NCBI RefSeq assembly: GCF_009797025.1
Contig: NZ_CP047027.1
Coordinates: 930,001 to 994,000, forward strand
Source of the DNA: Cellulophaga sp. L1A9
GTDB lineage: Bacteria > Bacteroidota > Bacteroidia > Flavobacteriales > Flavobacteriaceae
Direction of reading: 5' to 3'
DNA length: 64,000 nucleotides
Below the pieces are notes generated by a model. That model was not told where the DNA came from. It worked only from the letters and a program-made list of their open reading frames with translations, and searched no databases. Below are positions 1 to 64,000 of the stretch, piece after piece (position 1 is the stretch's first letter; each line of letters starts with the position of its first letter). A program made the position numbers and the translations under genes.

Positions 1-2812
1 CATCATTTGGCGCATAGGTTCTAGTATCACTAGTGATTGCACCATTCACATCATAAGAAACAGTACCACCAATTACTTTAACGCCCGGTGCAACATAAGA
101 ACTTACGCCACTGTTAGCATCGTCTCTAAATTGATTCACTGTACCTTTATGTTTACCTCCCCACCACATTTTTTGATTGGTTGTAGAGTAAATTAACCCC
201 CCAATTCTACCATCAAATAAGAAGGATAAATTAAGATTTTTATAGCTCAAGGAATTGGAAATTCCATAAGTCCAATCTGGATCGTCTTCCCCTATATATC
301 TTTGATAAGGATCATTTACAGGAAAACCATTTTCGAAAATAACTTCTCCTTCTGTGTTTGTTTGATACACATCTGCATAAATTTTATCTGTCCGATCACC
401 AACTTTTATAAAACCTTCGGTCTGTTCTCTATCTCCATAAATTTCTTCTTGAAATCTTCTAAACTTACTTAAATTAACGAGTATGTTCCAGCTAAAGTTT
501 GCTGTTTCAATTGGCTTCGCATCTAATACAAATTCAAGGCCTTTACGCTTAAATTCATCGCCATTTAGTAAAATACTTTCGTAGCCCGTAGCATCAGAAA
601 TCGGACTATAAATTAAATTATTATAATCAGTTGCTTCAAAATACGCTACATCTAAACCTACTCTATTGTTAAACCACCTAATATTCGCTCCCACTTCCCA
701 AGTGTCTGAGGTTTCTGGTTCTAGACCTGGCGCTAATAAACTTGTACCAAAGGCTGCAGAAGTGTTGCCATTCCAAGTGGTCCCCTTATCGTAAGCCTGA
801 ATGTAGGCATAAGGATCTGTTTCTTCTCCGATTTTCCCTTCAGATACCCTAGACCAAGAACCTCTTAACTTTGCAAAACTAATAGCGTTTGGCATTGTAA
901 AAAGACTTGATAATACTAAGGAACCAGAAACGGAGGGATAAAAGAAAGAATTATTTTCTTTTGGTAAGGTAGAGACCTTATCATTTCTACCTGTAATAGA
1001 TACATAAAGTGCATTGTAAAAGGATAAATCCACAAAGCCATACACACTTTTTATGGCATCCTTTTCTTCTCTATTAGAAGCAATATAGCTTGCACCTGCA
1101 TTATTTGCCAAGTTATAAAAGCCTGGAATATTTAAACCATCTGTTTGCGTACTTGCTATAGTTGATTTACGAAAATAATTAGAGTAGGCTACCTGACTTT
1201 TTAAGCTAAAATTGTCAGAAAAACTCTTTTCGTACTTTAAACCCAAATCAGATATAATATCAAAATAACGACTATCCGAATTTGTAAAATTACCTAATGA
1301 CTTATTCCCGTAACCAATATAACTTTTTGGTTCTTTGTACGTTCTATTTAGACTATAAACATTGATACCACTTGTACTTTTAATACTAAGCTCTGGTGTT
1401 ATATTAAACTCAAAAGCAACATTCCCAAAGACATTGTCTTTATCATATCCGCGCTCATATTCATACGCCTGAAAATAAGGATTGTTATAGTAAGATACAT
1501 TAAAATGCCTTTGCTGATACCCTTCTTGACCTTCTCGCCAATAATTTCGTAAATCTTTTACATCTACATCTACACCTGTCCATAAAAGTAAGTTATATAA
1601 ATAATTAGTAGGACCGTAACCAACTTCTGGAAAGTTATCTGTGTATTGCTTGTTATAAGTTAAGCTAGAACTAACTTTAAAATTATCCGAAGGATTTAAA
1701 GTGCCCCCTACTGTGAATGATGTATTTCCTAAATCTGTGTTTGGCACAATACCTTTTTGATAGACATTAGAAACAGACATTCTGTAGCTAGCCTTATCAT
1801 TACCCCAGTTTACACTTACATTATTAGTTTGTATTGACCCAGTTTGAAAAAAGTCCTTAATGTTGTTTTTTCCCCTTGAAGTAAACGGGATAGGAATTAA
1901 ATTACCTGCAGCGTCTGTTGGGCTGTTATACTGAGTTGTCTCAAAAAAACCACTAGGTGTAGATGGGTCCAATTGATCTACTTTGGGGCCCCAGATCCAT
2001 CCGCCACCTTCAGAACCACTACCTAATCCATTACTATACGCATATTGCCCTTGATTTCCGTTTCCATAAACCGTTTGTACATCTGGAACTTTAGTGAAAG
2101 AAGGCTGAAAAAGTACGGAACTATTTATTGTTACTGTTAGCCTACCCTTTTCTCCTTTTTTTGTGGTAATCATGATTGCCCCATTTCTGCCAACAGATCC
2201 ATAGAGTGCAGATGCTGTAGCTCCTTTAAGTACACTTATGCTTTCTACATCATCAGAATTAATTTTCCAAATATCAGCAGATCTATCAGGAATACCATCA
2301 ATAACCACTAAAGGTTTAGCGCCTCTTAAGCTAATTTCTGGACTCTGAAATAAATCTGTTGAGTTTTTAATATTTAAACCAGCAACTTTACCGGTTAAAG
2401 AGTTGATTAAATTAGGTTCTTTTGCTTTTTCTAAAGAAGCCCCCTTTACCTCTTGTACAGCATATCCTAGTGCTTTTTTTTCTCTTTTTATTCCTAATGC
2501 TGTTATGACAACTTCTTCTAATGCCGCAGCATCTTCAACTAGGGTAACACGTACAATAGTTGCATCTGAAACCGTAACTTGCTCGGTTTTAAAACCCATG
2601 GAAGAAAATACAAGTATTTCCCCTTTAGTGGCACTAATCGTATAATTACCATCAAAATCTGTAGTTGTCCCGTTTGCCGAATTGGCTACTACAATACTTA
2701 CCCCCATTAGAGGTGTACTATTTTCATCTACAACCGTGCCTTTAATCGGTTGTTGTCCATATCCAAAACAGGATACAAACAGTACTAGAACTAGCGTAAT
2801 TTTAAAATTCAT
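1..2812 (-). CDS. SusC/RagA-family TonB-dependent outer-membrane receptor (C-terminus beyond window)
   Basis: About 937 codons are visible from an ATG at 2812 and the frame runs off the left edge. The N-terminus is a signal peptide (MNFKITLVLVLFVSCFGYGQ) followed by a carboxypeptidase-D-like domain (GTVVDENSTPLMGVSIVV). Then comes the plug with the SusC signature (VVIDGIPD, GATASALYGSVGRNGAIMIT) and a long aromatic-rich beta-barrel. The family imports glycans, peptides or other large ligands with a SusD lipoprotein, whose gene would be expected just beyond the edge. It lies 28 bp downstream of the phosphodiesterase gene on the same strand, so the two are probably co-transcribed. The substrate cannot be told from sequence. 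Confidence 0.95.
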   Translation of the reverse strand, partial: MNFKITLVLVLFVSCFGYGQQPIKGTVVDENSTPLMGVSIVVANSANGTTTDFDGNYTISATKGEILVFSSMGFKTEQVTVSDATIVRVTLVEDAAALEEVVITALGIKREKKALGYAVQEVKGASLEKAKEPNLINSLTGKVAGLNIKNSTDLFQSPEISLRGAKPLVVIDGIPDRSADIWKINSDDVESISVLKGATASALYGSVGRNGAIMITTKKGEKGRLTVTINSSVLFQPSFTKVPDVQTVYGNGNQGQYAYSNGLGSGSEGGGWIWGPKVDQLDPSTPSGFFETTQYNSPTDAAGNLIPIPFTSRGKNNIKDFFQTGSIQTNNVSVNWGNDKASYRMSVSNVYQKGIVPNTDLGNTSFTVGGTLNPSDNFKVSSSLTYNKQYTDNFPEVGYGPTNYLYNLLLWTGVDVDVKDLRNYWREGQEGYQQRHFNVSYYNNPYFQAYEYERGYDKDNVFGNVAFEFNITPELSIKSTSGINVYSLNRTYKEPKSYIGYGNKSLGNFTNSDSRYFDIISDLGLKYEKSFSDNFSLKSQVAYSNYFRKSTIASTQTDGLNIPGFYNLANNAGASYIASNREEKDAIKSVYGFVDLSFYNALYVSITGRNDKVSTLPKENNSFFYPSVSGSLVLSSLFTMPNAISFAKLRGSWSRVSEGKIGEETDPYAYIQAYDKGTTWNGNTSAAFGTSLLAPGLEPETSDTWEVGANIRWFNNRVGLDVAYFEATDYNNLIYSPISDATGYESILLNGDEFKRKGLEFVLDAKPIETANFSWNILVNLSKFRRFQEEIYGDREQTEGFIKVGDRTDKIYADVYQTNTEGEVIFENGFPVNDPYQRYIGEDDPDWTYGISNSLSYKNLNLSFLFDGRIGGLIYSTTNQKMWWGGKHKGTVNQFRDDANSGVSSYVAPGVKVIGGTVSYDVNGAITSDTRTYAPND

Positions 2813-2840
2813 TTTCTTTTAATGTTAAGTTAAATTGGTT

Positions 2841-4097
2841 TTAGTTATTATTGATGTACCATGTATTAAGTACATTATTTGGAGTTTCTAATACTATTTT
2901 TAACATCTTGCTTTTATGCTTTTTAAGCGATAGCGTAGTCTCTTCATTAGCCAAACTCACTCTAGCTACTTTTTTATAAGTATCTTTTTTACCCTCTTTA
3001 AATTCATTGGTGTCCGAGGTATAAAAGGTTCCTTTTTCACCATTTTTAGTAGCGTTCTTCCAACGGAGGACTAGGTTATCATTCTCTTTACTTGCAGTTA
3101 AATCAAAAGCATCTACAGGACCAATTAATGGTGTTCCATCAATTTCATAGCGTACCTCTTTTGATACCTCAATATTTAGAAAACGCAACATCGTTGGATA
3201 GATATCTGTAATTGCAACAAGCTCATTTTTAAAAAAGTCGTTTGTATTTTTTTCATTCGTAACAACCCATGTTGCACGCTCTCGATCTGTTTGCCCTCCA
3301 TGATGACGGCCATCTTTTGGGCTTCGGCCATGATCTGTAGTTACAACGAGTAACCAATCTTCATTAAAGTTTGCTTCACGTTCTTTTACAGCATTCCATA
3401 TTTTACCTACTAAATTATCTTCATACGTAATAGCCAGATCTAATTGCGGACTATCGCCTAATCCATGACCAACATCATCAGAATATTCCAAATACACCCA
3501 CGATAAATCTGGCGCCTCTGTTTTAATGTATCTTGCCGCTTCTTCTGCAACAAGCTTATCAATGTTTTTTATATACTGACGTAAGGCATCATGGGGATAC
3601 TTAATTGTATCTAGTTCAAACCCATCAAAAGCATAGTCTAGGGTTACATTTTTATCTGAACCAATACCTTCAATCAATTTTGTTCTATTGTCTAACCACG
3701 TAGAAAAAATTGCTGTTTTTTTATTTGGGTATTGCCCTTTAAAAACCTGGAAAATTGTTGGATAATTATAATTTGGCGCCTTAATACTGTTGCCGTACAC
3801 ATTGTGCTTATTTACCCAAGTCCCTGTAAGCAAGCTATTATAGCCAACTGCAGAAATTGTTGGGGTTTCTGAGTAGGCATCTTTTTTACCACCTACATAG
3901 GCTTTAGAATAACTACCACCAGCTGAGATACTATCTAAAAAAGGGGTTGGTGCTTTTTGGAGCATATCTGTAGCTATACCATCTACAATTACGAAAACAA
4001 CTTTCTTTTCCTTTACTGAATTTTTATGGTGCTGCGCAACTAGTACTTGTGTTATTAAAAATGAAAAAAATAAAATGTATTTTACTTGTGGTCGCAT
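2841..4097 (-). CDS. Secreted alkaline-phosphatase-superfamily phosphodiesterase/nucleotide pyrophosphatase
   Basis: The 418-residue protein has a signal peptide (cleavage near VLVAQ) and the type I phosphodiesterase fold. Its VFVIVDGIATDML segment places a metal-binding Asp and a Thr in the nucleophile position. SDDVGHGLGD and TTDHGRSPKDGRHHGG supply the other metal ligands. The family hydrolyses phosphate mono- or diesters in the periplasm or outside the cell. The last about 80 residues look like a small beta domain. It is the first gene of a likely operon with the SusC receptor, which suggests hydrolysis coupled to uptake of a phosphorylated compound (inference). A divergent TetR gene starts 170 bp away. 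Confidence 0.88.
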   Translation of the reverse strand: MRPQVKYILFFSFLITQVLVAQHHKNSVKEKKVVFVIVDGIATDMLQKAPTPFLDSISAGGSYSKAYVGGKKDAYSETPTISAVGYNSLLTGTWVNKHNVYGNSIKAPNYNYPTIFQVFKGQYPNKKTAIFSTWLDNRTKLIEGIGSDKNVTLDYAFDGFELDTIKYPHDALRQYIKNIDKLVAEEAARYIKTEAPDLSWVYLEYSDDVGHGLGDSPQLDLAITYEDNLVGKIWNAVKEREANFNEDWLLVVTTDHGRSPKDGRHHGGQTDRERATWVVTNEKNTNDFFKNELVAITDIYPTMLRFLNIEVSKEVRYEIDGTPLIGPVDAFDLTASKENDNLVLRWKNATKNGEKGTFYTSDTNEFKEGKKDTYKKVARVSLANEETTLSLKKHKSKMLKIVLETPNNVLNTWYINNN

Positions 4098-4153
4098 TTT
4101 TTAGGTTTAATTGGTTACACTAAAATCTGCGTCAAAAGTATTTTTATAAATTA

Positions 4154-4177
4154 TTAATTGAATGAACGTTCAATTAA
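4154..4177. promoter_or_regulatory. Palindromic operator candidate between the phosphodiesterase and TetR genes
   Basis: A 24-bp inverted repeat has 9-bp arms (TTAATTGAA / TTCAATTAA) and contains the 10-bp perfect palindrome TGAACGTTCA. It lies in the 169-bp divergent intergenic region, 57 bp from the phosphodiesterase start. TetR-family repressors usually bind such palindromes next to their own gene, so binding by the adjacent TetR is a direct inference. Confidence 0.6.
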
Positions 4178-4266
4178 TAAAACTTTAAATAAATGTTAAT
4201 TTGTAATGGACTACACAAAGCCGTAATTATCATAATATGTTACATTTGTCTAAATAAAAATCTTAC

Positions 4267-4869
4267 ATGGGAAGAAAAAGTGTATCTGTAGCTAGACGAA
4301 AAGAAATAATAAAAGCATTCTATAAAGTAGCAAAAGAGATTGGCCTAGAAAACACCTCAATTGCTAAAGTTGCCGAGGATTTAAGCATAAGTAATGGCTT
4401 AATTATGCACTATTTCAAAACCAAGGACGAACTTCTAATTGGGTTAAATGAGTTTATATTAGAACAGCATTTAAATATTGTTCAAAACGATGAAAATGGC
4501 ATTATAGATACCAGACAAAAACTTCACAATCTAATAACCTCTCTTTTTTCAAGAAATTGGAATAAATATTTTGATGACGGTGTTTTTTACAGTTGTTACG
4601 CTTTAATTTATAGAAAAAAAGATTTCAACGACAGCTTTAAAAGCTATCTACAAGCACTACATACCGTTTTAGACACAAAACTTACTGAAGCAAAAGAAAA
4701 CGGTATAATTTGCAATAAAGATATTCATGAAATTACAGAAATCATATTTGCTTTAATTGATGGTGCTTATTATTATTTAGGTACTTTTAATGAAAACACG
4801 GAAGATTACAAGAAAAAAGAGCAAGTTTACATTAAGTATGCGTTAAATATTCTTGATTTTATAGATTAG
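4267..4869 (+). CDS. TetR/AcrR-family transcriptional regulator
   Basis: The 200-residue protein has the expected length for the family. The N-terminal helix-turn-helix is clear (residues 10-55: RRKEIIKAFYKVA, TSIAKVAEDLSISNGLIMHYF, KTKDELLIG). The rest is an alpha-helical ligand-binding domain. It is divergent from the phosphodiesterase-SusC operon and probably controls it and itself through the palindrome at 4154-4177. The inducer is unknown. Confidence 0.9.
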   Translation: MGRKSVSVARRKEIIKAFYKVAKEIGLENTSIAKVAEDLSISNGLIMHYFKTKDELLIGLNEFILEQHLNIVQNDENGIIDTRQKLHNLITSLFSRNWNKYFDDGVFYSCYALIYRKKDFNDSFKSYLQALHTVLDTKLTEAKENGIICNKDIHEITEIIFALIDGAYYYLGTFNENTEDYKKKEQVYIKYALNILDFID

Positions 4870-4877
4870 CGGAAATA

Positions 4878-5099
4878 TCACTTAACAATTTTGATAACAG
4901 CATATACTCCTATTAACCCCCAAATTAGATTGACGACAATATTTGGAACATCTTGTAGAATAAATCCGTTTATGACCAAACAAATGGCGCCAAGTATATT
5001 TAAAATATGATACACTTTAGACTTGGATGATAGTCTACCTATACTTAGTAATAAGTATGACAAAATAAAAAGTACTGCACCCGCCCAACCAATTAGCAT
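4878..5099 (-). CDS. Small integral membrane protein (CBU_0592-like)
   Basis: The 73-residue protein is almost wholly hydrophobic, with about three membrane segments and a short SKSKVYH loop after the first. This resembles the small CBU_0592-type family common in Bacteroidota, whose function is unknown. It converges with the TetR gene, 8 bp apart. Confidence 0.7.
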   Translation of the reverse strand: MLIGWAGAVLFILSYLLLSIGRLSSKSKVYHILNILGAICLVINGFILQDVPNIVVNLIWGLIGVYAVIKIVK

Positions 5100-5166
5100 A
5101 ATTCTTATTATGAAATTTTAAATGAATGTGTATTTTTTTGAAGTCAATACTTTTTAATTCATTAGA

Positions 5167-6297
5167 CTAATCTATGATTGGCTCAGGAATATTTATTTCT
5201 ACTTTTGGTGGAATACGTTTCGCTAAAAAAAGTATTTGCCCTAAATGACTAGATTGGTGTTCCATCACATGAAACCAGCAATAGTGATTACTTATATCTG
5301 AACTTGGTTGTATTTCTTCAAACCACTTATCATCTCTCTTTTTAAGTTCTGCAATTGTTTCTGCTCGTACTTCATTATATATATCTAGGTAGTACTGCAC
5401 TTCATGCCCTTTGTATTTATCTCGAGCGGCAGCTCCCAAATTTAAAGCATCCAACCAAATTTCATTTTCTTCTTCATTAAAACCACGGCCTTCAAAAGTA
5501 AATACTTGATAATACTTTTCTGCTGCTGCTAAATGCATAATCAAAGCCCCTATTCTATTTGCTTTTTCATCGTGAAGATGATCAAGCTCATATTGAGACA
5601 TATTTTGAACTCTACTTTCTACCCTAGATTTTAAATCCTCTAACATAGAAATCATGGAACCGATTTGAGGAGACGCTCCTTCTACATTGCCTATAGTCGC
5701 AACAGAAAGTTCTATCCCCGCTCCTATTAATTTAACAGATTTTTTACCCACTGCAGCATCATCGCTTGAGCTTATTTCAAATTCTTTTACTTTAATAACT
5801 TGTCCCCGGCCTATTCCTTGGCTCCATTTAGGAATTAAACTGTTAGATACTCCGCTTTCAAAACTTGCATTATCAATAGCTACTGGCGCCAATACCCCTT
5901 CAGAATTCTCAATAAACAGTTGAAATTCATCAAAGAGATAAGTTCCATTTCCATAACATAAGCCTCCAAAATTTAAAGTTTCAGCATCTTTAGTTAAAAC
6001 ACCTTCAATCGTGTAAGATTTCCATTCATTTAACCGTATTGGCCGGTCTCCCATATTATCAAAAAAACCTAATTCCCCTCCTTGATTATCAACCCTTGCC
6101 CAGAGAGCTGCCATTGCTTTTTCATCAACCAAATCTGCCTTTGCAAATCCAATTAGTTTAAATTTAGTGTCCTTTTCTACCGTAACATCTAAAAACTGAC
6201 TAATAGAAATCCATTCTTGAGAAACTTCTTTACTATTTTGAGCGTTCGAAAGAAAACTCAACAGTAGTACTGAAAATAATAGTATTTTATTTTTCAT
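5167..6297 (-). CDS. Secreted DinB-superfamily protein with N-terminal beta domain
   Basis: I prefer the ATG at 6297 over the upstream one at 6336, because MKNKILLFSVLLLSFLSNAQ is a good signal peptide. Residues about 20-180 form a beta-rich, possibly carbohydrate-binding-like domain. Residues about 200-365 form a DinB-like four-helix bundle with histidines at HLHDEKA, HLAAAEKYY and HVMEHQSSHLGQI that could bind a metal. DinB-fold proteins include thiol transferases and damage-induced proteins, and the role of this secreted version is unknown. Confidence 0.75.
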   Translation of the reverse strand: MKNKILLFSVLLLSFLSNAQNSKEVSQEWISISQFLDVTVEKDTKFKLIGFAKADLVDEKAMAALWARVDNQGGELGFFDNMGDRPIRLNEWKSYTIEGVLTKDAETLNFGGLCYGNGTYLFDEFQLFIENSEGVLAPVAIDNASFESGVSNSLIPKWSQGIGRGQVIKVKEFEISSSDDAAVGKKSVKLIGAGIELSVATIGNVEGASPQIGSMISMLEDLKSRVESRVQNMSQYELDHLHDEKANRIGALIMHLAAAEKYYQVFTFEGRGFNEEENEIWLDALNLGAAARDKYKGHEVQYYLDIYNEVRAETIAELKKRDDKWFEEIQPSSDISNHYCWFHVMEHQSSHLGQILFLAKRIPPKVEINIPEPIID

Positions 6298-6397
6298 AGT
6301 TAAATGTTCGTGGTTATTGTTTCTAAATATAAGCATAAAACTATTAAAAGCTCATTTGCAATTAAACCTACAACTTTGAATTCAGATCTGTTTATTA

Positions 6398-6637
6398 TTA
6401 AGATTCCAGTTCCATTTTTATTTTTTTCATTTTCCCATAATTCAAAGGAATAATTGCACTCAAAGCTATTGGAACAACAATCATTGAAATAAAAAAGGTA
6501 TTGTCTTCATTGGTCATTAAGCCATATACACAAAATAGAAAGAGAACTCCCAAAACACCTATTAATGCTCCTGTTATAACTTTCAAATCTTTTAATTCTC
6601 CCCTAAGTTTTTCTAAGTTTTTTTCCGTTAAATTCAT
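6398..6637 (-). CDS. Small two-TM membrane protein
   Basis: The 79-residue protein has a charged helical N-terminus (KNLEKLRGELKDLK), two membrane segments (about 23-42 and 49-66) and a basic tail. It lies 52 bp downstream of the LytTR regulator gene on the same strand and may be the last gene of that operon. No family was recognised. Confidence 0.6.
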   Translation of the reverse strand: MNLTEKNLEKLRGELKDLKVITGALIGVLGVLFLFCVYGLMTNEDNTFFISMIVVPIALSAIIPLNYGKMKKIKMELES

Positions 6638-6689
6638 TTCCGGTCTTTTAATTGGTCAATATTGGTTACAACATATAAATATAGTACGA

Positions 6690-7424
6690 CTAAAAGCTCA
6701 TACGGTCTTTAAAGATATAGGACTGTCTTCTAGACACTTCCACCTCTTCACCATTATTCATCGTTAGCTTAAGCTTACCATTAAACCAAGGCACCACATT
6801 TTTAATGTGATTCATGTTTATAATCTGTTGCCTATTTACCCTAAAAAAGTTTTCTACAGGTAATTTTTCTTCTACTTGATTTAAAGATTTATACAGCATT
6901 GGCTTTTGGTCTTGAAAATAAACACGAGAATAATTCCCCACAATTTCTATCAATAAAATATCCCCTATTTTCACCAACCAGCATTTTTCGCCGTCCTTAA
7001 TAAAAATTTGACTGCTTCCTGTAAGGCGTTCTGTGTTCGCAGGTGTTTCATCACTACTAACTCCTTCTATTTTAATTTTCACCTTATCTATTGCTTGAGA
7101 AAAACGTTTGTCATTTATCGGCTTTAATAAATAATCTAAGGCGTTGTATTCAAAAGATTTAATGGCATACTCATCAAATGCTGTGGTAAATACCGTTATA
7201 GGGACATCGTCTAACATCTCTAATAACTCAAATCCATCCTTCTCTGGCATATTAATATCTAAAAGAAGTAAGTCGGGTTTAGTTGCATTGATTAGTTCAA
7301 AACCATCATCTACATTTTCAGCCTCTCCTACAAGCTCCAATTCAGGATGTTGTTTTAAGAGTTCTTTTATTTCATTACGAGCCAAACGAGAATCTTCTAC
7401 AATTACAGTTTTTATCTTTTTCAT
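6690..7424 (-). CDS. LytTR-family response regulator
   Basis: The 244-residue protein has an N-terminal receiver domain (acidic pair near residues 10-11, phosphoacceptor Asp56 in LLLLDINMP, Lys in YLLKPINDKR). A C-terminal LytTR DNA-binding domain follows (about 140-244; FFRVNRQQIINMNHI, VEVSRRQSYIFKDRM). LytTR domains bind paired 9-bp direct repeats one helical face apart. The start overlaps the upstream kinase gene by 4 bp, so the two are translationally coupled. The 21-bp-spaced AACGG sites found nearby (10,153-16,551) are the probable targets. Confidence 0.93.
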   Translation of the reverse strand: MKKIKTVIVEDSRLARNEIKELLKQHPELELVGEAENVDDGFELINATKPDLLLLDINMPEKDGFELLEMLDDVPITVFTTAFDEYAIKSFEYNALDYLLKPINDKRFSQAIDKVKIKIEGVSSDETPANTERLTGSSQIFIKDGEKCWLVKIGDILLIEIVGNYSRVYFQDQKPMLYKSLNQVEEKLPVENFFRVNRQQIINMNHIKNVVPWFNGKLKLTMNNGEEVEVSRRQSYIFKDRMSF

Positions 7425-8476
7425 GGGGTCGGTATTTTTATAGTGGCAACAACTTCGTTTTCTATCTCTTCGAGTGTAAACTGACCTTTAGGTCCATAGA
7501 GCAATCGTAAACGCTGTCGTATATTTTTTAATCCTAATTTAGTAGAGTTTTCACTGATACTTAGCTTTCCTGTATTTTTTACTATAATTTGTAATTCAGA
7601 AGCCGTAACTATAGTTTGTAAAAGAATTTTACCTCCATTTTTTAAGTTAGAGATCCCATGTTTTGCTGCATTTTCAACCAGTAATTGTATAATCATTGGA
7701 GGAATCATAATAGTTAAACTTTCTGCAGCTATTTCTTTTTCATAGTGTAGCCTATCTTCCATTTGTATTTTAGCGAGTGCAACATAATTATCAACCATAT
7801 CTACTTCTTCACTTAAAGCAATAGCATCTACAGTATTTTTAGACAATGCATATTGAAGCATTTCGGAAAGCTTGGTAATCATCTCACGAGATTTATTCAC
7901 ATCTTCTAACATTAAACCTCTAATATTATTAAGGCTATTGAACATAAAATGCGGATTTACTTGTCCTTTTAAGGTATTTAATTGTGCTTCTCGCAGTGTG
8001 GCATTAAGTTCCAAACCTTCTAATCTATTTTTGTTTGCACTGATTATAAATTTAATAGCAAAATAAATTATAGTCCACCCAAAAACAGTAATCATGGTAT
8101 TAAATACTGCAGATAGAAAGCCTATATTTTCTTTTATCCATTCTATTTCCGTAGCAGTTCTTCCTACATACAGTTCATAAATTTCTTCAGTCGTAAATAG
8201 TAAAAAATAATAAAGTAAACTACAAGCAAAGAAGGATACTACTAAATTTAGAATACTCCTTTTTCCAAATACTTCAATGTCGATATTATTATTTAAATAA
8301 TGCCTAAAAATTGAGGTACTCACAATGCCAATTGCACTTCCTACAAAAAAGCTATACAGCATGTAGGTCTTACTAAAACCAAAAGGAAAAATAAGAATAA
8401 GCGAACTCATTCCTACCCAGCCTAGGACTTGTAAAATCCAAAAAAGCAGCTCTTTATTTGACTTCGTTAATTTCAT
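7421..8476 (-). CDS. LytS-type membrane sensor histidine kinase
   Basis: The 351-residue protein has four membrane segments in the first 145 residues, then a His_kinase domain with the phosphoacceptor in VNPHFMFNSLNNIRG (His176). An HATPase follows with N box LLVENAAKHGI and a C-terminal GLKNIRQRLRLLYG. Nothing points to a periplasmic sensor domain, so the signal may be sensed within the membrane. It lies between the regulator gene (4-bp overlap) and the degenerate kinase gene (3 bp apart). Confidence 0.92.
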   Translation of the reverse strand: MKLTKSNKELLFWILQVLGWVGMSSLILIFPFGFSKTYMLYSFFVGSAIGIVSTSIFRHYLNNNIDIEVFGKRSILNLVVSFFACSLLYYFLLFTTEEIYELYVGRTATEIEWIKENIGFLSAVFNTMITVFGWTIIYFAIKFIISANKNRLEGLELNATLREAQLNTLKGQVNPHFMFNSLNNIRGLMLEDVNKSREMITKLSEMLQYALSKNTVDAIALSEEVDMVDNYVALAKIQMEDRLHYEKEIAAESLTIMIPPMIIQLLVENAAKHGISNLKNGGKILLQTIVTASELQIIVKNTGKLSISENSTKLGLKNIRQRLRLLYGPKGQFTLEEIENEVVATIKIPTP

Positions 8477-8479
8477 GGA

Positions 8480-9556
8480 TTATACTTCTGTGATTTTTTC
8501 TTCGATGATGGGTAGCACTAATTCTAGTATCGTATTCCCCTCTTTAAAAGTTCTTGAGAATTGAGCCTCCTCTTTATAAAGCAATTTTAACCGCTGATGG
8601 ATACTTTTCTCTAATACTTTCCTTTGTGATTTTGGACTAGACGCTCCGCTATGGGTAACCGTTAAAAAAAGCCTATCTTCTTTTCTTTCGGAATGAATAA
8701 AAATCTCACCTTTTATAGTATGAAGTAACACTCCGTGTTTCGTGGCTAATTCTATCATGTTAAGTAAAAGCATTGGCGGAATATCTATTTTTTTTGTTGC
8801 TTCTTCAATAGTACATTCAATAGTGGATGCTGTTTTATTTTCAATAAAAACTAAATCTATAAAATTATGCACATACGCAATCTCTTCCTCCAGTAAAACG
8901 GTATTGATATTGTTTTTAGTTAAAGAATACCGTAACAACTCTGCCAGCTGTGTAAGTTTATTTCTAGAGTCTGAAACATCTTCTAACATTAAGCCTTTAA
9001 TGCTATTTAAGGACGTAAACATGAACTCAGGATTTATATGCCCCTTTAAAATATTAAGCTGTTCTTGTTTTATTTTATCTCGCAACCGTAACCTATCAAT
9101 ACGTGATCTATTATAATCAATCAACATTTTTATACCATAATATAAAACCGTCCAAATTATAATTAAAAACCAATTTAATATAAAAATCAAAAAGCCAATA
9201 TTAGGTGCTTTTAATAGCGATTTTGTTAATTTCAGTTCTACAGAATCTAACAAAAAACCCACGAGATAACCAAAACAATAACTTAATAAAAACCAAATAA
9301 TAGTCGCTAAGAATGTTCCTAATAGTATAAGTGCTATTTGCTTGAATCCAACCTTATTTATGGAAACAAACTTTTTAAAATAAGCTCTTAAAAGAGAAGT
9401 GCTAAAAATTCCAACAACAAATACACTCCCAAATAAAAAAATTAAAGCCTGAACATTGGAACCTGCTTTATTCACAGAAGCCACAAACAAGCCTGCGACA
9501 AACCAACCTATAATTTGTACGATCCAAAAAGGATTTTTAGTTAAAAATTTAATCAT
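8480..9556 (-). CDS. LytS-like degenerate kinase lacking the phosphoacceptor His
   Basis: The 358-residue protein is a paralogue of the next gene, with the same four-TM plus His_kinase/HATPase layout. The motif that should contain His reads INPEFMFTSLNSIKG: Glu177 (codon GAG) replaces it. The N-box Asn is also lost (IELATKHG instead of VENAAKHG), and the terminal G-box region is eroded. It therefore should neither bind ATP normally nor accept phosphate. I infer a pseudokinase partner that heterodimerises with or tunes the active kinase. It is first of the kinase-kinase-regulator operon. Confidence 0.88.
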   Translation of the reverse strand: MIKFLTKNPFWIVQIIGWFVAGLFVASVNKAGSNVQALIFLFGSVFVVGIFSTSLLRAYFKKFVSINKVGFKQIALILLGTFLATIIWFLLSYCFGYLVGFLLDSVELKLTKSLLKAPNIGFLIFILNWFLIIIWTVLYYGIKMLIDYNRSRIDRLRLRDKIKQEQLNILKGHINPEFMFTSLNSIKGLMLEDVSDSRNKLTQLAELLRYSLTKNNINTVLLEEEIAYVHNFIDLVFIENKTASTIECTIEEATKKIDIPPMLLLNMIELATKHGVLLHTIKGEIFIHSERKEDRLFLTVTHSGASSPKSQRKVLEKSIHQRLKLLYKEEAQFSRTFKEGNTILELVLPIIEEKITEV

Positions 9557-9600
9557 TAATTATTTCTTAGCATATGAAATTATAAATCACTAGACTAGGG

Positions 9601-9954
9601 CTAGTTGTTTAAAATTGTTTTTCTGGTTATTGCATAATAAACGACATACCCCCAACTTAGAACGGCATGTAGCATAGCTTTCGATATTGATTTGTTTTTC
9701 TCCCATGATGCTGCTATAGCAATGAAACTACCCATTAAAAATCCGCTTTTTAGAATAAAATTAATGAATACTCTTAAACTAGCCCCCACTCTTTTACCGG
9801 CGTTATAGGCATCTATATTTCCTATTTCCCTATGTCCTGATTCATGTGTTACGAAACTTACCACACCAACCACAGCAATAAAAAAAGCGATACCAATTAA
9901 GGTATACACTACGTATTTTAGATTTTTATTCTGTGCTTGCATTTTTTTATTCAT
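9601..9954 (-). CDS. Small membrane protein upstream of the LytTR operon
   Basis: The 117-residue protein has a basic N-terminus and three probable membrane segments (about 13-33, 55-77, 88-106). THESGHREIG sits after the first TM but does not form a zincin motif. It ends 44 bp before the pseudokinase gene on the same strand and could share its transcript. A LytTR-type site lies about 200 bp upstream, so the locus may be autoregulated. Function unknown. Confidence 0.65.
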   Translation of the reverse strand: MNKKMQAQNKNLKYVVYTLIGIAFFIAVVGVVSFVTHESGHREIGNIDAYNAGKRVGASLRVFINFILKSGFLMGSFIAIAASWEKNKSISKAMLHAVLSWGYVVYYAITRKTILNN

Positions 9955-10152
9955 TACTGATATATTCTAAATTGTAAAGTGAATTTACACACTGTTTTTT
10001 CTTAAATAGTAATTATTAAAGCAAGATAAGATTAATAACTATTTCTATAATGTATTTTACTAAAGAGATCATACTATTGGTTTTAAAGGTTATTGTATTT
10101 CTATACCCTAAAAATAAATCTATTTAAAGGGTTATCTAAGTGAATTATGGCA

Positions 10153-10180
10153 AACGGTAAATTAGAATAAGTGAACGGTA
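10153..10180 (-). promoter_or_regulatory. LytTR-type paired site upstream of the 117-aa membrane protein gene
   Basis: Two AACGGTA half-sites start at 10153 and 10174, exactly 21 bp apart. Read on the minus strand they are ACCGTT half-sites, close to the published LytTR consensus [TA][AC][CA]GTTN[AG][TG] with a 12-bp gap. The site is about 200 bp upstream of the ATG at 9954, farther than at the ankyrin genes. Confidence 0.55.
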
Positions 10181-10182
10181 GG

Positions 10183-10356
10183 CTATTTACAAATAGTTAT
10201 AAATGCGGTGGGCATCCACCAAAGGTTTATACCAAAGGCTACTGTTGTTATCTCATAGCCTTCACTTGCTTTTTGATTTACTAATCGCTCTACATCCTTT
10301 CTGAGCTGTTCTGTAGACCAGGCTGAATACATTTTTATAATACTGTAATTTTTCAT
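10183..10356 (-). CDS. Micro-ORF, 57 aa
   Basis: Read by hand from ATG 10356 to TAG at 10183: MKNYSIIKMYSAWSTEQLRK, a helical stretch ending EGYEITTVAFGI, then a short hydrophobic end. It resembles the small DUF4177-like proteins found in many bacteria. It lies 28 bp downstream of the 40-aa ORF on the same strand and would share its LytTR-linked promoter. Confidence 0.55.
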   Translation of the reverse strand: MKNYSIIKMYSAWSTEQLRKDVERLVNQKASEGYEITTVAFGINLWWMPTAFITICK

Positions 10357-10384
10357 TTGGTTTTATGGTATTTAAAATTATGAA

Positions 10385-10507
10385 TTAATAGTCTAAATTA
10401 TAGATCAATTGCCCCAGCAGATATCCTAATTTATAGAGCGCAAAACCGCCAATAATAATTGTGAAAATTAATGCTGTAACTATTTTTTGTTTGATACTTG
10501 TACTCAT
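10385..10507 (-). CDS. Micro-ORF, 40 aa single-pass membrane peptide
   Basis: The peptide begins MSTSIKQKIV, then has one membrane segment (TALIFTIIIGGFALYKLGYL) and ends LGQLIYNLDY. An in-frame ATG at 10522 would give 45 aa. An AACGG pair lies 97 bp upstream of the ATG at 10507, close to the 90 bp seen at the ankyrin genes, which supports expression. It precedes the 57-aa ORF. Confidence 0.55.
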   Translation of the reverse strand: MSTSIKQKIVTALIFTIIIGGFALYKLGYLLGQLIYNLDY

Positions 10508-10603
10508 AATGGAAACTTTCATAAGGATATACTTTATTGGTTGTTGTTATTATTTAACATCAACTTACGTCGATAATCAACCATTTGAAATGATTATATG
10601 ACT

Positions 10604-10631
10604 AACGGTAAATTTTGAAGAGGGAACGGAA
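10604..10631 (-). promoter_or_regulatory. LytTR-type paired site of the micro-ORF operon
   Basis: Half-sites AACGGTA (10604) and AACGGAA (10625) are 21 bp apart. The promoter-proximal half, read on the minus strand as ACCGTTAGT, fits the LytTR consensus at every position. A TTGATTATC segment follows toward the gene, as at the ankyrin promoters (TTGATAATC). Confidence 0.6.
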
Positions 10632-10684
10632 AGCAGTATCAGATGATAAAAAACCAATAGTACTGCTTCAATAGGAAGCATAAA

Positions 10685-10710
10685 AAAAGGGAGCCAAATG
10701 GCTCCCTTTT
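10685..10710 (-). terminator. Palindromic terminator after ankyrin copy 1
   Basis: GGGAGCCA and TGGCTCCC arms (10689-10706) are flanked by A-rich and T-rich runs, so it can act on either strand. The same hairpin follows each ankyrin gene. Confidence 0.8.
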
Positions 10711-10759
10711 ACTAGATATTTTTGATTGATTGATTGATTGATTGATGTTCTGTTCCGTA

Positions 10760-11143
10760 TTATTTTAATAGTGCTGAAACTGCGGTTGCTCCAGAAAGTT
10801 CTGCATATTTTAAAGCAGTGAATCCCATTTTTGAAACAGCATCTTTATCTGCGCCATTGTCCAATAATAATTTTATCATCGATACATTATTATAACGAGC
10901 AGCATACATTAATGGGGTCATTCCGTTCACTTCTGTTTTAACTTCTATATCCGCACCAAATTCTATAAATTTCTTAACCGTATTTAGATCACTCTGTGCA
11001 ACAGCGATACTTAAAGGTGCTACATTTTTAATGCTCGTAGTTTCTACTTTTGCACTTTTATCATTTGGATTTACGTGTGCACTTGCAACATTTGATAAAG
11101 TCATAGTAGCGATAATTCCGAAGGTGTAAACTAAATTTTTCAT
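10760..11143 (-). CDS. Secreted ankyrin-repeat protein, tandem copy 1
   Basis: The 127-residue protein has a signal peptide cut after residue 22 (SNVASA|H), a short linker, then three ankyrin repeats (about 41-70, 74-104 and a shortened 107-127). The hallmark TPLMYAA and KLLLDNGAD motifs are present. There are no cysteines or catalytic residues, so it is probably a periplasmic or secreted binding or inhibitor protein. In other bacteria small periplasmic ankyrin proteins occur with stress enzymes; the target here is unknown. It has its own AACGG pair 90 bp upstream and its own terminator. Confidence 0.9.
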   Translation of the reverse strand: MKNLVYTFGIIATMTLSNVASAHVNPNDKSAKVETTSIKNVAPLSIAVAQSDLNTVKKFIEFGADIEVKTEVNGMTPLMYAARYNNVSMIKLLLDNGADKDAVSKMGFTALKYAELSGATAVSALLK

Positions 11144-11232
11144 AAGATGATTATTTTATTGATTGATGATTTGTTTTCTATTATGATGTAAATATATACT
11201 GATTATCAAGTATTTGAAACTACTTTATGACC

Positions 11233-11260
11233 AACGGTAGTTTTTCAAGAGCGAACGGGG
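11233..11260 (-). promoter_or_regulatory. LytTR-type paired site, ankyrin copy 1
   Basis: AACGGTA (11233) and AACGGGG (11254) are 21 bp apart, 90 bp upstream of the ATG. On the minus strand the near half reads ACCGTTGGT, a full consensus match. A TATATTTA element, a possible Bacteroidota -7 box, lies 37 bp nearer the gene. Confidence 0.65.
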
Positions 11261-11314
11261 AATACCTAAAACCGAATTGAAATAACACCATTCAATTATA
11301 TTACCAGGCATAAA

Positions 11315-11340
11315 AAAAGGGAGCCAATTGGCTCCCTTTT
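11315..11340 (-). terminator. Palindromic terminator after ankyrin copy 2
   Basis: The core at 11319-11336 is a perfect palindrome (GGGAGCCAATTGGCTCCC) with A and T runs on its sides. Confidence 0.8.
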
Positions 11341-11349
11341 TCTAGATAT

Positions 11350-11380
<31 letters not shown>

Positions 11381-11388
11381 GTTTCGTA

Positions 11389-11772
11389 TTATTTTAATAG
11401 TGCTGAAACTGCGGTTGCTCCAGAAAGTTCTGCATATTTTAAAGCCGTGAATCCCATTTTTGAAACAGCATCTTTATTCGCGCCATTGTCCAATAATAAT
11501 TTTATCATCGATACATTATTATAACGAGCAGCATACATTAACGGGGTCATTCCGTTCACTTCTGTTTTAACTTCTATATCGGCGCCAAATTCTATAAATT
11601 TCTTAACCGTATTTAAATCACTCTGTGCAACAGCAATACTTAAAGGAGCTACATTTTTAATACTTGTAGTTTCTACTTTTGCACTTTTATCATTAGGATT
11701 TACGTGTGCACTTGCAACATTAGACATGGTCATTGTAACGATAATTCCGAAGGTGTAAACTAAATTTTTCAT
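11389..11772 (-). CDS. Secreted ankyrin-repeat protein, tandem copy 2
   Basis: The protein has 127 residues and the same layout as copy 1. It differs at a few positions: IVTMTMSN in the signal peptide and NGANKD in place of NGADKD in the second repeat. Most nucleotide differences from its neighbours are synonymous, so the protein is under purifying selection or the copies are homogenised. It has its own promoter, paired site and terminator. Confidence 0.9.
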   Translation of the reverse strand: MKNLVYTFGIIVTMTMSNVASAHVNPNDKSAKVETTSIKNVAPLSIAVAQSDLNTVKKFIEFGADIEVKTEVNGMTPLMYAARYNNVSMIKLLLDNGANKDAVSKMGFTALKYAELSGATAVSALLK

Positions 11773-11861
11773 AAGATAATTATTTTATTGATTGATGATT
11801 TGTTTTCTATTATGATGTAAAGATATATTGATTATCAAGTATTTAAAACTACTTTATGACC

Positions 11862-11889
11862 AACGGTAGTTTTTCAAGAGCGAACGGGG
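11862..11889 (-). promoter_or_regulatory. LytTR-type paired site, ankyrin copy 2
   Basis: Half-sites at 11862 and 11883 are 21 bp apart and 90 bp upstream of the start at 11772. Confidence 0.65.
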
Positions 11890-11942
11890 AATACCTAAAA
11901 CCGAATTGAAATAACACCATTCAATTATATTACCAGGCATAA

Positions 11943-11969
11943 AAAAGGGAGCCAATTGGCTCCCTTTTT
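11943..11969 (-). terminator. Palindromic terminator after ankyrin copy 3
   Basis: Core at 11947-11964, identical to the copy-2 terminator. Confidence 0.8.
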
Positions 11970-11977
11970 CTAGATAT

Positions 11978-12008
<31 letters not shown>

Positions 12009-12016
12009 GTTTCGTA

Positions 12017-12400
12017 TTATTTTAATAGTGCTGAAACTGCGGTTGCTCCAGAAAGTTCTGCATATTTTAAAGCAGTGAATCCCATTTTTGAAACAGCGTC
12101 CTTGTCTGCTCCATTGTCCAATAATAGTTTTATCATCGATACATTATTATAACGAGCAGCATACATTAATGGGGTCATTCCGTTCACTTCTGTTTTAACT
12201 TCTATATCCGCTCCAAATTCTATAAATTTCTTAACCGTACTTAGATCACTCTGTGCAACAGCGATACTTAAAGGCGCTACATTTTTAATGCTCGTAGTTT
12301 CTACTTTTGCACTTTTATCATTAGGATTTACATGTGCATTTGCAACACTTGATAAAGTCATAGTAGCGATAATTCCGAAGGTGTAAACTAAATTTTTCAT
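12017..12400 (-). CDS. Secreted ankyrin-repeat protein, tandem copy 3
   Basis: The 127-residue ankyrin protein differs from copy 1 in the signal peptide (SSVANA) and by Ser for Asn in AQSDLS. The signal-peptidase site and all three ankyrin repeats are intact. It has its own paired site, promoter and terminator. Confidence 0.9.
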   Translation of the reverse strand: MKNLVYTFGIIATMTLSSVANAHVNPNDKSAKVETTSIKNVAPLSIAVAQSDLSTVKKFIEFGADIEVKTEVNGMTPLMYAARYNNVSMIKLLLDNGADKDAVSKMGFTALKYAELSGATAVSALLK

Positions 12401-12489
12401 AAGATGATTATTTTATTGATTGATGATTTGTTTTCTATTATGATGTAAAGATATAGTGATTATCAAGTATTTAAAACTACTTTATGACC

Positions 12490-12517
12490 AACGGTAGTTT
12501 TTCAAGAGCGAACGGGG
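12490..12517 (-). promoter_or_regulatory. LytTR-type paired site, ankyrin copy 3
   Basis: Half-sites at 12490 and 12511 are 21 bp apart and 90 bp upstream of the start at 12400. Confidence 0.65.
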
Positions 12518-12570
12518 AATACCTAAAACCGAATTGAAATAACACCATTCAATTATATTACCAGGCATAA

Positions 12571-12598
12571 AAAAAGGGAGCCATTTGGCTCCCTTTTT
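12571..12598 (-). terminator. Palindromic terminator after ankyrin copy 4
   Basis: Core at 12576-12593 (GGGAGCCATTTGGCTCCC). The loop differs by one base from copies 2 and 3 and the stem is kept. Confidence 0.8.
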
Positions 12599-12646
12599 CT
12601 AGATATTTTTGATTGATTGATTGATTGATTGATGTTTTGTTCCGTA

Positions 12647-13030
12647 TTATTTTAATAGTGCTGAAACTGCGGTTGCTCCAGAAAGTTCTGCATATTTTAA
12701 AGCAGTGAATCCCATTTTTGAAACAGCATCTTTATCCGCGCCATTGTCTAATAATAATTTTATCATCGATACATTATTATAACGAGCAGCATACATTAAT
12801 GGGGTCATTCCGTTCACTTCTGTTTTAACTTCTATATCGGCTCCAAATTCTATAAATTTCTTAACCGTATTTAGATCACTCTTTGCAACAGCGATACTTA
12901 AAGGTGCTACATTTTTGATACTTGTAGTTTCTACTTTTGCACTTTTATCATTAGGATTTACGTGTGCACTTGCAACATTTGATAAAGTCATAGTAGCGAT
13001 AATTCCGAAGGTGTAAACTAAATTTTTCAT
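12647..13030 (-). CDS. Secreted ankyrin-repeat protein, tandem copy 4
   Basis: The 127-residue protein differs from copy 1 only at AKSDLN (Lys for Gln). The signal peptide and three repeats are intact. It sits just downstream of the gene-less unit. Confidence 0.9.
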   Translation of the reverse strand: MKNLVYTFGIIATMTLSNVASAHVNPNDKSAKVETTSIKNVAPLSIAVAKSDLNTVKKFIEFGADIEVKTEVNGMTPLMYAARYNNVSMIKLLLDNGADKDAVSKMGFTALKYAELSGATAVSALLK

Positions 13031-13119
13031 AAGATGATTATTTTATTGATTGATGATTTGTTTTCTATTATGATGTAAAGATATAGTGATTATCAAGTAT
13101 TTAAAACTACTTTATGACC

Positions 13120-13147
13120 AACGGTAGTTTTTCAAGAGCGAACGGGG
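13120..13147 (-). promoter_or_regulatory. LytTR-type paired site, ankyrin copy 4
   Basis: Half-sites at 13120 and 13141 are 21 bp apart and 90 bp upstream of the start at 13030. Confidence 0.65.
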
Positions 13148-13199
13148 AATACCTAAACCGAATTGAAATAACACCATTCAATTATATTACCAGGCATAA

Positions 13200-13343
13200 A
13201 AAAAGGGAGCCACTTGGCTCCCTTTTTCTAGATATTTTTGATTGATTGATGATTTGTTTTCTATTATGATGTAAAGATATAGTGATTATCAAGTATTTGA
13301 AACTACTTTATGACCAACGGTAGTTTTTCAAGAGCGAACGGGG
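13200..13343 (-). other. Gene-less tandem unit: paired site, promoter and terminator without an ankyrin ORF
   Basis: The terminator core (13205-13222) is followed directly by the leader and promoter sequence and an AACGG pair (13316 and 13337, 21 bp apart). The 384-bp ORF and its flanks are missing. The junction lies in the GATTGATTGATGATT stretch, which occurs both at the stop and in the leader of intact units. Recombination or slippage between these GATT repeats would remove the gene exactly. The promoter may now drive a short transcript of about 100 nt. Confidence 0.8.
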
Positions 13344-13406
13344 AATACCTAAAACTGAATTGAAATAACACTATTCAATTATATTACCAGGCATAAAAAA
13401 AGGGAG

Positions 13407-13467
<61 letters not shown>

Positions 13468-13480
13468 GTTTTGTTTCGTA

Positions 13481-13864
13481 TTATTTTAATAGTGCTGAAA
13501 CTGCAGTTGCTCCAGAAAGTTCTGCATATTTTAAAGCCGTGAATCCCATTTTTGAAACAGCATCTTTATCCGCGCCATTGTCCAATAATAATTTTATCAT
13601 CGATACATTATTATAACGAGCAGCATACATTAATGGGGTCATTCCGTTCACTTCTGTTTTAACTTCTATATCGGCGCCAAATTCTATAAATTTCTTAACC
13701 GTATTTAGATCACTCTTTGCAACAGCGATACTTAAAGGTGCTACATTTTTAATGCTTGTAGTTTCTATTTTTGCACTTTTATCATTTGGATTTACATGTG
13801 CACTTGCAACATTAGACATGGTCATTGTAGCGATAATTCCGAAGGTGTAAACTAAATTTTTCAT
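13481..13864 (-). CDS. Secreted ankyrin-repeat protein, tandem copy 5
   Basis: The 127-residue protein differs by KIETT (Ile for Val), TMSN in the signal peptide and AKSDLN. All domain features match copy 1. It is the most upstream copy of the array in transcriptional direction, and its GATT microsatellite at the stop is the longest. Confidence 0.9.
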   Translation of the reverse strand: MKNLVYTFGIIATMTMSNVASAHVNPNDKSAKIETTSIKNVAPLSIAVAKSDLNTVKKFIEFGADIEVKTEVNGMTPLMYAARYNNVSMIKLLLDNGADKDAVSKMGFTALKYAELSGATAVSALLK

Positions 13865-13953
13865 AAGATGATTATTTTATTGATTGATGATTTGTTTTCT
13901 ATTATGATGTAAAGATATAGTGATTATCAAGTATTTAAAACTACTTTATGACC

Positions 13954-13981
13954 AACGGTAGTTTTTCAAGAGCGAACGGGG
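13954..13981 (-). promoter_or_regulatory. LytTR-type paired site, ankyrin copy 5
   Basis: Half-sites at 13954 and 13975 are 21 bp apart and 90 bp upstream of the start at 13864. Confidence 0.65.
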
Positions 13982-14032
13982 AATACCTAAAACTGAATTG
14001 AAATAACACTATTCAATTATATTACCAGGCAT

Positions 14033-14060
14033 AAAAAAAGGGAGCCAAATGGCTCCCTTT
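14033..14060 (-). terminator. Palindromic terminator after the S9 peptidase gene
   Basis: The same GGGAGCC hairpin (14040-14057) closes the peptidase transcript, so the array began next to, and shares its terminator with, this gene. Confidence 0.75.
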
Positions 14061-14082
14061 CAAGTATTAGTCTTTAAGTTGT

Positions 14083-16374
14083 TTACTTCTCACCTAAATG
14101 TTTAGCATAGAACCCCAACATTGCTTCATACAACGCAATTCTGTTTTCCTCTTTAGAAAAACCATGCCCTTCATCATACTTTACCATATAAGGAACATCT
14201 ACTCCTTTAGCTCGTAACGCACTTACAATCTGATCTGACTCATCTATATTTACACGAGGATCATTAGCGCCTTGTACAACGAATAATGGCTTTTTAATTT
14301 TATCAATATGATACACTGGAGAAACTTCTTCCATGATGATTTTCTCTTCAGGAATCGCCTCATCATACCAAATCTCTTTTATGATTTTCACATAAGGCTT
14401 CCAGTAAGGAGGCATTGTATTCATAAATGTAAAAATATTTGATACTCCCACATAATCTACACCACATGCATACAAATCTGGTGTTTTCGTCAGGCCTCTT
14501 AATACCGCATAACCACCGTGACTACCTCCATAAATAGCCGCTTTATCTTTAGCCACCCAACCTTGCTCGATGACATACGCTAATCCGTCTTCCACATCAT
14601 CCATCGCTTTTCTTCCGATTTGTTTAAAACCAGATTCCAAAAACTTTTTACCATATCCGCCGGAAATTCTAAAATTCACCTGTAAGGTTGCATAGCCTCT
14701 ACTTGCGAAAAGTTGTGCTTCAGGATTAAATCCCCAAGAATCACGAACTCCTTGTGGCCCTCCATGTGGATTTACAATTACAGGAACTTTCGATCCGTCT
14801 AAAGCTGCTTTTGGCATGGTGATATACCCATGTAATGTAAGTCCATCTCTACTTTGGAACGTTATAGGACGTACTTCTGCCATATCTTCCTCTTTTAATT
14901 GAGGCATGATATTGTACACCATTTTAAATTCGTCTTTCTTTACATCATAAGAATAATAAACACCCGCTAATTTATCACTCGTTACGTATAACAAGTAGTT
15001 ATTTTCATCATCGGTAGCATCGGCAATACCAAATTGTTTTCCATCAAATTCTTTTTCAAATTTTTTATGAAGCTTCTTGTAATAGTCGCTCACAGGAACA
15101 ATGATAGATTTTTCACCTTCGTACTGGAAATAATCTAATTCGTAATTTCTTTTTCTGGATAGCGAAAGGTTAGACACATCATACATATCATTTGCAAACA
15201 CTTTCTTTAGTTCCTTGTTTTGCTTAAAATCAAACAAGATAATTTCTGACTTATCACTCGTTAAGTTAGACACTACATAGGCATCGTCTTTATTTTCCGA
15301 AGCATAATCAAAACTTAAAATAGAAAAAGCTTCCTTCCAATTTAGGCTTTTAACAATTTCAAACTCCCCATCAGTATTCGCATAGTACAAATCTTGCACT
15401 ACACCATCTCGTAATTTTGTAAACGCTTTTAAGTTTCCATCTTTATCAAAATTGTAACCCATAATTGGATTGGCTACATCTTCGTTCTTATACAATTGCT
15501 CTAAGGCTCCGGTTACCACATTTACTTTATAAGGATCAAAAATCTGAGGATTATTCTTATTTAAAGAAATGATAATATGATCTTTATCTTCTTTCAGTAA
15601 TTCTAAGAAATTTGCTTTTACTTTTTCAAAAGCCGTTAAATCTTTTTGATTTGCACCATCCAAATCTGCGGCATATAAATGGTAGTTTTCATCACCACCT
15701 TGATCCATTAGGTAAACCAATCGGTTATTATTAACCCAGCCATACCCTCTAATTAGTTCTTCTTTCTCTTCTATTGCTCTTGTAATTTTTCCTGTCGCAA
15801 TTTCTTTTACATAAACGTGACGTTTGCCTTCATCATCTTTCTCCATGTATGAAATATACTTGCCATTAGGAGCATAATTGAACGATGAAGCTTTTGGCTT
15901 TGCGAAATAATCTGAAACTGTATATTTAAAATTGCCACTATCGGCTTGTGCTAATGCTGTTAACGCTTCATCAGAACTTGGCAAAGCGGTATTTCCTGGA
16001 ATCATTTTTTCTGTTTTCTCCAAAACTAATGGAAATTCCATTCCTGCTTGGTAAAATGTACCAGTAATTTTAACTTCATCAATAGATCCTACATATTTAA
16101 TACCTGCTTGTTTAAAATGAATACTCAACTCTTCCCCTACTAAGGTAGTTTCATCCATAGGGATGTCTGTCGCGCCTTGAGAAGGACTATCCATCGTTGA
16201 CGTTAATATTCCTTCCTCTTCAGAGATATTGAAAATCAATGGCATTTCTGTGCCTTGAATAGAAAGTGTTCCTTTCCATGACCCTGTAGCGTCTTGGGCT
16301 TCCGCAAATTGCAGACTCAATGCTGTAAATGCAATGAGTAACATTAGATTAATGTTGTGGTTTCTTTTTTTCAT
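14083..16374 (-). CDS. Secreted S9-family (prolyl-oligopeptidase-like) peptidase
   Basis: The 763-residue protein has a signal peptide (ALSLQFAEA), an N-terminal beta domain (about 28-110), a beta-propeller (about 150-500) and a C-terminal alpha/beta hydrolase. The catalytic triad is readable: Ser618 in GGSHGGY, Asp705 in GANDPRVN, His737 in DEGHGF. The family cleaves short peptides from oligopeptides. A LytTR-like site about 150 bp upstream and the shared terminator hairpin suggest it belongs to the same local regulon as the ankyrin proteins. Confidence 0.92.
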   Translation of the reverse strand: MKKRNHNINLMLLIAFTALSLQFAEAQDATGSWKGTLSIQGTEMPLIFNISEEEGILTSTMDSPSQGATDIPMDETTLVGEELSIHFKQAGIKYVGSIDEVKITGTFYQAGMEFPLVLEKTEKMIPGNTALPSSDEALTALAQADSGNFKYTVSDYFAKPKASSFNYAPNGKYISYMEKDDEGKRHVYVKEIATGKITRAIEEKEELIRGYGWVNNNRLVYLMDQGGDENYHLYAADLDGANQKDLTAFEKVKANFLELLKEDKDHIIISLNKNNPQIFDPYKVNVVTGALEQLYKNEDVANPIMGYNFDKDGNLKAFTKLRDGVVQDLYYANTDGEFEIVKSLNWKEAFSILSFDYASENKDDAYVVSNLTSDKSEIILFDFKQNKELKKVFANDMYDVSNLSLSRKRNYELDYFQYEGEKSIIVPVSDYYKKLHKKFEKEFDGKQFGIADATDDENNYLLYVTSDKLAGVYYSYDVKKDEFKMVYNIMPQLKEEDMAEVRPITFQSRDGLTLHGYITMPKAALDGSKVPVIVNPHGGPQGVRDSWGFNPEAQLFASRGYATLQVNFRISGGYGKKFLESGFKQIGRKAMDDVEDGLAYVIEQGWVAKDKAAIYGGSHGGYAVLRGLTKTPDLYACGVDYVGVSNIFTFMNTMPPYWKPYVKIIKEIWYDEAIPEEKIIMEEVSPVYHIDKIKKPLFVVQGANDPRVNIDESDQIVSALRAKGVDVPYMVKYDEGHGFSKEENRIALYEAMLGFYAKHLGEK

Positions 16375-16523
16375 TGGTGTGTGTATTTAAAGATTAATTC
16401 TTTTTTAGCTTCTCATTAAATATTTGTAGCACAACTACTTAACTTGTTACAAAAAAAGAAAATTGATTTTTTCTCTAAACAAAGCTACATACGAAAACCA
16501 CTATAATTTATGCAATTATGGGG

Positions 16524-16551
16524 AACGGTAAAATTAAAGTTGTGAGTGGAA
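16524..16551 (-). promoter_or_regulatory. Weaker LytTR-type site upstream of the S9 peptidase gene
   Basis: AACGGTA at 16524 is followed 21 bp later by a degenerate AGTGGAA. It lies about 150 bp upstream of the ATG at 16374. Only one half is well conserved. Confidence 0.4.
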
Positions 16552-16561
16552 AATAGAGGAA

Positions 16562-16921
16562 CTACCCCCAAATAGCAGCATAAAGATTTACTCCGATCAT
16601 AAAACCTAACCAGATACCTACCGCAATTACGAGTATCAATAAGATTCTTGAACTATGTACTATAGAATTTTCTAAATTTACAGGCACACTGTTTTTATGC
16701 ACCTTTAAGGTTTTAGCAACCGGTTTAATAAAATTTGGTGTTAGTCTAAGGTCGTAGTTACTACCATTAAGCTTAAAATAATGTTCTGATTGTAAAAATC
16801 CAAATTTCTCAGAAACACGTTTGCCATTTAAATGTACAAACTGCTTTAATAAAGAATGAAAAACTTCTACTTTATTATTCTCAATATAAAACTCCGCACG
16901 CTTCACCATAAAAAACGACAT
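16562..16921 (-). CDS. Conserved-looking membrane protein of unknown function
   Basis: The protein has 119 residues; a second ATG at residue 5 is possible. A soluble, beta-like N-terminal part (about 1-85) is followed by one membrane helix (LLILVIAVGIWLGFMIGVNL) near the C-terminus, which suggests a tail-anchored protein. No family was recognised. It is separate from the peptidase gene, because the LytTR-like site lies between them. Confidence 0.6.
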   Translation of the reverse strand: MSFFMVKRAEFYIENNKVEVFHSLLKQFVHLNGKRVSEKFGFLQSEHYFKLNGSNYDLRLTPNFIKPVAKTLKVHKNSVPVNLENSIVHSSRILLILVIAVGIWLGFMIGVNLYAAIWG

Positions 16922-17093
16922 ATTACCGCTACTACAAATTATTGTTTATTTTTTTCTCCGAAATGGGGTGTTGGGGGGAAATAACTACATAGATACGTTA
17001 GGTATCTAAAAAAAGACTTCGGAAAAAACTTAAAAAAAACTTAAAAAATAATCAGCTGCAAAGAACTGGCAACTTTTAGTACTAAAAAAGTAT

Positions 17094-17618
17094 TTAATTG
17101 GCTTTCGGTGGATACTTATTAAACACTTTGTCAACAATTTGCTTTAGTTTTTGTTCCCGTGCATCTGGCGTCGTATTTTCTTTAAATCCGCTTGCACTTA
17201 CTGCTTGCCAGAATAAAAATTCTTTCTGACTGTCTACAAAATCAATTTGTATCTCACGCTCCACCTTTGGTTGCCCTACAGGAATTCCTATTGAGATACC
17301 TCCACCAACATTTCTGCCAGTACTGCCTAGCCCTACGCCCACATTATTGTTTTGCGCAGCTTGAAATTGATTGCTTTGTATATTGATTAAAAAATCTGGC
17401 TCTTCAGAAAGCTGAATGCCTTTAGCTTGCATTGTAGAATCTATAAGTACTATAATTCTCTTTTCATCAAGACCACTTAATCCCGATACTAAATCGGGAT
17501 AATAATTATAGGTTGTATACGAAGTAAAATCTGTTTTGGTATCGTAATCGTAATTTACGCGTACAGCGCTACAAGAAACAATAAGAAATAAGACTATTAA
17601 AAAACCTATCTTTTTCAT
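17094..17618 (-). CDS. DUF4136-type lipoprotein
   Basis: The start at 17618 is preferred because it gives a lipoprotein signal (MKKIGFLIVLFLIVSCSAVR) with the lipid-carrying Cys at SC. The mature part starts VNYDYDTKTDFTSYTTYNYY and contains a Gly-rich GVGLGSTGRNVGGGISIGIP stretch, typical of DUF4136 outer-membrane lipoproteins. Function unknown. It lies downstream of obgE on the same strand. Confidence 0.85.
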   Translation of the reverse strand: MKKIGFLIVLFLIVSCSAVRVNYDYDTKTDFTSYTTYNYYPDLVSGLSGLDEKRIIVLIDSTMQAKGIQLSEEPDFLINIQSNQFQAAQNNNVGVGLGSTGRNVGGGISIGIPVGQPKVEREIQIDFVDSQKEFLFWQAVSASGFKENTTPDAREQKLKQIVDKVFNKYPPKAN

Positions 17619-17665
17619 ACGTAATGATTTACACAAAAATACCTAAAAAATAATCACCCTAAAAA

Positions 17666-18667
17666 TTAATCGTTTAGCATCTTCCAGAGCTTATCTTTTA
17701 ACTCTACAAGACCCAATTGTGCTACCGATGAGATAAACATAAAAGGCACATCTTTTATTTGCTTTTCTAGCTCACTTCTCATTTCTGATTGTAATTCTTC
17801 ATCGAGCATATCGCTCTTAGAAATTACAACCAAACGTTCTTTATCCAACATTTCAGGGTTGTACCTTCTAAGCTCATCTAAAAGAATTTCGTATTCATTC
17901 TTTACATCCTTACTATCTGCAGGGATTAAAAAGAGTAATGTAGAATTACGTTCTATATGCCTTAAAAAATAATACCCCAATCCTTTTCCTTCGGCAGCTC
18001 CTTCAATAATACCCGGGATATCTGCCATCACAAAACTCTGAAATTCACGGTATTTTACAATCCCTAAATTTGGTTTTAATGTGGTAAACTCGTAATCTGC
18101 TATTTTAGGTTTAGCCGTTGTTAATACAGACAACAAGGTAGATTTACCCGCATTAGGGAAACCAACCAAACCAACATCTGCTAATAATTTTAATTCTAAA
18201 ATTACAGACAATTCTTGTCCAGGAATTCCTGGTTGCGCATATCTAGGCGTCTGATTTGTAGACGTTCTAAAATGCCAATTTCCACGGCCCCCTAAGCCAC
18301 CGGGAACCAATATTTTTTCTTCTCCTTCTTCTGTTATCTCAAGAAGCACTTCTTCTGTATCGGCATCTTTAATAACTGTCCCTAAAGGCACATCTAAATA
18401 TACATCTACGCCATCAGCTCCTGTACTTCTACTTTTTGCACCATGTTCTCCATGACCCGCTCTAAAACTTCTCTTAAATTTAAAATTTAAAAGCGTCCAT
18501 AGATCTTTACTACCTCTTACAATAACATGACCACCACGACCACCATCACCACCATCAGGACCTCCTTTAGTAATAAATTTTTCTCGGTGTAAATGCACGG
18601 ATCCTTTTCCGCCTTTACCCGATTCTAAATTTACTTTTACGTAATCTACAAAATTCCCTTCCGTCAT
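17666..18667 (-). CDS. obgE: Obg-family GTPase
   Basis: The 333-residue protein has the glycine-rich Obg fold (about 1-158: [14 protein letters not shown]) followed by the GTPase domain. G1 is [10 protein letters not shown]3 is DIPG and the G4-like motif is ISKSD. The extra C-terminal Obg domain of some species is absent, as is usual in Bacteroidota. ObgE acts in 50S subunit maturation and stringent response. It lies 37 bp downstream of the hpt-adk gene. Confidence 0.96.
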
Positions 18668-18704
18668 TTTATTCTATCTATAGTGTATGTGGTTGTTTTG
18701 CAAC

Positions 18705-19811
18705 CTAAAGCGTATCTATCACTTTTTTCAATCTTTCCGTAATCTCAGAAATTTCTCCAATTCCGTTTACACTGAAAAATTTATTTTTACCCTTATAATA
18801 AGAAATTAAGGGTGCTGTTTTTAAATTGTACTCTTCAAAACGATTGCGAATTTTATTTTCATCTTGATCGTCTGGTCTACCACTTACCTTACCACGTTCT
18901 AGCAAACGCTGAATTAACACTTCATCATTTGCCTCTAAAGCAATAGTTGCATTAATTTTCATGTCTTTAGAATCTAAAAAAGCATCTAAAGCTTCTGCTT
19001 GCGCTGTTGTACGAGGAAAACCATCGAAGATAAATCCTTCTGCATCCGGATTTTTTTCTACCTCATCTTGCAACATTTTAATCGTAACCTCATCAGGAAC
19101 TAAATCTCCTTTATCCATAAAAGATTTCGCCAAAACTCCTAATTCAGTATCATTTTTGATGTTATATCGAAAAACATCTCCTGTAGAAATATGCTTTAAA
19201 TTGTATTCTGATTTTAAAAACTCAGCTTGCGTGCCCTTGCCAGCACCAGGTTTTCCGAATAACACAAGATTAATCATAGTATTTTGATTTAATTGGTATA
19301 CTTCCTTTAAATTTCTTCCTAACTCGTTATAATCTAATCCATACCCTACAATAAACTTGTCGGGTATTTCCATGCCTACATAATCAATTTTGTATTCTCC
19401 GTTATACACCGATGGCTTATGAAACAACGTAGCAATTTTAAACTCTTTCACATTTGTTTGAGAAAACAAATGTACAAGCTCTTTTAAGGTTCTTCCTGTA
19501 TCTATAATATCTTCAAGAATGATAACACTCTTGCCACTAATATTATCTGGAAGATCTAAAAGTGTTTCTACAATCCCTGTAGAAGTTAAGCCACTATACG
19601 AGCTTAATTTCACAAATGACACTTCACAAGGGTGCTGGTATTCTTTTAAAAGATCTGCAACAAACATAAAAGAACCATTTAAGACCCCAACAAATAGTGG
19701 TGTCTCATCCTTGTAATCTGCTGCAATTTTATCTGCAACATTCTTTACTGCAGCCAAAAGCTGAGCCTGACTTAAAAATGGTTTGAATCGTTTATCGTGG
19801 AGCTGTATCAC
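18705..19811 (-). CDS. Fused hypoxanthine phosphoribosyltransferase - adenylate kinase
   Basis: The 368-residue frame has two complete enzymes. Residues 1-178 are a purine phosphoribosyltransferase with PRPP motif EDIIDTG (100-106). Residues 179-368 are adenylate kinase starting MINLVLFGKPGAGKGTQ, with the P-loop, DGFPRT and the short-lid ERGKVSGRPDD segment. The Met at 179 is the normal start of stand-alone Adk, so internal initiation is possible. The fusion would link purine salvage (base to NMP) to phosphorylation of AMP. I believe similar fusions occur in other Flavobacteriaceae. Confidence 0.93.
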   Translation of the reverse strand: MIQLHDKRFKPFLSQAQLLAAVKNVADKIAADYKDETPLFVGVLNGSFMFVADLLKEYQHPCEVSFVKLSSYSGLTSTGIVETLLDLPDNISGKSVIILEDIIDTGRTLKELVHLFSQTNVKEFKIATLFHKPSVYNGEYKIDYVGMEIPDKFIVGYGLDYNELGRNLKEVYQLNQNTMINLVLFGKPGAGKGTQAEFLKSEYNLKHISTGDVFRYNIKNDTELGVLAKSFMDKGDLVPDEVTIKMLQDEVEKNPDAEGFIFDGFPRTTAQAEALDAFLDSKDMKINATIALEANDEVLIQRLLERGKVSGRPDDQDENKIRNRFEEYNLKTAPLISYYKGKNKFFSVNGIGEISEITERLKKVIDTL

Positions 19812-19926
19812 GGTTTTTTTTTTGAATTGACAAATATAGCGTTTTGATTTCTCTTTTTACTTGTAAGCGCGTTGGTTTTAAGAAATCGGTGTATTTTTGT
19901 ATTTCATTCAGAATTCACAGAGGACC

Positions 19927-21099
19927 ATGTCAAACAAAGATTCAAAAAATTATTTTTCATCCGACTTTAAATTGGGAATTTTAGGTGGCGGACAGCTTGG
20001 GAAAATGCTACTTTATGAGACCCGAAAATTTGATGTCTATACCAAAGTTTTGGAAGTTTCAGAAGATGTGCCCTCCAAAATTGCTTGTGATGAATTTATT
20101 CTGGGTGATTTAATGGACTTCGATGCTGTTTATAATTTTGGCAAACAGGTTGATGTTCTTACTATTGAGATAGAAAATATTAATCTTGATGCTTTAGAAA
20201 AACTAGAGGAGGAAGGTGTAAAAGTATATCCTCCTTCAAAAACATTGAGAACCATACAAAACAAAGCCCGACAAAAGCTTTTTTATTTAGATAACAATTT
20301 ACCAACGGCTGAATTTTCACGATTTGCCTACGCAAGTGAGATTAAGGATAGCGTTGACAATGGCGGATTAGCATTTCCGTTTGTTTGGAAAGCGGCACAG
20401 TTTGGTTATGATGGGCAAGGCGTAAAAGTAGTGCGTAACTTTAGCGATCTAGAAAATTTACCAAAAGGCGAGTGTATTGCTGAAAAAATGATTCCTTTTA
20501 AAAATGAATTAGCGGTTATTGTGGTCCGCAATCCTTCAGGAGCCGTAGTTACCTATCCGGTAGTAGAAATGGAATTTCACCCAGAAGCTAACCAAGTAGA
20601 GTATGTTATTTGCCCTGCGCGAATAGATGCTAAAGTGGCGCAAAAAGCAACAGAAATTGCACTTCAGGTATCCGAAAAAATGCAACATATTGGTATTTTA
20701 GCGGTAGAAATGTTCCAAACTCATGATGATGAACTATTAATTAATGAGGTTGCTCCGCGTCCGCACAATAGTGGCCATTACAGCATTGAAGCAAGCTATA
20801 CCAACCAGTTTGAACAACATATCCGTGCTATTTTAGACCTTCCATTAGGAAGTACGGAAAGTAAAGTTGCAGGCATTATGGTAAATCTTGTCGGTGCCGA
20901 AGGATATACAGGGAATGTAGTTTACGAAAATATGGAAGCCATTCTAAAGCTTGAAGGGGTTACCCCACATATATACGGTAAAAAGCAAACACGACCTTTT
21001 CGTAAAATGGGGCATGTGACCATTGTAAATAAAGATATTACCGTTGCTAGAAGAATAGCACAAGAAGTAAAAGAAACAATTAAAGTGATTAGTGAATAA
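19927..21099 (+). CDS. purK: 5-(carboxyamino)imidazole ribonucleotide synthase
   Basis: The start at 19927 (MSNKDSKNYFSSDFKLG) is preferred over the longer frame at 19897. An AGAGGACC sequence lies just upstream. It is an ATP-grasp enzyme: GILGGGQLGKML at the N-terminus, FPFVWKAAQFGYDGQGVKV, and EVAPRPHNSGHYSIEA near the metal site. It converts AIR plus bicarbonate and ATP to N5-CAIR in purine synthesis. It is followed by a lipoprotein gene and purE on the same strand. Confidence 0.95.
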   Translation: MSNKDSKNYFSSDFKLGILGGGQLGKMLLYETRKFDVYTKVLEVSEDVPSKIACDEFILGDLMDFDAVYNFGKQVDVLTIEIENINLDALEKLEEEGVKVYPPSKTLRTIQNKARQKLFYLDNNLPTAEFSRFAYASEIKDSVDNGGLAFPFVWKAAQFGYDGQGVKVVRNFSDLENLPKGECIAEKMIPFKNELAVIVVRNPSGAVVTYPVVEMEFHPEANQVEYVICPARIDAKVAQKATEIALQVSEKMQHIGILAVEMFQTHDDELLINEVAPRPHNSGHYSIEASYTNQFEQHIRAILDLPLGSTESKVAGIMVNLVGAEGYTGNVVYENMEAILKLEGVTPHIYGKKQTRPFRKMGHVTIVNKDITVARRIAQEVKETIKVISE

Positions 21100-21124
21100 C
21101 AAAGCACTAGATCACGACTTTTAT

Positions 21125-22045
21125 ATGAAGTACACAAGCATCATTTTTTTGCTATTGGTAACGTTTTCTTGCAAAACAGAAGAAGATAAGCACCCTGAAA
21201 TGTTGTTTTTCGAAGAAGCCTTAAAAAAAGACTTTACTATAAAAAACGTTGGGAATAAACCTAATTATTATAGGGATACCGAAAAATATGTTTTCTTCAA
21301 AACAGATAATTCCGCCCCAAAAAAGGAGCTCATCATCTATAATAAACAGCGTAAAGAGCAATTAAAAACTATCGACATAGACCACCTTGAGTTTGTTATA
21401 GATCGTGAAGGAAATATTTTTGGATTCAATAATGAATCAGAAAAAGCTATTACCTACGAAGCGCCTTTTTTTGACAAAAAACAGCTTGAGACTGTTTCAT
21501 TAGAACAGCTCTCGGATAAAAGTTTAAACGTAACTTACGCATCTGAAATCGCTCAAAAAAAACTGGACGAAGCTGCAGTTGATAAATTCATCAACGAAAT
21601 TCGAAATAAAACCATTCAAACAACATTTGTAGACTCACTAGATTGCGCTATTGAATTGTATGGCTCTTATGAATTGATTCTGAAATATCCTTCAAAAGAA
21701 ATTTACGTAAACGATGGGTTACTTTTTAAAGGATCGTTTTTGAAAAGTAAAAAGTACGCCATGAAAGATTGTACTTTAGCGAATGCTACTTTAGAAGAAA
21801 CAGACTATTTTGGCGCTAAGCATTTAGAACTAGAAGACGAAATTACCTTAGCCTATCATTTAGAAGGTAGTAATCATTTTGTAATGGGCGTATCTTCTAA
21901 TAAATTATATTATTACGAGTTTAGGTTAAACGATAAAATCACAAAATTTAAGTCGGCCTATCCTATTAAAGAAATTGATAATTTTGAAGATCAAATCTTA
22001 CTAGAAATGGGATCTGACAAATATAAAATCACCACGAAAAAATAA
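21125..22045 (+). CDS. Lipoprotein of unknown function between purK and purE
   Basis: The ATG at 21125 gives a lipoprotein signal (MKYTSIIFLLLVTFSC, lipid-carrying Cys). The longer frame would overlap purK by 8 bp. The 306-residue mature protein is charged and probably all-beta; no family was recognised. It lies 25 bp after purK and 5 bp before purE, so it is co-transcribed with them, although nothing links its sequence to purine metabolism. Confidence 0.85.
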   Translation: MKYTSIIFLLLVTFSCKTEEDKHPEMLFFEEALKKDFTIKNVGNKPNYYRDTEKYVFFKTDNSAPKKELIIYNKQRKEQLKTIDIDHLEFVIDREGNIFGFNNESEKAITYEAPFFDKKQLETVSLEQLSDKSLNVTYASEIAQKKLDEAAVDKFINEIRNKTIQTTFVDSLDCAIELYGSYELILKYPSKEIYVNDGLLFKGSFLKSKKYAMKDCTLANATLEETDYFGAKHLELEDEITLAYHLEGSNHFVMGVSSNKLYYYEFRLNDKITKFKSAYPIKEIDNFEDQILLEMGSDKYKITTKK

Positions 22046-22050
22046 ACAAT

Positions 22051-22539
22051 ATGAGTAAAGTAGCCGTAGTAATGGGGAGCACAAGTGACCTGCCTGTAAT
22101 GCAAGATGCCATAGATATTTTAAAAGGTTTTGATATAGAAGTTGATGTAGATATTGTTTCTGCGCACCGTACTCCTGAAAAACTGTTTGATTTTAGTAAA
22201 AACGCACACCTCAATGGGTATACTGTAATCATAGCAGGTGCTGGTGGTGCTGCACATTTACCTGGAATGGTAGCCTCTATGTCTCCACTTCCTGTTATTG
22301 GTGTTCCCGTAAAAAGTAGTAACTCTATAGATGGTTGGGACTCTATTCTTTCTATTCTGCAAATGCCCGGTGGTGTTCCTGTAGCTACTGTTGCTCTTAA
22401 CGGTGCAAAGAATGCTGGTATTCTTGCTGCTCAAATTATCGGTAGCGCTGATAAATGTGTGTTAGATAAAATTATTCTTTATAAAGAAGGATTAAAACTA
22501 AAAGTAATTGAAGGCGCTAAATCTTTAAATAAAAAATAG
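22051..22539 (+). CDS. purE: N5-CAIR mutase, class I PurE
   Basis: The 162-residue protein is standard for the family. It has VVMGSTSDLPVM, SAHRTPEKLFDF and AGAGGAAHLPGMVASM, and GVPVKSS near the active site. It converts N5-CAIR to CAIR, the next step after PurK. Confidence 0.97.
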   Translation: MSKVAVVMGSTSDLPVMQDAIDILKGFDIEVDVDIVSAHRTPEKLFDFSKNAHLNGYTVIIAGAGGAAHLPGMVASMSPLPVIGVPVKSSNSIDGWDSILSILQMPGGVPVATVALNGAKNAGILAAQIIGSADKCVLDKIILYKEGLKLKVIEGAKSLNKK

Positions 22540-22632
22540 TTGACGGTTGTCTGTTGATGTTTGTTGGCATTTTTTACTGCCATTACTTTTTCATCAACCA
22601 ACAACCATAGACCATAAAATAACAACAATACA

Positions 22633-24648
22633 ATGAATCCACTTTTATCCCCATTTGATACTGCTCCTTTTTCTGAACTTAAAAACGAGCATTTTATGCC
22701 TGCTTTTACGCAAGCCATAGCTGATGCACGTGCAGAAATAGATGCCATTACACATAACACAGAAGCACCAACCTTTGAAAATACGATTGCTGCTTTAGAT
22801 TTTTCAGGCAAACAATTAGATCGTGTTTCTAGCGTATTCTTTAATTTGAATTCCGCCGAAACCAATGAAGAAATTCAAAAGATAGCGCAGGAAATCTCTC
22901 CTGTCTTATCCGAATTTGGCAACGACATCACCTTAAATGAAGCTTTATTTAAACGTGTAAAAGCCGTATACGATCAAAAAGAAAGCTTAACACTAAGCAC
23001 CGAAGAGCAAACGCTCTTAGATAAAAAATATAAGAGTTTTAGTCGCAATGGCGCCAACTTATCAGAAGACAAAAAGAAACGCCTGAGAGAAATAGACGCA
23101 GAAGCTTCTAAATTAAAATTAAACTTCGGCGAAAATATATTGGCAGAAACGAATAAGTTTCAAATGCATCTGACTAATGAAACAGATGTAGACGGACTAC
23201 CAGAAGGAGAAAAGGAAGCTGCCGCACAAATGGCAAAGGCAAAAGATCTAGAAGGTTGGTTAATTACTTTGGACTACCCTAGCTATATTCCGTTTATGAA
23301 ATATGCTAAAAACAGAGCGCTTCGTAAAAAACTCTCCACAGCATTTGGCAGTAAAGCTTTTCATAATGACGCTTTAGACAACCAAGAGAATGTGCTCAAA
23401 ATAGCCAAGCTTCGTCATGAGCGTGCTAATTTATTAGGCTACAAAACGCATGCACATTTTGTATTAGAGGAGCGCATGGCGCAAACACCAGAAAAAGTAC
23501 AAGAGTTTTTAAATGAATTGCTAGAGAAAGCAAAACCTGCTGCCGAAAGAGAATTTAAAGAACTAGAAGATTTTGCGAAGGAATTGGATGGCATTGACCA
23601 ATTAGAAAAATGGGACGGCGCCTACTATTCAGAAAAATTAAAGCAAAAGCTTTTTAACCTAGACGATGAAAAACTAAAGCCATACTTTAAATTAGAAAAT
23701 GTAATTGCTGGTGTTTTTAAAGTAGCCGAAAAATTATATGACTTACAGTTCGAAGAGGTTTTTGATATTGACAAATACCACGAAGATGTAAAAACATACC
23801 GTATTTACGATGAAGACCGCAAGCTCGTTTCTATCTTTTATGCCGATTTTCACCCTAGAGCGGGGAAGCGTGGCGGTGCCTGGATGACCTCCTTTAAATC
23901 GCAATATGTAGAAAACGGAGAAAATGTGCGTCCGCATATTTCTAACGTTTGTAATTTCACAAAACCTACCGCTAGCAAGCCTTCTTTATTAACGTTTAAC
24001 GAGGTAACTACCTTGTTTCATGAATTTGGACACGGTTTACACGGCATGTTAGCCAATACCATCTATCCTGGATTATCAGGAACATCCGTGTATTGGGATT
24101 TTGTAGAATTACCAAGTCAGGTTTTAGAAAACTGGTGTTATGAAAAAGAAGCCTTAGCACTTTTTGCTACCCACTACGAAACCGGAGAAGTAATTCCGAT
24201 GGAATTGGTAGAAAAAATAAAAGCTTCCGCTACCTTCCAAGAAGGCATGCAAACCTTACGTCAATTAAGTTTTGGCTTATTAGACATGTCATGGCATGGA
24301 GCAGACCCAACGGCTATCACCAATGTAAAAGCACACGAAGATCAGGTTTTTAAAGAGACTGATTTATATCCTGCCACTCCAGAGACGTGTATGAGTACAT
24401 CGTTTGCTCATATTTTTCAAGGCGGATATTCTTCTGGGTACTATAGCTATAAATGGGCAGAAGTATTAGATGCAGATGCCTTTGCCTACTTTAAAGAAAA
24501 AGGAATTTTCAATAAAGAAGTAGCTACTAAATTTAAAGAACACGTACTTTCTAAAGGAGGTACAGAAAACCCAATGGAATTGTACAAAAAATTCCGCGGG
24601 GCTGCACCTAAGATTGAACCGCTTTTAGAACGCGCAGGTTTATTATAA
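22633..24648 (+). CDS. M3-family zinc metallopeptidase (oligopeptidase/peptidyl-dipeptidase type)
   Basis: The 671-residue protein has no signal peptide. The zinc motif is TLFHEFGHGLHGML, with His463, Glu464 and His467, and the third ligand lies about 25 residues later in WDFVELPSQVLENW. Its length and motifs match the Dcp/oligopeptidase A group, which degrades short peptides in the cytoplasm. A strong terminator follows. Confidence 0.94.
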   Translation: MNPLLSPFDTAPFSELKNEHFMPAFTQAIADARAEIDAITHNTEAPTFENTIAALDFSGKQLDRVSSVFFNLNSAETNEEIQKIAQEISPVLSEFGNDITLNEALFKRVKAVYDQKESLTLSTEEQTLLDKKYKSFSRNGANLSEDKKKRLREIDAEASKLKLNFGENILAETNKFQMHLTNETDVDGLPEGEKEAAAQMAKAKDLEGWLITLDYPSYIPFMKYAKNRALRKKLSTAFGSKAFHNDALDNQENVLKIAKLRHERANLLGYKTHAHFVLEERMAQTPEKVQEFLNELLEKAKPAAEREFKELEDFAKELDGIDQLEKWDGAYYSEKLKQKLFNLDDEKLKPYFKLENVIAGVFKVAEKLYDLQFEEVFDIDKYHEDVKTYRIYDEDRKLVSIFYADFHPRAGKRGGAWMTSFKSQYVENGENVRPHISNVCNFTKPTASKPSLLTFNEVTTLFHEFGHGLHGMLANTIYPGLSGTSVYWDFVELPSQVLENWCYEKEALALFATHYETGEVIPMELVEKIKASATFQEGMQTLRQLSFGLLDMSWHGADPTAITNVKAHEDQVFKETDLYPATPETCMSTSFAHIFQGGYSSGYYSYKWAEVLDADAFAYFKEKGIFNKEVATKFKEHVLSKGGTENPMELYKKFRGAAPKIEPLLERAGLL

Positions 24649-24668
24649 ACGATAATATACAATCCCAT

Positions 24669-24710
24669 AAAATCAGTATAAGATATAATTCTTATACTGA
24701 TTTTTTTTTA
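24669..24710 (+). terminator. Intrinsic terminator after the M3 peptidase gene
   Basis: A perfect 12-bp stem (AATCAGTATAAG / CTTATACTGATT) with an 8-nt loop is followed by a T run. Confidence 0.9.
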
Positions 24711-24943
24711 ATTATTCAGTGCTAAAGATTGGCTAAAAAGACAAGTAGTTCTAACCCCACATTCGCTAGAACTCAATAGCAATTCCTGAAATGGATTATT
24801 ACACACAGTTACAGCTTTCGTAAAAAACTTCCGCATTAAAGGCACTAAGTGGTTAGGATTCTAAGTAATTATTTTTGAGTCGTATAAAATACATTCCTTA
24901 TGTAATCGTTGTACATAGAAAACCGCCAACACCGCAATACTCT

Positions 24944-25606
24944 ATGAAAAAAATCTGTTACAAATGTGCTACAGAAATAAAAGATGATGGCGAGTTTTGC
25001 AAAATCTGTGGTGCCCCAACAGCAAGAAAACAAGTAGAAACACAAGCGGCGCTTAACAACATATGTCCAGTTTGCCATACCATTTATGGACTAGAATTTA
25101 AATTTTGTGAGAACGATGGCGAAATGCTACTTCCTTCAGAAGCACTACTTCCTAGCTGTAATTTATGTAACACACGTTATCCTAAAGAAATTACCATCTG
25201 CCCAAAAGATGGTGCACAAGTTAGCTATGGCACCAAAGTAAAAAAGACACCATCACTTAAAGATAATAGTACCCCAACGGATATTCCAAAAAAAAATGGT
25301 CTCCAAAAGATAGTCTCTTTTAAAGGAAGAATCAACCGAACTTCATACCTATTCACAGTGCTTATTTATAGTGTAATAAATGCTATAATAATAGCCAATA
25401 CCACCATGTCTAACATTGAAACAGCTCTAGTTGTGTTTTTAGTTTTTAATCTACTCATGTTCTGGATCCTTCTAGCCCAAGCCTCTAAACGTAGTCATGA
25501 TATTGGGAATAGCGGTTGGTATGTGCTCATTCCTTTTTACGGAGTTTTAATTTTATTCTTAAAAGGTGTATCAGGCAAAAATCAATATGGAAGTAGTCCT
25601 AAGTAA
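24944..25606 (+). CDS. Zinc-ribbon plus DUF805 membrane protein, duplicate 1
   Basis: The start at 24944 (MKKICYKCATEIKDDGEFCK) puts the first zinc ribbon at the N-terminus; the ORF is open from 24875. CxxC pairs recur (CYKC, CKIC, CPVC, then CNLC and the single Cys of CPKDG) over residues 4-85. A DUF805 domain follows with about three TMs and the signature QASKRSHDIGNSGWYVLIP. Function unknown. It is the first gene of a two-gene unit repeated at 26052-27073. Confidence 0.85.
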   Translation: MKKICYKCATEIKDDGEFCKICGAPTARKQVETQAALNNICPVCHTIYGLEFKFCENDGEMLLPSEALLPSCNLCNTRYPKEITICPKDGAQVSYGTKVKKTPSLKDNSTPTDIPKKNGLQKIVSFKGRINRTSYLFTVLIYSVINAIIIANTTMSNIETALVVFLVFNLLMFWILLAQASKRSHDIGNSGWYVLIPFYGVLILFLKGVSGKNQYGSSPK

Positions 25607-25625
25607 ATAATTTAAACCTAAAACC

Positions 25626-25982
25626 ATGAAATGTACCTCCTGTAGGATCGAAAATAAAGAAAGTGCTCAATTTTGTAGAAATTGTGGTGCTCCGCTGCAT
25701 TCCACAAATCAAGTTCCGGATGCTAGTTCTAACAAAACCATTTGGTTGTTACTCGCCGTTATTGCCTCCTTTGTGGTTGTAGAACTAGGCTATTTTGTGA
25801 TCAGTACTTTTGAATTAGAGTTTGTTTATGATGTGATTAACCTATCCACATTCATGACTTTAATTCCTACACTAACGCTATTAATTGCCGCGGTATTAGC
25901 ACCCAATCAAAAAGCCAAAATAGCATTATCTATAGGCTTCGCCCTTATGTTTATATTTCTAGCAGGCTATTATATCTCCTAA
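25626..25982 (+). CDS. Zinc-ribbon two/three-TM membrane protein, duplicate 1
   Basis: The 118-residue protein has an N-terminal zinc ribbon (CTSC...FCRNCGAP) and about three membrane helices containing the sequence LAPNQKAKIALSIGFAL. It has exactly the same length as its paralogue at 26717. It lies 19 bp after the DUF805 gene. Confidence 0.8.
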   Translation: MKCTSCRIENKESAQFCRNCGAPLHSTNQVPDASSNKTIWLLLAVIASFVVVELGYFVISTFELEFVYDVINLSTFMTLIPTLTLLIAAVLAPNQKAKIALSIGFALMFIFLAGYYIS

Positions 25983-26051
25983 AATAGGAGGCTATAAAAT
26001 AGATAAGTACAATTACCGTTATACCCTTACCGACCAACCAGAAATTAATCT

Positions 26052-26702
26052 ATGAAAAACATTTGTACAAAATGTGCTACGCTCATTACAGAAGGTGCTA
26101 GTTTCTGCCAAGTATGTGGCACAGCAGCTGCAGTAACCCCTGAAAAAGAGCCTACAGCAGACAAAATAAATACCTGCCCCTTATGCCAAACTACCTACTC
26201 CGAGGCATACGTTTTTTGTGAAAAAGACGGAGAAAGGTTACTTACGCCAGAAGACAAAACCCCTAGATGTGTTAAATGCTTCAAGAGTTATGAGGATGAT
26301 ACTACCTTTTGCCCTATTGATGGCGGAGAAGTAAAATATATTCCGAAACGTTCTAATCGAGTTCCTCATAGTACGCTAGATAATAGTGGCATGTTTCAAC
26401 GTATGTTCTCCTTTGAAGGAAGAATACGCAGAACAGAATATGGCCTTACGATCCTGATGTATCTGGTCTTTTATTTTTTATTGGTTCTCGTTGTAGAAAG
26501 CACCCGAAGCGGCGGAGCAGGCCTCGTTATTCTACTTCTATTAATTCCATGTATATGGATACTTTGGGCACAAGCAGCCAAACGTTGCCATGATTTAGGC
26601 AATAGCGGCTGGTACCAGTTAATTCCTTTTTACGGACTCTTTTTACTCTTTCAAGAAGGAGATAGAGGCACAAACGAATATGGGAGAGATCCTAAAAACT
26701 AA
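26052..26702 (+). CDS. Zinc-ribbon plus DUF805 membrane protein, duplicate 2
   Basis: The 216-residue paralogue of the gene at 24944 has the same order of CxxC ribbons (CTKC, CQVC, CPLC, CVKC) and a DUF805 end with [19 protein letters not shown]. Divergence from duplicate 1 is large, so the duplication is old. Confidence 0.85.
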
Positions 26703-26716
26703 TAAAAAATTAAACT

Positions 26717-27073
26717 ATGAAATGTGTAGCCTGTAGTACCGAAAATATACCATCAGCCTTATTTTGCAAAAGGTGTGGTGCTAAATTAATACCTCAAAAA
26801 AACCAAAACAATGAGGATGTAGATAAAATTGTAAATCTCTTTATGTTAATTATAGGCTCTGGCCTAGTGGTAAGTTTATTTTACTTTGTCATTAACATAT
26901 TAGAATTCATAGATATCTATTCCATACAGCCCATAAGAATCATCACCAACTTAATTGTGCCTATTGTTACGCTTGTAGCAGCTATACTCATGCCCAACCA
27001 AAAAGCCAAAGTGTTCTTATTTATCGCTTTTGCTTTAGAAATTATGATCTTTGTTCGGTATAATTTCATGTAA
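26717..27073 (+). CDS. Zinc-ribbon membrane protein, duplicate 2
   Basis: The 118-residue paralogue of 25626-25982 has the zinc ribbon CVACSTENIPSALFCKRCGA and the shared MPNQKAKVFLFIAFAL segment in the last TM. It completes the second copy of the two-gene unit, 14 bp after its partner. Confidence 0.8.
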   Translation: MKCVACSTENIPSALFCKRCGAKLIPQKNQNNEDVDKIVNLFMLIIGSGLVVSLFYFVINILEFIDIYSIQPIRIITNLIVPIVTLVAAILMPNQKAKVFLFIAFALEIMIFVRYNFM

Positions 27074-27098
27074 TTTCACCAATAACAATAAAAACATC

Positions 27099-27464
27099 TT
27101 GAAAAAAGTATTATTTCCTCTTATTCTAGTAGCCTTCATTGGCTTATTGTTTTTCACCCTAAAACCTTCAACGGCAACAAGTATTGAAAAACAATGGAAA
27201 ACGCTATTGGAGAGTACGAAACCGGCTGCAGAAAAAAAAGCACTTCTAAAGCTTATAAAAATCGTCAATTCTGAAGATGGAAATTGGGAAGTACAGGGGA
27301 TTATGAGCAATGGCACCAAAATTAACATGACAACCTTTACGGGCGATTTAGAAAAAATAAAATCTATTGCTATTACCTTCTATTGGGACCATCAAACCTT
27401 TCGAGGAAAAAACTGGACACCGCTAGATAAAAATCATTGTTTTCTATTTTTCAGGGAAGAATAA
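27099..27464 (+). CDS. Small exported or membrane-anchored protein
   Basis: I choose a TTG start at 27099, which yields LKKVLFPLILVAFIGLLFFT, a typical anchor. The ORF opening at 27051 overlaps the previous gene and has no sensible N-terminus. The 100-residue outer part is charged and ends in an aromatic segment. No family was recognised. Confidence 0.6.
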   Translation: MKKVLFPLILVAFIGLLFFTLKPSTATSIEKQWKTLLESTKPAAEKKALLKLIKIVNSEDGNWEVQGIMSNGTKINMTTFTGDLEKIKSIAITFYWDHQTFRGKNWTPLDKNHCFLFFREE

Positions 27465-27487
27465 TCAAACAAATAAAACCATCTAAA

Positions 27488-27967
27488 ATGGCAGAAATTA
27501 ACAACCAAGATCCTAAATTCATGGACTTTATGTTCCACGGGCTAGACCATGGGATAGCTTCTATTAGTGAGGCAGGCGGTCCTCTTGTTCCTTTTTTAAT
27601 GACGCAAGTTGGAGACAAAAAAGAACTAAAGCGATTTGTAACAGAAAAATATGAGGACGGTATTTCTGCTGCTGAGAACGCATTAAAAGAACTAAACGTA
27701 AATCCTGATTTTGCACTAATTGCTTTTGACGGATTCATTACTTGGGAAGAAAAAAAGTATGATGCCATTTTCGTAAAAGCTTTTGATAAGACTCAAGATG
27801 AAGGGTTTGAATTCTGCCAACGGTATCTTCCTAAAAAAGAAGGAATTGGAATTGAGCCAACAGGAAACTCAGCCTTCATCGGGAAAATAGAAAATATAGT
27901 GTTCCTAAAATCAGACACCAAAGAAGCACCGACCATAGAAAAGAAAAAACCTTGGTGGAAATTCTAA
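27488..27967 (+). CDS. Hypothetical soluble protein
   Basis: The ATG at 27488 (MAEINNQDPKFMDFMFHGLD) is chosen; the frame opens at 27437 inside the previous gene. The 159-residue cytoplasmic protein has acidic and aromatic character and a Lys/Trp-rich end. No family was recognised. Confidence 0.6.
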   Translation: MAEINNQDPKFMDFMFHGLDHGIASISEAGGPLVPFLMTQVGDKKELKRFVTEKYEDGISAAENALKELNVNPDFALIAFDGFITWEEKKYDAIFVKAFDKTQDEGFEFCQRYLPKKEGIGIEPTGNSAFIGKIENIVFLKSDTKEAPTIEKKKPWWKF

Positions 27968-28096
27968 ATGTAAAGGCTAAGGATGTCACAGTACTATTCA
28001 TCATACAGAAATAGACATTACAAATTTGGCAATTCTTTTTTAGTACATTTAGATAACATTTGTATTCAAAATCTAATACTATATTATTTAAAAAAC

Positions 28097-28597
28097 ATGA
28101 CCTTTAAAATCTTCAAAATAACACTACTACTAGGCTACGGCATGCTCCTATCCTGCAAAAACCCAAATCAAAAAACAACACTTATTACAGATGAAAAAAC
28201 TACAGAACAAGAAGCGAAAATAACACCTGCTACAAAAGTTACTATAGAAAACGAAGACCTTCAAAAAATAATTCAACAGTCTATTGATTTACCTGAATTG
28301 CAGCAATACTTCCATAGTGCAGAATTACCAGAACGCGCTCCTTTGATTATAGTAAGCAACAACAAAATTCCAACAAACCTAGAGCTTGAAAAGTTTGGCG
28401 AAAAAGTACAGATTCTAGATGTTTCGGAATTGAAAAATAAGGAACAAGCTCACCTACTTTTTTCTACTATTGTTATCTCTGAAAATACGGCTAGTACCAT
28501 TTTTAATTATCCCATAGAGGGGATTCATGTTTCTATTGAGTTTGCAAAATTGAATAACGAATGGACCGTTGTTACCTCAAAACTAAACGAACAATAA
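28097..28597 (+). CDS. Lipoprotein of unknown function
   Basis: Starting at 28097 gives MTFKIFKITLLLGYGMLLSC, a lipoprotein signal peptide. The 145-residue mature part starts with a low-complexity KTTEQEAK linker and then a compact mixed domain. Unknown family. It precedes the metallopeptidase gene by 16 bp. Confidence 0.7.
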   Translation: MTFKIFKITLLLGYGMLLSCKNPNQKTTLITDEKTTEQEAKITPATKVTIENEDLQKIIQQSIDLPELQQYFHSAELPERAPLIIVSNNKIPTNLELEKFGEKVQILDVSELKNKEQAHLLFSTIVISENTASTIFNYPIEGIHVSIEFAKLNNEWTVVTSKLNEQ

Positions 28598-28613
28598 TTT
28601 AAAAATTATTTCT

Positions 28614-29048
28614 ATGAAAATGTCAAAAACTGATATTAGAAAATATCCAAAACTAGCCTACTATGTTAAGGTTAATTTACCTCAAGTAGTACATGTTCCC
28701 GCAATTGTTCAAGCCCTAAAAAAGATCGCTAATCTTAATGACGTGAAGTTAAGAGATGCGTTAATATGGGGTAAAGGTCCACAAATTAAAGTAAGCTACC
28801 TCGTAGATGCATATGGAGAATTCTCCCCAAATCAACAATCAAATGAAATAAGAATAGATACTTCATTAGTGACTGATTTTGAAAAAGGAAGAGGAAAACG
28901 TATGGCTAGAGCTGGGAGTGTATACTTGGTTGGTATCACGTTACTGCATGAGTTAACCCATTGGGGAGATGATCAAAATGGAATAGACAGACTGGGAGAA
29001 GAAGGCGAAGAGTTCGAAAAATTAGTGTACGGCAAACTTCTTTACTAA
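28614..29048 (+). CDS. Stand-alone Tox-MPTase3-like zinc metallopeptidase domain
   Basis: The 144-residue protein has a zincin motif in LHELTHWGDDQNG, with His and Glu at 112-113 and the third ligand probably Asp. The fold resembles the toxin metallopeptidase domain found at the C-terminus of polymorphic toxins. Here no delivery or PAAR/Rhs part is attached and there is no signal peptide. The lipoprotein 16 bp upstream could be an immunity partner, which is inference only. Confidence 0.6.
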   Translation: MKMSKTDIRKYPKLAYYVKVNLPQVVHVPAIVQALKKIANLNDVKLRDALIWGKGPQIKVSYLVDAYGEFSPNQQSNEIRIDTSLVTDFEKGRGKRMARAGSVYLVGITLLHELTHWGDDQNGIDRLGEEGEEFEKLVYGKLLY

Positions 29049-29207
29049 AAAGGAAAATTAGATCGCATTCGTAAAAAGACATCAGTTTTTAGAATCACTA
29101 CCAATAGAGATCATAAAAAAATTTAATCCACCAACTAATACAGAACAAGCTAGATTCAGGTACTCGTAATTTTCTTAGCTTAGCTGCTTTTTATTTAACC
29201 ACAACCA

Positions 29208-30005
29208 ATGAAACTCCACATAAAAAGATTTCTCCTTATCGTAAACCTGCAAACCATTGTAATTTCTGGACTGACTGTAATTTCTACGGCCATTTGCATT
29301 CACTATAAATACGAAGCAGAGTTTCCCCTAACATTAGTAGCAACTTCTATTATTTTTCCTATTGTATTTTCTATTGGCGGCGCCTATAACAGAAGAGAAG
29401 CTGCGCTTAGAGAATATGCGGCAATAAAAGGCTATTTACGGGCTATTTATTTTGTTTCTAGAGATTGGATTGAAGATCCAAAGCCAGAAAATGTTACAAA
29501 AATGTCGACGCTAATCTTTGATTTCTTTAGCAATTTTAGAGTCATGTTTACCGATCCAAAATCAAATTTGATAGAGAACGAAAAAAAGGTTTATGATAAT
29601 TTTTCTGATTTCTCGCTGTATATAAAACATGAATTGCGAGAAGAAGGCTTGTCTTCTGGAGAATGCTCTAGAACCAATCAATATTTACAAAAGATGATGG
29701 TTTCCTTTGAAGCTATCAAGCATATTTACCAATACAGAACTCCTAGAACCTTAAGAGCATTTAGCTCCTTATTCATAAAAATACTCCCCATTATTTATGG
29801 CCCTTATTTTGCGTTTAAAGCAGAAGAAATGTCTTGGGGCTTAGAGTTTGTAATTCCCATATTACTTACTATGATCTTAGTAAGTTTAGAAAATATCCAA
29901 GAGCATCTAGAAAACCCTTTTGATCAAATAGGCGAAGATGACATTAAATTTAATGTAGAGAAGTTTATAGAGCGCCTTAATCATACCACAGGCGATGCCG
30001 ATTAA
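29208..30005 (+). CDS. Bestrophin-like membrane protein
   Basis: The 265-residue protein has two N-terminal membrane segments (about 9-60), a cytosolic helical part, and two more hydrophobic segments (about 190-235). The ending SLENIQEHLENPFDQIGEDDI resembles the acidic, calcium-clasp-like end of bacterial bestrophins (anion channels). I am not sure the pore residues are conserved. Confidence 0.6.
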   Translation: MKLHIKRFLLIVNLQTIVISGLTVISTAICIHYKYEAEFPLTLVATSIIFPIVFSIGGAYNRREAALREYAAIKGYLRAIYFVSRDWIEDPKPENVTKMSTLIFDFFSNFRVMFTDPKSNLIENEKKVYDNFSDFSLYIKHELREEGLSSGECSRTNQYLQKMMVSFEAIKHIYQYRTPRTLRAFSSLFIKILPIIYGPYFAFKAEEMSWGLEFVIPILLTMILVSLENIQEHLENPFDQIGEDDIKFNVEKFIERLNHTTGDAD

Positions 30006-30100
30006 TGGGCGACTGATTTCAAAACACATTCTGATGCCCATTCTAGAGATGTTACGAACATATGTTCTAGTACCCATGAGCCACCGTTAAAAAAGAAGGA

Positions 30101-31048
30101 ATGAAGAAAATTATTTTTATAGGCCTATCGCTATTCGCTATCTTTCTAATGCACAGCCAAGAGACGCATTTCAGCATAGCTTCTAGTGGTTTAATTATTA
30201 GAGAAAAACCAAATAGTACCGCTAATAGAATAGGAAAATTACCCTACGGGAGCACCGTTTCTTTATTACAAAAGACGGGCTTAAAACATCAAACTATAGA
30301 AGATGGAGCTCCTGTTACTGGTGAATGGGTGAAAATTAAATTTTATAATTTCCCATATATTGTTTCTGAAAATGAAGCATATAATTACCAAGAAGAAGGC
30401 TACGTTTTGAGCACCTACCTAGAAGAACTTCATAAAGCGACAATTATACACCAAGAAATAGATAGTCTAAAATTTTATAGCCTGTATAAAAAACAAATCC
30501 CAGCAGATATCCAACGCATCACCTCAGCACAGGAAGCCGAAAAGTTGTTAGCTTCAAAGGTCCGTTGGAAAAATGTACCCTACTTAGGGCGCAGCATTGA
30601 TGAAATAATCCTTGAGAACGGGCAAGTGCTCCGCATCAACCAAAAGAATAATGATTATGGTTTTGTTGCCTACTACCCTACCGAAGAAATTATTTTATTT
30701 GAAGGAGGCCATACTAGTGATTATTCTATTTCATTAAAAACAGGAGAATCTCTTGAAACCGTAGGAAATCCTGAATATATTGTAGCGTCTCCAAATAAAA
30801 AACTCAGACTCAATGGTTGGTTCCCTGGACAAGAATGTAGTAGTTATTTTTTCCAAGAACACGTAGGAAACGACTACACGTATTTGATAGATTTTGGCTG
30901 GGGTACCGAAACGTTTGGTCAACAAGTTTGTAATTTCAATAAATTTTACTGGGTAAATGAGGATACCTTTATGTATTCGTATAGCGCTTATTCTGAGGAA
31001 AAAACTATTGAAAAATATGTAACTGGACAGATAATTAAGATTAAATAA
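30101..31048 (+). CDS. Secreted protein with N-terminal bacterial SH3 domain
   Basis: The 315-residue protein has a signal peptide (FIGLSLFAIFLMHSQ). Residues about 22-108 form a bacterial SH3 domain (GLIIREKPNSTANRIGKLPYGSTV). A beta-rich region follows (SPNKKLRLNGWFPGQEC). SH3 domains of this type often bind peptidoglycan. Unknown function. Confidence 0.7.
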   Translation: MKKIIFIGLSLFAIFLMHSQETHFSIASSGLIIREKPNSTANRIGKLPYGSTVSLLQKTGLKHQTIEDGAPVTGEWVKIKFYNFPYIVSENEAYNYQEEGYVLSTYLEELHKATIIHQEIDSLKFYSLYKKQIPADIQRITSAQEAEKLLASKVRWKNVPYLGRSIDEIILENGQVLRINQKNNDYGFVAYYPTEEIILFEGGHTSDYSISLKTGESLETVGNPEYIVASPNKKLRLNGWFPGQECSSYFFQEHVGNDYTYLIDFGWGTETFGQQVCNFNKFYWVNEDTFMYSYSAYSEEKTIEKYVTGQIIKIK

Positions 31049-31091
31049 TGCCTAAACATCTGAGAGGCCAAATAGAACCCGTTGACACTAC

Positions 31092-31517
31092 ATGTTAAAA
31101 AGTATTAGAACAAAAACAGCATTCGCTATTATTATAATCAACCTTATCCTTGGAAACGGAATCTTGTTTATAGGCGGTAAAAGTTCCTTTACAGAAGAAG
31201 TAAACTACGCATTAATGGGAGGAATGTCTATGGCATGCATCCTCTTTTACTCCTTATTTTTTTACTATTCAGCATATGAAACCTACTCAAAATTTAAACT
31301 GATTCTTCTTTCTATTTTGAGTTGTATCTGCGTTATATTTTTAGGATGTTGCTTTACCGTGCTACTCAAAGAGCCTTTAGAGGAATTCTTTAGGACTATC
31401 CCCGCCGCGCTATTAATGGGGATGATGGGGAATATAATGTTCTTCCCTGTTTCCATACTATTAGGGCTACTAAATTTTGGAATTATAAGTTATTTTAAAA
31501 CTCAAAAAGGATCATAA
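31092..31517 (+). CDS. Four-TM membrane protein
   Basis: The 141-residue protein is hydrophobic, with four membrane helices and a Cys-rich third one (SILSCICVIFLGCCFTVLL). No family was recognised. It follows the SH3 gene by 43 bp. Confidence 0.6.
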   Translation: MLKSIRTKTAFAIIIINLILGNGILFIGGKSSFTEEVNYALMGGMSMACILFYSLFFYYSAYETYSKFKLILLSILSCICVIFLGCCFTVLLKEPLEEFFRTIPAALLMGMMGNIMFFPVSILLGLLNFGIISYFKTQKGS

Positions 31518-31672
31518 TCTACTAACCTATTGGCTTTTGTAATTGGGACTAAAGCATCCATTCCTGCGGTGGTTGTGAAGTACGAAGGAAGTGTTTTACG
31601 CCTAGAACCCTTAAAGGATATACACTATAAAATTTATTTTCTAAGGATAAAATAGTGCATTAAATAAAAGAA

Positions 31673-31711
31673 TAGCAGACAACTATAGAAAATAGTTCCT
31701 ATTTTTATAAG
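31673..31711 (+). repeat. Fragment resembling the 3' part of class I att elements
   Basis: AGACAACTATAGAAAATAG followed by CTATTTTTATAAG matches the hairpin-forming 3' segment of the class I elements. The stem here is AAATAG/CTATTT where the others have AAATAA/TTATTT. It lies just before the TPR lipoprotein gene. Confidence 0.45.
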
Positions 31712-31740
31712 CAACAAGGCTCAAAAAAAACCCAACCAGA

Positions 31741-32361
31741 ATGATGCTCCATAAATTATTATTTTTTACACTATTGATCATCACACTAAATAGTTGCAAG
31801 GACGCTAAAAATTCGCCCATTAATGCGGAACAGAACAAATCCATTCCCGGAGATTATTTTGAAAATGATAGTGCCGGAGATTTAAACGACCAAGGAATAG
31901 CATTCAGTAAAAATGGAGATTATGAAAAAGGGAATGAACTTTTTTTAAAAGCCCTAGAATTGGAACCTGACAACCCAACGACCTTGAGCAATTTAGGGTT
32001 AAATAGTCATCTAGCGCACGACTATGATAATGCGGTAAAGTATTACCGAGAATCCTACCAAATTTCAGATTCTACCTATCATATTGCTGCCATAAATTTG
32101 GGATTAACGTACTTCTATCGAAAAGAATTTGATAAGGGAATTAGCATCACCAACTACGTTATTGAAAACACGGATGATAAAGACATTTTATCTACTGCTT
32201 ATGTGCACAGGGCATTAAATTATCTTGGGAATGACCAATGTGAAAAGGCTCAAACAGATTTGAATTACATCATTGCCAATTTTCAAGGAATTGGAAATAC
32301 TGCGTATCACATAAAAGATTTAACGCGAAAATTAAAAACATGTCTACATTATAAGCAATAA
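31741..32361 (+). CDS. TPR-repeat lipoprotein
   Basis: The 206-residue protein has a lipoprotein signal peptide (LLIITLNSC). It carries at least three tetratricopeptide repeats (NDQGIAFSKNGDYEKGNELF, TLSNLGLNSHLAHDYDNAVK, AINLGLTYFYRKEFDKG). TPR lipoproteins act as scaffolds at the envelope. Fragments of array-type elements lie on both sides (31673 and 32351). Confidence 0.8.
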   Translation: MMLHKLLFFTLLIITLNSCKDAKNSPINAEQNKSIPGDYFENDSAGDLNDQGIAFSKNGDYEKGNELFLKALELEPDNPTTLSNLGLNSHLAHDYDNAVKYYRESYQISDSTYHIAAINLGLTYFYRKEFDKGISITNYVIENTDDKDILSTAYVHRALNYLGNDQCEKAQTDLNYIIANFQGIGNTAYHIKDLTRKLKTCLHYKQ

Positions 32362-32378
32362 GGGCTTCGGGATTAATT
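32351..32378 (+). repeat. Fragment resembling class IIb att elements
   Basis: The TAAGCAATAAGGGCTTCGGG segment followed by ATTAAT matches the start of the element at 62562 (TAAACAATACGGGCTTCGGG, then CTTAAT) at all but about four positions. It overlaps the end of the TPR gene. Confidence 0.4.
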
Positions 32379-32594
32379 TGAAGATAGGTGACTATGAATC
32401 ATATACATTACATAAAAGATTTGATCTTTATAGAAGAAAAACAAAATCTGAATTGTTGCTAGAAAAAAACGTTTGATAAAAATGACAATTACAAATAGGG
32501 CCTAAAATTTTATATTTAAAAACTACAAATACCTTACTAAAACTATTAGCCTATATTTTCATAGCTTTATAGCTCTTTTAAAACTAAAGATCTA

Positions 32595-33392
32595 ATGAAG
32601 CAAATAACAGGCTATTTTTTTATTTTACTACTCGCTGCATTCACTATATCCAGTTGCAAGCAATCTGAAAAAAAAGACAGATCAGAACAAAAAACAAAAA
32701 ATGAAGTTTTAGTCTTGGGAACCATCCACGGAGGTCACCTGACCGATAGTGTTTACACTGTCGAGTATTTAAAAAAGTTAATTATAAATATAAAACCAGA
32801 TTATATTTTAACGGAGATTCCTCCAAATCTTTTTAAAGCAGCCATGGAAGGATTTAAAAGAGATGATAGTATTTCCGAACCTCGTACCATGCGTTTTCCA
32901 GAATATGTAGATGTCGTTTTTCCATTATCAAAGAAAATGGCTTTTGAGATTATTCCAACCGCCGGATGGACAAAAACAATGGCAGATCAACGTGGGGAAA
33001 AGTTAAGAGCTATTCGCCAAGATTCTTCTAGAATAGCTGATTGGACTGAATATGTAAAAGGAAATCAACTTTCAGATTCCATTTACCAAGCTAGTGGCAA
33101 AGTAAATGACCCCTATTTTATTCATACAGATACATATGACAGCATTCAAGATATAGGGCTACAAACTTATAACAGCTTGTTTAATGATGAACTTGGCCTC
33201 GGTGGCTGGGAAAATATAAACATTGCACATTATTGGAATATTGAAAAGGTATTAGAAAAATACCGTTATCAAGGGAAACGAGTACTCATTACGTATGGAG
33301 CCGGACATAAAGGTTGGTTTTTAAGAGAATTACGTAAACGTGATGATATTGAACTACTAGAAATGAAACCATTTTTAGATGCTATCCAATAA
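32595..33392 (+). CDS. TraB/TIKI-like lipoprotein
   Basis: The 265-residue protein has a lipoprotein signal (AAFTISSC). VLVLGTIHGGH near residue 41 and ILTEIPPN near residue 77 match the GxxH and ExP motifs of TraB/PrgY/TIKI metalloproteases. The C-terminal VLITYGAGHKGWFLREL is also typical. In the family these are metal ligands. Probably a periplasmic hydrolase with unknown substrate. Confidence 0.7.
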   Translation: MKQITGYFFILLLAAFTISSCKQSEKKDRSEQKTKNEVLVLGTIHGGHLTDSVYTVEYLKKLIINIKPDYILTEIPPNLFKAAMEGFKRDDSISEPRTMRFPEYVDVVFPLSKKMAFEIIPTAGWTKTMADQRGEKLRAIRQDSSRIADWTEYVKGNQLSDSIYQASGKVNDPYFIHTDTYDSIQDIGLQTYNSLFNDELGLGGWENINIAHYWNIEKVLEKYRYQGKRVLITYGAGHKGWFLRELRKRDDIELLEMKPFLDAIQ

Positions 33393-33485
33393 ATTATTGA
33401 ATAAAACTTCCTATGAGAATATTGGCATATTAACAATACTTGGAGCGATTGACATTACATTCAATTTTGTATTAAAAGAACGAAT

Positions 33486-33720
33486 ATAATTAAGATTGCC
33501 GTATTAATTTTATTGAGTTTTCCTCTAGAAACTTTTAGTCAAAAAAACAATGATGTAATTAAGCGAACCTATGATTGTCCTAATGTTTTCAGAAGGTTTA
33601 GCAGGAGTCTCATTAAATGGTCGTAGACGTTTTATAGATAAAAAAGGCAACGTTCTAATTGAAATACCTACGATAAAAAAAAGGGGTCAGGAAGTTGAAA
33701 GTTATGATGAACACCAATAA
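33486..33720 (+). pseudogene. Relic of a secreted WG-repeat protein
   Basis: One frame encodes a signal-peptide-like IIKIAVLILLSFPLETFSQK and then a short mature start. A different frame continues with FSEGLAGVSLNGRRRFIDKK, typical of WG (KWG) repeats, and stops at 33720. A frameshift separates them and no proper start remains, so this is decayed. The rest of 33393-33899 shows no convincing gene. Confidence 0.5.
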
Positions 33721-33899
33721 CAATGCTATACATTTCACCATTCAACCCTTGTCATAACTAGAGATAGGCCTAAAAAAAATATGAAACATTAGCATGAAAA
33801 TATCCCAAATCGCTTTTTAAACCTGTACGAAGCATCACCGGAAAGAAGTAAAGCTTTTGAACGAAAACGAGTTTAATGAATACTATAAATTAAAAAACT

Positions 33900-34463
33900 A
33901 TGAAAACTACCGTATTAGCCTTCATACTATTTTGTTGCCTTGGAGCAACCCCCAAACGCCCAGTTTGCTCTCCTGTATTTACGCCTTTTAAGGAATGGCT
34001 ACATAGGTATGATGCAGAAAGGTTTATCATTGTGGAAGGTTATTTTCTGCCCACCACAGAAAAGGGCCATGCCTCAAAATTTAAAGTTATTCGCAGTTCC
34101 GATGCCTCCATAAAAATTAATGGGGACTATGAAGTTTATGAGTACGGACCGTTTGGAAGTAGCTGCGAAATGTATGAAATGGGGGCCAATATTGATAAAG
34201 AAGTAACAGGAAAAAATAAACCTAGACTTTTAATTGCTTACAAAGGAAGAAGTATTAATGGTAAATTAGTTTGCCCTATTTTTTGGGATGCAGGCGTAAA
34301 TGCTACCGATAATAAAATTGTAACCAAAGAATATGATTACAATTCGAGCCAATATATTTTATATGAATGCCCCGTGTCTTTAGAGGAAGTTTGGAACCAA
34401 GTTTCAAAAGGAAGGGTGGTAACGGCTGCATGGAAAGAGCAAGCTAGCGTAAAAAGTAATTAG
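33900..34463 (+). CDS. Secreted hypothetical protein with paired cysteines
   Basis: The 187-residue protein has a signal peptide (LAFILFCCLGATPK). The mature part has four Cys (RPVCSP, SSCEMY, LVCPIF, YECPVS) that could form two disulfides and is beta-rich. No family was recognised. Confidence 0.65.
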   Translation: MKTTVLAFILFCCLGATPKRPVCSPVFTPFKEWLHRYDAERFIIVEGYFLPTTEKGHASKFKVIRSSDASIKINGDYEVYEYGPFGSSCEMYEMGANIDKEVTGKNKPRLLIAYKGRSINGKLVCPIFWDAGVNATDNKIVTKEYDYNSSQYILYECPVSLEEVWNQVSKGRVVTAAWKEQASVKSN

Positions 34464-34576
34464 CGGTAAGTATGTAATTGAACATTTTGTGAATAGGTTA
34501 CGGTGAATAGCGCTGAAGAACTATAGCTATGCGTCTCTTATGTGCAGTTTAATCATGAGACTACGGTTAAAAAAAT

Positions 34577-34611
34577 AAAAAGCAGAGGTCACTAATAGAC
34601 TTCTGCTTTTT
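34577..34611. terminator. Bidirectional terminator between convergent genes
   Basis: A 14-bp stem with one mismatch (AAAAAGCAGAGGTC / GACTTCTGCTTTTT) and a 7-nt loop lies between the secreted protein gene (+) and dps (-). Confidence 0.85.
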
Positions 34612-34623
34612 ACGTTTCGTATA

Positions 34624-35100
34624 TTAACTTAAATAAGAATTCAACATCCAAACTAATTTCTCTTGACTGGAAATTAAATCGCTCATTAAGGAAGCTGTAC
34701 CCTCATCATTAGCATCAGAAGCTACTTCTAAAATATCGCGTTCTTGAATTAAGAGTTCTTTTAGGTTGTCCAAAATAGAACTAATAGCACCATCGCCATC
34801 AGCTACATTTTTGGTCACTCTAATCGTTTTGTTTTCTAAATAATCTTCGAAGGTATGTAAGGGATTTAAGCCTAAAGACAAAATACGTTCCGCAATCTCA
34901 TCAACCACCTCATTCGTCTCGGTATAAAGTTCTTCAAATTTTTCATGTAACATAAAAAATTTACGCCCTTTTATATTCCAATGTAAGCCTCTAAGGTTCA
35001 TATAATAGATTTGAAAATCAGCCAGAAGACCGTTAAGTTTTCCTGTTACATCTAATTTATACTCTTGATTTAATCCTAGTTGTAATTTTAAAGTTTCCAT
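34624..35100 (-). CDS. dps: Dps-family ferritin-like DNA-protection protein
   Basis: The 158-residue protein is typical of the family. Ferroxidase residues are visible in LRGLHWNIKGRKFFMLHEKFEELYTE (shown in parts: LHWNIKG, FMLHEKFEELY) and in EVVDEIAERIL. Dodecameric Dps oxidises and stores iron and shields DNA from peroxide during starvation. It is a single-gene unit with its own terminator. Confidence 0.93.
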   Translation of the reverse strand: METLKLQLGLNQEYKLDVTGKLNGLLADFQIYYMNLRGLHWNIKGRKFFMLHEKFEELYTETNEVVDEIAERILSLGLNPLHTFEDYLENKTIRVTKNVADGDGAISSILDNLKELLIQERDILEVASDANDEGTASLMSDLISSQEKLVWMLNSYLS

Positions 35101-35430
35101 AATCTTGTTGTTTATAATTATACTTCAAAATTAGTAAGATCTCACCTGTATACCCGTAACATAGGTTACACAAGCCCAAGTTTTTTATTAAATTCAGATT
35201 GCTTTAGGGAGCCCCTTCCCCTGTTCTAGTTCTGTACTGCGCTATGCGGTTAAAACTTAAAATATCAGTTTATTTCGTGAAGCAAAAACACTAAGTACTA
35301 GGAATATGACGTTATACTAAAATAGATAAAATTAGTCGTTGCGTATCCGTTTTAAATAACCTATTCGCTGCTAGTTCAGCCATTTTTACGATCAAAAAAG
35401 ATAGCAAATAACGCCATAAAACAGTGCTTC
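35101..35430. other. Intergenic region, 330 bp
   Basis: Divergent space between dps and the DUF5684 protein gene. I see no ORF with a plausible start, RNA gene or repeat; it presumably holds both promoters. Confidence 0.5.
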
Positions 35431-36243
35431 ATGAATTTTAAAGACATCCTGAAATCTAGTATCTTCTATATTCTAGTCACAAGCTTTTTAGAAAATTTGT
35501 ATTATTTAATTTTTAATATCCAAGATTATCTAGAGGCAGGTTTTGCTCAGCTCTTATTTAATTCATTCGTATATAGTATCCTATTTATACTTTTACTCGT
35601 GCGGTTACTGAATAGGATGACAAAGAAAGATAGCTATTCATTTAAAGAAATTTTAGGTAGAGCCTTCTCTATGATTGTCTTCATCTATGTTCTTGATTAT
35701 TTAAATGCGGTACTTTTTCATTATTTAAATGAACTGATACACGCTCCTATTCGGTCAGAAAAAGTGGGATTTGAAAATCTTATGGGAATGATGACAAATA
35801 CATTTGGTATGCCAACATTTGCAATTATTGACGGTCTATTTAGAAATCCCTTTTATGCACTATTGGATGCTATATCACTACTTAATTTTAAGATGTTTTA
35901 TTTTAATGTCCTTTATTCGAAAATAATTTCGACAACCATTGTAATTTTCTATTACAGCCTGTATGTGCTATTCGAAAAATTTGATAGAAAAGGAATAGAA
36001 GCAATCATCCCCATTAAAAATAATTTAACCCTCTTAGCGATTACCCATAAACCGACATGGTGGATTTTACCATTGTTAATTCCCGTACTGCGCTATATTC
36101 CAAAATATTATATGAATAAGGAGCTCAGCAAAAAATATCAAAAGAAGTTTATGTTCGCGATAGGCATGACGGTAATTCCTTGGTTATTTTACGGGCAATT
36201 GATCCTGAATAAAGAAATTGCTAAAAAAGAAGAAACAATTTAA
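35431..36243 (+). CDS. Multi-TM protein with DUF5684-like C-terminal domain
   Basis: The 270-residue protein has about seven hydrophobic segments. The last about 80 residues (FDRKGIEAIIPIKNNLTLLA, KPTWWILPLLIPVLRYIPK, ELSKKYQKKFMFAIGMTVIP) match DUF5684, a membrane domain also found near signal peptidases. No catalytic motif is visible. Confidence 0.65.
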   Translation: MNFKDILKSSIFYILVTSFLENLYYLIFNIQDYLEAGFAQLLFNSFVYSILFILLLVRLLNRMTKKDSYSFKEILGRAFSMIVFIYVLDYLNAVLFHYLNELIHAPIRSEKVGFENLMGMMTNTFGMPTFAIIDGLFRNPFYALLDAISLLNFKMFYFNVLYSKIISTTIVIFYYSLYVLFEKFDRKGIEAIIPIKNNLTLLAITHKPTWWILPLLIPVLRYIPKYYMNKELSKKYQKKFMFAIGMTVIPWLFYGQLILNKEIAKKEETI

Positions 36244-36287
36244 ATCCTAAGGTGAAAAAAGAATAGGCCAATCAAAAAAAATAAAAA

Positions 36288-36656
36288 ATGGAACAAGAAA
36301 ACATTGAAACGCAAAAGAATAAAGTACTCCATGAAAAGAAACGACCCAGCGCCATAACGGTAATTTGTATTCTTGGTTTTATTGGGGCTGCATTTACGAT
36401 TCCATTAGTGTTTTCTGACATTGCAAGACAAATTGGGAGTTGGTATCCACCCTATTTAGGGCTATCTGCCATCCTTGGTTTCACCTGTATGATTGGTCTA
36501 TGGCAAATGAAAAAATGGGCAGCATATACCTATACCGCATTCGTAGTACTCAACCAAATTATTTTATTAGTTATGGGGGTATGGAATATCATGGCACTAA
36601 TTATTCCTGCAATAGTCGTTGCGATAGCCTTGACACACCTAAAGAAGATGGACTAA
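36288..36656 (+). CDS. Small four-TM membrane protein
   Basis: The 122-residue protein has a charged N-terminus (to KKRPSAI), then four membrane helices with the motif LWQMKKWAAYTYTAFVVLNQ, common in small DoxX-like or uncharacterised Bacteroidota proteins. It follows the DUF5684 gene by 44 bp. Confidence 0.65.
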   Translation: MEQENIETQKNKVLHEKKRPSAITVICILGFIGAAFTIPLVFSDIARQIGSWYPPYLGLSAILGFTCMIGLWQMKKWAAYTYTAFVVLNQIILLVMGVWNIMALIIPAIVVAIALTHLKKMD

Positions 36657-36961
36657 AAACGAAGTTGAAATTCATTATTTAGAGTGGTCTATACAGGCTC
36701 TAGAATTAAAAAAAGCGATTAATTACAAAAGACTTCAGGTTTTAATTTACCATAAACCTAATAAGCTTCCCTATTCAGCTGGTGTAAAAATTCCAGGTTG
36801 GAGAAGATGCAGAACGCCCAGAATTAGCTTTAGTAAAACTTAAACAAAATATAAAGTTCGGTCTTAATTAAAATGATCTATCTATATTTATGAAGGACAA
36901 CGTATAGAATTATTAGCTATAAGCCATTCCCTATGCAAATAACGTCTTAAAAAGATATTCA
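36657..36961 (+). other. Intergenic region with a start-less coding remnant
   Basis: From about 36659 one frame stays open for about 60 codons (EVEIHYLEWSIQALELKKAI, then YHKPNKLPYSAGVKIPGWRR) but has no start codon and then stops. It looks like a decayed gene fragment; no family was recognised. Confidence 0.4.
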
Positions 36962-37612
36962 TTGAAAAAATTAAGAGAACAAACTGATGCTAAAATTGCA
37001 GCAGGAAGAAAAAACAATCCCGAATTCATGAAGGGTGTTGATGCTATTATCAAGAAAGAAAAAGAATTTCAACAAGGTAAAAATGCCCTAAAAATTGGCG
37101 AAAAGGCACCTAATTTTGAATTACCTAATCCTGAGGGAAAAACAATTTCCTTAGCTACTTTACTCGATAAAGGTCCTGTAGTTGTTACTTTTTATCGAGG
37201 TAGTTGGTGTCCGTATTGCAACTTACAACTTAGGGCCTTGCAAGCTAGATTGGATGATATACATACACTGGGAGCCACATTAGTAGCTATTAGTCCAGAA
37301 GTGCCAGATGAGTCCATGTCTACCAATGAAATTAATTCACTAGGATTTAGTGTGCTAACAGACCAAGATGCAACAGTAGCTTCTCACTATGGTGTTGCTT
37401 GGGAAGTTCCTGCTTTTTTAATAGAACATATGGAAGTAGATCGTAAACTGGACTTAAAAAAAATAAACAATGGCAATGGCAGTATACTGCCCATACCAGC
37501 CACCTTTGTCGTAGGAACGAACGGATTAGTGCAATGGAGTTATGTTGATGTGGATTATAGAACACGTGCTGAACCCGAGGAGATTCTTGAAGCCTTAAAA
37601 AAACTGTCTTAA
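36962..37612 (+). CDS. Peroxiredoxin-like AhpC/TSA protein
   Basis: A TTG start at 36962 begins LKKLREQTDAKIAAGRK. The 216-residue protein has a helical N-terminal arm (1-40) and then a thioredoxin fold. The active site is FYRGSWCPYCNLQLRAL, with a CxxC rather than the single peroxidatic Cys. It probably reduces organic peroxides with a thiol partner. Confidence 0.85.
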   Translation: MKKLREQTDAKIAAGRKNNPEFMKGVDAIIKKEKEFQQGKNALKIGEKAPNFELPNPEGKTISLATLLDKGPVVVTFYRGSWCPYCNLQLRALQARLDDIHTLGATLVAISPEVPDESMSTNEINSLGFSVLTDQDATVASHYGVAWEVPAFLIEHMEVDRKLDLKKINNGNGSILPIPATFVVGTNGLVQWSYVDVDYRTRAEPEEILEALKKLS

Positions 37613-37643
37613 GTGCTCTTATCCCTCTTGTAAGTACCTCAGC

Positions 37644-38234
37644 TGTCAGTTCGAGTGGCGATTGAAGAGTGCAACGAAACAAACGTTGTATCGAGAACTT
37701 TTAGGAACACGGAAAACTTCTCGATACTATTATTCTTCCACTAACGCTCCAAAATAATTCACTCGAAGTGACATTTCTCTTGTAAGCACTCCTAATGTCA
37801 GTTGGAGTGGCGTTTATGCAGTGCAACGAAGCAAGCGTTGTATCGAGAACTTTTAGGAACACGGAAAACTTCTCGATACTAATTATTCTTCCACTAACGC
37901 TCCAAAATAATTCACTCGAAGTGACAAGCGTTTTGATAAGCCACTCTGCTGTCAGTTTGAGTGGCGATTGAGAAGTGCAACGGAACAAGCGTTTTATCGA
38001 GAACTTTTAGGAACACGGAAAACTTCTCGATACTAATTATTATTCCACTAACGCTCCAAAATAATTCACTCGAAGTGACAAGCGTTTTGATAAGTCACTC
38101 CGATGTCAGTTCGAGTGGCGATTGGGAAGTGCAACGAAGCAAGCGGTGTATCGAGAACTTTTAGGAACATGGAAAACTTCTCGATACTAATTATTCTTCC
38201 ACTAACGCTCCAAAATAATTCACTCGAAGTGACA
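37644..38234. repeat. Four tandem about 130-bp palindromic elements
   Basis: Copies span 37644-37773, 37796-37926, 37950-38080 and 38104-38234, with spacers of about 22-23 bp. Each is bounded by a 14-bp inverted repeat (TGTCAGTTCGAGTG / CACTCGAAGTGACA). Each contains an inner inverted repeat (TATCGAGAAC...AACTTCTCGATA), so each would fold into a long hairpin. The 95-110-aa ORFs predicted across them only read through the repeats. Confidence 0.88.
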
Positions 38235-38253
38235 GTCGTTGATAGAATAAAAA

Positions 38254-38544
38254 TTAATTGAATTTCTTTTTTGCTAGGTTTGGAAGTGCTTCAAAATCAC
38301 CATTAATTAAGGCTTCTTTTTTAGCTTTCGACCACTTCTTTATTTTCTTTTCCGTATCAATAGCTAAAGATGATTCCGTAAATTCACAGTAAAAAACAAG
38401 ATGCACAGGTCTTCTAGAAAACGTATAACTATCATGATGCTTGCCTGAATCATGTTCAGCTAATCTTGAATGTAAATCTGAAGTAAAACCTGTATAATAC
38501 GTTTTATCAAAACATTTCAAAATATAAACGTAATAGGTTTTCAT
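38254..38544 (-). CDS. Small GIY-YIG endonuclease-like protein
   Basis: The 96-residue protein is a minimal GIY-YIG domain: YYVYILKCFDKTYYTGFTSD at the N-terminus, then RLAEHDSG and KKIKKWSKAKKEALI. This is the URI-type family of stand-alone nucleases, often annotated as UvrC-like. It sits between the last full palindromic element (ending 38234) and a partial one (38573), 20-30 bp away on each side. Confidence 0.88.
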   Translation of the reverse strand: MKTYYVYILKCFDKTYYTGFTSDLHSRLAEHDSGKHHDSYTFSRRPVHLVFYCEFTESSLAIDTEKKIKKWSKAKKEALINGDFEALPNLAKKKFN

Positions 38545-38572
38545 ACTATAAAATTACTAAAAGGAAACGAAA

Positions 38573-38630
38573 TGTCAGTTCGAGTGACGATTGAGGAGTG
38601 TAACGAAGCAAACGCTGTATCGAGAACTTT
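38573..38630. repeat. Partial palindromic element beyond the GIY-YIG gene
   Basis: TGTCAGTTCGAGTG and the following sequence up to TATCGAGAACTTTT match the left half of the 130-bp element. The right half is missing. Confidence 0.8.
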
Positions 38631-38668
38631 TGATTAAAGAATAAGAACCCGTTATTAAAATATAAAAA

Positions 38669-39493
38669 ATGAAATCACTTTTTTACCTGCTACTCCTAAC
38701 TCCGTTATTAAGTGCACCATTAGTTGCCCAAGAAATTGTAATGAACGGAATGATACTCGATGCACAAAACCAGGAACCTATAGCCTATGCCAATATCGGA
38801 ATCTTGAATAAAAACCAAGGAACCATTACAAACACACAAGGTAAATTCTCCTTAACAGTCGCAAAACAGTTTAAGAATGATAGTATTACCATAAGTCATA
38901 TAAATTACCATCCTATAAAAATCTTAGCAACAAACTTCTCTAATCAAAAAATTCTTTTGGAGCCTAAAACTACTGAACTCCATGAGGTAATTGTTTCCAA
39001 AGGAAAAATAAAGAATAGAAAAATAGGCGTTAAATCTTACGGCAAACTTTTATCCATGCGTGTTGCATCAAGAGACAACGATATAATAGAGGTTGCCCAA
39101 CGCATCAATATTCCGGACAAGGAAGTTAAAGTGAAAGCAGTTAATTTTAAGGTCTTTAAATCATCAGAAGTTACCGATGTTATAGTAAGAATAAATTTCT
39201 ATACTAATAGGGACAATAAGCCTAGTGAAAAAATAATATTAAAAAGCATAGTGCACGAGCTACCTACAGATAGAGAATCGGGTTGGATCCGAATTGATTT
39301 AAATAAAGACGCTATTTATATCGAACAAGACTTTTTTATCGGAATTGAATTTATACCTAATTTCGAAAATCCAACAATAGTAGATTTAGGTGCTATTTTA
39401 ACAAAAGGCAAAGGATATCGAAGAGAAAGCAGCTTAGGGACCTGGGAAAAACTAAATGGAGCTGCCTCGATTAATGTTGAAGTACAGTATTAA
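38669..39493 (+). CDS. Carboxypeptidase-regulatory-like (CarboxypepD_reg) surface protein
   Basis: The 274-residue protein has a signal peptide (cut near PLVAQ). Residues 22-105 form a CarboxypepD_reg domain (NGMILDAQNQEPIAYANIG, TITNTQGKFSL). A beta-rich remainder follows. Such single-domain proteins are common at the Bacteroidota outer membrane; no barrel follows here. Confidence 0.8.
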   Translation: MKSLFYLLLLTPLLSAPLVAQEIVMNGMILDAQNQEPIAYANIGILNKNQGTITNTQGKFSLTVAKQFKNDSITISHINYHPIKILATNFSNQKILLEPKTTELHEVIVSKGKIKNRKIGVKSYGKLLSMRVASRDNDIIEVAQRINIPDKEVKVKAVNFKVFKSSEVTDVIVRINFYTNRDNKPSEKIILKSIVHELPTDRESGWIRIDLNKDAIYIEQDFFIGIEFIPNFENPTIVDLGAILTKGKGYRRESSLGTWEKLNGAASINVEVQY

Positions 39494-39510
39494 AAATACT
39501 GTACTAACAT

Positions 39511-40020
39511 CTACAATAAACTATTCATATCTGGATTCTCACGTTGCTCCTCTTTCGTAATAATATTTAAATAAACTTCTTCTTTAAAACCAAAAATAGA
39601 GGCTATAATATTACTTGGAAAAGTAGAAACAGCATCATTATAGGTAAGGACAGAATTATTGTAAGCGCGTTGCGATGCAGAAATTTGCTCCGCAAATTCA
39701 TTAATAGAACGCTGCAAATGAATAATAGATTCGTTAGATTTTAATTCTGGATAGTTTTCAAAACTAATAGATAGGTTTCCTAACAATTTTGACAACTCAC
39801 TTTCTAAAGCTACTTTCTCTGAACCTTTTGCAGCACTATAACCACTTCGTAATTGTGCAATTTCTGTATGCACAGAACTTTCATGCGCCATAAATTTTTT
39901 AGCCGTTGCCGCAATATTGGGCAAAGCCTCAAAGCGTTTTTTTAGTTGCACATCTATATTCTGCTTTGAAAATTGAATATGGTTTTTATGCTTAACTATT
40001 CTATTGTATATCCAAATCAT
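39511..40020 (-). CDS. LemA-family protein without the N-terminal membrane segment
   Basis: The 169-residue protein has the LemA core: IYNRIVKHKNHIQFSKQNID, VQLKKRFEALPNIAATAKKF, and YNDAVSTFPSNIIASIFGFK near the end. Normal LemA proteins start with a membrane anchor. Here the frame begins directly at the helix, and an in-frame stop lies 9 bp upstream, so the anchor is lost or the start is atypical. Confidence 0.8.
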   Translation of the reverse strand: MIWIYNRIVKHKNHIQFSKQNIDVQLKKRFEALPNIAATAKKFMAHESSVHTEIAQLRSGYSAAKGSEKVALESELSKLLGNLSISFENYPELKSNESIIHLQRSINEFAEQISASQRAYNNSVLTYNDAVSTFPSNIIASIFGFKEEVYLNIITKEEQRENPDMNSLL

Positions 40021-40195
40021 TGTACATTATTTATATCAAGTAGGTAACGACAGGAATATCGTTTTATTTTTAAGATTACGTTAATACCCTACATACACAA
40101 AACTTTAATTCATGTTCATTCTATTTTAATTGGGTACTTATTGTACACTAAAACGGAGCTATTAAACTTCTTCCTCCTTTTTTTATAAAAAATAC
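40021..40195. other. Intergenic DNA left of the cassette array
   Basis: AT-rich, with no gene, repeat or attI-like site that I can support. No integrase gene lies on either side. Confidence 0.4.
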
Positions 40196-40369
40196 ATTGA
40201 AAACCCTACCATTCAACGATTAAATCAAACATTTTATAGAATAATCACTAAATAATGACCCCTAGTGTGGAAAACCGCAGGCAACTATAGAAAATAGCAG
40301 TTATTTTTATACGAAGTAAGACTTCCCCCACAAATAAAATAATAGTGAACATGCGTATATGCGCTTGTT
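40196..40369 (+). repeat. Class I att element, left-truncated; left end of the cassette array
   Basis: It matches only the right third of the about 600-bp class I element. It keeps the ATTCAACGATTA segment, the TATAG/TATA hairpin and the terminal hairpin ACATGCG-TATATG-CGCTTGT (40349-40368). The first cassette opens with GTTGGCA at 40367. The IS110 relic and left end are absent. Confidence 0.7.
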
Positions 40370-40394
40370 GGCAAAAATTAAATAACTACACAAG

Positions 40395-41312
40395 TTGAGC
40401 ATTAACAAAAAAATATCAGTGACTTCAATATTGGCATTAAAGGATGCTCTAGTAACTATTTACTATCGCAAAAAAGACCTCCGACAATTTATAGAATTAA
40501 CTATTGAGAACACTACAATCATATCAACGATTGATTGGACAGAAAATACAAAATATGAAAGTGTATCCCAATTAATTGACCGCATGGTTAAAAGACAGGA
40601 CATTTATCAAAATGACCTTTTAAAGCTAGTGCAGGAAGTTGGAAACATGAACGATTTCTCTCATTTAGATTATTGGGACAAAGAAAATAAAGGATTAATC
40701 AAAAATGCTAAAGCTGCAGTGGCCAAATTGAGGCAGCAAGCCAAAGGCTATTTTGAAACAATCGATGAACTTAAAAAAACTGAAGAAAGACGAGAATCTA
40801 CAAAAGAAAAATTAAATGATAGCATTGCATATCAACAGAAGCTTGATGAATTGAAAATGCAGTTTTATGAAATTGCTTCTAACACAAATTCACAACAAAA
40901 GGGATTTCAATTCGAAAAATTTTTAAATAAGCTATTTAACTTTTTTGACTTAGACCCTAAATCAGCATTTAAAGTAGTTGGAGAGCAAATTGATGGAGCT
41001 TTTACTTTTGACAACTCAGACTATCTTCTAGAAGCTAAATGGCAAGAAAAGCCAATAATTGCAGCTGATTTGTACACGTTTGGCGGTAAGATTCAAGGTA
41101 AATTAAAGAATACGCTAGGCTTATTCGTATCACTTGGACCTTATTCAACTGAATGCACCGAAACAGGAAGTCCAGTTCTTAAATCAATGATTTTAATGGA
41201 CGGAATGGATTTAATGCAAGTACTTGAAGGCAGAATTCCATTGAATGACATGATTTTAATTAAAAGACGACACGCCTCTCAGACTGGAGAAATTTATTAC
41301 AGAATGAAATAA
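40395..41312 (+). CDS. Mrr-like restriction endonuclease (PD-(D/E)xK)
   Basis: The 305-residue protein starts with TTG (LSINKKISVTSILALKDALV). The N-terminal part is helical (a possible specificity region with a coiled coil at 115-150). The C-terminal nuclease domain contains GEQIDGAFTF...YLLEAKWQEK, which supplies the D and ExK of the Mrr/type IV restriction fold. It may cleave modified or foreign DNA. It is the first gene in the array, paired with 41324-41875. Confidence 0.75.
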   Translation: MSINKKISVTSILALKDALVTIYYRKKDLRQFIELTIENTTIISTIDWTENTKYESVSQLIDRMVKRQDIYQNDLLKLVQEVGNMNDFSHLDYWDKENKGLIKNAKAAVAKLRQQAKGYFETIDELKKTEERRESTKEKLNDSIAYQQKLDELKMQFYEIASNTNSQQKGFQFEKFLNKLFNFFDLDPKSAFKVVGEQIDGAFTFDNSDYLLEAKWQEKPIIAADLYTFGGKIQGKLKNTLGLFVSLGPYSTECTETGSPVLKSMILMDGMDLMQVLEGRIPLNDMILIKRRHASQTGEIYYRMK

Positions 41313-41323
41313 AACAAATAATT

Positions 41324-41875
41324 ATGAAAACAACAATAAGCGTTCTATCTGTAAACGAGATGAAAATAATTAAGCAAGTAAATCTCGTCATTCAAAACCG
41401 AAATAAAATTGATATTACGGCAGGTATTATCCTTTATGAGCGTGAGTTTTCAGAGACTTATACATTCGAAGAAAAAAAGAAGGATGAAAAAGACTTTTTT
41501 CACTTTAGTACTTATCCTAAACAAGAGGACTATCCAAATGATCACTTAGACTCATTGATTCTTGAAACTATCAAAACAGATTTTCCTAAAGCACAATTTA
41601 AGAGTAACCTTTTGTTTTCCTCATCAGATGTTGAGCATTATGATAATCTAACAAAAAGACCTTTTGAGAAAGCTGAGTTGAATTGTATTCCAGACTTTTC
41701 AGGAATTGATTTAAGTCGATTACCAACCACCACTTTTAAGGGCTTTAGAAAAGAAATCAATATTTATGTTGATGGTTCATCAGAGGTGATTAAAAACAGA
41801 ATATTTAAAGGGTATTGTGATTTTCGAAATCATGAACAGATATATGATAGATTGGATGCAATAAAATTCCTCTGA
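41324..41875 (+). CDS. Hypothetical protein paired with the Mrr-like nuclease
   Basis: The 183-residue protein has no signal or TM and is beta-rich. It is 11 bp downstream of the nuclease gene in the same cassette. No family was recognised; a partner or regulator role is possible only from context. Confidence 0.6.
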   Translation: MKTTISVLSVNEMKIIKQVNLVIQNRNKIDITAGIILYEREFSETYTFEEKKKDEKDFFHFSTYPKQEDYPNDHLDSLILETIKTDFPKAQFKSNLLFSSSDVEHYDNLTKRPFEKAELNCIPDFSGIDLSRLPTTTFKGFRKEINIYVDGSSEVIKNRIFKGYCDFRNHEQIYDRLDAIKFL

Positions 41876-41887
41876 AATAAAAAACGA

Positions 41888-42080
41888 AATGCCAACACGG
41901 TATATAGCAAATAAGGCGCTCGATGGTTTCCGAAAGTTAAGTGCTATTTACAAACACCGCCAAATCGTTGATTTGGCTTTTAAGAATGAATAAATTAAAA
42001 ACAAAATACAACGCTTTGGCTCAGTGCAAACTTGAAAGTTCATCGCTTTCTACTGCCCTACTTGCCATATACTAATCGTT
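41888..42080 (+). repeat. Class II att-like element 1
   Basis: It opens with AATGCCAAC, then ACGGTATATAGC, and closes with GCCATATACTAATC before GTTGTGCGT (42078). TGCCAAC pairs with GTTGGCA of its own cassette (40367). The inner arms GTATAT/ATATAC pair, and a GCCAAAT...ATTTGGC hairpin lies inside. It shares long stretches with the element at 54844. Confidence 0.7.
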
Positions 42081-42099
42081 GTGCGTAATTTATGAATCT

Positions 42100-42540
42100 A
42101 TGACAAAATTTGAATTAACATCAATAGTTATTGCTTCAATTTCCATTGGAATAAGTCTTTTGGCTGTGTTTCTTTCTGGTAAAGCTAATAATACAAACAA
42201 GAATATGTTTAGAAGACAAGGTGTAATTGACTTACATATGGCTTGGCAAGGGATAAATGAGATTGATAAAAACAAATTGATTGGACCTGATATAGTTAAA
42301 GCAGTCAATGCTCTTTCTTTAACCGCTTCGCTATGGAATCACGATGTGATTGAAAAAAGTATTCTATACCAAACTTACTGGAACTCATATCGAGACCTTT
42401 ACGATACCTTAATTATTATAAATGAATTAGTTCCAGGACATAAAAAAACTTGTAGAAGTCTAATGACAAATGAAATAACAAAAGCGTATGAAGGAATGAA
42501 AAACGCTGATTTAAATACTGTATCTCAAACAAACTTATAA
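42100..42540 (+). CDS. DUF4760-like small membrane-anchored protein
   Basis: The ATG at 42100 (MTKFELTSIVIASISIGISL) is preferred; the longer ORF starts inside the att element. The 146-residue protein has one N-terminal TM and a helical cytosolic domain with aromatic residues (SILYQTYWNSYRDLYDTLII). It resembles phage-associated small anchored proteins but was not firmly recognised. Confidence 0.6.
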   Translation: MTKFELTSIVIASISIGISLLAVFLSGKANNTNKNMFRRQGVIDLHMAWQGINEIDKNKLIGPDIVKAVNALSLTASLWNHDVIEKSILYQTYWNSYRDLYDTLIIINELVPGHKKTCRSLMTNEITKAYEGMKNADLNTVSQTNL

Positions 42541-42541
42541 A

Positions 42542-42742
42542 ATGAATGAACACGAAATTTATCTAAAGATCAAAGAAGCAATAACAGCAATAGAGCTTTA
42601 TCAAAAAAATCTAAATGAGGGAAAAAAAGGAATTTGGACAACGCAAATAAATGAAGGACTTGTAACTCTAACCGAAAAACGACATATGCTAGCTTCTTCT
42701 GGAGATACTTGTCCTAGATGTGGAGGAAGTGGAAGAGCGTAA
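42542..42742 (+). CDS. Small protein with one zinc knuckle
   Basis: The 66-residue protein has a helical N-terminus and a single CPRCGGSG zinc-binding or DnaJ-like motif at the C-terminus. It starts 1 bp after the previous stop, in the same cassette. Confidence 0.6.
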   Translation: MNEHEIYLKIKEAITAIELYQKNLNEGKKGIWTTQINEGLVTLTEKRHMLASSGDTCPRCGGSGRA

Positions 42743-42748
42743 AAAACT

Positions 42749-42950
42749 ACACACAACAACGCACACTTCTCATAGCTAGGTAATTAATTCATAGTTATGG
42801 CATATTTTCCAAGTCACCAAATTTTTAAATTTGATAGATTTAAAATAAAAAGATAATTAGCAAAATTTAAAAATTCAGCTTGTGCTTATCCGAAACGAAA
42901 GTGCTTATTTTCAGCACTATATTTCATTTACAAGACTGTTAGCCACAACC
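42749..42950 (+). repeat. att-like element closing the second cassette
   Basis: It opens with ACACACAAC, which pairs at 8 of 9 positions with the cassette start GTTGTGCGT (42078). It closes before GTTAGCCAC (42948). The inner part contains AAACGAAAGTGCTTAT, also present in the IIb elements. Confidence 0.65.
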
Positions 42951-42964
42951 TAAAAAAATACAGA

Positions 42965-44821
42965 GTGCATTTAAAATCAATCCAAATTAAAAACTTTAAA
43001 GGCTTTAAAAACCTTTCTTTTGAATGTAACCAAAACTTCAATGTTGTAATTGGCGAGAATAATATAGGAAAAAGTACAATATTTGAAGCACTCTTAATAT
43101 GGGAAAGTTGTTTTAATCGAATAATAAATTCAAAAAAGACAAACTTTTATAAAGCAGATGGTGGAAATACTTATATCCCGTTTGGAGATTTAACATTTAT
43201 TAGATTAATAAACGACACCGATTTATTCTTTGAGGCACCAAACCAAGCAAGAATAACAGTAAATATAAAAGATAAGGAAAATGTATTCGCATTAACTTTC
43301 GAATTAAGTAAACCTAAATCAATTAGTAATTCGTATTTGAGGTTTAAAACAGTAAACCATAAAGAATTTGAAAAATTTGCACTATTTTTAAAACAGCAAC
43401 AAATTAAACTTGACGAAGCTATCTTTATTTATCAAACCAAACCTGTTTCTAACATATTAAATAAAGAACCTTTTATGAACTCTGGTCAAGTTCTAAAGAA
43501 GATTTCAATTGGTAAATCTGGTGAAGTTTTACGAAACAAAATAATCAAAAAAAAAGCTGTTAATCGCACAAATTTAGAAAATCAAATATCAAAAGTTTTA
43601 GACCAAAAAATTAATTTCCAATGTAATAATGAAAAGAGGTTTCAAAAAGATGAATATATTGATTTAAAAGTTTCTAATGGAATTAAAAGTTTAGATATTC
43701 ATTTACAAGGAAGTGGCTTTTTACAAGTAGCAGAGATTTTCTCAACAATTGATTATCTTGAAAATGCAATGAATATATTACTCATTGATGAACCAGACTC
43801 ACATATTCACGCTAAATTACAAAGAAAACTTCTTCAAGAATTAAGACTAATTAATAACACCCAAATATTTGTAATATCTCACAACGACACTTTTGTTAGC
43901 GAACTAAATCCTGATGAATTATTTTATCTGAACAACGAAAGTAAAAATGAGGGTTCTATAAAAAAATTAGACCTAAAAAACTTTGACAAAATAAAAAAAG
44001 AATTAGGAGGTATAATTGTAGCTCTAGACAAACTTAATTACACTCATAAAGTTTGTTTTGTAGAAGGAGATGACGATATAGAATACATCAATCGTCTATT
44101 AAAAAAACACCTGAAAATAGAACCTGAAAATCTTCCAAAAAAAGAAGTCGTATTCTACCATCTTAGAGGCAAAGATTTTTTGTTAAAAAAAATAGATCAT
44201 AATAAGAGACTCTTGAGTCAACTTTTTAAAGACAAGAGTTATGCTGTAATTTATGATAAAGATTTCTCTACAGAAGATTCCTGCACTGATTTTAATGTTG
44301 AAATTTCAAGAAAATTAGGAAATAATTCAAATGTTTATACCCACAATGGTTATTGCATTGAGTCTACAATATTTTCAGATTTAGAAAAATTATGTGAGTT
44401 TTTATCTAATTGGAGTGGAATATCTAAACTAAGAGTACATTTCTTTATTGAAGAATTCTTTTCTAATATTAATAATGACTTTGGTGTTCATACGTCAAAA
44501 TATTATAAAGATTTTGAAATAAAATTTAAAGGTCAGAAAAAAGAATCAAGGCCAGAACTTAACACAGTTGATTTTAATGACTTTTTAGGAAACGCATTGG
44601 AACTCGGAAAATCTCATTATTTATTTAATAAAGCTTTAATATCTGATTTCTATAAGAACTTTAAAAATCATTTCTATACAATAGATAAAGATTTACTATC
44701 AAAAACAAGTGAAGATTTATCCTCAGAATTATTCAACTCATATATTGAAAACATTTCAAATTCAAGAGATTTTATTGATTGTAACAAAAATTTATTAAGA
44801 ATAATATATGAAATTGATTAA
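42965..44821 (+). CDS. OLD-family ATP-dependent nuclease (ABC ATPase plus TOPRIM)
   Basis: The 618-residue protein starts with GTG. The N-terminal ABC-type ATPase has Walker A GENNIGKST (about 31-39), Walker B LLIDEPDSHIHAKL and an H-loop VISHNDT. The C-terminal TOPRIM nuclease has VEGDDDIEYI and the acidic YDKDFS. OLD nucleases act in phage defence alone or with partners (as in Gabija or PARIS). No helicase or second gene is in this cassette, so it would be a single-gene (class 1-type) system. Confidence 0.85.
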   Translation: MHLKSIQIKNFKGFKNLSFECNQNFNVVIGENNIGKSTIFEALLIWESCFNRIINSKKTNFYKADGGNTYIPFGDLTFIRLINDTDLFFEAPNQARITVNIKDKENVFALTFELSKPKSISNSYLRFKTVNHKEFEKFALFLKQQQIKLDEAIFIYQTKPVSNILNKEPFMNSGQVLKKISIGKSGEVLRNKIIKKKAVNRTNLENQISKVLDQKINFQCNNEKRFQKDEYIDLKVSNGIKSLDIHLQGSGFLQVAEIFSTIDYLENAMNILLIDEPDSHIHAKLQRKLLQELRLINNTQIFVISHNDTFVSELNPDELFYLNNESKNEGSIKKLDLKNFDKIKKELGGIIVALDKLNYTHKVCFVEGDDDIEYINRLLKKHLKIEPENLPKKEVVFYHLRGKDFLLKKIDHNKRLLSQLFKDKSYAVIYDKDFSTEDSCTDFNVEISRKLGNNSNVYTHNGYCIESTIFSDLEKLCEFLSNWSGISKLRVHFFIEEFFSNINNDFGVHTSKYYKDFEIKFKGQKKESRPELNTVDFNDFLGNALELGKSHYLFNKALISDFYKNFKNHFYTIDKDLLSKTSEDLSSELFNSYIENISNSRDFIDCNKNLLRIIYEID

Positions 44822-44829
44822 AAAAGGCA

Positions 44830-44860
44830 GTGACCAACAAAGAACTGAGCTAAAAAACAA
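44830..44860 (+). repeat. Class I att element, truncated to its left end
   Basis: GTGACCAAC (44830-44838) pairs at 7 of 9 positions with the start GTTAGCCAC (42948). It is followed by the class I start AAAGAACTGAGCTAAAAAAC. The rest of the element is missing, and unrelated AT-rich sequence continues to 45000. Confidence 0.6.
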
Positions 44861-45000
44861 ATATTACATTCTTTTTTAAACAATGAGGCGGAAAAAATAA
44901 AAAGAAAAACAGTAGAATTCTTAATGGGAGAACATACGATGAAATGCCTGAAATTGAATTGCAATATAGCGTTTGAAAAAAACTAAAAATTCTATTAACG

Positions 45001-45270
45001 ATGATAAAAAACGAAGGTAAATATTTAGAATGGATAGAAAGAAATGGAGTTGGTAAGAATGATTATGTTGCTTCTTCAACAAAATCATACATTTCCTATT
45101 TAAATACAGTCTCAAAATTAATCGGTGAAGATATTTCCGAAAAGAATCTTTACAATGAAAACTGTGTTATTGAAATAGCAGATAGACTAAATGGATTGAG
45201 AAGTGAAAAATCAATTTCAAATTATAAGTCAGCTTTAAGACAATACGCTACAATGGTAAAAAACACCTAA
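45001..45270 (+). CDS. Short helical protein, possible truncated nuclease N-terminal domain
   Basis: The 89-residue helical protein (YISYLNTVSKLIGEDISEK, SISNYKSALRQYATMV) resembles the SAM-like N-terminal domain found before HNH or restriction domains. No catalytic part follows, so it may be a fragment. Confidence 0.5.
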   Translation: MIKNEGKYLEWIERNGVGKNDYVASSTKSYISYLNTVSKLIGEDISEKNLYNENCVIEIADRLNGLRSEKSISNYKSALRQYATMVKNT

Positions 45271-45311
45271 CGGAATAAACTAAGTTGCCTACAAACTAAA
45301 AAACATTGCGA

Positions 45312-45761
45312 ATGAATTACAAATTATGCCAATCAGAACTCAAAGAAATGCTGGAAAAAGCAGAAGACGAATTATTCAACTCAAAAAGGATTAAATTCAA
45401 AAAGTGTAAAGATTGGCGGAAAGATAATGTGCCGAGCGAAGCTGGAGTTTATGCGATTTTCGAAAATGACAATGACTTAATTTATATTGGGGAAAGCGGA
45501 AATTTAAAGGATAGAATGAATGAGATAAATAGAACTGTTAACCATTCGTTTAGAAAGCAATTCGGGCATTTAAGATACAACGGAATTAAATCAAGAAAGA
45601 AGTTCACGGACGATATTGAAACCCTTTTAGATGACTATTTTTCAGAAAATCTTTTTGTTTCATTATTACCAGTAAATTTTGGGCGCTTAGAAATCGAAAC
45701 TTATTTAATAAGTAAGTATCAAGATAAAGTAATTAATTCAGTTAAAAAAAGAAAACAATGA
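45312..45761 (+). CDS. GIY-YIG nuclease-domain protein
   Basis: The 149-residue protein uses ATG 45312 (MNYKLCQSELKEMLEKAEDE). After a helical arm come GVYAIFENDNDLIYIGESGN and LKDRMNEI, the GIY-YIG core, with Glu at the end (NFGRLEIETYLI) as the metal ligand. The stop overlaps the next start by 4 bp (ATGA), so the two genes are a coupled pair. Confidence 0.8.
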   Translation: MNYKLCQSELKEMLEKAEDELFNSKRIKFKKCKDWRKDNVPSEAGVYAIFENDNDLIYIGESGNLKDRMNEINRTVNHSFRKQFGHLRYNGIKSRKKFTDDIETLLDDYFSENLFVSLLPVNFGRLEIETYLISKYQDKVINSVKKRKQ

Positions 45762-46234
45762 ATAGTCTATTAATCGGGGGAGCTCAAAATACCGGAAAAA
45801 GTCAAGCAATTTATAGAATTGCAAACACATTGCTCACCAAAGGATTTAAAATTATCGCAGGTTCAATTCCTGCAACTTTCAAAGATTTTCTGGTGGTCTT
45901 GAAAGGAAAAGATAATAGTGGAAAAGAGGTTACTGTAATAATCAATTCAGCCACAGACACAGAAGATATTATTAAAGACTTTAAAAATTTATTTGATATA
46001 AACGGCATTTATGATATTCTTATCTCTTCAGTTCGAGATGACGATTATTACCCAAGAAAAGAGTTTTTTAAGATTATGAAATTGAATGGACAAGATGAAT
46101 TCATTTTAGAGATCCCTTTCGCAAAAATTACAAGAATCAAAAAATATAGAGCGAAACCGCTAAAGTGGTTCGCTGATAATATGGATACTTTAATACATCA
46201 CACTTTAAAGAATAATCCATTCAATATCGGATAA
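45758..46234 (+). CDS. P-loop NTPase partner of the GIY-YIG protein
   Basis: The 158-residue protein has Walker A GGAQNTGKS at residues 7-15 and a downstream Asp-rich strand (VTVIINSATDTEDIIKDF) in place of a clear Walker B. Small size and coupling to a nuclease suggest a two-gene defence or mobile module. No family was recognised. Confidence 0.65.
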   Translation: MNSLLIGGAQNTGKSQAIYRIANTLLTKGFKIIAGSIPATFKDFLVVLKGKDNSGKEVTVIINSATDTEDIIKDFKNLFDINGIYDILISSVRDDDYYPRKEFFKIMKLNGQDEFILEIPFAKITRIKKYRAKPLKWFADNMDTLIHHTLKNNPFNIG

Positions 46235-46240
46235 AACCCA

Positions 46241-46856
46241 AATGCCAACAAAAAACTGAGGTAAAAAACAAGTAAATTCTTCTTTAATCTGAGACACTAG
46301 TATTCTAGGCTCAAAGATTCAAAAATTAGGATCTATGAGCTTTTTTATTCTATTTATCCGCTATTTATTGGGCAATATAGAAACGTACGTTTCATCATAG
46401 GGTCTGCCAGATTTTGCGATAGCAAAGGACTGTTTACCTAGTTTGTTGGCAACTGCTATCAGTGCCAGTTTCTTGCTCTTCCCCTTGTTCACGATTCGCT
46501 CATATACCGCTCTGCATGCCTAGTTATGCGTACAAGCATTGAAAGAACATAGAAACAATAGCCTCCGAAGCTTTCTATTACCGACCTTACTTATTCTCGC
46601 TCGAGCTCTTACACTGCTCCTCGACTCTCGTATCGTTGGGGTTATACCGACATAACGACAAAGCTGTGATGCTGTTTCAATCTTGTTCAAAAACGTACCA
46701 TTCCCCGATTATATGAAACTCTTTTTAGAATAATAGCTAAATTGTTAACACTAGTTTGGAAACCGAAGACAACTATAGGAAATAAAAGTTATTTTTATAA
46801 TTAGTATTCCCCCCGTACAAATTAAATAATATGGAACATGCGCATGTGTGCTTGTT
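46241..46856 (+). repeat. Class I att-like element 1 (with IS110 relic)
   Basis: The start AATGCCAAC is followed by AAAAAACTGAGGTAAAAAAC, the shared terminator hairpin, the antisense IS110 relic and the TATAG/TATA hairpin. The end hairpin is ACATGCG-CATGTG-TGCTTGT. The next cassette opens at GTTATGTGT (46854). Confidence 0.75.
46365..46721 (-). pseudogene. IS110-family transposase C-terminal relic 1
   Basis: Homologous to the intact 118-codon relics at 51844 and 53917. Here an in-frame TAG (near 46538) and a one-base insertion in AAAAACG (near 46690) break it. Only the C-terminal Tnp domain is represented. Confidence 0.75.
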
Positions 46857-46873
46857 ATGTGTAATAACCAAAA

Positions 46874-47437
46874 ATGAAAAAAATAAAACTTCCAAACATT
46901 AATCAATCTGAATTCATCAAGGCCTTTGAGAGTTTTAAAAAGTTTGTGAATAGCGATATTGAATACAATAATGACCTTAACGAAATCCACACAGCCTCTA
47001 AAGAATTTGATAAATGGCACTTAATGACCTTAGCAAGTTTTTATGGAGGTAATCTGTTTAGAGCAACTAACGAATTAAGGTTAATTGAACATCAATTATG
47101 TGATGTTGTATTTGAAAAGGCTTATCATTCTCAAAGTGTAGAATTAAAAACCGAATGGAATGATGAAATAGAAATTAAACCCATTTTAATGTTTGATGCC
47201 GACTCTTTTTTGACAAAGAAACTAGTTAACTCTATCTCGAATAATTCAAAAAAACAATTGATTGAAAAAATGCCAACTCTTAATACGGAACAATCTGTTT
47301 ATAGAGTAACAAAAGAAGCAATGAAATTTGAACATTTTGCATATATAATAATTAAGAGCACTTTAATTTTTATTCGAGATGAAAAAGAAAAAGCAACTAT
47401 TACAAACCTTTGGAAAATAGAGTGGAATGAAATATAA
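46874..47437 (+). CDS. Hypothetical cassette protein
   Basis: The 187-residue protein has a helical N-terminus (SEFIKAFESFKKFVNSDIEY). A middle ELRLIEHQLCDVVFEKAYH segment follows. There is no signal or TM and no known motif. The next gene overlaps its end by 11 bp if the upper ATG is used. Confidence 0.6.
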   Translation: MKKIKLPNINQSEFIKAFESFKKFVNSDIEYNNDLNEIHTASKEFDKWHLMTLASFYGGNLFRATNELRLIEHQLCDVVFEKAYHSQSVELKTEWNDEIEIKPILMFDADSFLTKKLVNSISNNSKKQLIEKMPTLNTEQSVYRVTKEAMKFEHFAYIIIKSTLIFIRDEKEKATITNLWKIEWNEI

Positions 47438-47447
47438 GTTTAATATA

Positions 47448-47651
47448 ATGACTAATTATCCTTCAGATTTGGAAAAGGAAATGATTGATTTCAACAACGT
47501 AAATAACACAGATTTAAAACTGATACAAGTACTAAATGATGAAGTTACATTTGTTGAAGTTGAAACCTCTATGTCTGACGAATTGCTTTTCAAATTTGGA
47601 ACGAAATTTGGATACAGTGAAACAAAGAAAAATATAGAAGGAAGAATATAA
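47448..47651 (+). CDS. Hypothetical 67-aa cassette protein
   Basis: The ATG at 47448 (MTNYPSDLEKEMIDFNNVNN) is preferred; an upstream ATG at 47427 would overlap the preceding gene. Small acidic beta-rich protein, unknown family. Confidence 0.55.
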   Translation: MTNYPSDLEKEMIDFNNVNNTDLKLIQVLNDEVTFVEVETSMSDELLFKFGTKFGYSETKKNIEGRI

Positions 47652-47652
47652 A

Positions 47653-47718
47653 ACACATAACAATTTGTATAATGCATATGCACCCTACGGGATGCAAACG
47701 CACCATACAAGAAACGTT
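47653..47718 (+). repeat. attC-like site of canonical size (about 66-70 bp)
   Basis: R'' = ACACATAAC (perfect complement of cassette start GTTATGTGT, 46854). A 3-nt spacer and L'' TTGTAT follow. After an inner stem-loop, L' ATACAA, a 5-nt spacer and R' GTTGGCA (47716) complete it. This two-arm layout with spacers is that of an integron attC site. Confidence 0.75.
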
Positions 47719-47746
47719 GGCATCCATTTAAACAAAACATAGAGAT

Positions 47747-48970
47747 ATGCACAAAACCTTTATATTTTTATTCATAATTGTTATTTCCTTACCAGCAAAA
47801 TTAATAGGACAACAAAAGAACACTTATATCAAAGCGGGATTTTTATATGACAGTAAAAGCAATACGCTACTAAAAAACAAGCTTATACAAATTCAAGGGA
47901 CAAAAATTATTTCTATTAGCGAATTTGAATCTTTACCTGAAAACATCCAAGTCATTGATTTAAAAGAGTATACTGTCCTTCCAGGACTAATTGATGCACA
48001 TACACATGTACTTTTTTATCAAGAGGCCAATGAAGATTTTGCAGAACACAGCGTTAAATCGCTGACCATGGAAAGTGATGCTTTAAGAGCACTTCGTGGT
48101 GCTAAAAGAGCCAAAAGTTATTTAGAAGAAGGAATAACAAGCATTAAAGACCTTGGGAACTCTGGTTTATACCTTGATGTAGCTCTTCGAGACGCTATTA
48201 ATGAAGGTACAATTGATGGTCCTCGTATTTTTGCATCTGGTCCAATTTTAGCGGCAAATGGCGGACAAGTTTATGGTGTACTACCTAAACACCAAAACAT
48301 TATAGATTTAGAGTATCGAATCATAACGAATCCTGAAGATGCAAAAAATGCTGTTCGTGAACATGTTAATCAAAATGTAGACTTAATCAAAATTTGTGCT
48401 GATAATATTCCAAATAACACATATTTAACAATAGATGAAATAAAATCTATTGTAAAGACTGCTCACTCATATAATTTGAAAGTCACAGCTCATTCCGTAA
48501 CAAATCAGTCCGCATGGAATGCAATTGAAGCTGGTGTAGATGGAATTGAACATGGTTTTAATTTAGCAGATAGCACTTTAGTTAACATGGCAGAAAAGCA
48601 AATATTTCTTGTACCTACAGAAAATAGTAAATCATATATGTACACTTATGCAAAACTCGCTAACTATAAAGAAAATGAGTTAGATTGGATTGACAACTAT
48701 ATTGATAGAATGAAAAAAAGACTTGATCGAGCAATTAAAATAGGTGTTCCTATAGTAGCCGGTTCTGATAATTATACGGATATAAAAACATCTAGCGGAA
48801 AATCATCTAAAGACATGTATAGGTACTATTTAGAAGCAGGAATGAAGCCTTTAGACATACTTCAGTCCAGCACATATATTTCGGCTTTTCAATTAGGAAG
48901 AGAAAATGAAATTGGTTACATACAACCTAAATCAAATGCAGATATTATTGCTGTAAAAGGAGATATATAA
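47747..48970 (+). CDS. Secreted amidohydrolase, C-terminus cut by a frameshift
   Basis: The 407-residue protein has a signal peptide (ISLPAKLIGQQ) and the metal-dependent hydrolase fold. LIDAHTHVL (first ligands), conserved Lys in LIKIC, VTAHS, GIEHGF and GSDNYTD are all present. Similar enzymes cleave Xaa-Pro/Arg dipeptides or related amides. The normal end of the family (FIMKDGNIYK) lies in another frame at 48969-49046, so one extra base near 48968 removes about 25 residues. It may still fold. Confidence 0.85.
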   Translation: MHKTFIFLFIIVISLPAKLIGQQKNTYIKAGFLYDSKSNTLLKNKLIQIQGTKIISISEFESLPENIQVIDLKEYTVLPGLIDAHTHVLFYQEANEDFAEHSVKSLTMESDALRALRGAKRAKSYLEEGITSIKDLGNSGLYLDVALRDAINEGTIDGPRIFASGPILAANGGQVYGVLPKHQNIIDLEYRIITNPEDAKNAVREHVNQNVDLIKICADNIPNNTYLTIDEIKSIVKTAHSYNLKVTAHSVTNQSAWNAIEAGVDGIEHGFNLADSTLVNMAEKQIFLVPTENSKSYMYTYAKLANYKENELDWIDNYIDRMKKRLDRAIKIGVPIVAGSDNYTDIKTSSGKSSKDMYRYYLEAGMKPLDILQSSTYISAFQLGRENEIGYIQPKSNADIIAVKGDI

Positions 48971-49046
48971 TGATTTCATCTCAACATTAGAAAACGTTGT
49001 ATTTATAATGAAAGATGGAAATATTTATAAAAATGAAAACGACTAA
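48969..49046 (+). pseudogene. Out-of-frame C-terminal tail of the amidohydrolase
   Basis: In the +1 frame this reads NDFISTLENVVFIMKDGNIY and ends at TAA 49044-49046. This is the usual last strand of the amidohydrolase fold. It connects to the gene above by deleting one base. Confidence 0.7.
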
Positions 49047-49070
49047 AATACATTTCAAACAAAAAACGTG

Positions 49071-49645
49071 TGCCAACAAAGAACTGAGATAAAGAAACAA
49101 GTAAATTCTTCCTTAATCTGAGACATTAGTATTCCAGGCTCATAGATTCTAAAAAAAGATTCTTTGAGCTTTTTTTCTTCCATTTATTCTCTAGTTATCT
49201 AGGCAATACAGAAACGTACCTTTCATTATAGGGTTTTCCAGATTTTGCAATAGCAAAGGACTGTTTACCTAGTTTGTTGGCAACGGCTATCAATGCCGGT
49301 TTCTTGCGCTGCCCTTTGTTCACGAGTAATGAAAGAACATAGAAACAATAGCCTCCGAAGCTTTCTATTGCCGCCCTTACTTATTCTCGCTCGACCTCTT
49401 ACGCTGCTCCCCGACTCTCGTAGCGTTGGGGTTATACCAACATAACTACAAAGTTGTGATGCCATTTCAAAATTGTTTAAAACGTACCATTCCCCGATTA
49501 TATGAAACGCTTTTTAGAATAATAGCTAAATAGTGACCTCTAGTGTGGAAACCGAAGTCAACTATAAGAAATAAAAGTTATTTTTATAATCAGTATTTTT
49601 CTCCCCAGAAAAAAATACTATGGAACAGGCGTATATGCGCTTGTT
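49071..49645 (+). repeat. Class I att-like element 2 (with IS110 relic)
   Basis: TGCCAAC at 49071 pairs fully with the cassette start GTTGGCA (47716). AAAGAACTGAG, the terminator hairpin, relic and TATAG/TATA hairpin follow. The end hairpin ACAGGCG-TATATG-CGCTTGT is fully paired with one G-T. The next cassette opens at GTTGTAGCCA (49643). Confidence 0.78.
49195..49510 (-). pseudogene. IS110-family transposase C-terminal relic 2 (internal deletion)
   Basis: Same relic with about 45 bp missing (the part encoding the HNKACR...YERIV region). The conserved SGSSVRGRARISKGGNRK stays readable. Confidence 0.75.
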
Positions 49646-49765
49646 GTAGCCAATTGAAAAACAAATTTTGATAATAAAAAATTGATTATTATGATTTTTG
49701 TGTCTGAACTTTTTCAAGACATAAATTTCATAATAGATTTTGAAAATCAATACTCATAAATAATT

Positions 49766-50113
49766 ATGGAACATTTTGAAATGAACTTAAATGTATGGTA
49801 TTATTTACCTGACGAATATTTAGATAAATTACCTCAAATTTTCTCTAAAATGGATGGATGGCTAGGCTCTGGAGGTTATAGTATTGATAGTGGATTCTGG
49901 TACAGTTATTCGACAAATGGAAATGAAAAATATGTTTGTTGCTGTGATGAACCAAGTGGTCTTCATTTTAATGCATATATGAAAAGTTCTGAATGGGAAA
50001 AATGGAAAAAAGAATTTAAAGTAATAGCCTCTGAAATATTAGGGTATAAAGTTGGAGAACCAGAACTAGGTGATTGTGATTCTAGTTTTGGACAGGAGTA
50101 TGCGGGAAATTAA
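49766..50113 (+). CDS. Hypothetical protein, possible immunity protein
   Basis: The 115-residue protein has many aromatic and acidic residues, a CCCDEPSGLHF segment and an acidic end (ELGDCDSSFGQEY). Its size and composition are those of small polymorphic-toxin immunity proteins. No toxin is next to it; the family was not recognised. Confidence 0.55.
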   Translation: MEHFEMNLNVWYYLPDEYLDKLPQIFSKMDGWLGSGGYSIDSGFWYSYSTNGNEKYVCCCDEPSGLHFNAYMKSSEWEKWKKEFKVIASEILGYKVGEPELGDCDSSFGQEYAGN

Positions 50114-50119
50114 AAAAAA

Positions 50120-50141
50120 GGCTATAACACTATATATAGCC
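50120..50141 (+). repeat. Miniature att-like hairpin (22 bp)
   Basis: GGCTATAAC runs into a short loop and TATATAGCC. The arms GGCTATA/TATAGCC pair perfectly. GGCTATAAC pairs at 8 of 9 with GTTGTAGCC (49643). TAGCCAATT follows, as at the cassette start at 49647. It may be a minimal or decayed site dividing two genes. Confidence 0.5.
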
Positions 50142-50152
50142 AATTAGAAAAA

Positions 50153-51004
50153 ATGGATTTCAAAAAATTATCTGATAAAGAAATCAAACAACTACCAAAA
50201 GTTGAAAGGTATGCCTATTATGACAAGTTAAGCCTTGTTGAATTAGATAACTGGAAACAATTATCTTGGAGTGATAAAAAGAAAGATATATTTTCTGGTT
50301 ACGAATTTTATATTGGACGCAGAGGTATAGAGGGTATTAATCTTGAAGAAATTATAGATATAGCAATTAAAAATAGTCCGAATAAACATTCAGATTACAT
50401 TAGTCCAATAATCAAACTCTACAATGAGAGAATTTTAGTCAATGAAGATTATACTTTCTTTTGGGAGACTAAATCACCTTTTTCTCAATGGTATAAATCA
50501 GCTTTTGAAGCCACAACACTTTTAGTAGAGGGTATTAGTTATGGAAATGAAATTTACAAAGTTAAAAGACAAGAGATTTTAGGAGATTTTCCTTTTGAAG
50601 TTCAAGAATATTCTTCCGCAGAACAATTTATGATGTATCATAAAGCTATGATATTCTTAGATAGAGAAACTGCCAGAAAAATAATGTTGACTAATAATGT
50701 TAAAATAATAAAAGAACTCGGTAGACAAGTATCAGACTTTAATTTAGAAACTTGGAAGTATTTTAGAAGTAAAATAGTATATGAAGGAAATAAAGCTAAA
50801 TTTTCTCAAAACAAGGAATTGAAGCAGGCTTTATTAGACACAGCAAGTACAACTTTAGTTGAATCAGCACCTAATGACAGAATATGGGGAATTGGATTAT
50901 CTAAAGACAATATTCAGTCTAAAAAAAGAGAAACTTGGAAAGGAAAAAATTTATTGGGAGAGATATTAACGATAATCAGAGAGGAATTCTTAACCGAACA
51001 ATAA
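50153..51004 (+). CDS. NADAR-domain protein with N-terminal extension
   Basis: The 283-residue protein has a helical N-terminal region of about 100 residues. The NADAR (YbiA-like) domain follows: FWETKSPFSQWYKSAFEA, SSAEQFMMYHKAMIFLD, LGRQVSDFNLETWKY and APNDRIWGIGLSKDN. NADAR enzymes are N-glycosidases acting on ADP-ribose derivatives, including removal of ADP-ribose from guanine in DNA. This fits a defence or anti-toxin role in an array with other defence genes. Confidence 0.82.
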   Translation: MDFKKLSDKEIKQLPKVERYAYYDKLSLVELDNWKQLSWSDKKKDIFSGYEFYIGRRGIEGINLEEIIDIAIKNSPNKHSDYISPIIKLYNERILVNEDYTFFWETKSPFSQWYKSAFEATTLLVEGISYGNEIYKVKRQEILGDFPFEVQEYSSAEQFMMYHKAMIFLDRETARKIMLTNNVKIIKELGRQVSDFNLETWKYFRSKIVYEGNKAKFSQNKELKQALLDTASTTLVESAPNDRIWGIGLSKDNIQSKKRETWKGKNLLGEILTIIREEFLTEQ

Positions 51005-51005
51005 C

Positions 51006-51193
51006 TGGCTACAACAAGGTCTCTAATTAGAGTGAGGTTCAGCTTTTACGCCAAGGTCTGTGTATATTTATGAAGTCTTAAAATATGGTGTTTAAAATAG
51101 AAAAGATAAAAGCAAAATATCTACAGTTAGCTTAGTAATAAATCGAAACGAAAGTGCTTATCACCTGCCATACGATTTCTTATACTAAACGTT
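51006..51193 (+). repeat. Class IIb att-like element 1
   Basis: TGGCTACAAC pairs at 10 of 10 with cassette start GTTGTAGCCA (49643). The interior, from GAAGTCTTAAAATATGGTG to ACGATTTCTTATAC, is nearly identical to the element at 55550. It closes before GTTAGCTGT (51191). Confidence 0.75.
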
Positions 51194-51213
51194 AGCTGTA
51201 ATTAGATTAAATT

Positions 51214-51711
51214 ATGAAGAAAAGCCTTTTATATGTTATAATATTTTCGACTTTAGTGAGTTTTAGCTATTTATCTAAAAAGCCTAAAAATGATGATTTA
51301 GATTATTACATAAAAATACTAAATCTAGAAAAAATTGACTTTAAAGAAGTTGAAATGTTTTTTGTTATTGAAGAAGAGGATTCCACCCAAAATTCAATTA
51401 GAACCGGTATGGTCTTATGTAATACAAACACGACGCATACATTTGCTTATTCAATTGATTTAGAAAATAAAAAATCATTAAAATTGGATGAAAACTATTA
51501 CGACAAATCACATCCAAATTATAATAACAGAAAGGCTCTATGGGAAATAGCTACATTCAATTTTCAACATCTCTATGAGTTCGAAAAAATCAATCCTGAA
51601 AAAAAAGGAAAAGTAAATTATAATATTGTTTTATTTAAGAAAGGATTTACAGAATTGAAAAAAATATACCTCAAGGATGTAAGTGTTAAAGTTGATATTG
51701 AAAAAGAATAA
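51214..51711 (+). CDS. Exported hypothetical protein
   Basis: The 165-residue protein has an N-terminal signal or anchor (LLYVIIFSTLVSFSYLS), then a charged alpha/beta domain. No family was recognised. It is the only gene of its cassette. Confidence 0.6.
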   Translation: MKKSLLYVIIFSTLVSFSYLSKKPKNDDLDYYIKILNLEKIDFKEVEMFFVIEEEDSTQNSIRTGMVLCNTNTTHTFAYSIDLENKKSLKLDENYYDKSHPNYNNRKALWEIATFNFQHLYEFEKINPEKKGKVNYNIVLFKKGFTELKKIYLKDVSVKVDIEKE

Positions 51712-51720
51712 AAAACTACC

Positions 51721-52336
51721 ACCAACAAAGAACTGAGGTAAAAAAACAAGTAAATGCTTCCTTTACCTGAGACACTAGTATTCTAGGCTCAAATATTCTA
51801 AAATCAGATTCTTTGAGCTTTTTTTATTGTATTTATTCTCTAGTTATCCAGGCAATATAAAAACGTACCTTTCATCATAGGATCTGCCAGATTTTGCACT
51901 AGCAAAGGACTGTTTAACTAGTTTGCTGGCAATGGCTATCAATGCCAGTTTCTTACGTTGCCCTTTGTTCACGATTCGCTCATATACCGCTCTACATGCC
52001 TTGTTGTGCTTACAAGCATTGAAAGAACATAGAAGCAGTAGCTTCCGAAGCTTTCTATTGCCGACCTTCCTTATTCGTGCTCGACCTCTTACACTGCTCC
52101 CCGACTCTCGTATCGTTAGGGTTATACTGACATAACTACAAAGCTGTGATGGCGTTTCAAACTTGTTTAAAACGCACCATTCACCGATTATATGAAACAC
52201 TTTTTAAAATAATAGCTAAATAGTAACCACTAGAATGGAAACCGAAGACAACTATAGGAAATAAAAGTTATTTTTATAATCAGTAATTTTCTCCCCAGAA
52301 ATAGAATAATATGGAACATGCATTTATGCGCTTGTT
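51721..52336 (+). repeat. Class I att-like element 3 (with intact relic ORF)
   Basis: The start ACCAACAAAGAACTGAGG does not pair with its cassette's start GTTAGCTGT. It contains a strong terminator (GGCTCAAA...GATTCTTTGAGC plus T run, 51787-51824), the relic, the TATAG/TATA hairpin, and ACATGCA-TTTATG-CGCTTGT. The next cassette opens at GTTATCTAC (52334). Confidence 0.75.
51844..52200 (-). pseudogene. IS110-family transposase C-terminal relic 3 (118-codon open frame)
   Basis: The frame from GTG 52200 encodes the C-terminal Tnp (transposase IS116/IS110/IS902) domain. It includes SQLCSYVSITLTIRESGSS, VRGRARIRKVGNRKLRKLL, CKHNKACRAVYERIVNKGQR and AIASKLVKQSFA. The Ser-rich turn includes the conserved Ser of the family. 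The N-terminal DEDD RuvC-like catalytic domain is absent, so it cannot be an active transposase. The frame remains open in two of seven copies. Confidence 0.82.
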
Positions 52337-52354
52337 ATCTACAATATAAAAAAA

Positions 52355-52981
52355 ATGAATACCAAGGAATTTATAGGTAATATAAAGACAACAATAGAAT
52401 CAACCGAATTTAATGAAAGATTAAAAATAACCCTTTTGAATTTCCCAAATCAAAAACACGAAAGTCATATAAGGAATACTTTAGTTGAACTTTACAACAA
52501 GCAAAAAAACACTAATCAAAGAGCTTTTGCTGAACATCCAAGATATAAGAATAAAGAAACCAAAAAAAGAGCTACAATAGACTTCTCAATCTGTACAAAT
52601 GAAATTACTGATTTCACAATGGAATTAAAATATAATTTCCCAAAAGATATTTTAAAATTCTGTGCGAAAGGCAATTTAAATAAGGATTTCATAAATAGAA
52701 TATATAATGAAAATGGTCAAAAAGTTGATGCTTTTCTTCAAATTGTTTGTGAAACAAATAAGAGTTATTTTAGTAGTTTAGAGAAAAAATGGAATCTCAA
52801 TTCACTTTCTCAATATCAGTTAAAGGATGACAAAATAAATTGGAAAAACACCTTAATAGATGAACTTAAAAATGCTGAAGAACTGGTTGAAAACAGTAAA
52901 CATGAACTTTTAGGAAAACAAACAATTAAAACTGATGCCTTAACAGCCGAGTACTACTTTTATATTATATATAGAAAATAA
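52355..52981 (+). CDS. Possible PD-(D/E)xK nuclease
   Basis: The 208-residue protein contains ATIDFSIC and, about 10 residues later, DFTMELKYNF. These could be the D and ExK of a restriction-type nuclease core. The C-terminal half is helical. Not recognised as a named family. Confidence 0.5.
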   Translation: MNTKEFIGNIKTTIESTEFNERLKITLLNFPNQKHESHIRNTLVELYNKQKNTNQRAFAEHPRYKNKETKKRATIDFSICTNEITDFTMELKYNFPKDILKFCAKGNLNKDFINRIYNENGQKVDAFLQIVCETNKSYFSSLEKKWNLNSLSQYQLKDDKINWKNTLIDELKNAEELVENSKHELLGKQTIKTDALTAEYYFYIIYRK

Positions 52982-52989
52982 ATACTGAA

Positions 52990-53103
52990 GGCAACACGGT
53001 GTATAATTAATGGCTAGTTAAAGCTTACTTATGAAAATACTATTCGGTTTGTATTTGCTAGATTAGCTATTCAAAATAGCCACTAACCATACACACAAAT
53101 GTT
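52990..53103 (+). repeat. Class II att-like element 2 (about 114 bp)
   Basis: GGCAAC, ACG, GTGTAT, TGGCTA on the left pair with TAGCCA, ATACAC and the GTT at 53101 on the right. This gives nested arms with spacers as in attC. GGCAAC does not match its cassette start GTTATCTAC. Confidence 0.72.
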
Positions 53104-53140
53104 ATATGCCACTTTAGGCCGACACCGAGACAACTACTGA

Positions 53141-53551
53141 ATGAAAGTAATTGACGACATAATTGAATTAAAAACGAACAAGGAAACTGAGAGACTTTCG
53201 TTTGCGACAAGATATTTGGTTCAAATCAATTTCACGTTTGACTTAAAGGTTTTGTCAGACGGTTTTAGCGGGACTTCGCATTTTTGCGTTAGACGTGACC
53301 AATTAAAAAAAATGTGTGCCGACTTGACAAATATGCACTCGACATTATCAGGAAAAACTGTTCTTAACGACAACGACTCTAACGGGTTTGTAGAATTTGA
53401 AATTGAACCAAACGAGTGTCTTAATGTAAGTGGACAAGTTGGTGGCACAAATGAAGACCATTTTTTAAAATTCAAATTTCAGACTGACCAAACTTGCATT
53501 CCACCATTTGTGCAGGACTTCAACTCCTTACTAACATATCAAAATGACTGA
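53141..53551 (+). CDS. WapI-like immunity-type protein
   Basis: The 136-residue all-beta protein (RYLVQINFTFDLKVLSDGF, CVRRDQLKKMCADLTNM, VEFEIEPNECLNVSGQVGG) resembles small proteins annotated as WapI-family immunity. Base use is richer in GAC/ACG than its neighbours, which suggests a different source. It overlaps the next gene by 8 bp. Confidence 0.6.
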   Translation: MKVIDDIIELKTNKETERLSFATRYLVQINFTFDLKVLSDGFSGTSHFCVRRDQLKKMCADLTNMHSTLSGKTVLNDNDSNGFVEFEIEPNECLNVSGQVGGTNEDHFLKFKFQTDQTCIPPFVQDFNSLLTYQND

Positions 53552-53780
53552 CCAACAAAAAATAAACTTGAAAGTTACGAAAGACGAAGCATTGGTTCTT
53601 TTTGAATTTTTGGCAAGGTTCAACCAATCTAAACATCAAGACATTTTTGAAGACCAATCCGAACAGAAAATACTTTGGATTTTAGAAGGACAATTAGAAA
53701 AAAAATTAGTAGAACCTTTTAGACCAGATTACAAGGACATAATTAGAGAAGCAAGAAACAAAATACGTGACGAAGAATAA
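53544..53780 (+). CDS. Hypothetical 78-aa protein coupled to the immunity-like gene
   Basis: A short alpha/beta protein (KVTKDEALVLFEFLARFNQS, KILWILEGQLEKKLVEPF). It is common as a small companion protein in Bacteroidota; function unknown. Translationally coupled to the previous gene. Confidence 0.6.
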   Translation: MTDQQKINLKVTKDEALVLFEFLARFNQSKHQDIFEDQSEQKILWILEGQLEKKLVEPFRPDYKDIIREARNKIRDEE

Positions 53781-53790
53781 AAAGAAAAGC

Positions 53791-54408
53791 GGCATACAAC
53801 AAAGAACTGAGGTAAAAAACAAACAAATTCTTCTTTAATCTAAGACACTAGTATTCTAGGCTCATAGATTCAAAAAACAGATTCTTTGAGCTTTTTTTAT
53901 TGTATTTATCTTCTATTTATCTAAGCAATACAGACACGTAAGTTTCGTAATATGATCTGCCAGATTTTGCACTAGCAAAGGACTGTTTACCTAGTTTGTT
54001 AGTAACGGCTATCAGTGCCAGTTTCTTGCTCTTCCCTTTGTTCACGATTCGCTCATGTATTTCTCTGCATGCCTTGTTATGCTTACAAGCATTGAAAGAA
54101 CATAGAAACAATAGCTTCCGAAGCTTTCTATTGCCGACCTTACTTATTCTCGCTCGACCTCTTACACTACTCCCCGACTCACGTATCGTTGGAGTTATAC
54201 AGTCATAACTAAAAGGCTGTGATGCCGTTTCAAACTTGTTTAAAACGCACCATTCACCGATTAAATTAAACACTATTTTGAATAATAGCTAAATAGTTAC
54301 CACTAGCTTGGAAACCGACGACAACTATAGGAAATAAAAGTTATTTTTATAATCAGTATTTTTCTCCCCAGAAAAAAATTAAATTGAATATACGTTTATC
54401 CGTATGTT
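53791..54408 (+). repeat. Class I att-like element 4 (with intact relic ORF)
   Basis: GGCATACAAC pairs at 9 of 10 with the start GTTATATGCC (53101). Terminator, relic and TATAG/TATA hairpin follow. The end hairpin differs in sequence but keeps its shape: ATATACG-TTTATC-CGTATGT. The next cassette opens at GTTGTAGTGC (54406). Confidence 0.78.
53917..54273 (-). pseudogene. IS110-family transposase C-terminal relic 4 (118-codon open frame)
   Basis: Same length and domain as relic 3. It reads GSSVRGRARISKVGNRKLRK, CKHNKACREIHERIVNKG and SFASAKSGRSYYETYVS. The RuvC-like domain is absent. Confidence 0.82.
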
Positions 54409-54427
54409 GTAGTGCATTGACAAAAAA

Positions 54428-54838
54428 ATGAATGATTATTTTAAAAAACTACAAGGTGGAATATTCGTTTTAGTTAAGCGTAATGAAACTTTGAAATACT
54501 ATTTTTCTGAAAACTCAATGTTTTTAATTGATGATTGGGAATCTGAAATTATCAATGGAACTTATTTTGATGAACTAAATAAATACGAAATTCCCTTCGA
54601 TAAAATATATTTATCAATTAAGTTCTTGAAAAATGATATGACTACTGAAGAATTTGACAAAATGATTAATTGGAAAATGCCTCAATTAATTATTGACTTT
54701 GACAAAAAAAAGCTGATTAATAATTTCTATGACCAAGCTTTGGAGGATAGAATACCAGAAAATTGGGATGGGAGCTTCATAGAAAATAGAAATGATTTTT
54801 TGCAATTAATACCAGAAAAAATGAATTATTGGAAATGA
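54428..54838 (+). CDS. Hypothetical protein, possible immunity protein
   Basis: The 136-residue protein is aromatic-rich and acidic, with WDGSFIENRNDFLQLIPE near the end. This composition is common in immunity proteins. No recognised family and no partner toxin. Confidence 0.55.
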   Translation: MNDYFKKLQGGIFVLVKRNETLKYYFSENSMFLIDDWESEIINGTYFDELNKYEIPFDKIYLSIKFLKNDMTTEEFDKMINWKMPQLIIDFDKKKLINNFYDQALEDRIPENWDGSFIENRNDFLQLIPEKMNYWK

Positions 54839-54843
54839 AAAAC

Positions 54844-55040
54844 GCATTACAATACGGTGTATAAGACATAGCTAATAAGTGCGAAACCGAGAGGTTTGTG
54901 CTTATTTACAAAAACCGCCAAATTTTTATATTTGGCTTTTAAATAGAGAAAAGTTAAAAACAAAATATAAAAATTCGGTTCTGTGCTAAATCCAAAATGT
55001 AGTACCTTTTTGCACGCTACGTTTCATACACTGAGCCGTT
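54844..55040 (+). repeat. Class II att-like element 3
   Basis: GCATTACAAT matches the complement of GTTGTAGTGC (54406) at 8 of 10, and the two mismatches are G-T. ACGGTGTATAA and CATACACTGAGCC form inner arms, and GCCAAATTTTTATATTTGGC forms an internal hairpin. It is closely related to the element at 41888. Confidence 0.72.
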
Positions 55041-55057
55041 GTGCATAATTTCAGAAA

Positions 55058-55543
55058 ATGATATATATTCTAGTTGGGCTTTTTATTTTGCTAAGTGTTT
55101 GGTTTTTTTTCTTTCATTCTCCAAGACCTAAAATCATGCCCTTGGAAATTAATAAAGATAACCCGACAATGATTGCCGCAATTAAAAATGCAAAAAATAG
55201 TATAGACCAGTTTAAAAAATTATTAGACCTATACCCGAAAGAAGGACATGTTAAAGTTCCATTTTTGACAAACTCAGGTGAAACTGAATTTCTTTGGGGA
55301 GATGTCACCAAAATAATGAATAGTGATTTAGATATTTTTTTAACTACTCCACCAATTACTCATGATGGAAAAATGGCCAGAAATGTAAAGTACAGCCTAT
55401 ATGATATTGTGGACTGGACCGTAACTATCCCAGATGAAAAAATAAAAGGAGGGTTTACTATGAAAGCCATGTTTGAAATTTATATCGACAAATATGGCGA
55501 ACTACCCGAAATACTACTTCAGGAAAAAAATATGTACGAGTAA
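55058..55543 (+). CDS. DUF2314-family membrane-anchored protein
   Basis: The 161-residue protein has one N-terminal TM (IYILVGLFILLSVWFFFF). The DUF2314 domain includes VKVPFLTNSGETEFLWGDV and GKMARNVKYSLYDIVDWTV. The function is unknown; many DUF2314 proteins are small and accompany mobile DNA. Confidence 0.8.
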   Translation: MIYILVGLFILLSVWFFFFHSPRPKIMPLEINKDNPTMIAAIKNAKNSIDQFKKLLDLYPKEGHVKVPFLTNSGETEFLWGDVTKIMNSDLDIFLTTPPITHDGKMARNVKYSLYDIVDWTVTIPDEKIKGGFTMKAMFEIYIDKYGELPEILLQEKNMYE

Positions 55544-55549
55544 AAAACT

Positions 55550-55736
55550 ATGCCCAACTCAAGCTATATACAATACAAGCTTCAGGTTTAATCATGGGGT
55601 TTGTGTATTTTTATGAGGTCTTAAAATATGGTGTTTAAAATAGAAAAGATAAAAGCAAAATATCTACAGTTAGCTTAGTAATTAACCTAAACGAAAGTGC
55701 TTATCACCTGCCATACGATTTCTTATACTTAACCTT
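55550..55736 (+). repeat. Class IIb att-like element 2
   Basis: ATGCCCAAC pairs at 8 of 9 with the start GTTGTGCAT (55038). The interior is nearly identical over about 140 bp to the element at 51006. It ends before CTTGTAGTAC (55734), where G of GTT is changed. Confidence 0.72.
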
Positions 55737-55753
55737 GTAGTACATTTTAAAAA

Positions 55754-56215
55754 ATGGGATATTTAGCAGACATATATATAATTAAAAAGACAAGGTCTAA
55801 GAAAATAGTAATTGATTTCTTGAATCACTTTCTTCCAAATAGAAAAGAAAACGGAGAAGAATACTGGATTCCTGAATATTCTGACAATCCGACTTATGAA
55901 TTTGATAATGCAAACGATTTAATGTCGTTTTTAGAAATAAATAAAAATTATTCTAACAGAATATATTGGAAAAATACTGACGAAAGAAACCCCAATAAAC
56001 ACGGAATGATTTTTTACTTGAAAGACGGAACTACAATTTTTGGAATTTCTAGGAATGCTGATATGAGCGGAAATATGAATACAGCAAACGAAGACCAATG
56101 TTTGATTGAAATGAAAAAATACTTTAACACAAATCTTGGATATATTCATTATGAAAATCCACCAGTAGACAATTATCAAGAATTCCTTGATATAGTAAAC
56201 AAACTGGAAAAATAA
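55754..56215 (+). CDS. Hypothetical cassette protein
   Basis: The 153-residue alpha/beta protein has HGMIFYLKDGTTIFGISRNA in the centre. No signal, TM or recognised family. It resembles small immunity-type proteins in size. Confidence 0.55.
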   Translation: MGYLADIYIIKKTRSKKIVIDFLNHFLPNRKENGEEYWIPEYSDNPTYEFDNANDLMSFLEINKNYSNRIYWKNTDERNPNKHGMIFYLKDGTTIFGISRNADMSGNMNTANEDQCLIEMKKYFNTNLGYIHYENPPVDNYQEFLDIVNKLEK

Positions 56216-56217
56216 AA

Positions 56218-56249
56218 GCGCAATAACCTGTGCTATAATTAATACAGTT
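56218..56249 (+). repeat. Miniature att-like hairpin (about 32 bp)
   Basis: GCGCAATAAC is followed by a CTGT...ACAG stem and GTTTTTGAG (56247). It keeps the AAC/GTT ends and one stem only. GCGCAATAAC does not match its cassette start. Confidence 0.45.
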
Positions 56250-56313
56250 TTTGAGCTTAATCAAAAAGTCTATGTTTCTTAGACGAGTCGCTAGCAACAA
56301 TACGAAAAACAGA

Positions 56314-56775
56314 ATGGGAATTTTTGACTTTATATTTGGAAAGACTATTAAAATAGATGACGAATTCTTTGGGAAGATGATATTCTCTGAATTCAAGAAA
56401 AATCCTGAAAAGAATTATTTTGAATGTAGAAGACATTTCAAATCGACTGACGAAATCATAGAAATCGGAATCGAGGGAGACGTAACTGGCCCGACTGAAG
56501 TGCAAAAAGACTTTTTTCGAAAAATCGAGTCTGATTATGAAAAAATCATATCGTTCATAAAACCAATGATTGAAAAAGAATTTCGGAACTGGAAGGAAGA
56601 TTTCAAAATAACTGACTTTAAAAAGGAATTTAAAGCTGTTTATTTATTTTTACCTCGTTGTGAAAAAGAACCAAAAGTTTGGGAAATAGCATTTGAAAGT
56701 GAACACGATTTAAACCATACGTTTACTTTGACAATGAACGATTTGAGTGCGACCGAAATATTAATAGATGGATAA
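56314..56775 (+). CDS. Hypothetical cassette protein
   Basis: The ATG at 56314 (MGIFDFIFGKTIKIDDEFFG) is preferred over the one at 56251. The 153-residue protein begins with the MGIFDFIFG pattern shared by many small immunity-like proteins. It has a beta-rich second half. No recognised family. Confidence 0.55.
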   Translation: MGIFDFIFGKTIKIDDEFFGKMIFSEFKKNPEKNYFECRRHFKSTDEIIEIGIEGDVTGPTEVQKDFFRKIESDYEKIISFIKPMIEKEFRNWKEDFKITDFKKEFKAVYLFLPRCEKEPKVWEIAFESEHDLNHTFTLTMNDLSATEILIDG

Positions 56776-56819
56776 AGCTTGGATATTTCTTGCAAATTTC
56801 ACTGTTATTAGCTTAAGCA

Positions 56820-57042
56820 TTGTCGGAGTTATACCGACATAACTACCAAGTTGTGATGCTGTTATAAACTTGTTTAAAACGCACCATTCACCGATTACAT
56901 TAAACACTTTTTAGAACAATAGCTAAATAGTGACCTCTAATGTGCAAACCGAAGACAACTATAGAAAATAAAAGTTATTTTTATAATCAGTATTTTTCTC
57001 CCCAGAAAAAAACACTATGGAACAGGCGTATATGCGCTTGTT
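56820..57042 (+). repeat. Class I att-like element 5 (left part deleted)
   Basis: Only the last about 95 bp of the relic, the TATAG/TATA hairpin and the end hairpin ACAGGCG-TATATG-CGCTTGT remain. The left end and terminator are gone, so the preceding cassette has no R''. The next opens at GTTGACAAC (57040). Confidence 0.72.
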
Positions 57043-57086
57043 GACAACAAGCTAAAAAACTCGGAGCTAAAATAATAAACCATAAA

Positions 57087-58607
57087 ATGAAAAAACAAAA
57101 CGTTAGGAAATTATTTTATAGCTTACTTATAATTTCAGTCGTTTCAATCGGAGTTTTTATTTGGGCAAATAAAGAATTGAATAAGGTTAATGGAAAATCC
57201 ACAGATGTCATAAATATTTCTTCTAATATAAAACCATCTTCATCAATCTATATAAAAAACATAAGCGTACTTTCAGAAGATTGTAGTCATTTTATTGAAA
57301 ACCAAGATGTAGTAATTGAAAATGGCAAAATAATTTCTTTGAGCCAAAATCAGCTTGTAGATATCACTTTTAGAATTATTGATGGTACAAACAAGTTTTT
57401 GATTCCAGGACTTATAGATTCTCACGTTCATTTAAAAGAAAGTAAAAACGACTTGTATCTATATCTTGTAAATGGAATAACTTATGTTAGAGAAATGGCT
57501 GGTAGACCATTAAATTTAGAATGGAGAAAATCATTACAAGAGAACGAAATTGCACCTCGTATATTTATTACATCACCACCAATTTACAGCGAAAAGGGAT
57601 TAACAGGCTATTATTATGCTTGGACAAGACAAGCAATCAATTATTCAAATAAGGAAGATGCGGAAAAAGCAATTAAGGAAATTAAGGAACAAGGTTATGA
57701 TGCAATTAAAATGTATGGCTTTGTGAATCCTGAAATGTTCAAAGCAACATTGGAAATTGCAAAGAAATATGAAATTCCTGTTATTGGTCACGTTCCTCAA
57801 GTTAATCTGGAAACTTTATACCAATCTGGTCAAAAAGAAGTTGCTCACATTGAAGAGCTGACCAAAAAAAATATGGAAGATTTTGGCAAATCAATTAAAA
57901 ATAACCCTGAAGAATATCTGGATTTTTTAAAAACACATTCAGACCAAATTGCAAAAAAATTAAAAGAGAACAATATTTATGTAACGTCAACTATTTCACT
58001 CGCAGAAAGTTTTCCGAGACAACGCTTCGATTTAAATTCTGAACTTAAAAATGTAGAGTTAAAATATGTAAATCCAAAAATAATTGAAGGAACTGAACTT
58101 TACAAATTAGGTTGGTTACCTAAACAAAATGGATATGAATATGACGGAGAAGATAATGTTGGAGCAAGAGAGCTTTCTTTTACATATTGGAAAACTTATG
58201 TGGATGCTATTCATTTAATGACCAAAGCACTTGTAGATAATAATGTTCCGATAATGGCTGGTACAGATGCAAATGTTCCAACTAGTGTTCCAGGCTTTTC
58301 ACTTCACAATGAACTGGAATCTTTATCTAAATCGGGAATGACCAACTCACAAGCAATCTATTCAGCAACTGTTGAACCAAGTAATTGGATGAAAAGTAAC
58401 ACTGGAAAAATCAAAGTTGGATATAATTCAGATTTAATACTTTTATCAAAAAATCCATTGGAAAATATAAAAAATACAAAAACAATAGAATATGTGTTTT
58501 TTGATAAATATATAATCGACAAAACTCAAATCAAAGAAATCCTAAAAGGAATAGAAAGTGCAAATAACGAAGATAGAAACGTTAAAATAGAAAAATACGT
58601 CAATTGA
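57087..58607 (+). CDS. Membrane-anchored amidohydrolase
   Basis: The 506-residue protein has an N-terminal TM (LFYSLLIISVVSIGVFIWA) and a metal-dependent hydrolase domain. FLIPGLIDSHVHL supplies the HxH, GYDAIKMYGFV the Lys, VIGHVPQ and VAHIEELT the histidines and GTDANVPTSV the Asp. The family includes imidazolonepropionase-like and dipeptidase enzymes. It is the second amidohydrolase in the array but is not close to the first, so two separate captures are likely. Confidence 0.88.
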   Translation: MKKQNVRKLFYSLLIISVVSIGVFIWANKELNKVNGKSTDVINISSNIKPSSSIYIKNISVLSEDCSHFIENQDVVIENGKIISLSQNQLVDITFRIIDGTNKFLIPGLIDSHVHLKESKNDLYLYLVNGITYVREMAGRPLNLEWRKSLQENEIAPRIFITSPPIYSEKGLTGYYYAWTRQAINYSNKEDAEKAIKEIKEQGYDAIKMYGFVNPEMFKATLEIAKKYEIPVIGHVPQVNLETLYQSGQKEVAHIEELTKKNMEDFGKSIKNNPEEYLDFLKTHSDQIAKKLKENNIYVTSTISLAESFPRQRFDLNSELKNVELKYVNPKIIEGTELYKLGWLPKQNGYEYDGEDNVGARELSFTYWKTYVDAIHLMTKALVDNNVPIMAGTDANVPTSVPGFSLHNELESLSKSGMTNSQAIYSATVEPSNWMKSNTGKIKVGYNSDLILLSKNPLENIKNTKTIEYVFFDKYIIDKTQIKEILKGIESANNEDRNVKIEKYVN

Positions 58608-58631
58608 ATTAAAAACAGAACGGAAAAGCCA

Positions 58632-59248
58632 GTTGCCAACAAAGAACTGAGGTAAAAAACAAGCAAATTCTTCTTTAATTTGAGACACTATTATTCTATG
58701 CTCATAAATTCAAAAAACAGATTCTTTGAGCTTTTTTTATTCGGTTTGTTCCCTATTTATTTAGGCAATACAGAAACGAACCTTTCATCATAGGGTCTGC
58801 CAGATTTTGCACTAGCAAAAGACTGTTTACGTAGTTTGTTGGCAACAGCTATCAATGCCCGTTTCTTGCGCTGCCCTTTGTTCACGATTCGCTCATATAC
58901 CGCTCTACAAAACTTGTCGTATTTACAAGCATTGAAAGAACATAAAAACTATAGCTTCTGAAGCTTTCTATTGCCGACCTTCCTTATTCTCGCTCGACCT
59001 CTTATACTGCTCCCCGACTCTCGTAGCGTTGGGGTTATACCAACATAACTACAAAGTTGTGATGCCATTTCAAAATTATTTAAAACGTACCATTCCCCGA
59101 TTATATGAAACACTTTTTAGAATAATAGCTAAATAGTGACCTCTAGTGTGGAAACCGAAGACAACTATAAAAAATAAAAGTTATTTTTATAATCAGTATT
59201 TTTCTCCCCAGAAAAAAATTAAATTGAATATACGTTTATCCGTATGTT
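58632..59248 (+). repeat. Class I att-like element 6 (with IS110 relic)
   Basis: GTTGCCAAC pairs at 8 of 9 with the start GTTGACAAC (57040). Terminator, relic and TATAG/TATA hairpin follow, then ATATACG-TTTATC-CGTATGT as in element 4. The next opens at GTTGTAGTGC (59246). Confidence 0.78.
58757..59113 (-). pseudogene. IS110-family transposase C-terminal relic 6
   Basis: Full-length relic with an in-frame TAG inside the RKLL region (near 58952) and other changes. Domain content is as in relic 3. Confidence 0.72.
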
Positions 59249-59264
59249 GTAGTGCATTGCAAAA

Positions 59265-59501
59265 ATGACAAGAGAAGAGTTAATAAAATTAGGAGAAAAA
59301 ATTGTAAAAACTCAAGGAACAGAAAGTGAGCTTGATGAATTGTACGAAAGATTCAACAAAAACATACCTTATCCTGACGGAGCAAATTTATTTTATTATC
59401 CTGAAAATTATAATGCAAGTAAAGACTACTTGAGTCAATATAAACCAACAGTTGAAAGTATTGTTGATAAATGCCTTTCTTATAAACCTATTATTCTTTA
59501 A
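59265..59501 (+). CDS. Bacteriocin-immunity-like protein
   Basis: The 78-residue protein (MTREELIKLGEKIVKTQGTE, then FYYPENYN, ending VDKCLSYKPIIL) matches the small bacteriocin immunity proteins common in Bacteroidota. Such proteins protect against a cognate toxin; none is present here. It shares a cassette with the next gene. Confidence 0.72.
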   Translation: MTREELIKLGEKIVKTQGTESELDELYERFNKNIPYPDGANLFYYPENYNASKDYLSQYKPTVESIVDKCLSYKPIIL

Positions 59502-59502
59502 A

Positions 59503-59889
59503 ATGGAATTATCAAAACTAAAAAATCAATGGATTTATTATCCTTGGCTTATTAATAATGACCTAGACCATCTTGTCCATCATAATGATTTGACAGATTC
59601 AAGGATTAATGGATTGGGAGTAGTTCTGTGTATAGGTCAAGAAGACAATTACATAAAGATTAGAGCTAATAATTTTGAACTAAGAGTAAAAGAAGAAGGA
59701 ATATTAAAATTATTACCTAAACCATTATTTATATGGAACGATAAAATTGAACTTTTAAAAAATAAAAATTGCGGAACTATTAATGATATAATTTGGCATC
59801 ATAAAGACGAGAAATATTATTACTTTATCGAAAGTAATGGAAAACAACTCAAGAAAAGACTAAATGATACTGAAATAAAAAAGATATAA
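59503..59889 (+). CDS. Hypothetical protein sharing the immunity cassette
   Basis: The ATG at 59503 is 1 bp after the previous stop, and MELSKLKNQWIYYPWLINND is a sensible start. The 128-residue all-beta protein has no recognised family. Confidence 0.6.
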   Translation: MELSKLKNQWIYYPWLINNDLDHLVHHNDLTDSRINGLGVVLCIGQEDNYIKIRANNFELRVKEEGILKLLPKPLFIWNDKIELLKNKNCGTINDIIWHHKDEKYYYFIESNGKQLKKRLNDTEIKKI

Positions 59890-59891
59890 AC

Positions 59892-60076
59892 GCAACACAA
59901 CACTATGTATATTTAATGCGGGGCAATCGCTAACCGAATGGATTTGTTTTTTGGTTTGACGGCAATATATATTGACACAATTTTTCATTAAATTTAAAAA
60001 TCACAAAATGTATTGCCTTGTGCTTAATCGAAAAGCCCCTGTATTTCCGCTCCGCACAAAACATACATTTAGCGTT
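59892..60076 (+). repeat. Class II att-like element 4
   Basis: GCAACACAAC pairs at 8 of 10 with the start GTTGTAGTGC (59246). The inner arms ATGTAT/ATACAT and GCGGGGC/GCTCCGC pair. It closes before GTTGTAAAA (60074). Confidence 0.72.
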
Positions 60077-60115
60077 GTAAAACATTAACTAAACATTGAG
60101 AATTCATATCATAAA

Positions 60116-60937
60116 ATGAAAAAACTAGTTTTTTTAATTTTTGTTTTAATAACCTTTTTGTGTAAAGCACAAGAAAGTGGAATATTTAAATACTTGAATA
60201 TTAATGAAATGAAAACAAAAACATTAAAAGAACTTCGTATCATACGAAATGAAGTTTTTGCAAGAAAAGGTTATGTTTTTCAGAGTAAAGATTTGCAAGA
60301 ATATTTTTCAAAACAAATTTGGTACAAAGCAGACCCAAATTCAGAAATACAACTTTCAACTAAGGAAAAAGTATATATAAATCAGATTAAAAATTTAGAA
60401 AAAAGTCTTTTACAAAATAATTGTTCCTGTATTAATTGTATAGGAAAACAAAATATTAATTTGTTACCCTTAATAAGTGCTGACTTTTTAGAAGTAGATA
60501 AAAATCCTGATAAATTTAATAAATTAAAACCTGCTCAAGTTAACTATACAGATATGAATCCAATAGTTAATGGAAATTTGTGTGGTGGAGGTTATGCTTG
60601 GAATATTACGTGTTTCACTAATATTAAATATCAATTAATGTTTTATGTGTGTCATAGTGACAATTTACTTTTAAAACTTGCTGTACTAAAAGATGATAAA
60701 TCTATTGACTTTATAGAACTTTACGATTCGTCTTTATATGATGAAGATGGTGGTAATATTATTGACGGTTTTTATGATGTTGATTTTAAATTAGATGAGA
60801 ATTATTTAGAAGTATACAAAATATATCGAAAGCGTATAGATAACCCAACTGAAGACACCCAATTTGACACCAAAGAAATACGCAGAGAAATCACTAAATA
60901 TAGTCTTAGTAAAAATGGTTTAGTGATAGTTAAATAG
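60116..60937 (+). CDS. Secreted YARHG-domain protein
   Basis: The 273-residue protein has a signal peptide (FVLITFLCKAQ). The YARHG domain spans about residues 30-80: LKELRIIRNEVFARKGYVFQ, then FSKQIWYKADP. It is an extracellular domain, probably peptidoglycan-linked. A CSCINCIG motif follows, then a beta domain of unknown function. Confidence 0.8.
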   Translation: MKKLVFLIFVLITFLCKAQESGIFKYLNINEMKTKTLKELRIIRNEVFARKGYVFQSKDLQEYFSKQIWYKADPNSEIQLSTKEKVYINQIKNLEKSLLQNNCSCINCIGKQNINLLPLISADFLEVDKNPDKFNKLKPAQVNYTDMNPIVNGNLCGGGYAWNITCFTNIKYQLMFYVCHSDNLLLKLAVLKDDKSIDFIELYDSSLYDEDGGNIIDGFYDVDFKLDENYLEVYKIYRKRIDNPTEDTQFDTKEIRREITKYSLSKNGLVIVK

Positions 60938-60960
60938 TTTATTAATGAGCCGATAAAACA

Positions 60961-61572
60961 TTTTACAACAAAGAACTGAGGTAAAAAACAAGTAAATTCT
61001 TCCTTAATCTAAGACACTAGTATTCTAGGCTCATAAATTCAAAAAACAGATTCTTTGAGCTTTTTTCATTCGATTTATCCTCTATTTATTTAGGCAATAC
61101 AGAAATGTACCTTTCATCATAGGGTCTGCCAGATTTTGCAATCGCAAAGGACTGTTCAATCTGTTTGTTGGCAACGGCTATCAATGCCAGTTTCTTGTGC
61201 TGCCCTTTGTTCACGATGTGCTCATGCTCTACATACTTTGTGATGCTTACAAGCATTGAAAGAATATAGAAATAATAGCTTCCGAAGCTTTCTATTACCC
61301 ACCTTACTGATTCGCGCTCGACCTCTTACACTACTCCCTGACTCTCGTATCGTTGGGGTTATACGGACATAACTACAAAGCTGTGATGCCATTTCAAACT
61401 TGTTTAAAACGTACCATTCCCCGATTATATGAAACACTTTTTAGAATAATAGCTAAATAGTTGCCACTAGTTTGGAAACCGACGACAACTATAGGAAATA
61501 ATAGTTATTTTTATAATCAGTATTTTTCTCCCCAGAAAAAAATAATATGGAACAGGCGTGTATGCGCTTGTT
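60961..61572 (+). repeat. Class I att-like element 7 (with IS110 relic)
   Basis: TTTTACAAC pairs perfectly (9/9) with the start GTTGTAAAA (60074). Terminator, relic, TATAG/TATA hairpin and ACAGGCG-TGTATG-CGCTTGT follow. The next opens at GTTGTAACC (61570). Confidence 0.8.
61086..61437 (-). pseudogene. IS110-family transposase C-terminal relic 7
   Basis: The N-terminal half is readable from 61437 (SQLCSYVRITPTIRESGSSV). A frame break near 61225 follows, where some bases are missing relative to relic 3. Confidence 0.75.
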
Positions 61573-61588
61573 GTAACCAATTTGAAAA

Positions 61589-62548
61589 ATGAAAAAAAAT
61601 ACTACATTATTACTATTATTAAGCATTTGTGTTTTTAAAATTTGTTTTGGACAAGAAAAAGACTCTTTAGAACTCAAAAGGTTTAAGAAATTTCTTCCAT
61701 ACGTAATAAAAGGAATTCAAGATGAAGAGCAATCGAATGATAATATCAATGAGAAAACAGCTGGACTATTTAATAAACCTTGGTTAATCAATAAATTAGA
61801 TATTCAAGAAGCTAAAAATATAGCCACTTCAATAACTTCCAATAAAATTGTTAGAATTGAAAAAAATCATTCTGGGATATGGAATTTAGACATCTTGTCA
61901 AGCTTAAACACTTCTATATCAAAAGAATTAACTTCTGCGAGCATAGATTTATTACCGAACATTTTTGTTGAAATATTGGATACTGAAATAAATGATTCTT
62001 CAGGAAATTCAGTTGTCGACGTAGGCGCAGATGAAAAAAACATAAAGACAAACTTCAATAATCGTTCTTTAAATATAACTATTCCTTTAAACCGAGAATA
62101 TAAAAATGTAAATGGAACAATCGATATTTCCATAAACGAATTTGGAGAAGTATTTTTCAAAGAGTTCAAAAAAGTTGATAAAAATATAAAATTCAACTTG
62201 GGCAAGATTGACCAAATTGAACTTATCAAAATAGAAAAAAATCGTGCTTATTTATTATTGCCTTCTAAACTATCGGAAGTCGAAATAATCCCTACAAATA
62301 AATCAGATGAAATCTTTTCTGAAAAAACAAGGTTAACTGTTCCAAAAACAATTTATGAGTTCTCAAAAAACAAAAACTTAACAGATGAATCGATTAAAAG
62401 CTTCGTGAATGATTTATCATACGCTGATGCTTACAACAATGAACAGATAGTAGTAATAGAAACTAATGGAGTGATAGAAAATCTATACGTCTTTATAAAA
62501 TCTGATTCGAAAAGACTATGTAAAGAAACTATGGAAATAAAACTATAG
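61589..62548 (+). CDS. Exported hypothetical protein
   Basis: The 319-residue protein has a signal peptide (LLLLLSICVFKICFGQ). The mature part is charged and beta-rich with no known domain. Confidence 0.6.
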   Translation: MKKNTTLLLLLSICVFKICFGQEKDSLELKRFKKFLPYVIKGIQDEEQSNDNINEKTAGLFNKPWLINKLDIQEAKNIATSITSNKIVRIEKNHSGIWNLDILSSLNTSISKELTSASIDLLPNIFVEILDTEINDSSGNSVVDVGADEKNIKTNFNNRSLNITIPLNREYKNVNGTIDISINEFGEVFFKEFKKVDKNIKFNLGKIDQIELIKIEKNRAYLLLPSKLSEVEIIPTNKSDEIFSEKTRLTVPKTIYEFSKNKNLTDESIKSFVNDLSYADAYNNEQIVVIETNGVIENLYVFIKSDSKRLCKETMEIKL

Positions 62549-62737
62549 CTAACACATCTTATAAACAATACGGGCTTCGGGCTTAATCGAATGGTTTGTG
62601 TATTTTTATGATGTCCGCAAAATCTTTTGGATTTTGCTTTAAACAATAAAAGAAAAAACAAAACAAAAAGATTTTGCTATGTGCGTGGCGGAAAGTAAAC
62701 GCTAGTTTACTCCCGTACTGTTCATAGCTCCATCGTT
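62545..62737 (+). repeat. Class IIb-related att-like element 3
   Basis: It opens with ATAGCTAAC, which overlaps the stop of the previous gene and does not pair with its cassette start GTTGTAACC. The AACAATACGGGCTTCGGG and GTTTGTGTATTTTTATGA segments are shared with the other IIb elements. It closes before GTTGGCACAC (62735). Confidence 0.68.
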
Positions 62738-62763
62738 GGCACACATAAAGCGAAAATCATAAA

Positions 62764-63993
62764 ATGAAATTATATATAACTCTAATAACAATGATTTTAA
62801 CGACAAATTTATTTTGTCAAGAGATAAAGACGATAATTTCCATAGAAGGAGAAACATTTGACTTTGGAATTGAAGTCCAAAATGATTGGAAAAAAAGAGA
62901 CCAACTATTAGAAGATTTAGCCAATGAAAAAAAGAGTTGGGATAATTTAACAGAAGAAGAAAGTGAGCTTTTTGAAAAATATGACGAAACCTATGGAAGT
63001 ATGTGGGATGTGGAAGGAGGTGGATGCAGTTGGTACTGTGGGGCTGGAGAATATAGCGTAACAACATCATCTGAATTATCTTCTAACGGAAAAATAGATT
63101 ATAAAGCGAAAAACCTAACTGATTTTAGTTACCAAACTGCTTGGGTAGAAGGGAAAAAAGGCTACGGAATAGGAGAATCTATCAATTTTAGTTTTGCTCC
63201 TACGCATCCAAGAGTAACAACAATAATCTTCGCTAACGGTTATGTGAAAAGTAAAAAGGCTTGGAAAGACAACTCAAGAGTGCATAAATTAAAAATGCTT
63301 GTTAACAATGAACCATTTGCTATAATTGAATTAAAAGATATTTATTCAAAACAAATAATTGAGCTTGAAAAACCTCTAGGAAATTTAGATAGGAAAGATT
63401 TTGACAAATTAAAGGAGAAAGATAATTGGAATATAAAATTTGAAATTCTATCTGTTTATAAAGGAGACAAATATGATGACACCGCCATTTCAGAGCTTTA
63501 CTTTGATGGTTTGGATGTTCATTGCTTGGCAAAAGGAACATTAATAACTATGGGTGATAAAACACTCAAAAAAATAGAAGATTTAAAAGTAGGAGACAAA
63601 ATACTGTCTTATAACAAAAAGACTGGTGAATATGAAAGTTCTATCATAAAAGAATTAGCAAGTCAAATTCATAAAGATCTTATCAATATCGAGTTCTCCA
63701 ATGGAATGCAATTAACCTGTACAAAAGACCATCCTTTTTTAGCGAAAAACCTTAGTTGGACTTCGATGAACCCCAACAAGACAGAAAGAGACTATGAAAT
63801 AAATGATGTAATACTACTTAAAGTAGGAACTAAAGTTAGAGATCTGAAAAGCGAATTAGAAGTTGTAAAAATTAATGAGGTTAAAGAAGAACAGATTACT
63901 TACACAATTGTTGACTTAAGCAAAAACAAGACATTTGTTGCAAACGGAATAATAACTGGGATTGAAAAATTACGTGTGCCAAAAAAGAACTGA
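62764..63993 (+). CDS. Secreted protein with NADase-type glycan-binding and Hint domains
   Basis: The 409-residue protein has a signal peptide (ITMILTTNLFCQ). Residues about 85-220 resemble the discoidin-like NADase-type glycan-binding domain: YSVTTSSELSSNGKIDYKAK, TAWVEGKKGYGIGESINFSF. Residues 254-400 are a Hint (intein-like) domain starting at CLAKGTLITM and including LTCTKDHPF and FVANGI. Hint domains self-cleave to release a C-terminal part. Here almost nothing follows (GIEKLRVPKKN), and the stop lies inside the next att element. Confidence 0.8.
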   Translation: MKLYITLITMILTTNLFCQEIKTIISIEGETFDFGIEVQNDWKKRDQLLEDLANEKKSWDNLTEEESELFEKYDETYGSMWDVEGGGCSWYCGAGEYSVTTSSELSSNGKIDYKAKNLTDFSYQTAWVEGKKGYGIGESINFSFAPTHPRVTTIIFANGYVKSKKAWKDNSRVHKLKMLVNNEPFAIIELKDIYSKQIIELEKPLGNLDRKDFDKLKEKDNWNIKFEILSVYKGDKYDDTAISELYFDGLDVHCLAKGTLITMGDKTLKKIEDLKVGDKILSYNKKTGEYESSIIKELASQIHKDLINIEFSNGMQLTCTKDHPFLAKNLSWTSMNPNKTERDYEINDVILLKVGTKVRDLKSELEVVKINEVKEEQITYTIVDLSKNKTFVANGIITGIEKLRVPKKN

Positions 63994-64000
63994 GGTAAAA
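63974..64000 (+). repeat. Class I att-like element 8, left end only (window edge)
   Basis: GTGTGCCAAA pairs at 9 of 10 with the start GTTGGCACAC (62735) and is followed by the class I start AAAGAACTGAGGTAAAA. The last seven codons of the Hint gene overlap it. The array therefore continues past the window. Confidence 0.75.

Follow-up and report, generated by a model that had tools for sequence, protein, structure and literature searches.

Evidence for an integron-like cassette array with a divergent site code in Cellulophaga sp. L1A9

INTRODUCTION

A stretch of 64,000 nucleotides from Cellulophaga sp. L1A9 (contig NZ_CP047027.1, positions 930,001 to 994,000; here called the window) ends in a long run of small, equally oriented gene units, which raises the question of whether these are mobile cassettes and, if so, by which enzyme and at which sites they are exchanged. 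In passages of PMC7790495 and PMC3053210, single-strand recombination by integron integrases is attributed to a gained I2 helix that docks extrahelical bases. Excerpts of the IntegronFinder 2.0 paper (PMC9024848) give a complete integron within Bacteroidetes proper for Salinibacter ruber only, besides Chlorobi and Ignavibacteriae, and Bacteroidota are also named among integron-bearing phyla in parts of PMC8618304 and PMC9668308. A sequence-only reading of the window had proposed cassette capture by a tyrosine recombinase with an altered core. Judged from sequence comparisons, the locus is probably an integron-like cassette array that works in the manner of an integron, although its enzyme and its site code differ from those of integrons, a reading to which we give a probability of about 0.88.

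RESULTS AND DISCUSSION

Layout of the array

The array starts at window position 40367, and its last extent lies about 4.7 kb beyond the window end, a continuation that had not been noticed by the sequence-only reading. Its features within the window, all on the forward strand, are as follows.

40197..40369, +, left-end attachment region (attI-like), ending at the GTT of the first cassette
40367..42080, +, cassette U1, start GTTGGCA, with ORFs 40395-41312 and 41324-41875 and short site S1 (41894-42080)
42078..42940, +, cassette U2, with two small ORFs; its short site S2 (42755-42940) is degenerate
42938..44860, +, cassette U3, ORF 42965-44821 for an ATPase with an AAA domain; truncated beginning of a long site at 44836
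46247..46856, +, long (b) site S5, composed of the att R'' side, an IS110 transposase truncated and on the minus strand, and an attI-like copy
46854..47718, +, cassette U5, ORFs 46874-47437 and 47427-47651; 60-bp short site S6 (47659-47718)
47716..49645, +, cassette U6, amidohydrolase; long site S7 (49075-49645)
49643..51193, +, cassette U7, ORF 49766-50113 and NADAR-domain ORF 50153-51004; short site S8 (51013-51193)
51191..52336, +, cassette U8; long site S9 (51724-52336)
52334..53103, +, cassette U9; short site S10 (52993-53103)
53101..54408, +, cassette U10, two ORFs; long site S11 (53798-54408)
54406..55040, +, cassette U11; short site S12 (54851-55040)
55037..57043, +, cassette block U12-U14, with a second copy elsewhere
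57040..59248, +, cassette U15, amidohydrolase ORF 57087-58607; long site S16 (58638-59248)
59246..60076, +, cassette U16, two ORFs; short site S17 (59899-60076)
60074..61572, +, cassette U17; long site S18 (60967-61572)
61570..62737, +, cassette U18, whose start does not match its end; short site S19 (62551-62737)
62735..64000, +, cassette U19, ORF 62764-63993 (NADase-translocation/Hint domain); long site S20, which begins at 63981 and extends about 530 bases beyond the window

Eight array sites are long (about 610 bp if whole) and carry a truncated IS110-family transposase, whose match is restricted to the C-terminal part; this was missed in the first reading. Copies of the left-end attI-like region make up the right-hand portion of the long sites; the region is 81.8% identical to this portion of one long site and occurs at 10 places in the genome. 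No integrase adjoins the attI-like site of the window array. Searched with Rfam at curated scores, the whole window gave no match.

Cassette-specific matching of starts and ends

Unit starts and ends were anchored by eye on conserved site letters, not on the variable R-box letters. Nineteen units that open with GTT and whose end could be defined were scored (U1-U3, U5-U12, and U15-U22), spanning window position 40367 to 3.8 kb beyond the window, with U20-U22 starting outside it; U4, U13 (start CTTG), U14, and U23, which have no GTT start, were excluded before scoring. At positions 4 to 10, the start of a unit matched its own end in 96 of 133 comparisons, while permuted borders gave a mean of 47.6 (sd 6.6, maximum 78) and none of 200,000 trials reached 96. 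Thus, the proposal that unit starts are complementary to their own ends was borne out, and permuting the borders did not reproduce this level; moreover, the six start/end pairs that had been named are all present, with the match counts reported for them. At least five of the seven positions matched in 13 of the 19 units (11 of 16 among those starting inside the window), and the own end was the best or joint best in 12 of 19. The U7 start matched its own end at 10 of 10 positions, and the nonmatching units were U18 (1/7) and U22 (2/7). Across one site, between R'' and the R' of the next unit, matching was at background level (mean 2.0/7, 16 pairs). The end matching belongs to the cassette and not to the site, as is the case for R'' and R' in integrons.

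Beyond the R box, 16 of the 19 units have a C.A mismatch at position 11, and positions 12 and 13 are paired again in 36 of 38 cases (permuted mean 20.7, maximum 31). As had been claimed, the core is not GTTRRRY: this motif opens none of the 19 array units and only 5 of 63 starts in loci with an integrase.

The same matching was found in relatives. The first cassette behind the integrase was tested in 13 of 15 loci, after L043, where GTTC follows attI, and L049, which lacks an attI-like site, had been dropped. It closed with 10/10 matches in 10 loci, 9/10 in two, and 8/10 in one, whereas of 156 swapped starts, 5 reached 10/10 and 20 reached 9/10. In site walks, a 10/10 closer was met at 0.2 to 1.5 kb for 31 of 47 cassette starts versus 7 of 454 other GTTR; 9 or 10 matches occurred by chance in 26 of 454 GTTR (∼6%).

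Folding and strand of the sites

The sites have a covarying two-part hairpin composed of an R arm, an unpaired spacer, and an L stem. The core reads GTTRBVNNNM with A at position 11, the R arm is 13 to 14 bp long with the C.A mismatch at position 11, and most L stems contain two A.C mismatches five positions apart. Among sites of 100 to 200 in length with a 9/10 or 10/10 closer, to which the length count was confined, 12 measured 116 to 126 and 37 measured 184 to 192, with none between. Compensatory changes were observed at 12 of 20 pairs, the A2 pair counts being biased toward structure because the walker chooses sites partly via pairing. On the top strand of 45 distinct sites, 92 of 102 stem mismatches were A.C and none was G.T, a finding against which the walker is biased since it penalizes A.C; at least two A.C mismatches occurred in 41 of the 45. 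On the bottom strand, 95 of the 102 turn into G.T. In the main array alone, just 18 of 28 stem mismatches were A.C and one was G.T, and no usable stem was obtained from the arms of S2, S8, and S22.

Because the A.C mismatches of the top strand correspond to G.T in its complement, the bottom strand is likely the folded substrate. In all 49 sites examined, the outer stem was predicted to be more stable on the bottom strand, and in 45 of the 49 so was the whole site. Folding of the sites as such is supported by the compensatory changes together with the strand-asymmetric mismatches. By pairwise arm alignment, 40 of the 45 stems have no bulged base and 5 have at least one; most stems here lack extrahelical bases, two of which mark the L stem of the folded bottom strand in canonical integron sites.

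A reading of the sites as RNA structures was rejected, since G.U is scarce in the outer stem (a single case in its 12 pairs over 34 sequences) and the mismatches suit the bottom DNA strand. A generic two-arm hairpin scan did not discriminate (35 matches in the array versus 13, 26, and 27 in three controls) and was replaced by a covariance model.

An integrase family without the I2 domain

The integrase search that the first reading had recommended uncovered a tyrosine recombinase family with attI-like sites and arrays: in the own genome and 13 relatives, an attI-like repeat lies directly downstream of the gene. Inspected by eye, the repeat stands right behind the stop codon in 14 of the 15 loci L020-L034, L034 being without it; attI next to the integrase gene is the integron arrangement. 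For 11 loci of a second clade, an attI-like site was called in six, was absent in two, and was undecided in three, two of the six calls resting on 9/10 matches only (chance, ∼6% of GTTR). The own genome yielded one family member, split into two frames by a frameshift.

Three family proteins matched PF00589 with 133 to 136 bits, as expected of tyrosine recombinases, and R235, K260, H324, R327, H350, and Y359, which we take to be the catalytic residues of these enzymes, are invariant across 29 rows. The 10 canonical IntI rows all have the additional (I2) domain of IntI, an insert of ∼37 residues, whereas the 14 clade 1 rows all lack it; by eye, it is also absent from the nine clade 2 proteins in the tree. 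All three clade 1 proteins tested reached the cut-off of 220 bits (220.2 to 227.6) of NF040815, "site-specific tyrosine recombinase/integron integrase" (recomb_XerA_Arch), a name that suggests archaeal XerA-type enzymes and says nothing on cassettes or attC-like sites. In the tree, clade 1 formed a single group (95/92), while the separation of clade 1, clade 2, and IntI from the own XerC/XerD was weakly supported (83/68), with long branches flagged, so that the family may have arisen either out of IntI or alongside it. The top Foldseek match of the integrase model was the Vibrio integron integrase 2a3v, the structure-search matches being taken up by the catalytic part (residues 103 to 369). 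Residues 1 to 100 of the model appear to resemble a separate small domain.

These proteins bear on the strongest alternative, which is nonetheless very improbable: a canonical IntI integron, or an integrase-less array (CALIN), with somewhat divergent attC sites. The architecture, the GTT cut, the R''/R' matching within cassettes, and the signs of bottom-strand folding would all fit it, and of 296 sampled genomes of the phylum, 84 have canonical IntI genes above the TIGR02249 cut-off. However, the own genome has no TIGR02249 match above the cut-off, and the 86 genomes with strong matches include none of the own family, none of the own order (whose share of the phylum sample is not fully listed), and one of the class. 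The integrases adjacent to arrays lack the IntI insert and score 187 to 207 bits (three proteins) against a cut-off of 265, and GTTRRRY starts are as rare as described above. A positive control for canonical attC, run on five loci of the phylum with a canonical IntI (L075-L079), gave one crude hit in all; these loci may be free of cassettes, or the pattern may have been too strict.

Distribution of sites and integrases

A search of the kind suggested at the outset, using a covariance model derived from other loci, detected sites in 41 of 60 genomes; the integrase family was found in 16 of the 60, the own included. In the first integrase search, sites were present in 16 of 16 positive genomes but also in 25 of 44 negatives, and a wider profile search then revealed divergent family members in most site-bearing "negatives." With the extended family (threshold 1e-60, chosen after the scores were seen; G037, 3.5e-57 and partial, scored as positive), sites occurred in 37 of 40 genomes with a member and in 4 of the 20 others (Fisher p 2.4e-8). 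Removal of the 12 genomes from which the site model was derived left 25 of 28 versus 4 of 20 (p 2.0e-6); these Fisher tests take no account of kinship. The exceptions are four genomes with sites and no member at the threshold (among them G036, with 27 sites) and three with the family and no sites. In a class-wide sample, family members were found in 102 of 198 genomes, the arrays themselves being looked at in closer relatives only.

This association speaks against a slightly less probable alternative, namely, cassette mobilization by the host XerC/XerD, in the way of pdif modules, with the neighboring integrase only a bystander. The sequence of the integrase does resemble Xer proteins, and the own genome also contains XerC- and XerD-like genes, but an attI-like repeat and a run of cassettes adjoin the integrase family in many genomes, and the sites track this family, while Xer-level matches occur in site-free genomes as well. 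Moreover, the sites are hairpins of 60 to 190 bp with variable R boxes.

The same cassettes and locus in other genomes

Two relatives share the left flank of the locus and then carry different cassettes, as the integron-like reading had anticipated for related strains. The homology covers 39511-40369 in G016 (92.7%), ending at GTT, and 39511-40378 in G005 (93.5%), 9 bases beyond the limit in G016; in G013, the copy of the left-end region has ATT at that point. The block U12-U14 recurs at G000:C1:216404-218412 (98.8% over 2,009 columns), with the borders CGTTG and GTTG. U6 is also present in G005, behind a different site, with identity beginning at CGTTGGCATCC, and U9 with S10 is present in G016, where the next sequence differs and has no GTT at the border. 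Array cassettes thus occur singly elsewhere with borders at GTT, as predicted, the right border of U9 in G016 being the exception, and apart from that border their gain or loss is cassette precise, as in integrons. A plasmid search with the single cassette U12 gave no match.

That IS110-family targeting or homologous recombination between repeats shuffles the genes, with the hairpins as IS targets or terminators, is the least probable alternative: IS110 copies do lie inside att sites, in truncated form in the eight long array sites, the long sites are similar enough to recombine, and the border of the block in common with L011 falls at a long-site end, but IS110-free sites show equal cassette-specific end matching, and homologous exchange would not match R'' and R' per cassette rather than per site.

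Proposed working and relation to known integrons

In the integron-like reading, the bottom strand of a cassette end would fold to a hairpin in which the mismatches become G.T pairs; the integrase, although devoid of I2, would recognize this hairpin and the attI-like site, cut at GTT, and insert the cassette in one orientation. The window array, standing at a separate attI-like site, would rely on an integrase in trans, and because the sole family member found in the genome is frameshifted, it may now be immobile.

We compared this arrangement with class 1 integrons, the Vibrio superintegron, and sedentary chromosomal integrons. In common with these are the GTT cassette start, the matched R boxes of each cassette, an attI next to the integrase gene, the folded, imperfect hairpin made up of R and L stems plus an unpaired spacer, and the arrays of small genes in one orientation. 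In contrast, the integrase here lacks the additional (I2) domain, attI follows rather than precedes the integrase gene (14 of 15 loci), GTTRBVNNNM plus A replaces GTTRRRY, and A.C mismatches (bottom strand, G.T) stand in place of the canonical extrahelical bases. Tyrosine recombinase capture of cassettes is supported by comparison, while "altered core" understates the difference, the integrase being without the IntI domain.

We lean, with some reserve, toward the broader view that these arrays represent a second kind of integron across the class, with integrases without I2 and with G.T mispairs replacing extrahelical bases as the strand mark. The fixed G.T mispairs would number two in the L stem and one in the R stem. 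The integrases perhaps never had I2, and its absence and that of the extrahelical bases would belong to one mechanism. If so, the I2 domain is unnecessary for single-strand cassette capture. Arrays with comparative signs of cassette exchange, integrases without the I2 helix, and sites mostly without extrahelical bases would make the origin of integrons testable using natural enzymes, and they indicate a large reservoir of mobile genes among bacteria with few reported complete integrons. No paper on cassette arrays linked to this integrase family, in Flavobacteriia or in Bacteroidota at large, was recognized in a literature coverage that lacked bioRxiv and held few subscription papers.

The long sites have partial counterparts. 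Long IS110-family copies were also found within att sites, and that of L018 matched PF01548, PF02371 (DEDD, Transposase_20), and NF033542 (224 bits; cut-off, 140). Unlike the IS1111-attC group of IS110-family elements, the element here matches the IS110 equivalog NF033542, and its truncated remnants are fused to an attI-like copy and repeated along the array; such a copy lies behind the remnant in the eight long array sites and in one site of L011. Delta-attI-type cassettes of mobile integrons, as described in excerpts of PMC12901181, likewise have attI sequence at the cassette end, but here an IS110 remnant precedes the attI-like copy, and the combination recurs in the long sites.

Cassette units, their borders and their exchange

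Sequence comparison establishes cassette units with defined borders, their exchange, an integrase family linked to them and a covarying site. The window covers G000:C1:930001-994000 of a genome that forms a single contig of 5.07 Mb, in which the main array extends from window position 40367 to about 4.7 kb beyond the window end, adjoining one gene:

window 39511-40020, minus strand, gene flanking the array start, presumably LemA-like

Unit starts and ends were placed by the conserved letters of the sites, and matching was counted in 19 units, U4, U13, U14 and U23 being omitted for want of a GTT start. Over start positions 4 to 10, unit starts were complementary to their own ends at 96 of 133 places, compared with a mean of 47.6 and a maximum of 78 for permuted ends (200,000 trials), which bears out the complementarity claimed in the sequence-only reading; no match was found in U18 and U22, and within-site matching stayed at background (2.0/7 in 16 pairs). 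That reading was also right that the core is not GTTRRRY, as none of the 19 starts carried it. In integrons, the bases past the cut are part of the next cassette, and the matching pattern of the main array reads as that of integron cassettes.

The pairing extends beyond the span recognized earlier. At position 11, C stands opposite A in 16 of 19 main-array units and in 44 of 50 cassettes of integrase loci, and positions 12 and 13 pair again (36/38 in the main array versus a permuted mean of 20.7 and maximum of 31; 91/98 in 49 distinct cassettes of integrase loci versus 60.7 and 75), positions 11 to 14 having played no part in cassette picking. In IUPAC letters, the start consensus was GTTRBVNNNMATT; 62 of 63 starts have A as their eleventh base.

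The locus also occurs in two relatives, G016 and G005, where other cassettes follow a left flank common from the LemA side through the attI-like region. The G016 alignment ends at the GTT (window 40369), while that of G005 runs nine bases further through letters common to both starts by chance, and the cassettes beyond differ in both. On the right, G016 again has the final cassette and the right end in common, and G005 shares sequence further right. A third relative, G013, which belongs to the same genus and whose integrase protein is identical to the one in Cellulophaga algicola DSM 14237, has the left-end region twice in a rearranged setting, one copy with ATT instead of GTT. Single cassettes were found in other strains: U6 recurs in G005 at 97% identity after a different preceding site, identity starting from CGTTGGCATCC, and U9 with its site was found in G016 followed by other sequence, but its border there lacks GTT. 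L011, another locus in the own genome, shares a three-cassette block with the main array and holds two identical copies (3104-3591 and 7369-7856) of a 488-base unit without a long open reading frame, ending CGTTA before different neighbors.

As for cassette contents, the open reading frame at window 62764-63993 combines an NADase-translocation domain (F5/8 type C) with a Hint-like C-terminal region. That at 42965-44821 encodes an AAA-domain ATPase matching many defense-system AAA models (best GajA, 74 bits), for which a defense role is possible.

A linked integrase family

Besides XerC- and XerD-like genes and several further recombinases, searches of the own genome revealed a single split integrase gene, the only member of its family found there:

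G000:C1:3902750-3903873 (2747-3873 of locus L012), minus strand, split family integrase in two frames of 219 and 147-168 residues

The genome search for an IntI-like integrase suggested earlier led to this split gene of a tyrosine recombinase family, with intact copies of about 375 residues in relatives; the frameshift may be either real or an assembly error. The first search found the gene in 16 of 60 genomes, the own genome counted. By eye, 14 of 15 loci have an inverted repeat directly past the integrase stop codon, then GTT and a same-direction cassette. In L011, the last integrase codons, the same inverted repeat and cassettes remain. The first cassette closed at 10/10 in 10 of 13 loci, 9/10 in two and 8/10 in one (left out were L043, whose start GTTC fell outside the search pattern, and L049, which lacks an attI-like site), and 156 swapped starts gave 10/10 in 5, 9/10 in 20 and 8/10 in 72, so that only high scores carry weight. 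In locus walks, 31 of 47 cassette starts had a 10/10 closer at 0.2-1.5 kb versus 7 of 454 other GTTR occurrences, and site lengths within 100-200 formed two narrow classes.

A profile from 14 proteins detected the family in 40 of 60 genomes. Sites of this kind, which by the sequence-only reading standard attC models may miss, were found by a covariance model in 37 of the 40 family-positive and 4 of the 20 family-negative genomes, with no more than 43 candidates scored per genome, which makes the site counts minimum values; without the 12 genomes supplying model sites, the figures were 25/28 and 4/20. Among 11 clade-2 loci, L064, L065, L066 and L074 have an attI-like GTT with a 10/10 downstream closer, L072 has one with 9/10, and L073 has 9/10 upstream, in divergent arrangement; L068 and L070 have no attI-like site, and L067 (contig end), L069 (pattern gave no gene) and L071 (doubtful) received no verdict. 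Class-wide, 102 of 198 genomes contain a family member at 1e-60, membership by itself being no proof of an array, and 29 of 198 contain sites at 1e-6 with the genus-trained model.

An insert of about 37 residues is missing in all 14 clade-1 proteins and present in all 10 canonical IntI proteins compared, which come from the phylum. Three family proteins score 187-207 bits against TIGR02249 (cut-off 265) and lie just at the NF040815 cut-off. In a phylum-wide sample of 296 genomes, 84 have a canonical IntI gene that passes the TIGR02249 cut-off. A strong match was seen in 86 genomes, one of them from the class and none from the own order or family. By these protein sequences, the family integrase is not IntI. 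By sequence, an archaeal XerC-like protein and XerA come nearest among solved structures, followed by Vibrio IntI4; with the integrase model (pLDDT 85), Foldseek placed Vibrio integron integrase 2a3v first, and VIA-align placed XerA first and 2a3v second. The L021 integrase has an extra N-terminal domain (residues 1-100, modeled as strand-strand-helix-strand-strand-helix), missing from the 297-residue proteins of L064, L065 and L067.

Predicted fold of the cassette-end site

Of 20 predicted pairs, 12 showed double compensatory changes in a set of 34 integrase-locus sites, all from the longer class of short sites; two columns had A opposite C in all 34. The stems of 45 distinct arm pairs, drawn from both length classes, contain 102 mismatches: 92 are A.C, none is G.T, and 95 become G.T in the bottom strand. 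The pattern was weaker in the main array (A.C in 18 of 28, one G.T), where 3 of 11 sites yielded no usable stem. With DNA parameters, the bottom strand gives the stabler outer stem in 49/49 sites and the stabler whole site in 45/49. A bulged base was absent in 40 of 45 stems, and mismatches concentrate five positions apart, at 7 and 12 or at 5 and 10 of the stem. In canonical attC, according to PMC3053210, IntI binds the bottom strand, with an optimum of two extrahelical bases six nucleotides apart. The A.C mismatches of the family sites may be the counterpart of these extrahelical bases. We infer that the family integrase is the enzyme moving these cassettes; it would act on the folded bottom strand of the cassette end as its substrate, with G.T mispairs setting the strand, and the window array probably relies on integrase in trans.

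Long sites and IS110 elements

The main array has eleven short sites (60-190 bp) and eight long ones (about 610 bp if whole). The latter open with AACAAAGAACTGAG or a near variant, hold the C-terminal portion of a transposase of the IS110 family and close with a copy of the left-end region.

Long sites with a truncated IS110-family transposase end (window positions; transposase strand)
46247-46856, minus
49075-49645, minus
51724-52336, minus
53798-54408, minus
56819-57042, minus
58638-59248, minus
60967-61572, minus
from 63981, minus

Two long IS110-family elements, 95% identical, lie directly past the AAC of att sites, a position of insertion like that of the IS1111-attC group:

L018 about 1101-2397, long IS110-family element
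L019 about 264-1600, long IS110-family element

These copies suggest that the long sites are att sites struck by an att-targeting IS110 element and afterwards fused to an attI-like copy. The long sites also have, near the R'' side, an inverted repeat with T's behind it that appears terminator-like by eye. Dispersed repeats of roughly 150-250 bp occur on both array flanks (window about 37546-38240; about 10.4-11.7 kb beyond the end of the window) and are present in G005 and G016 too.
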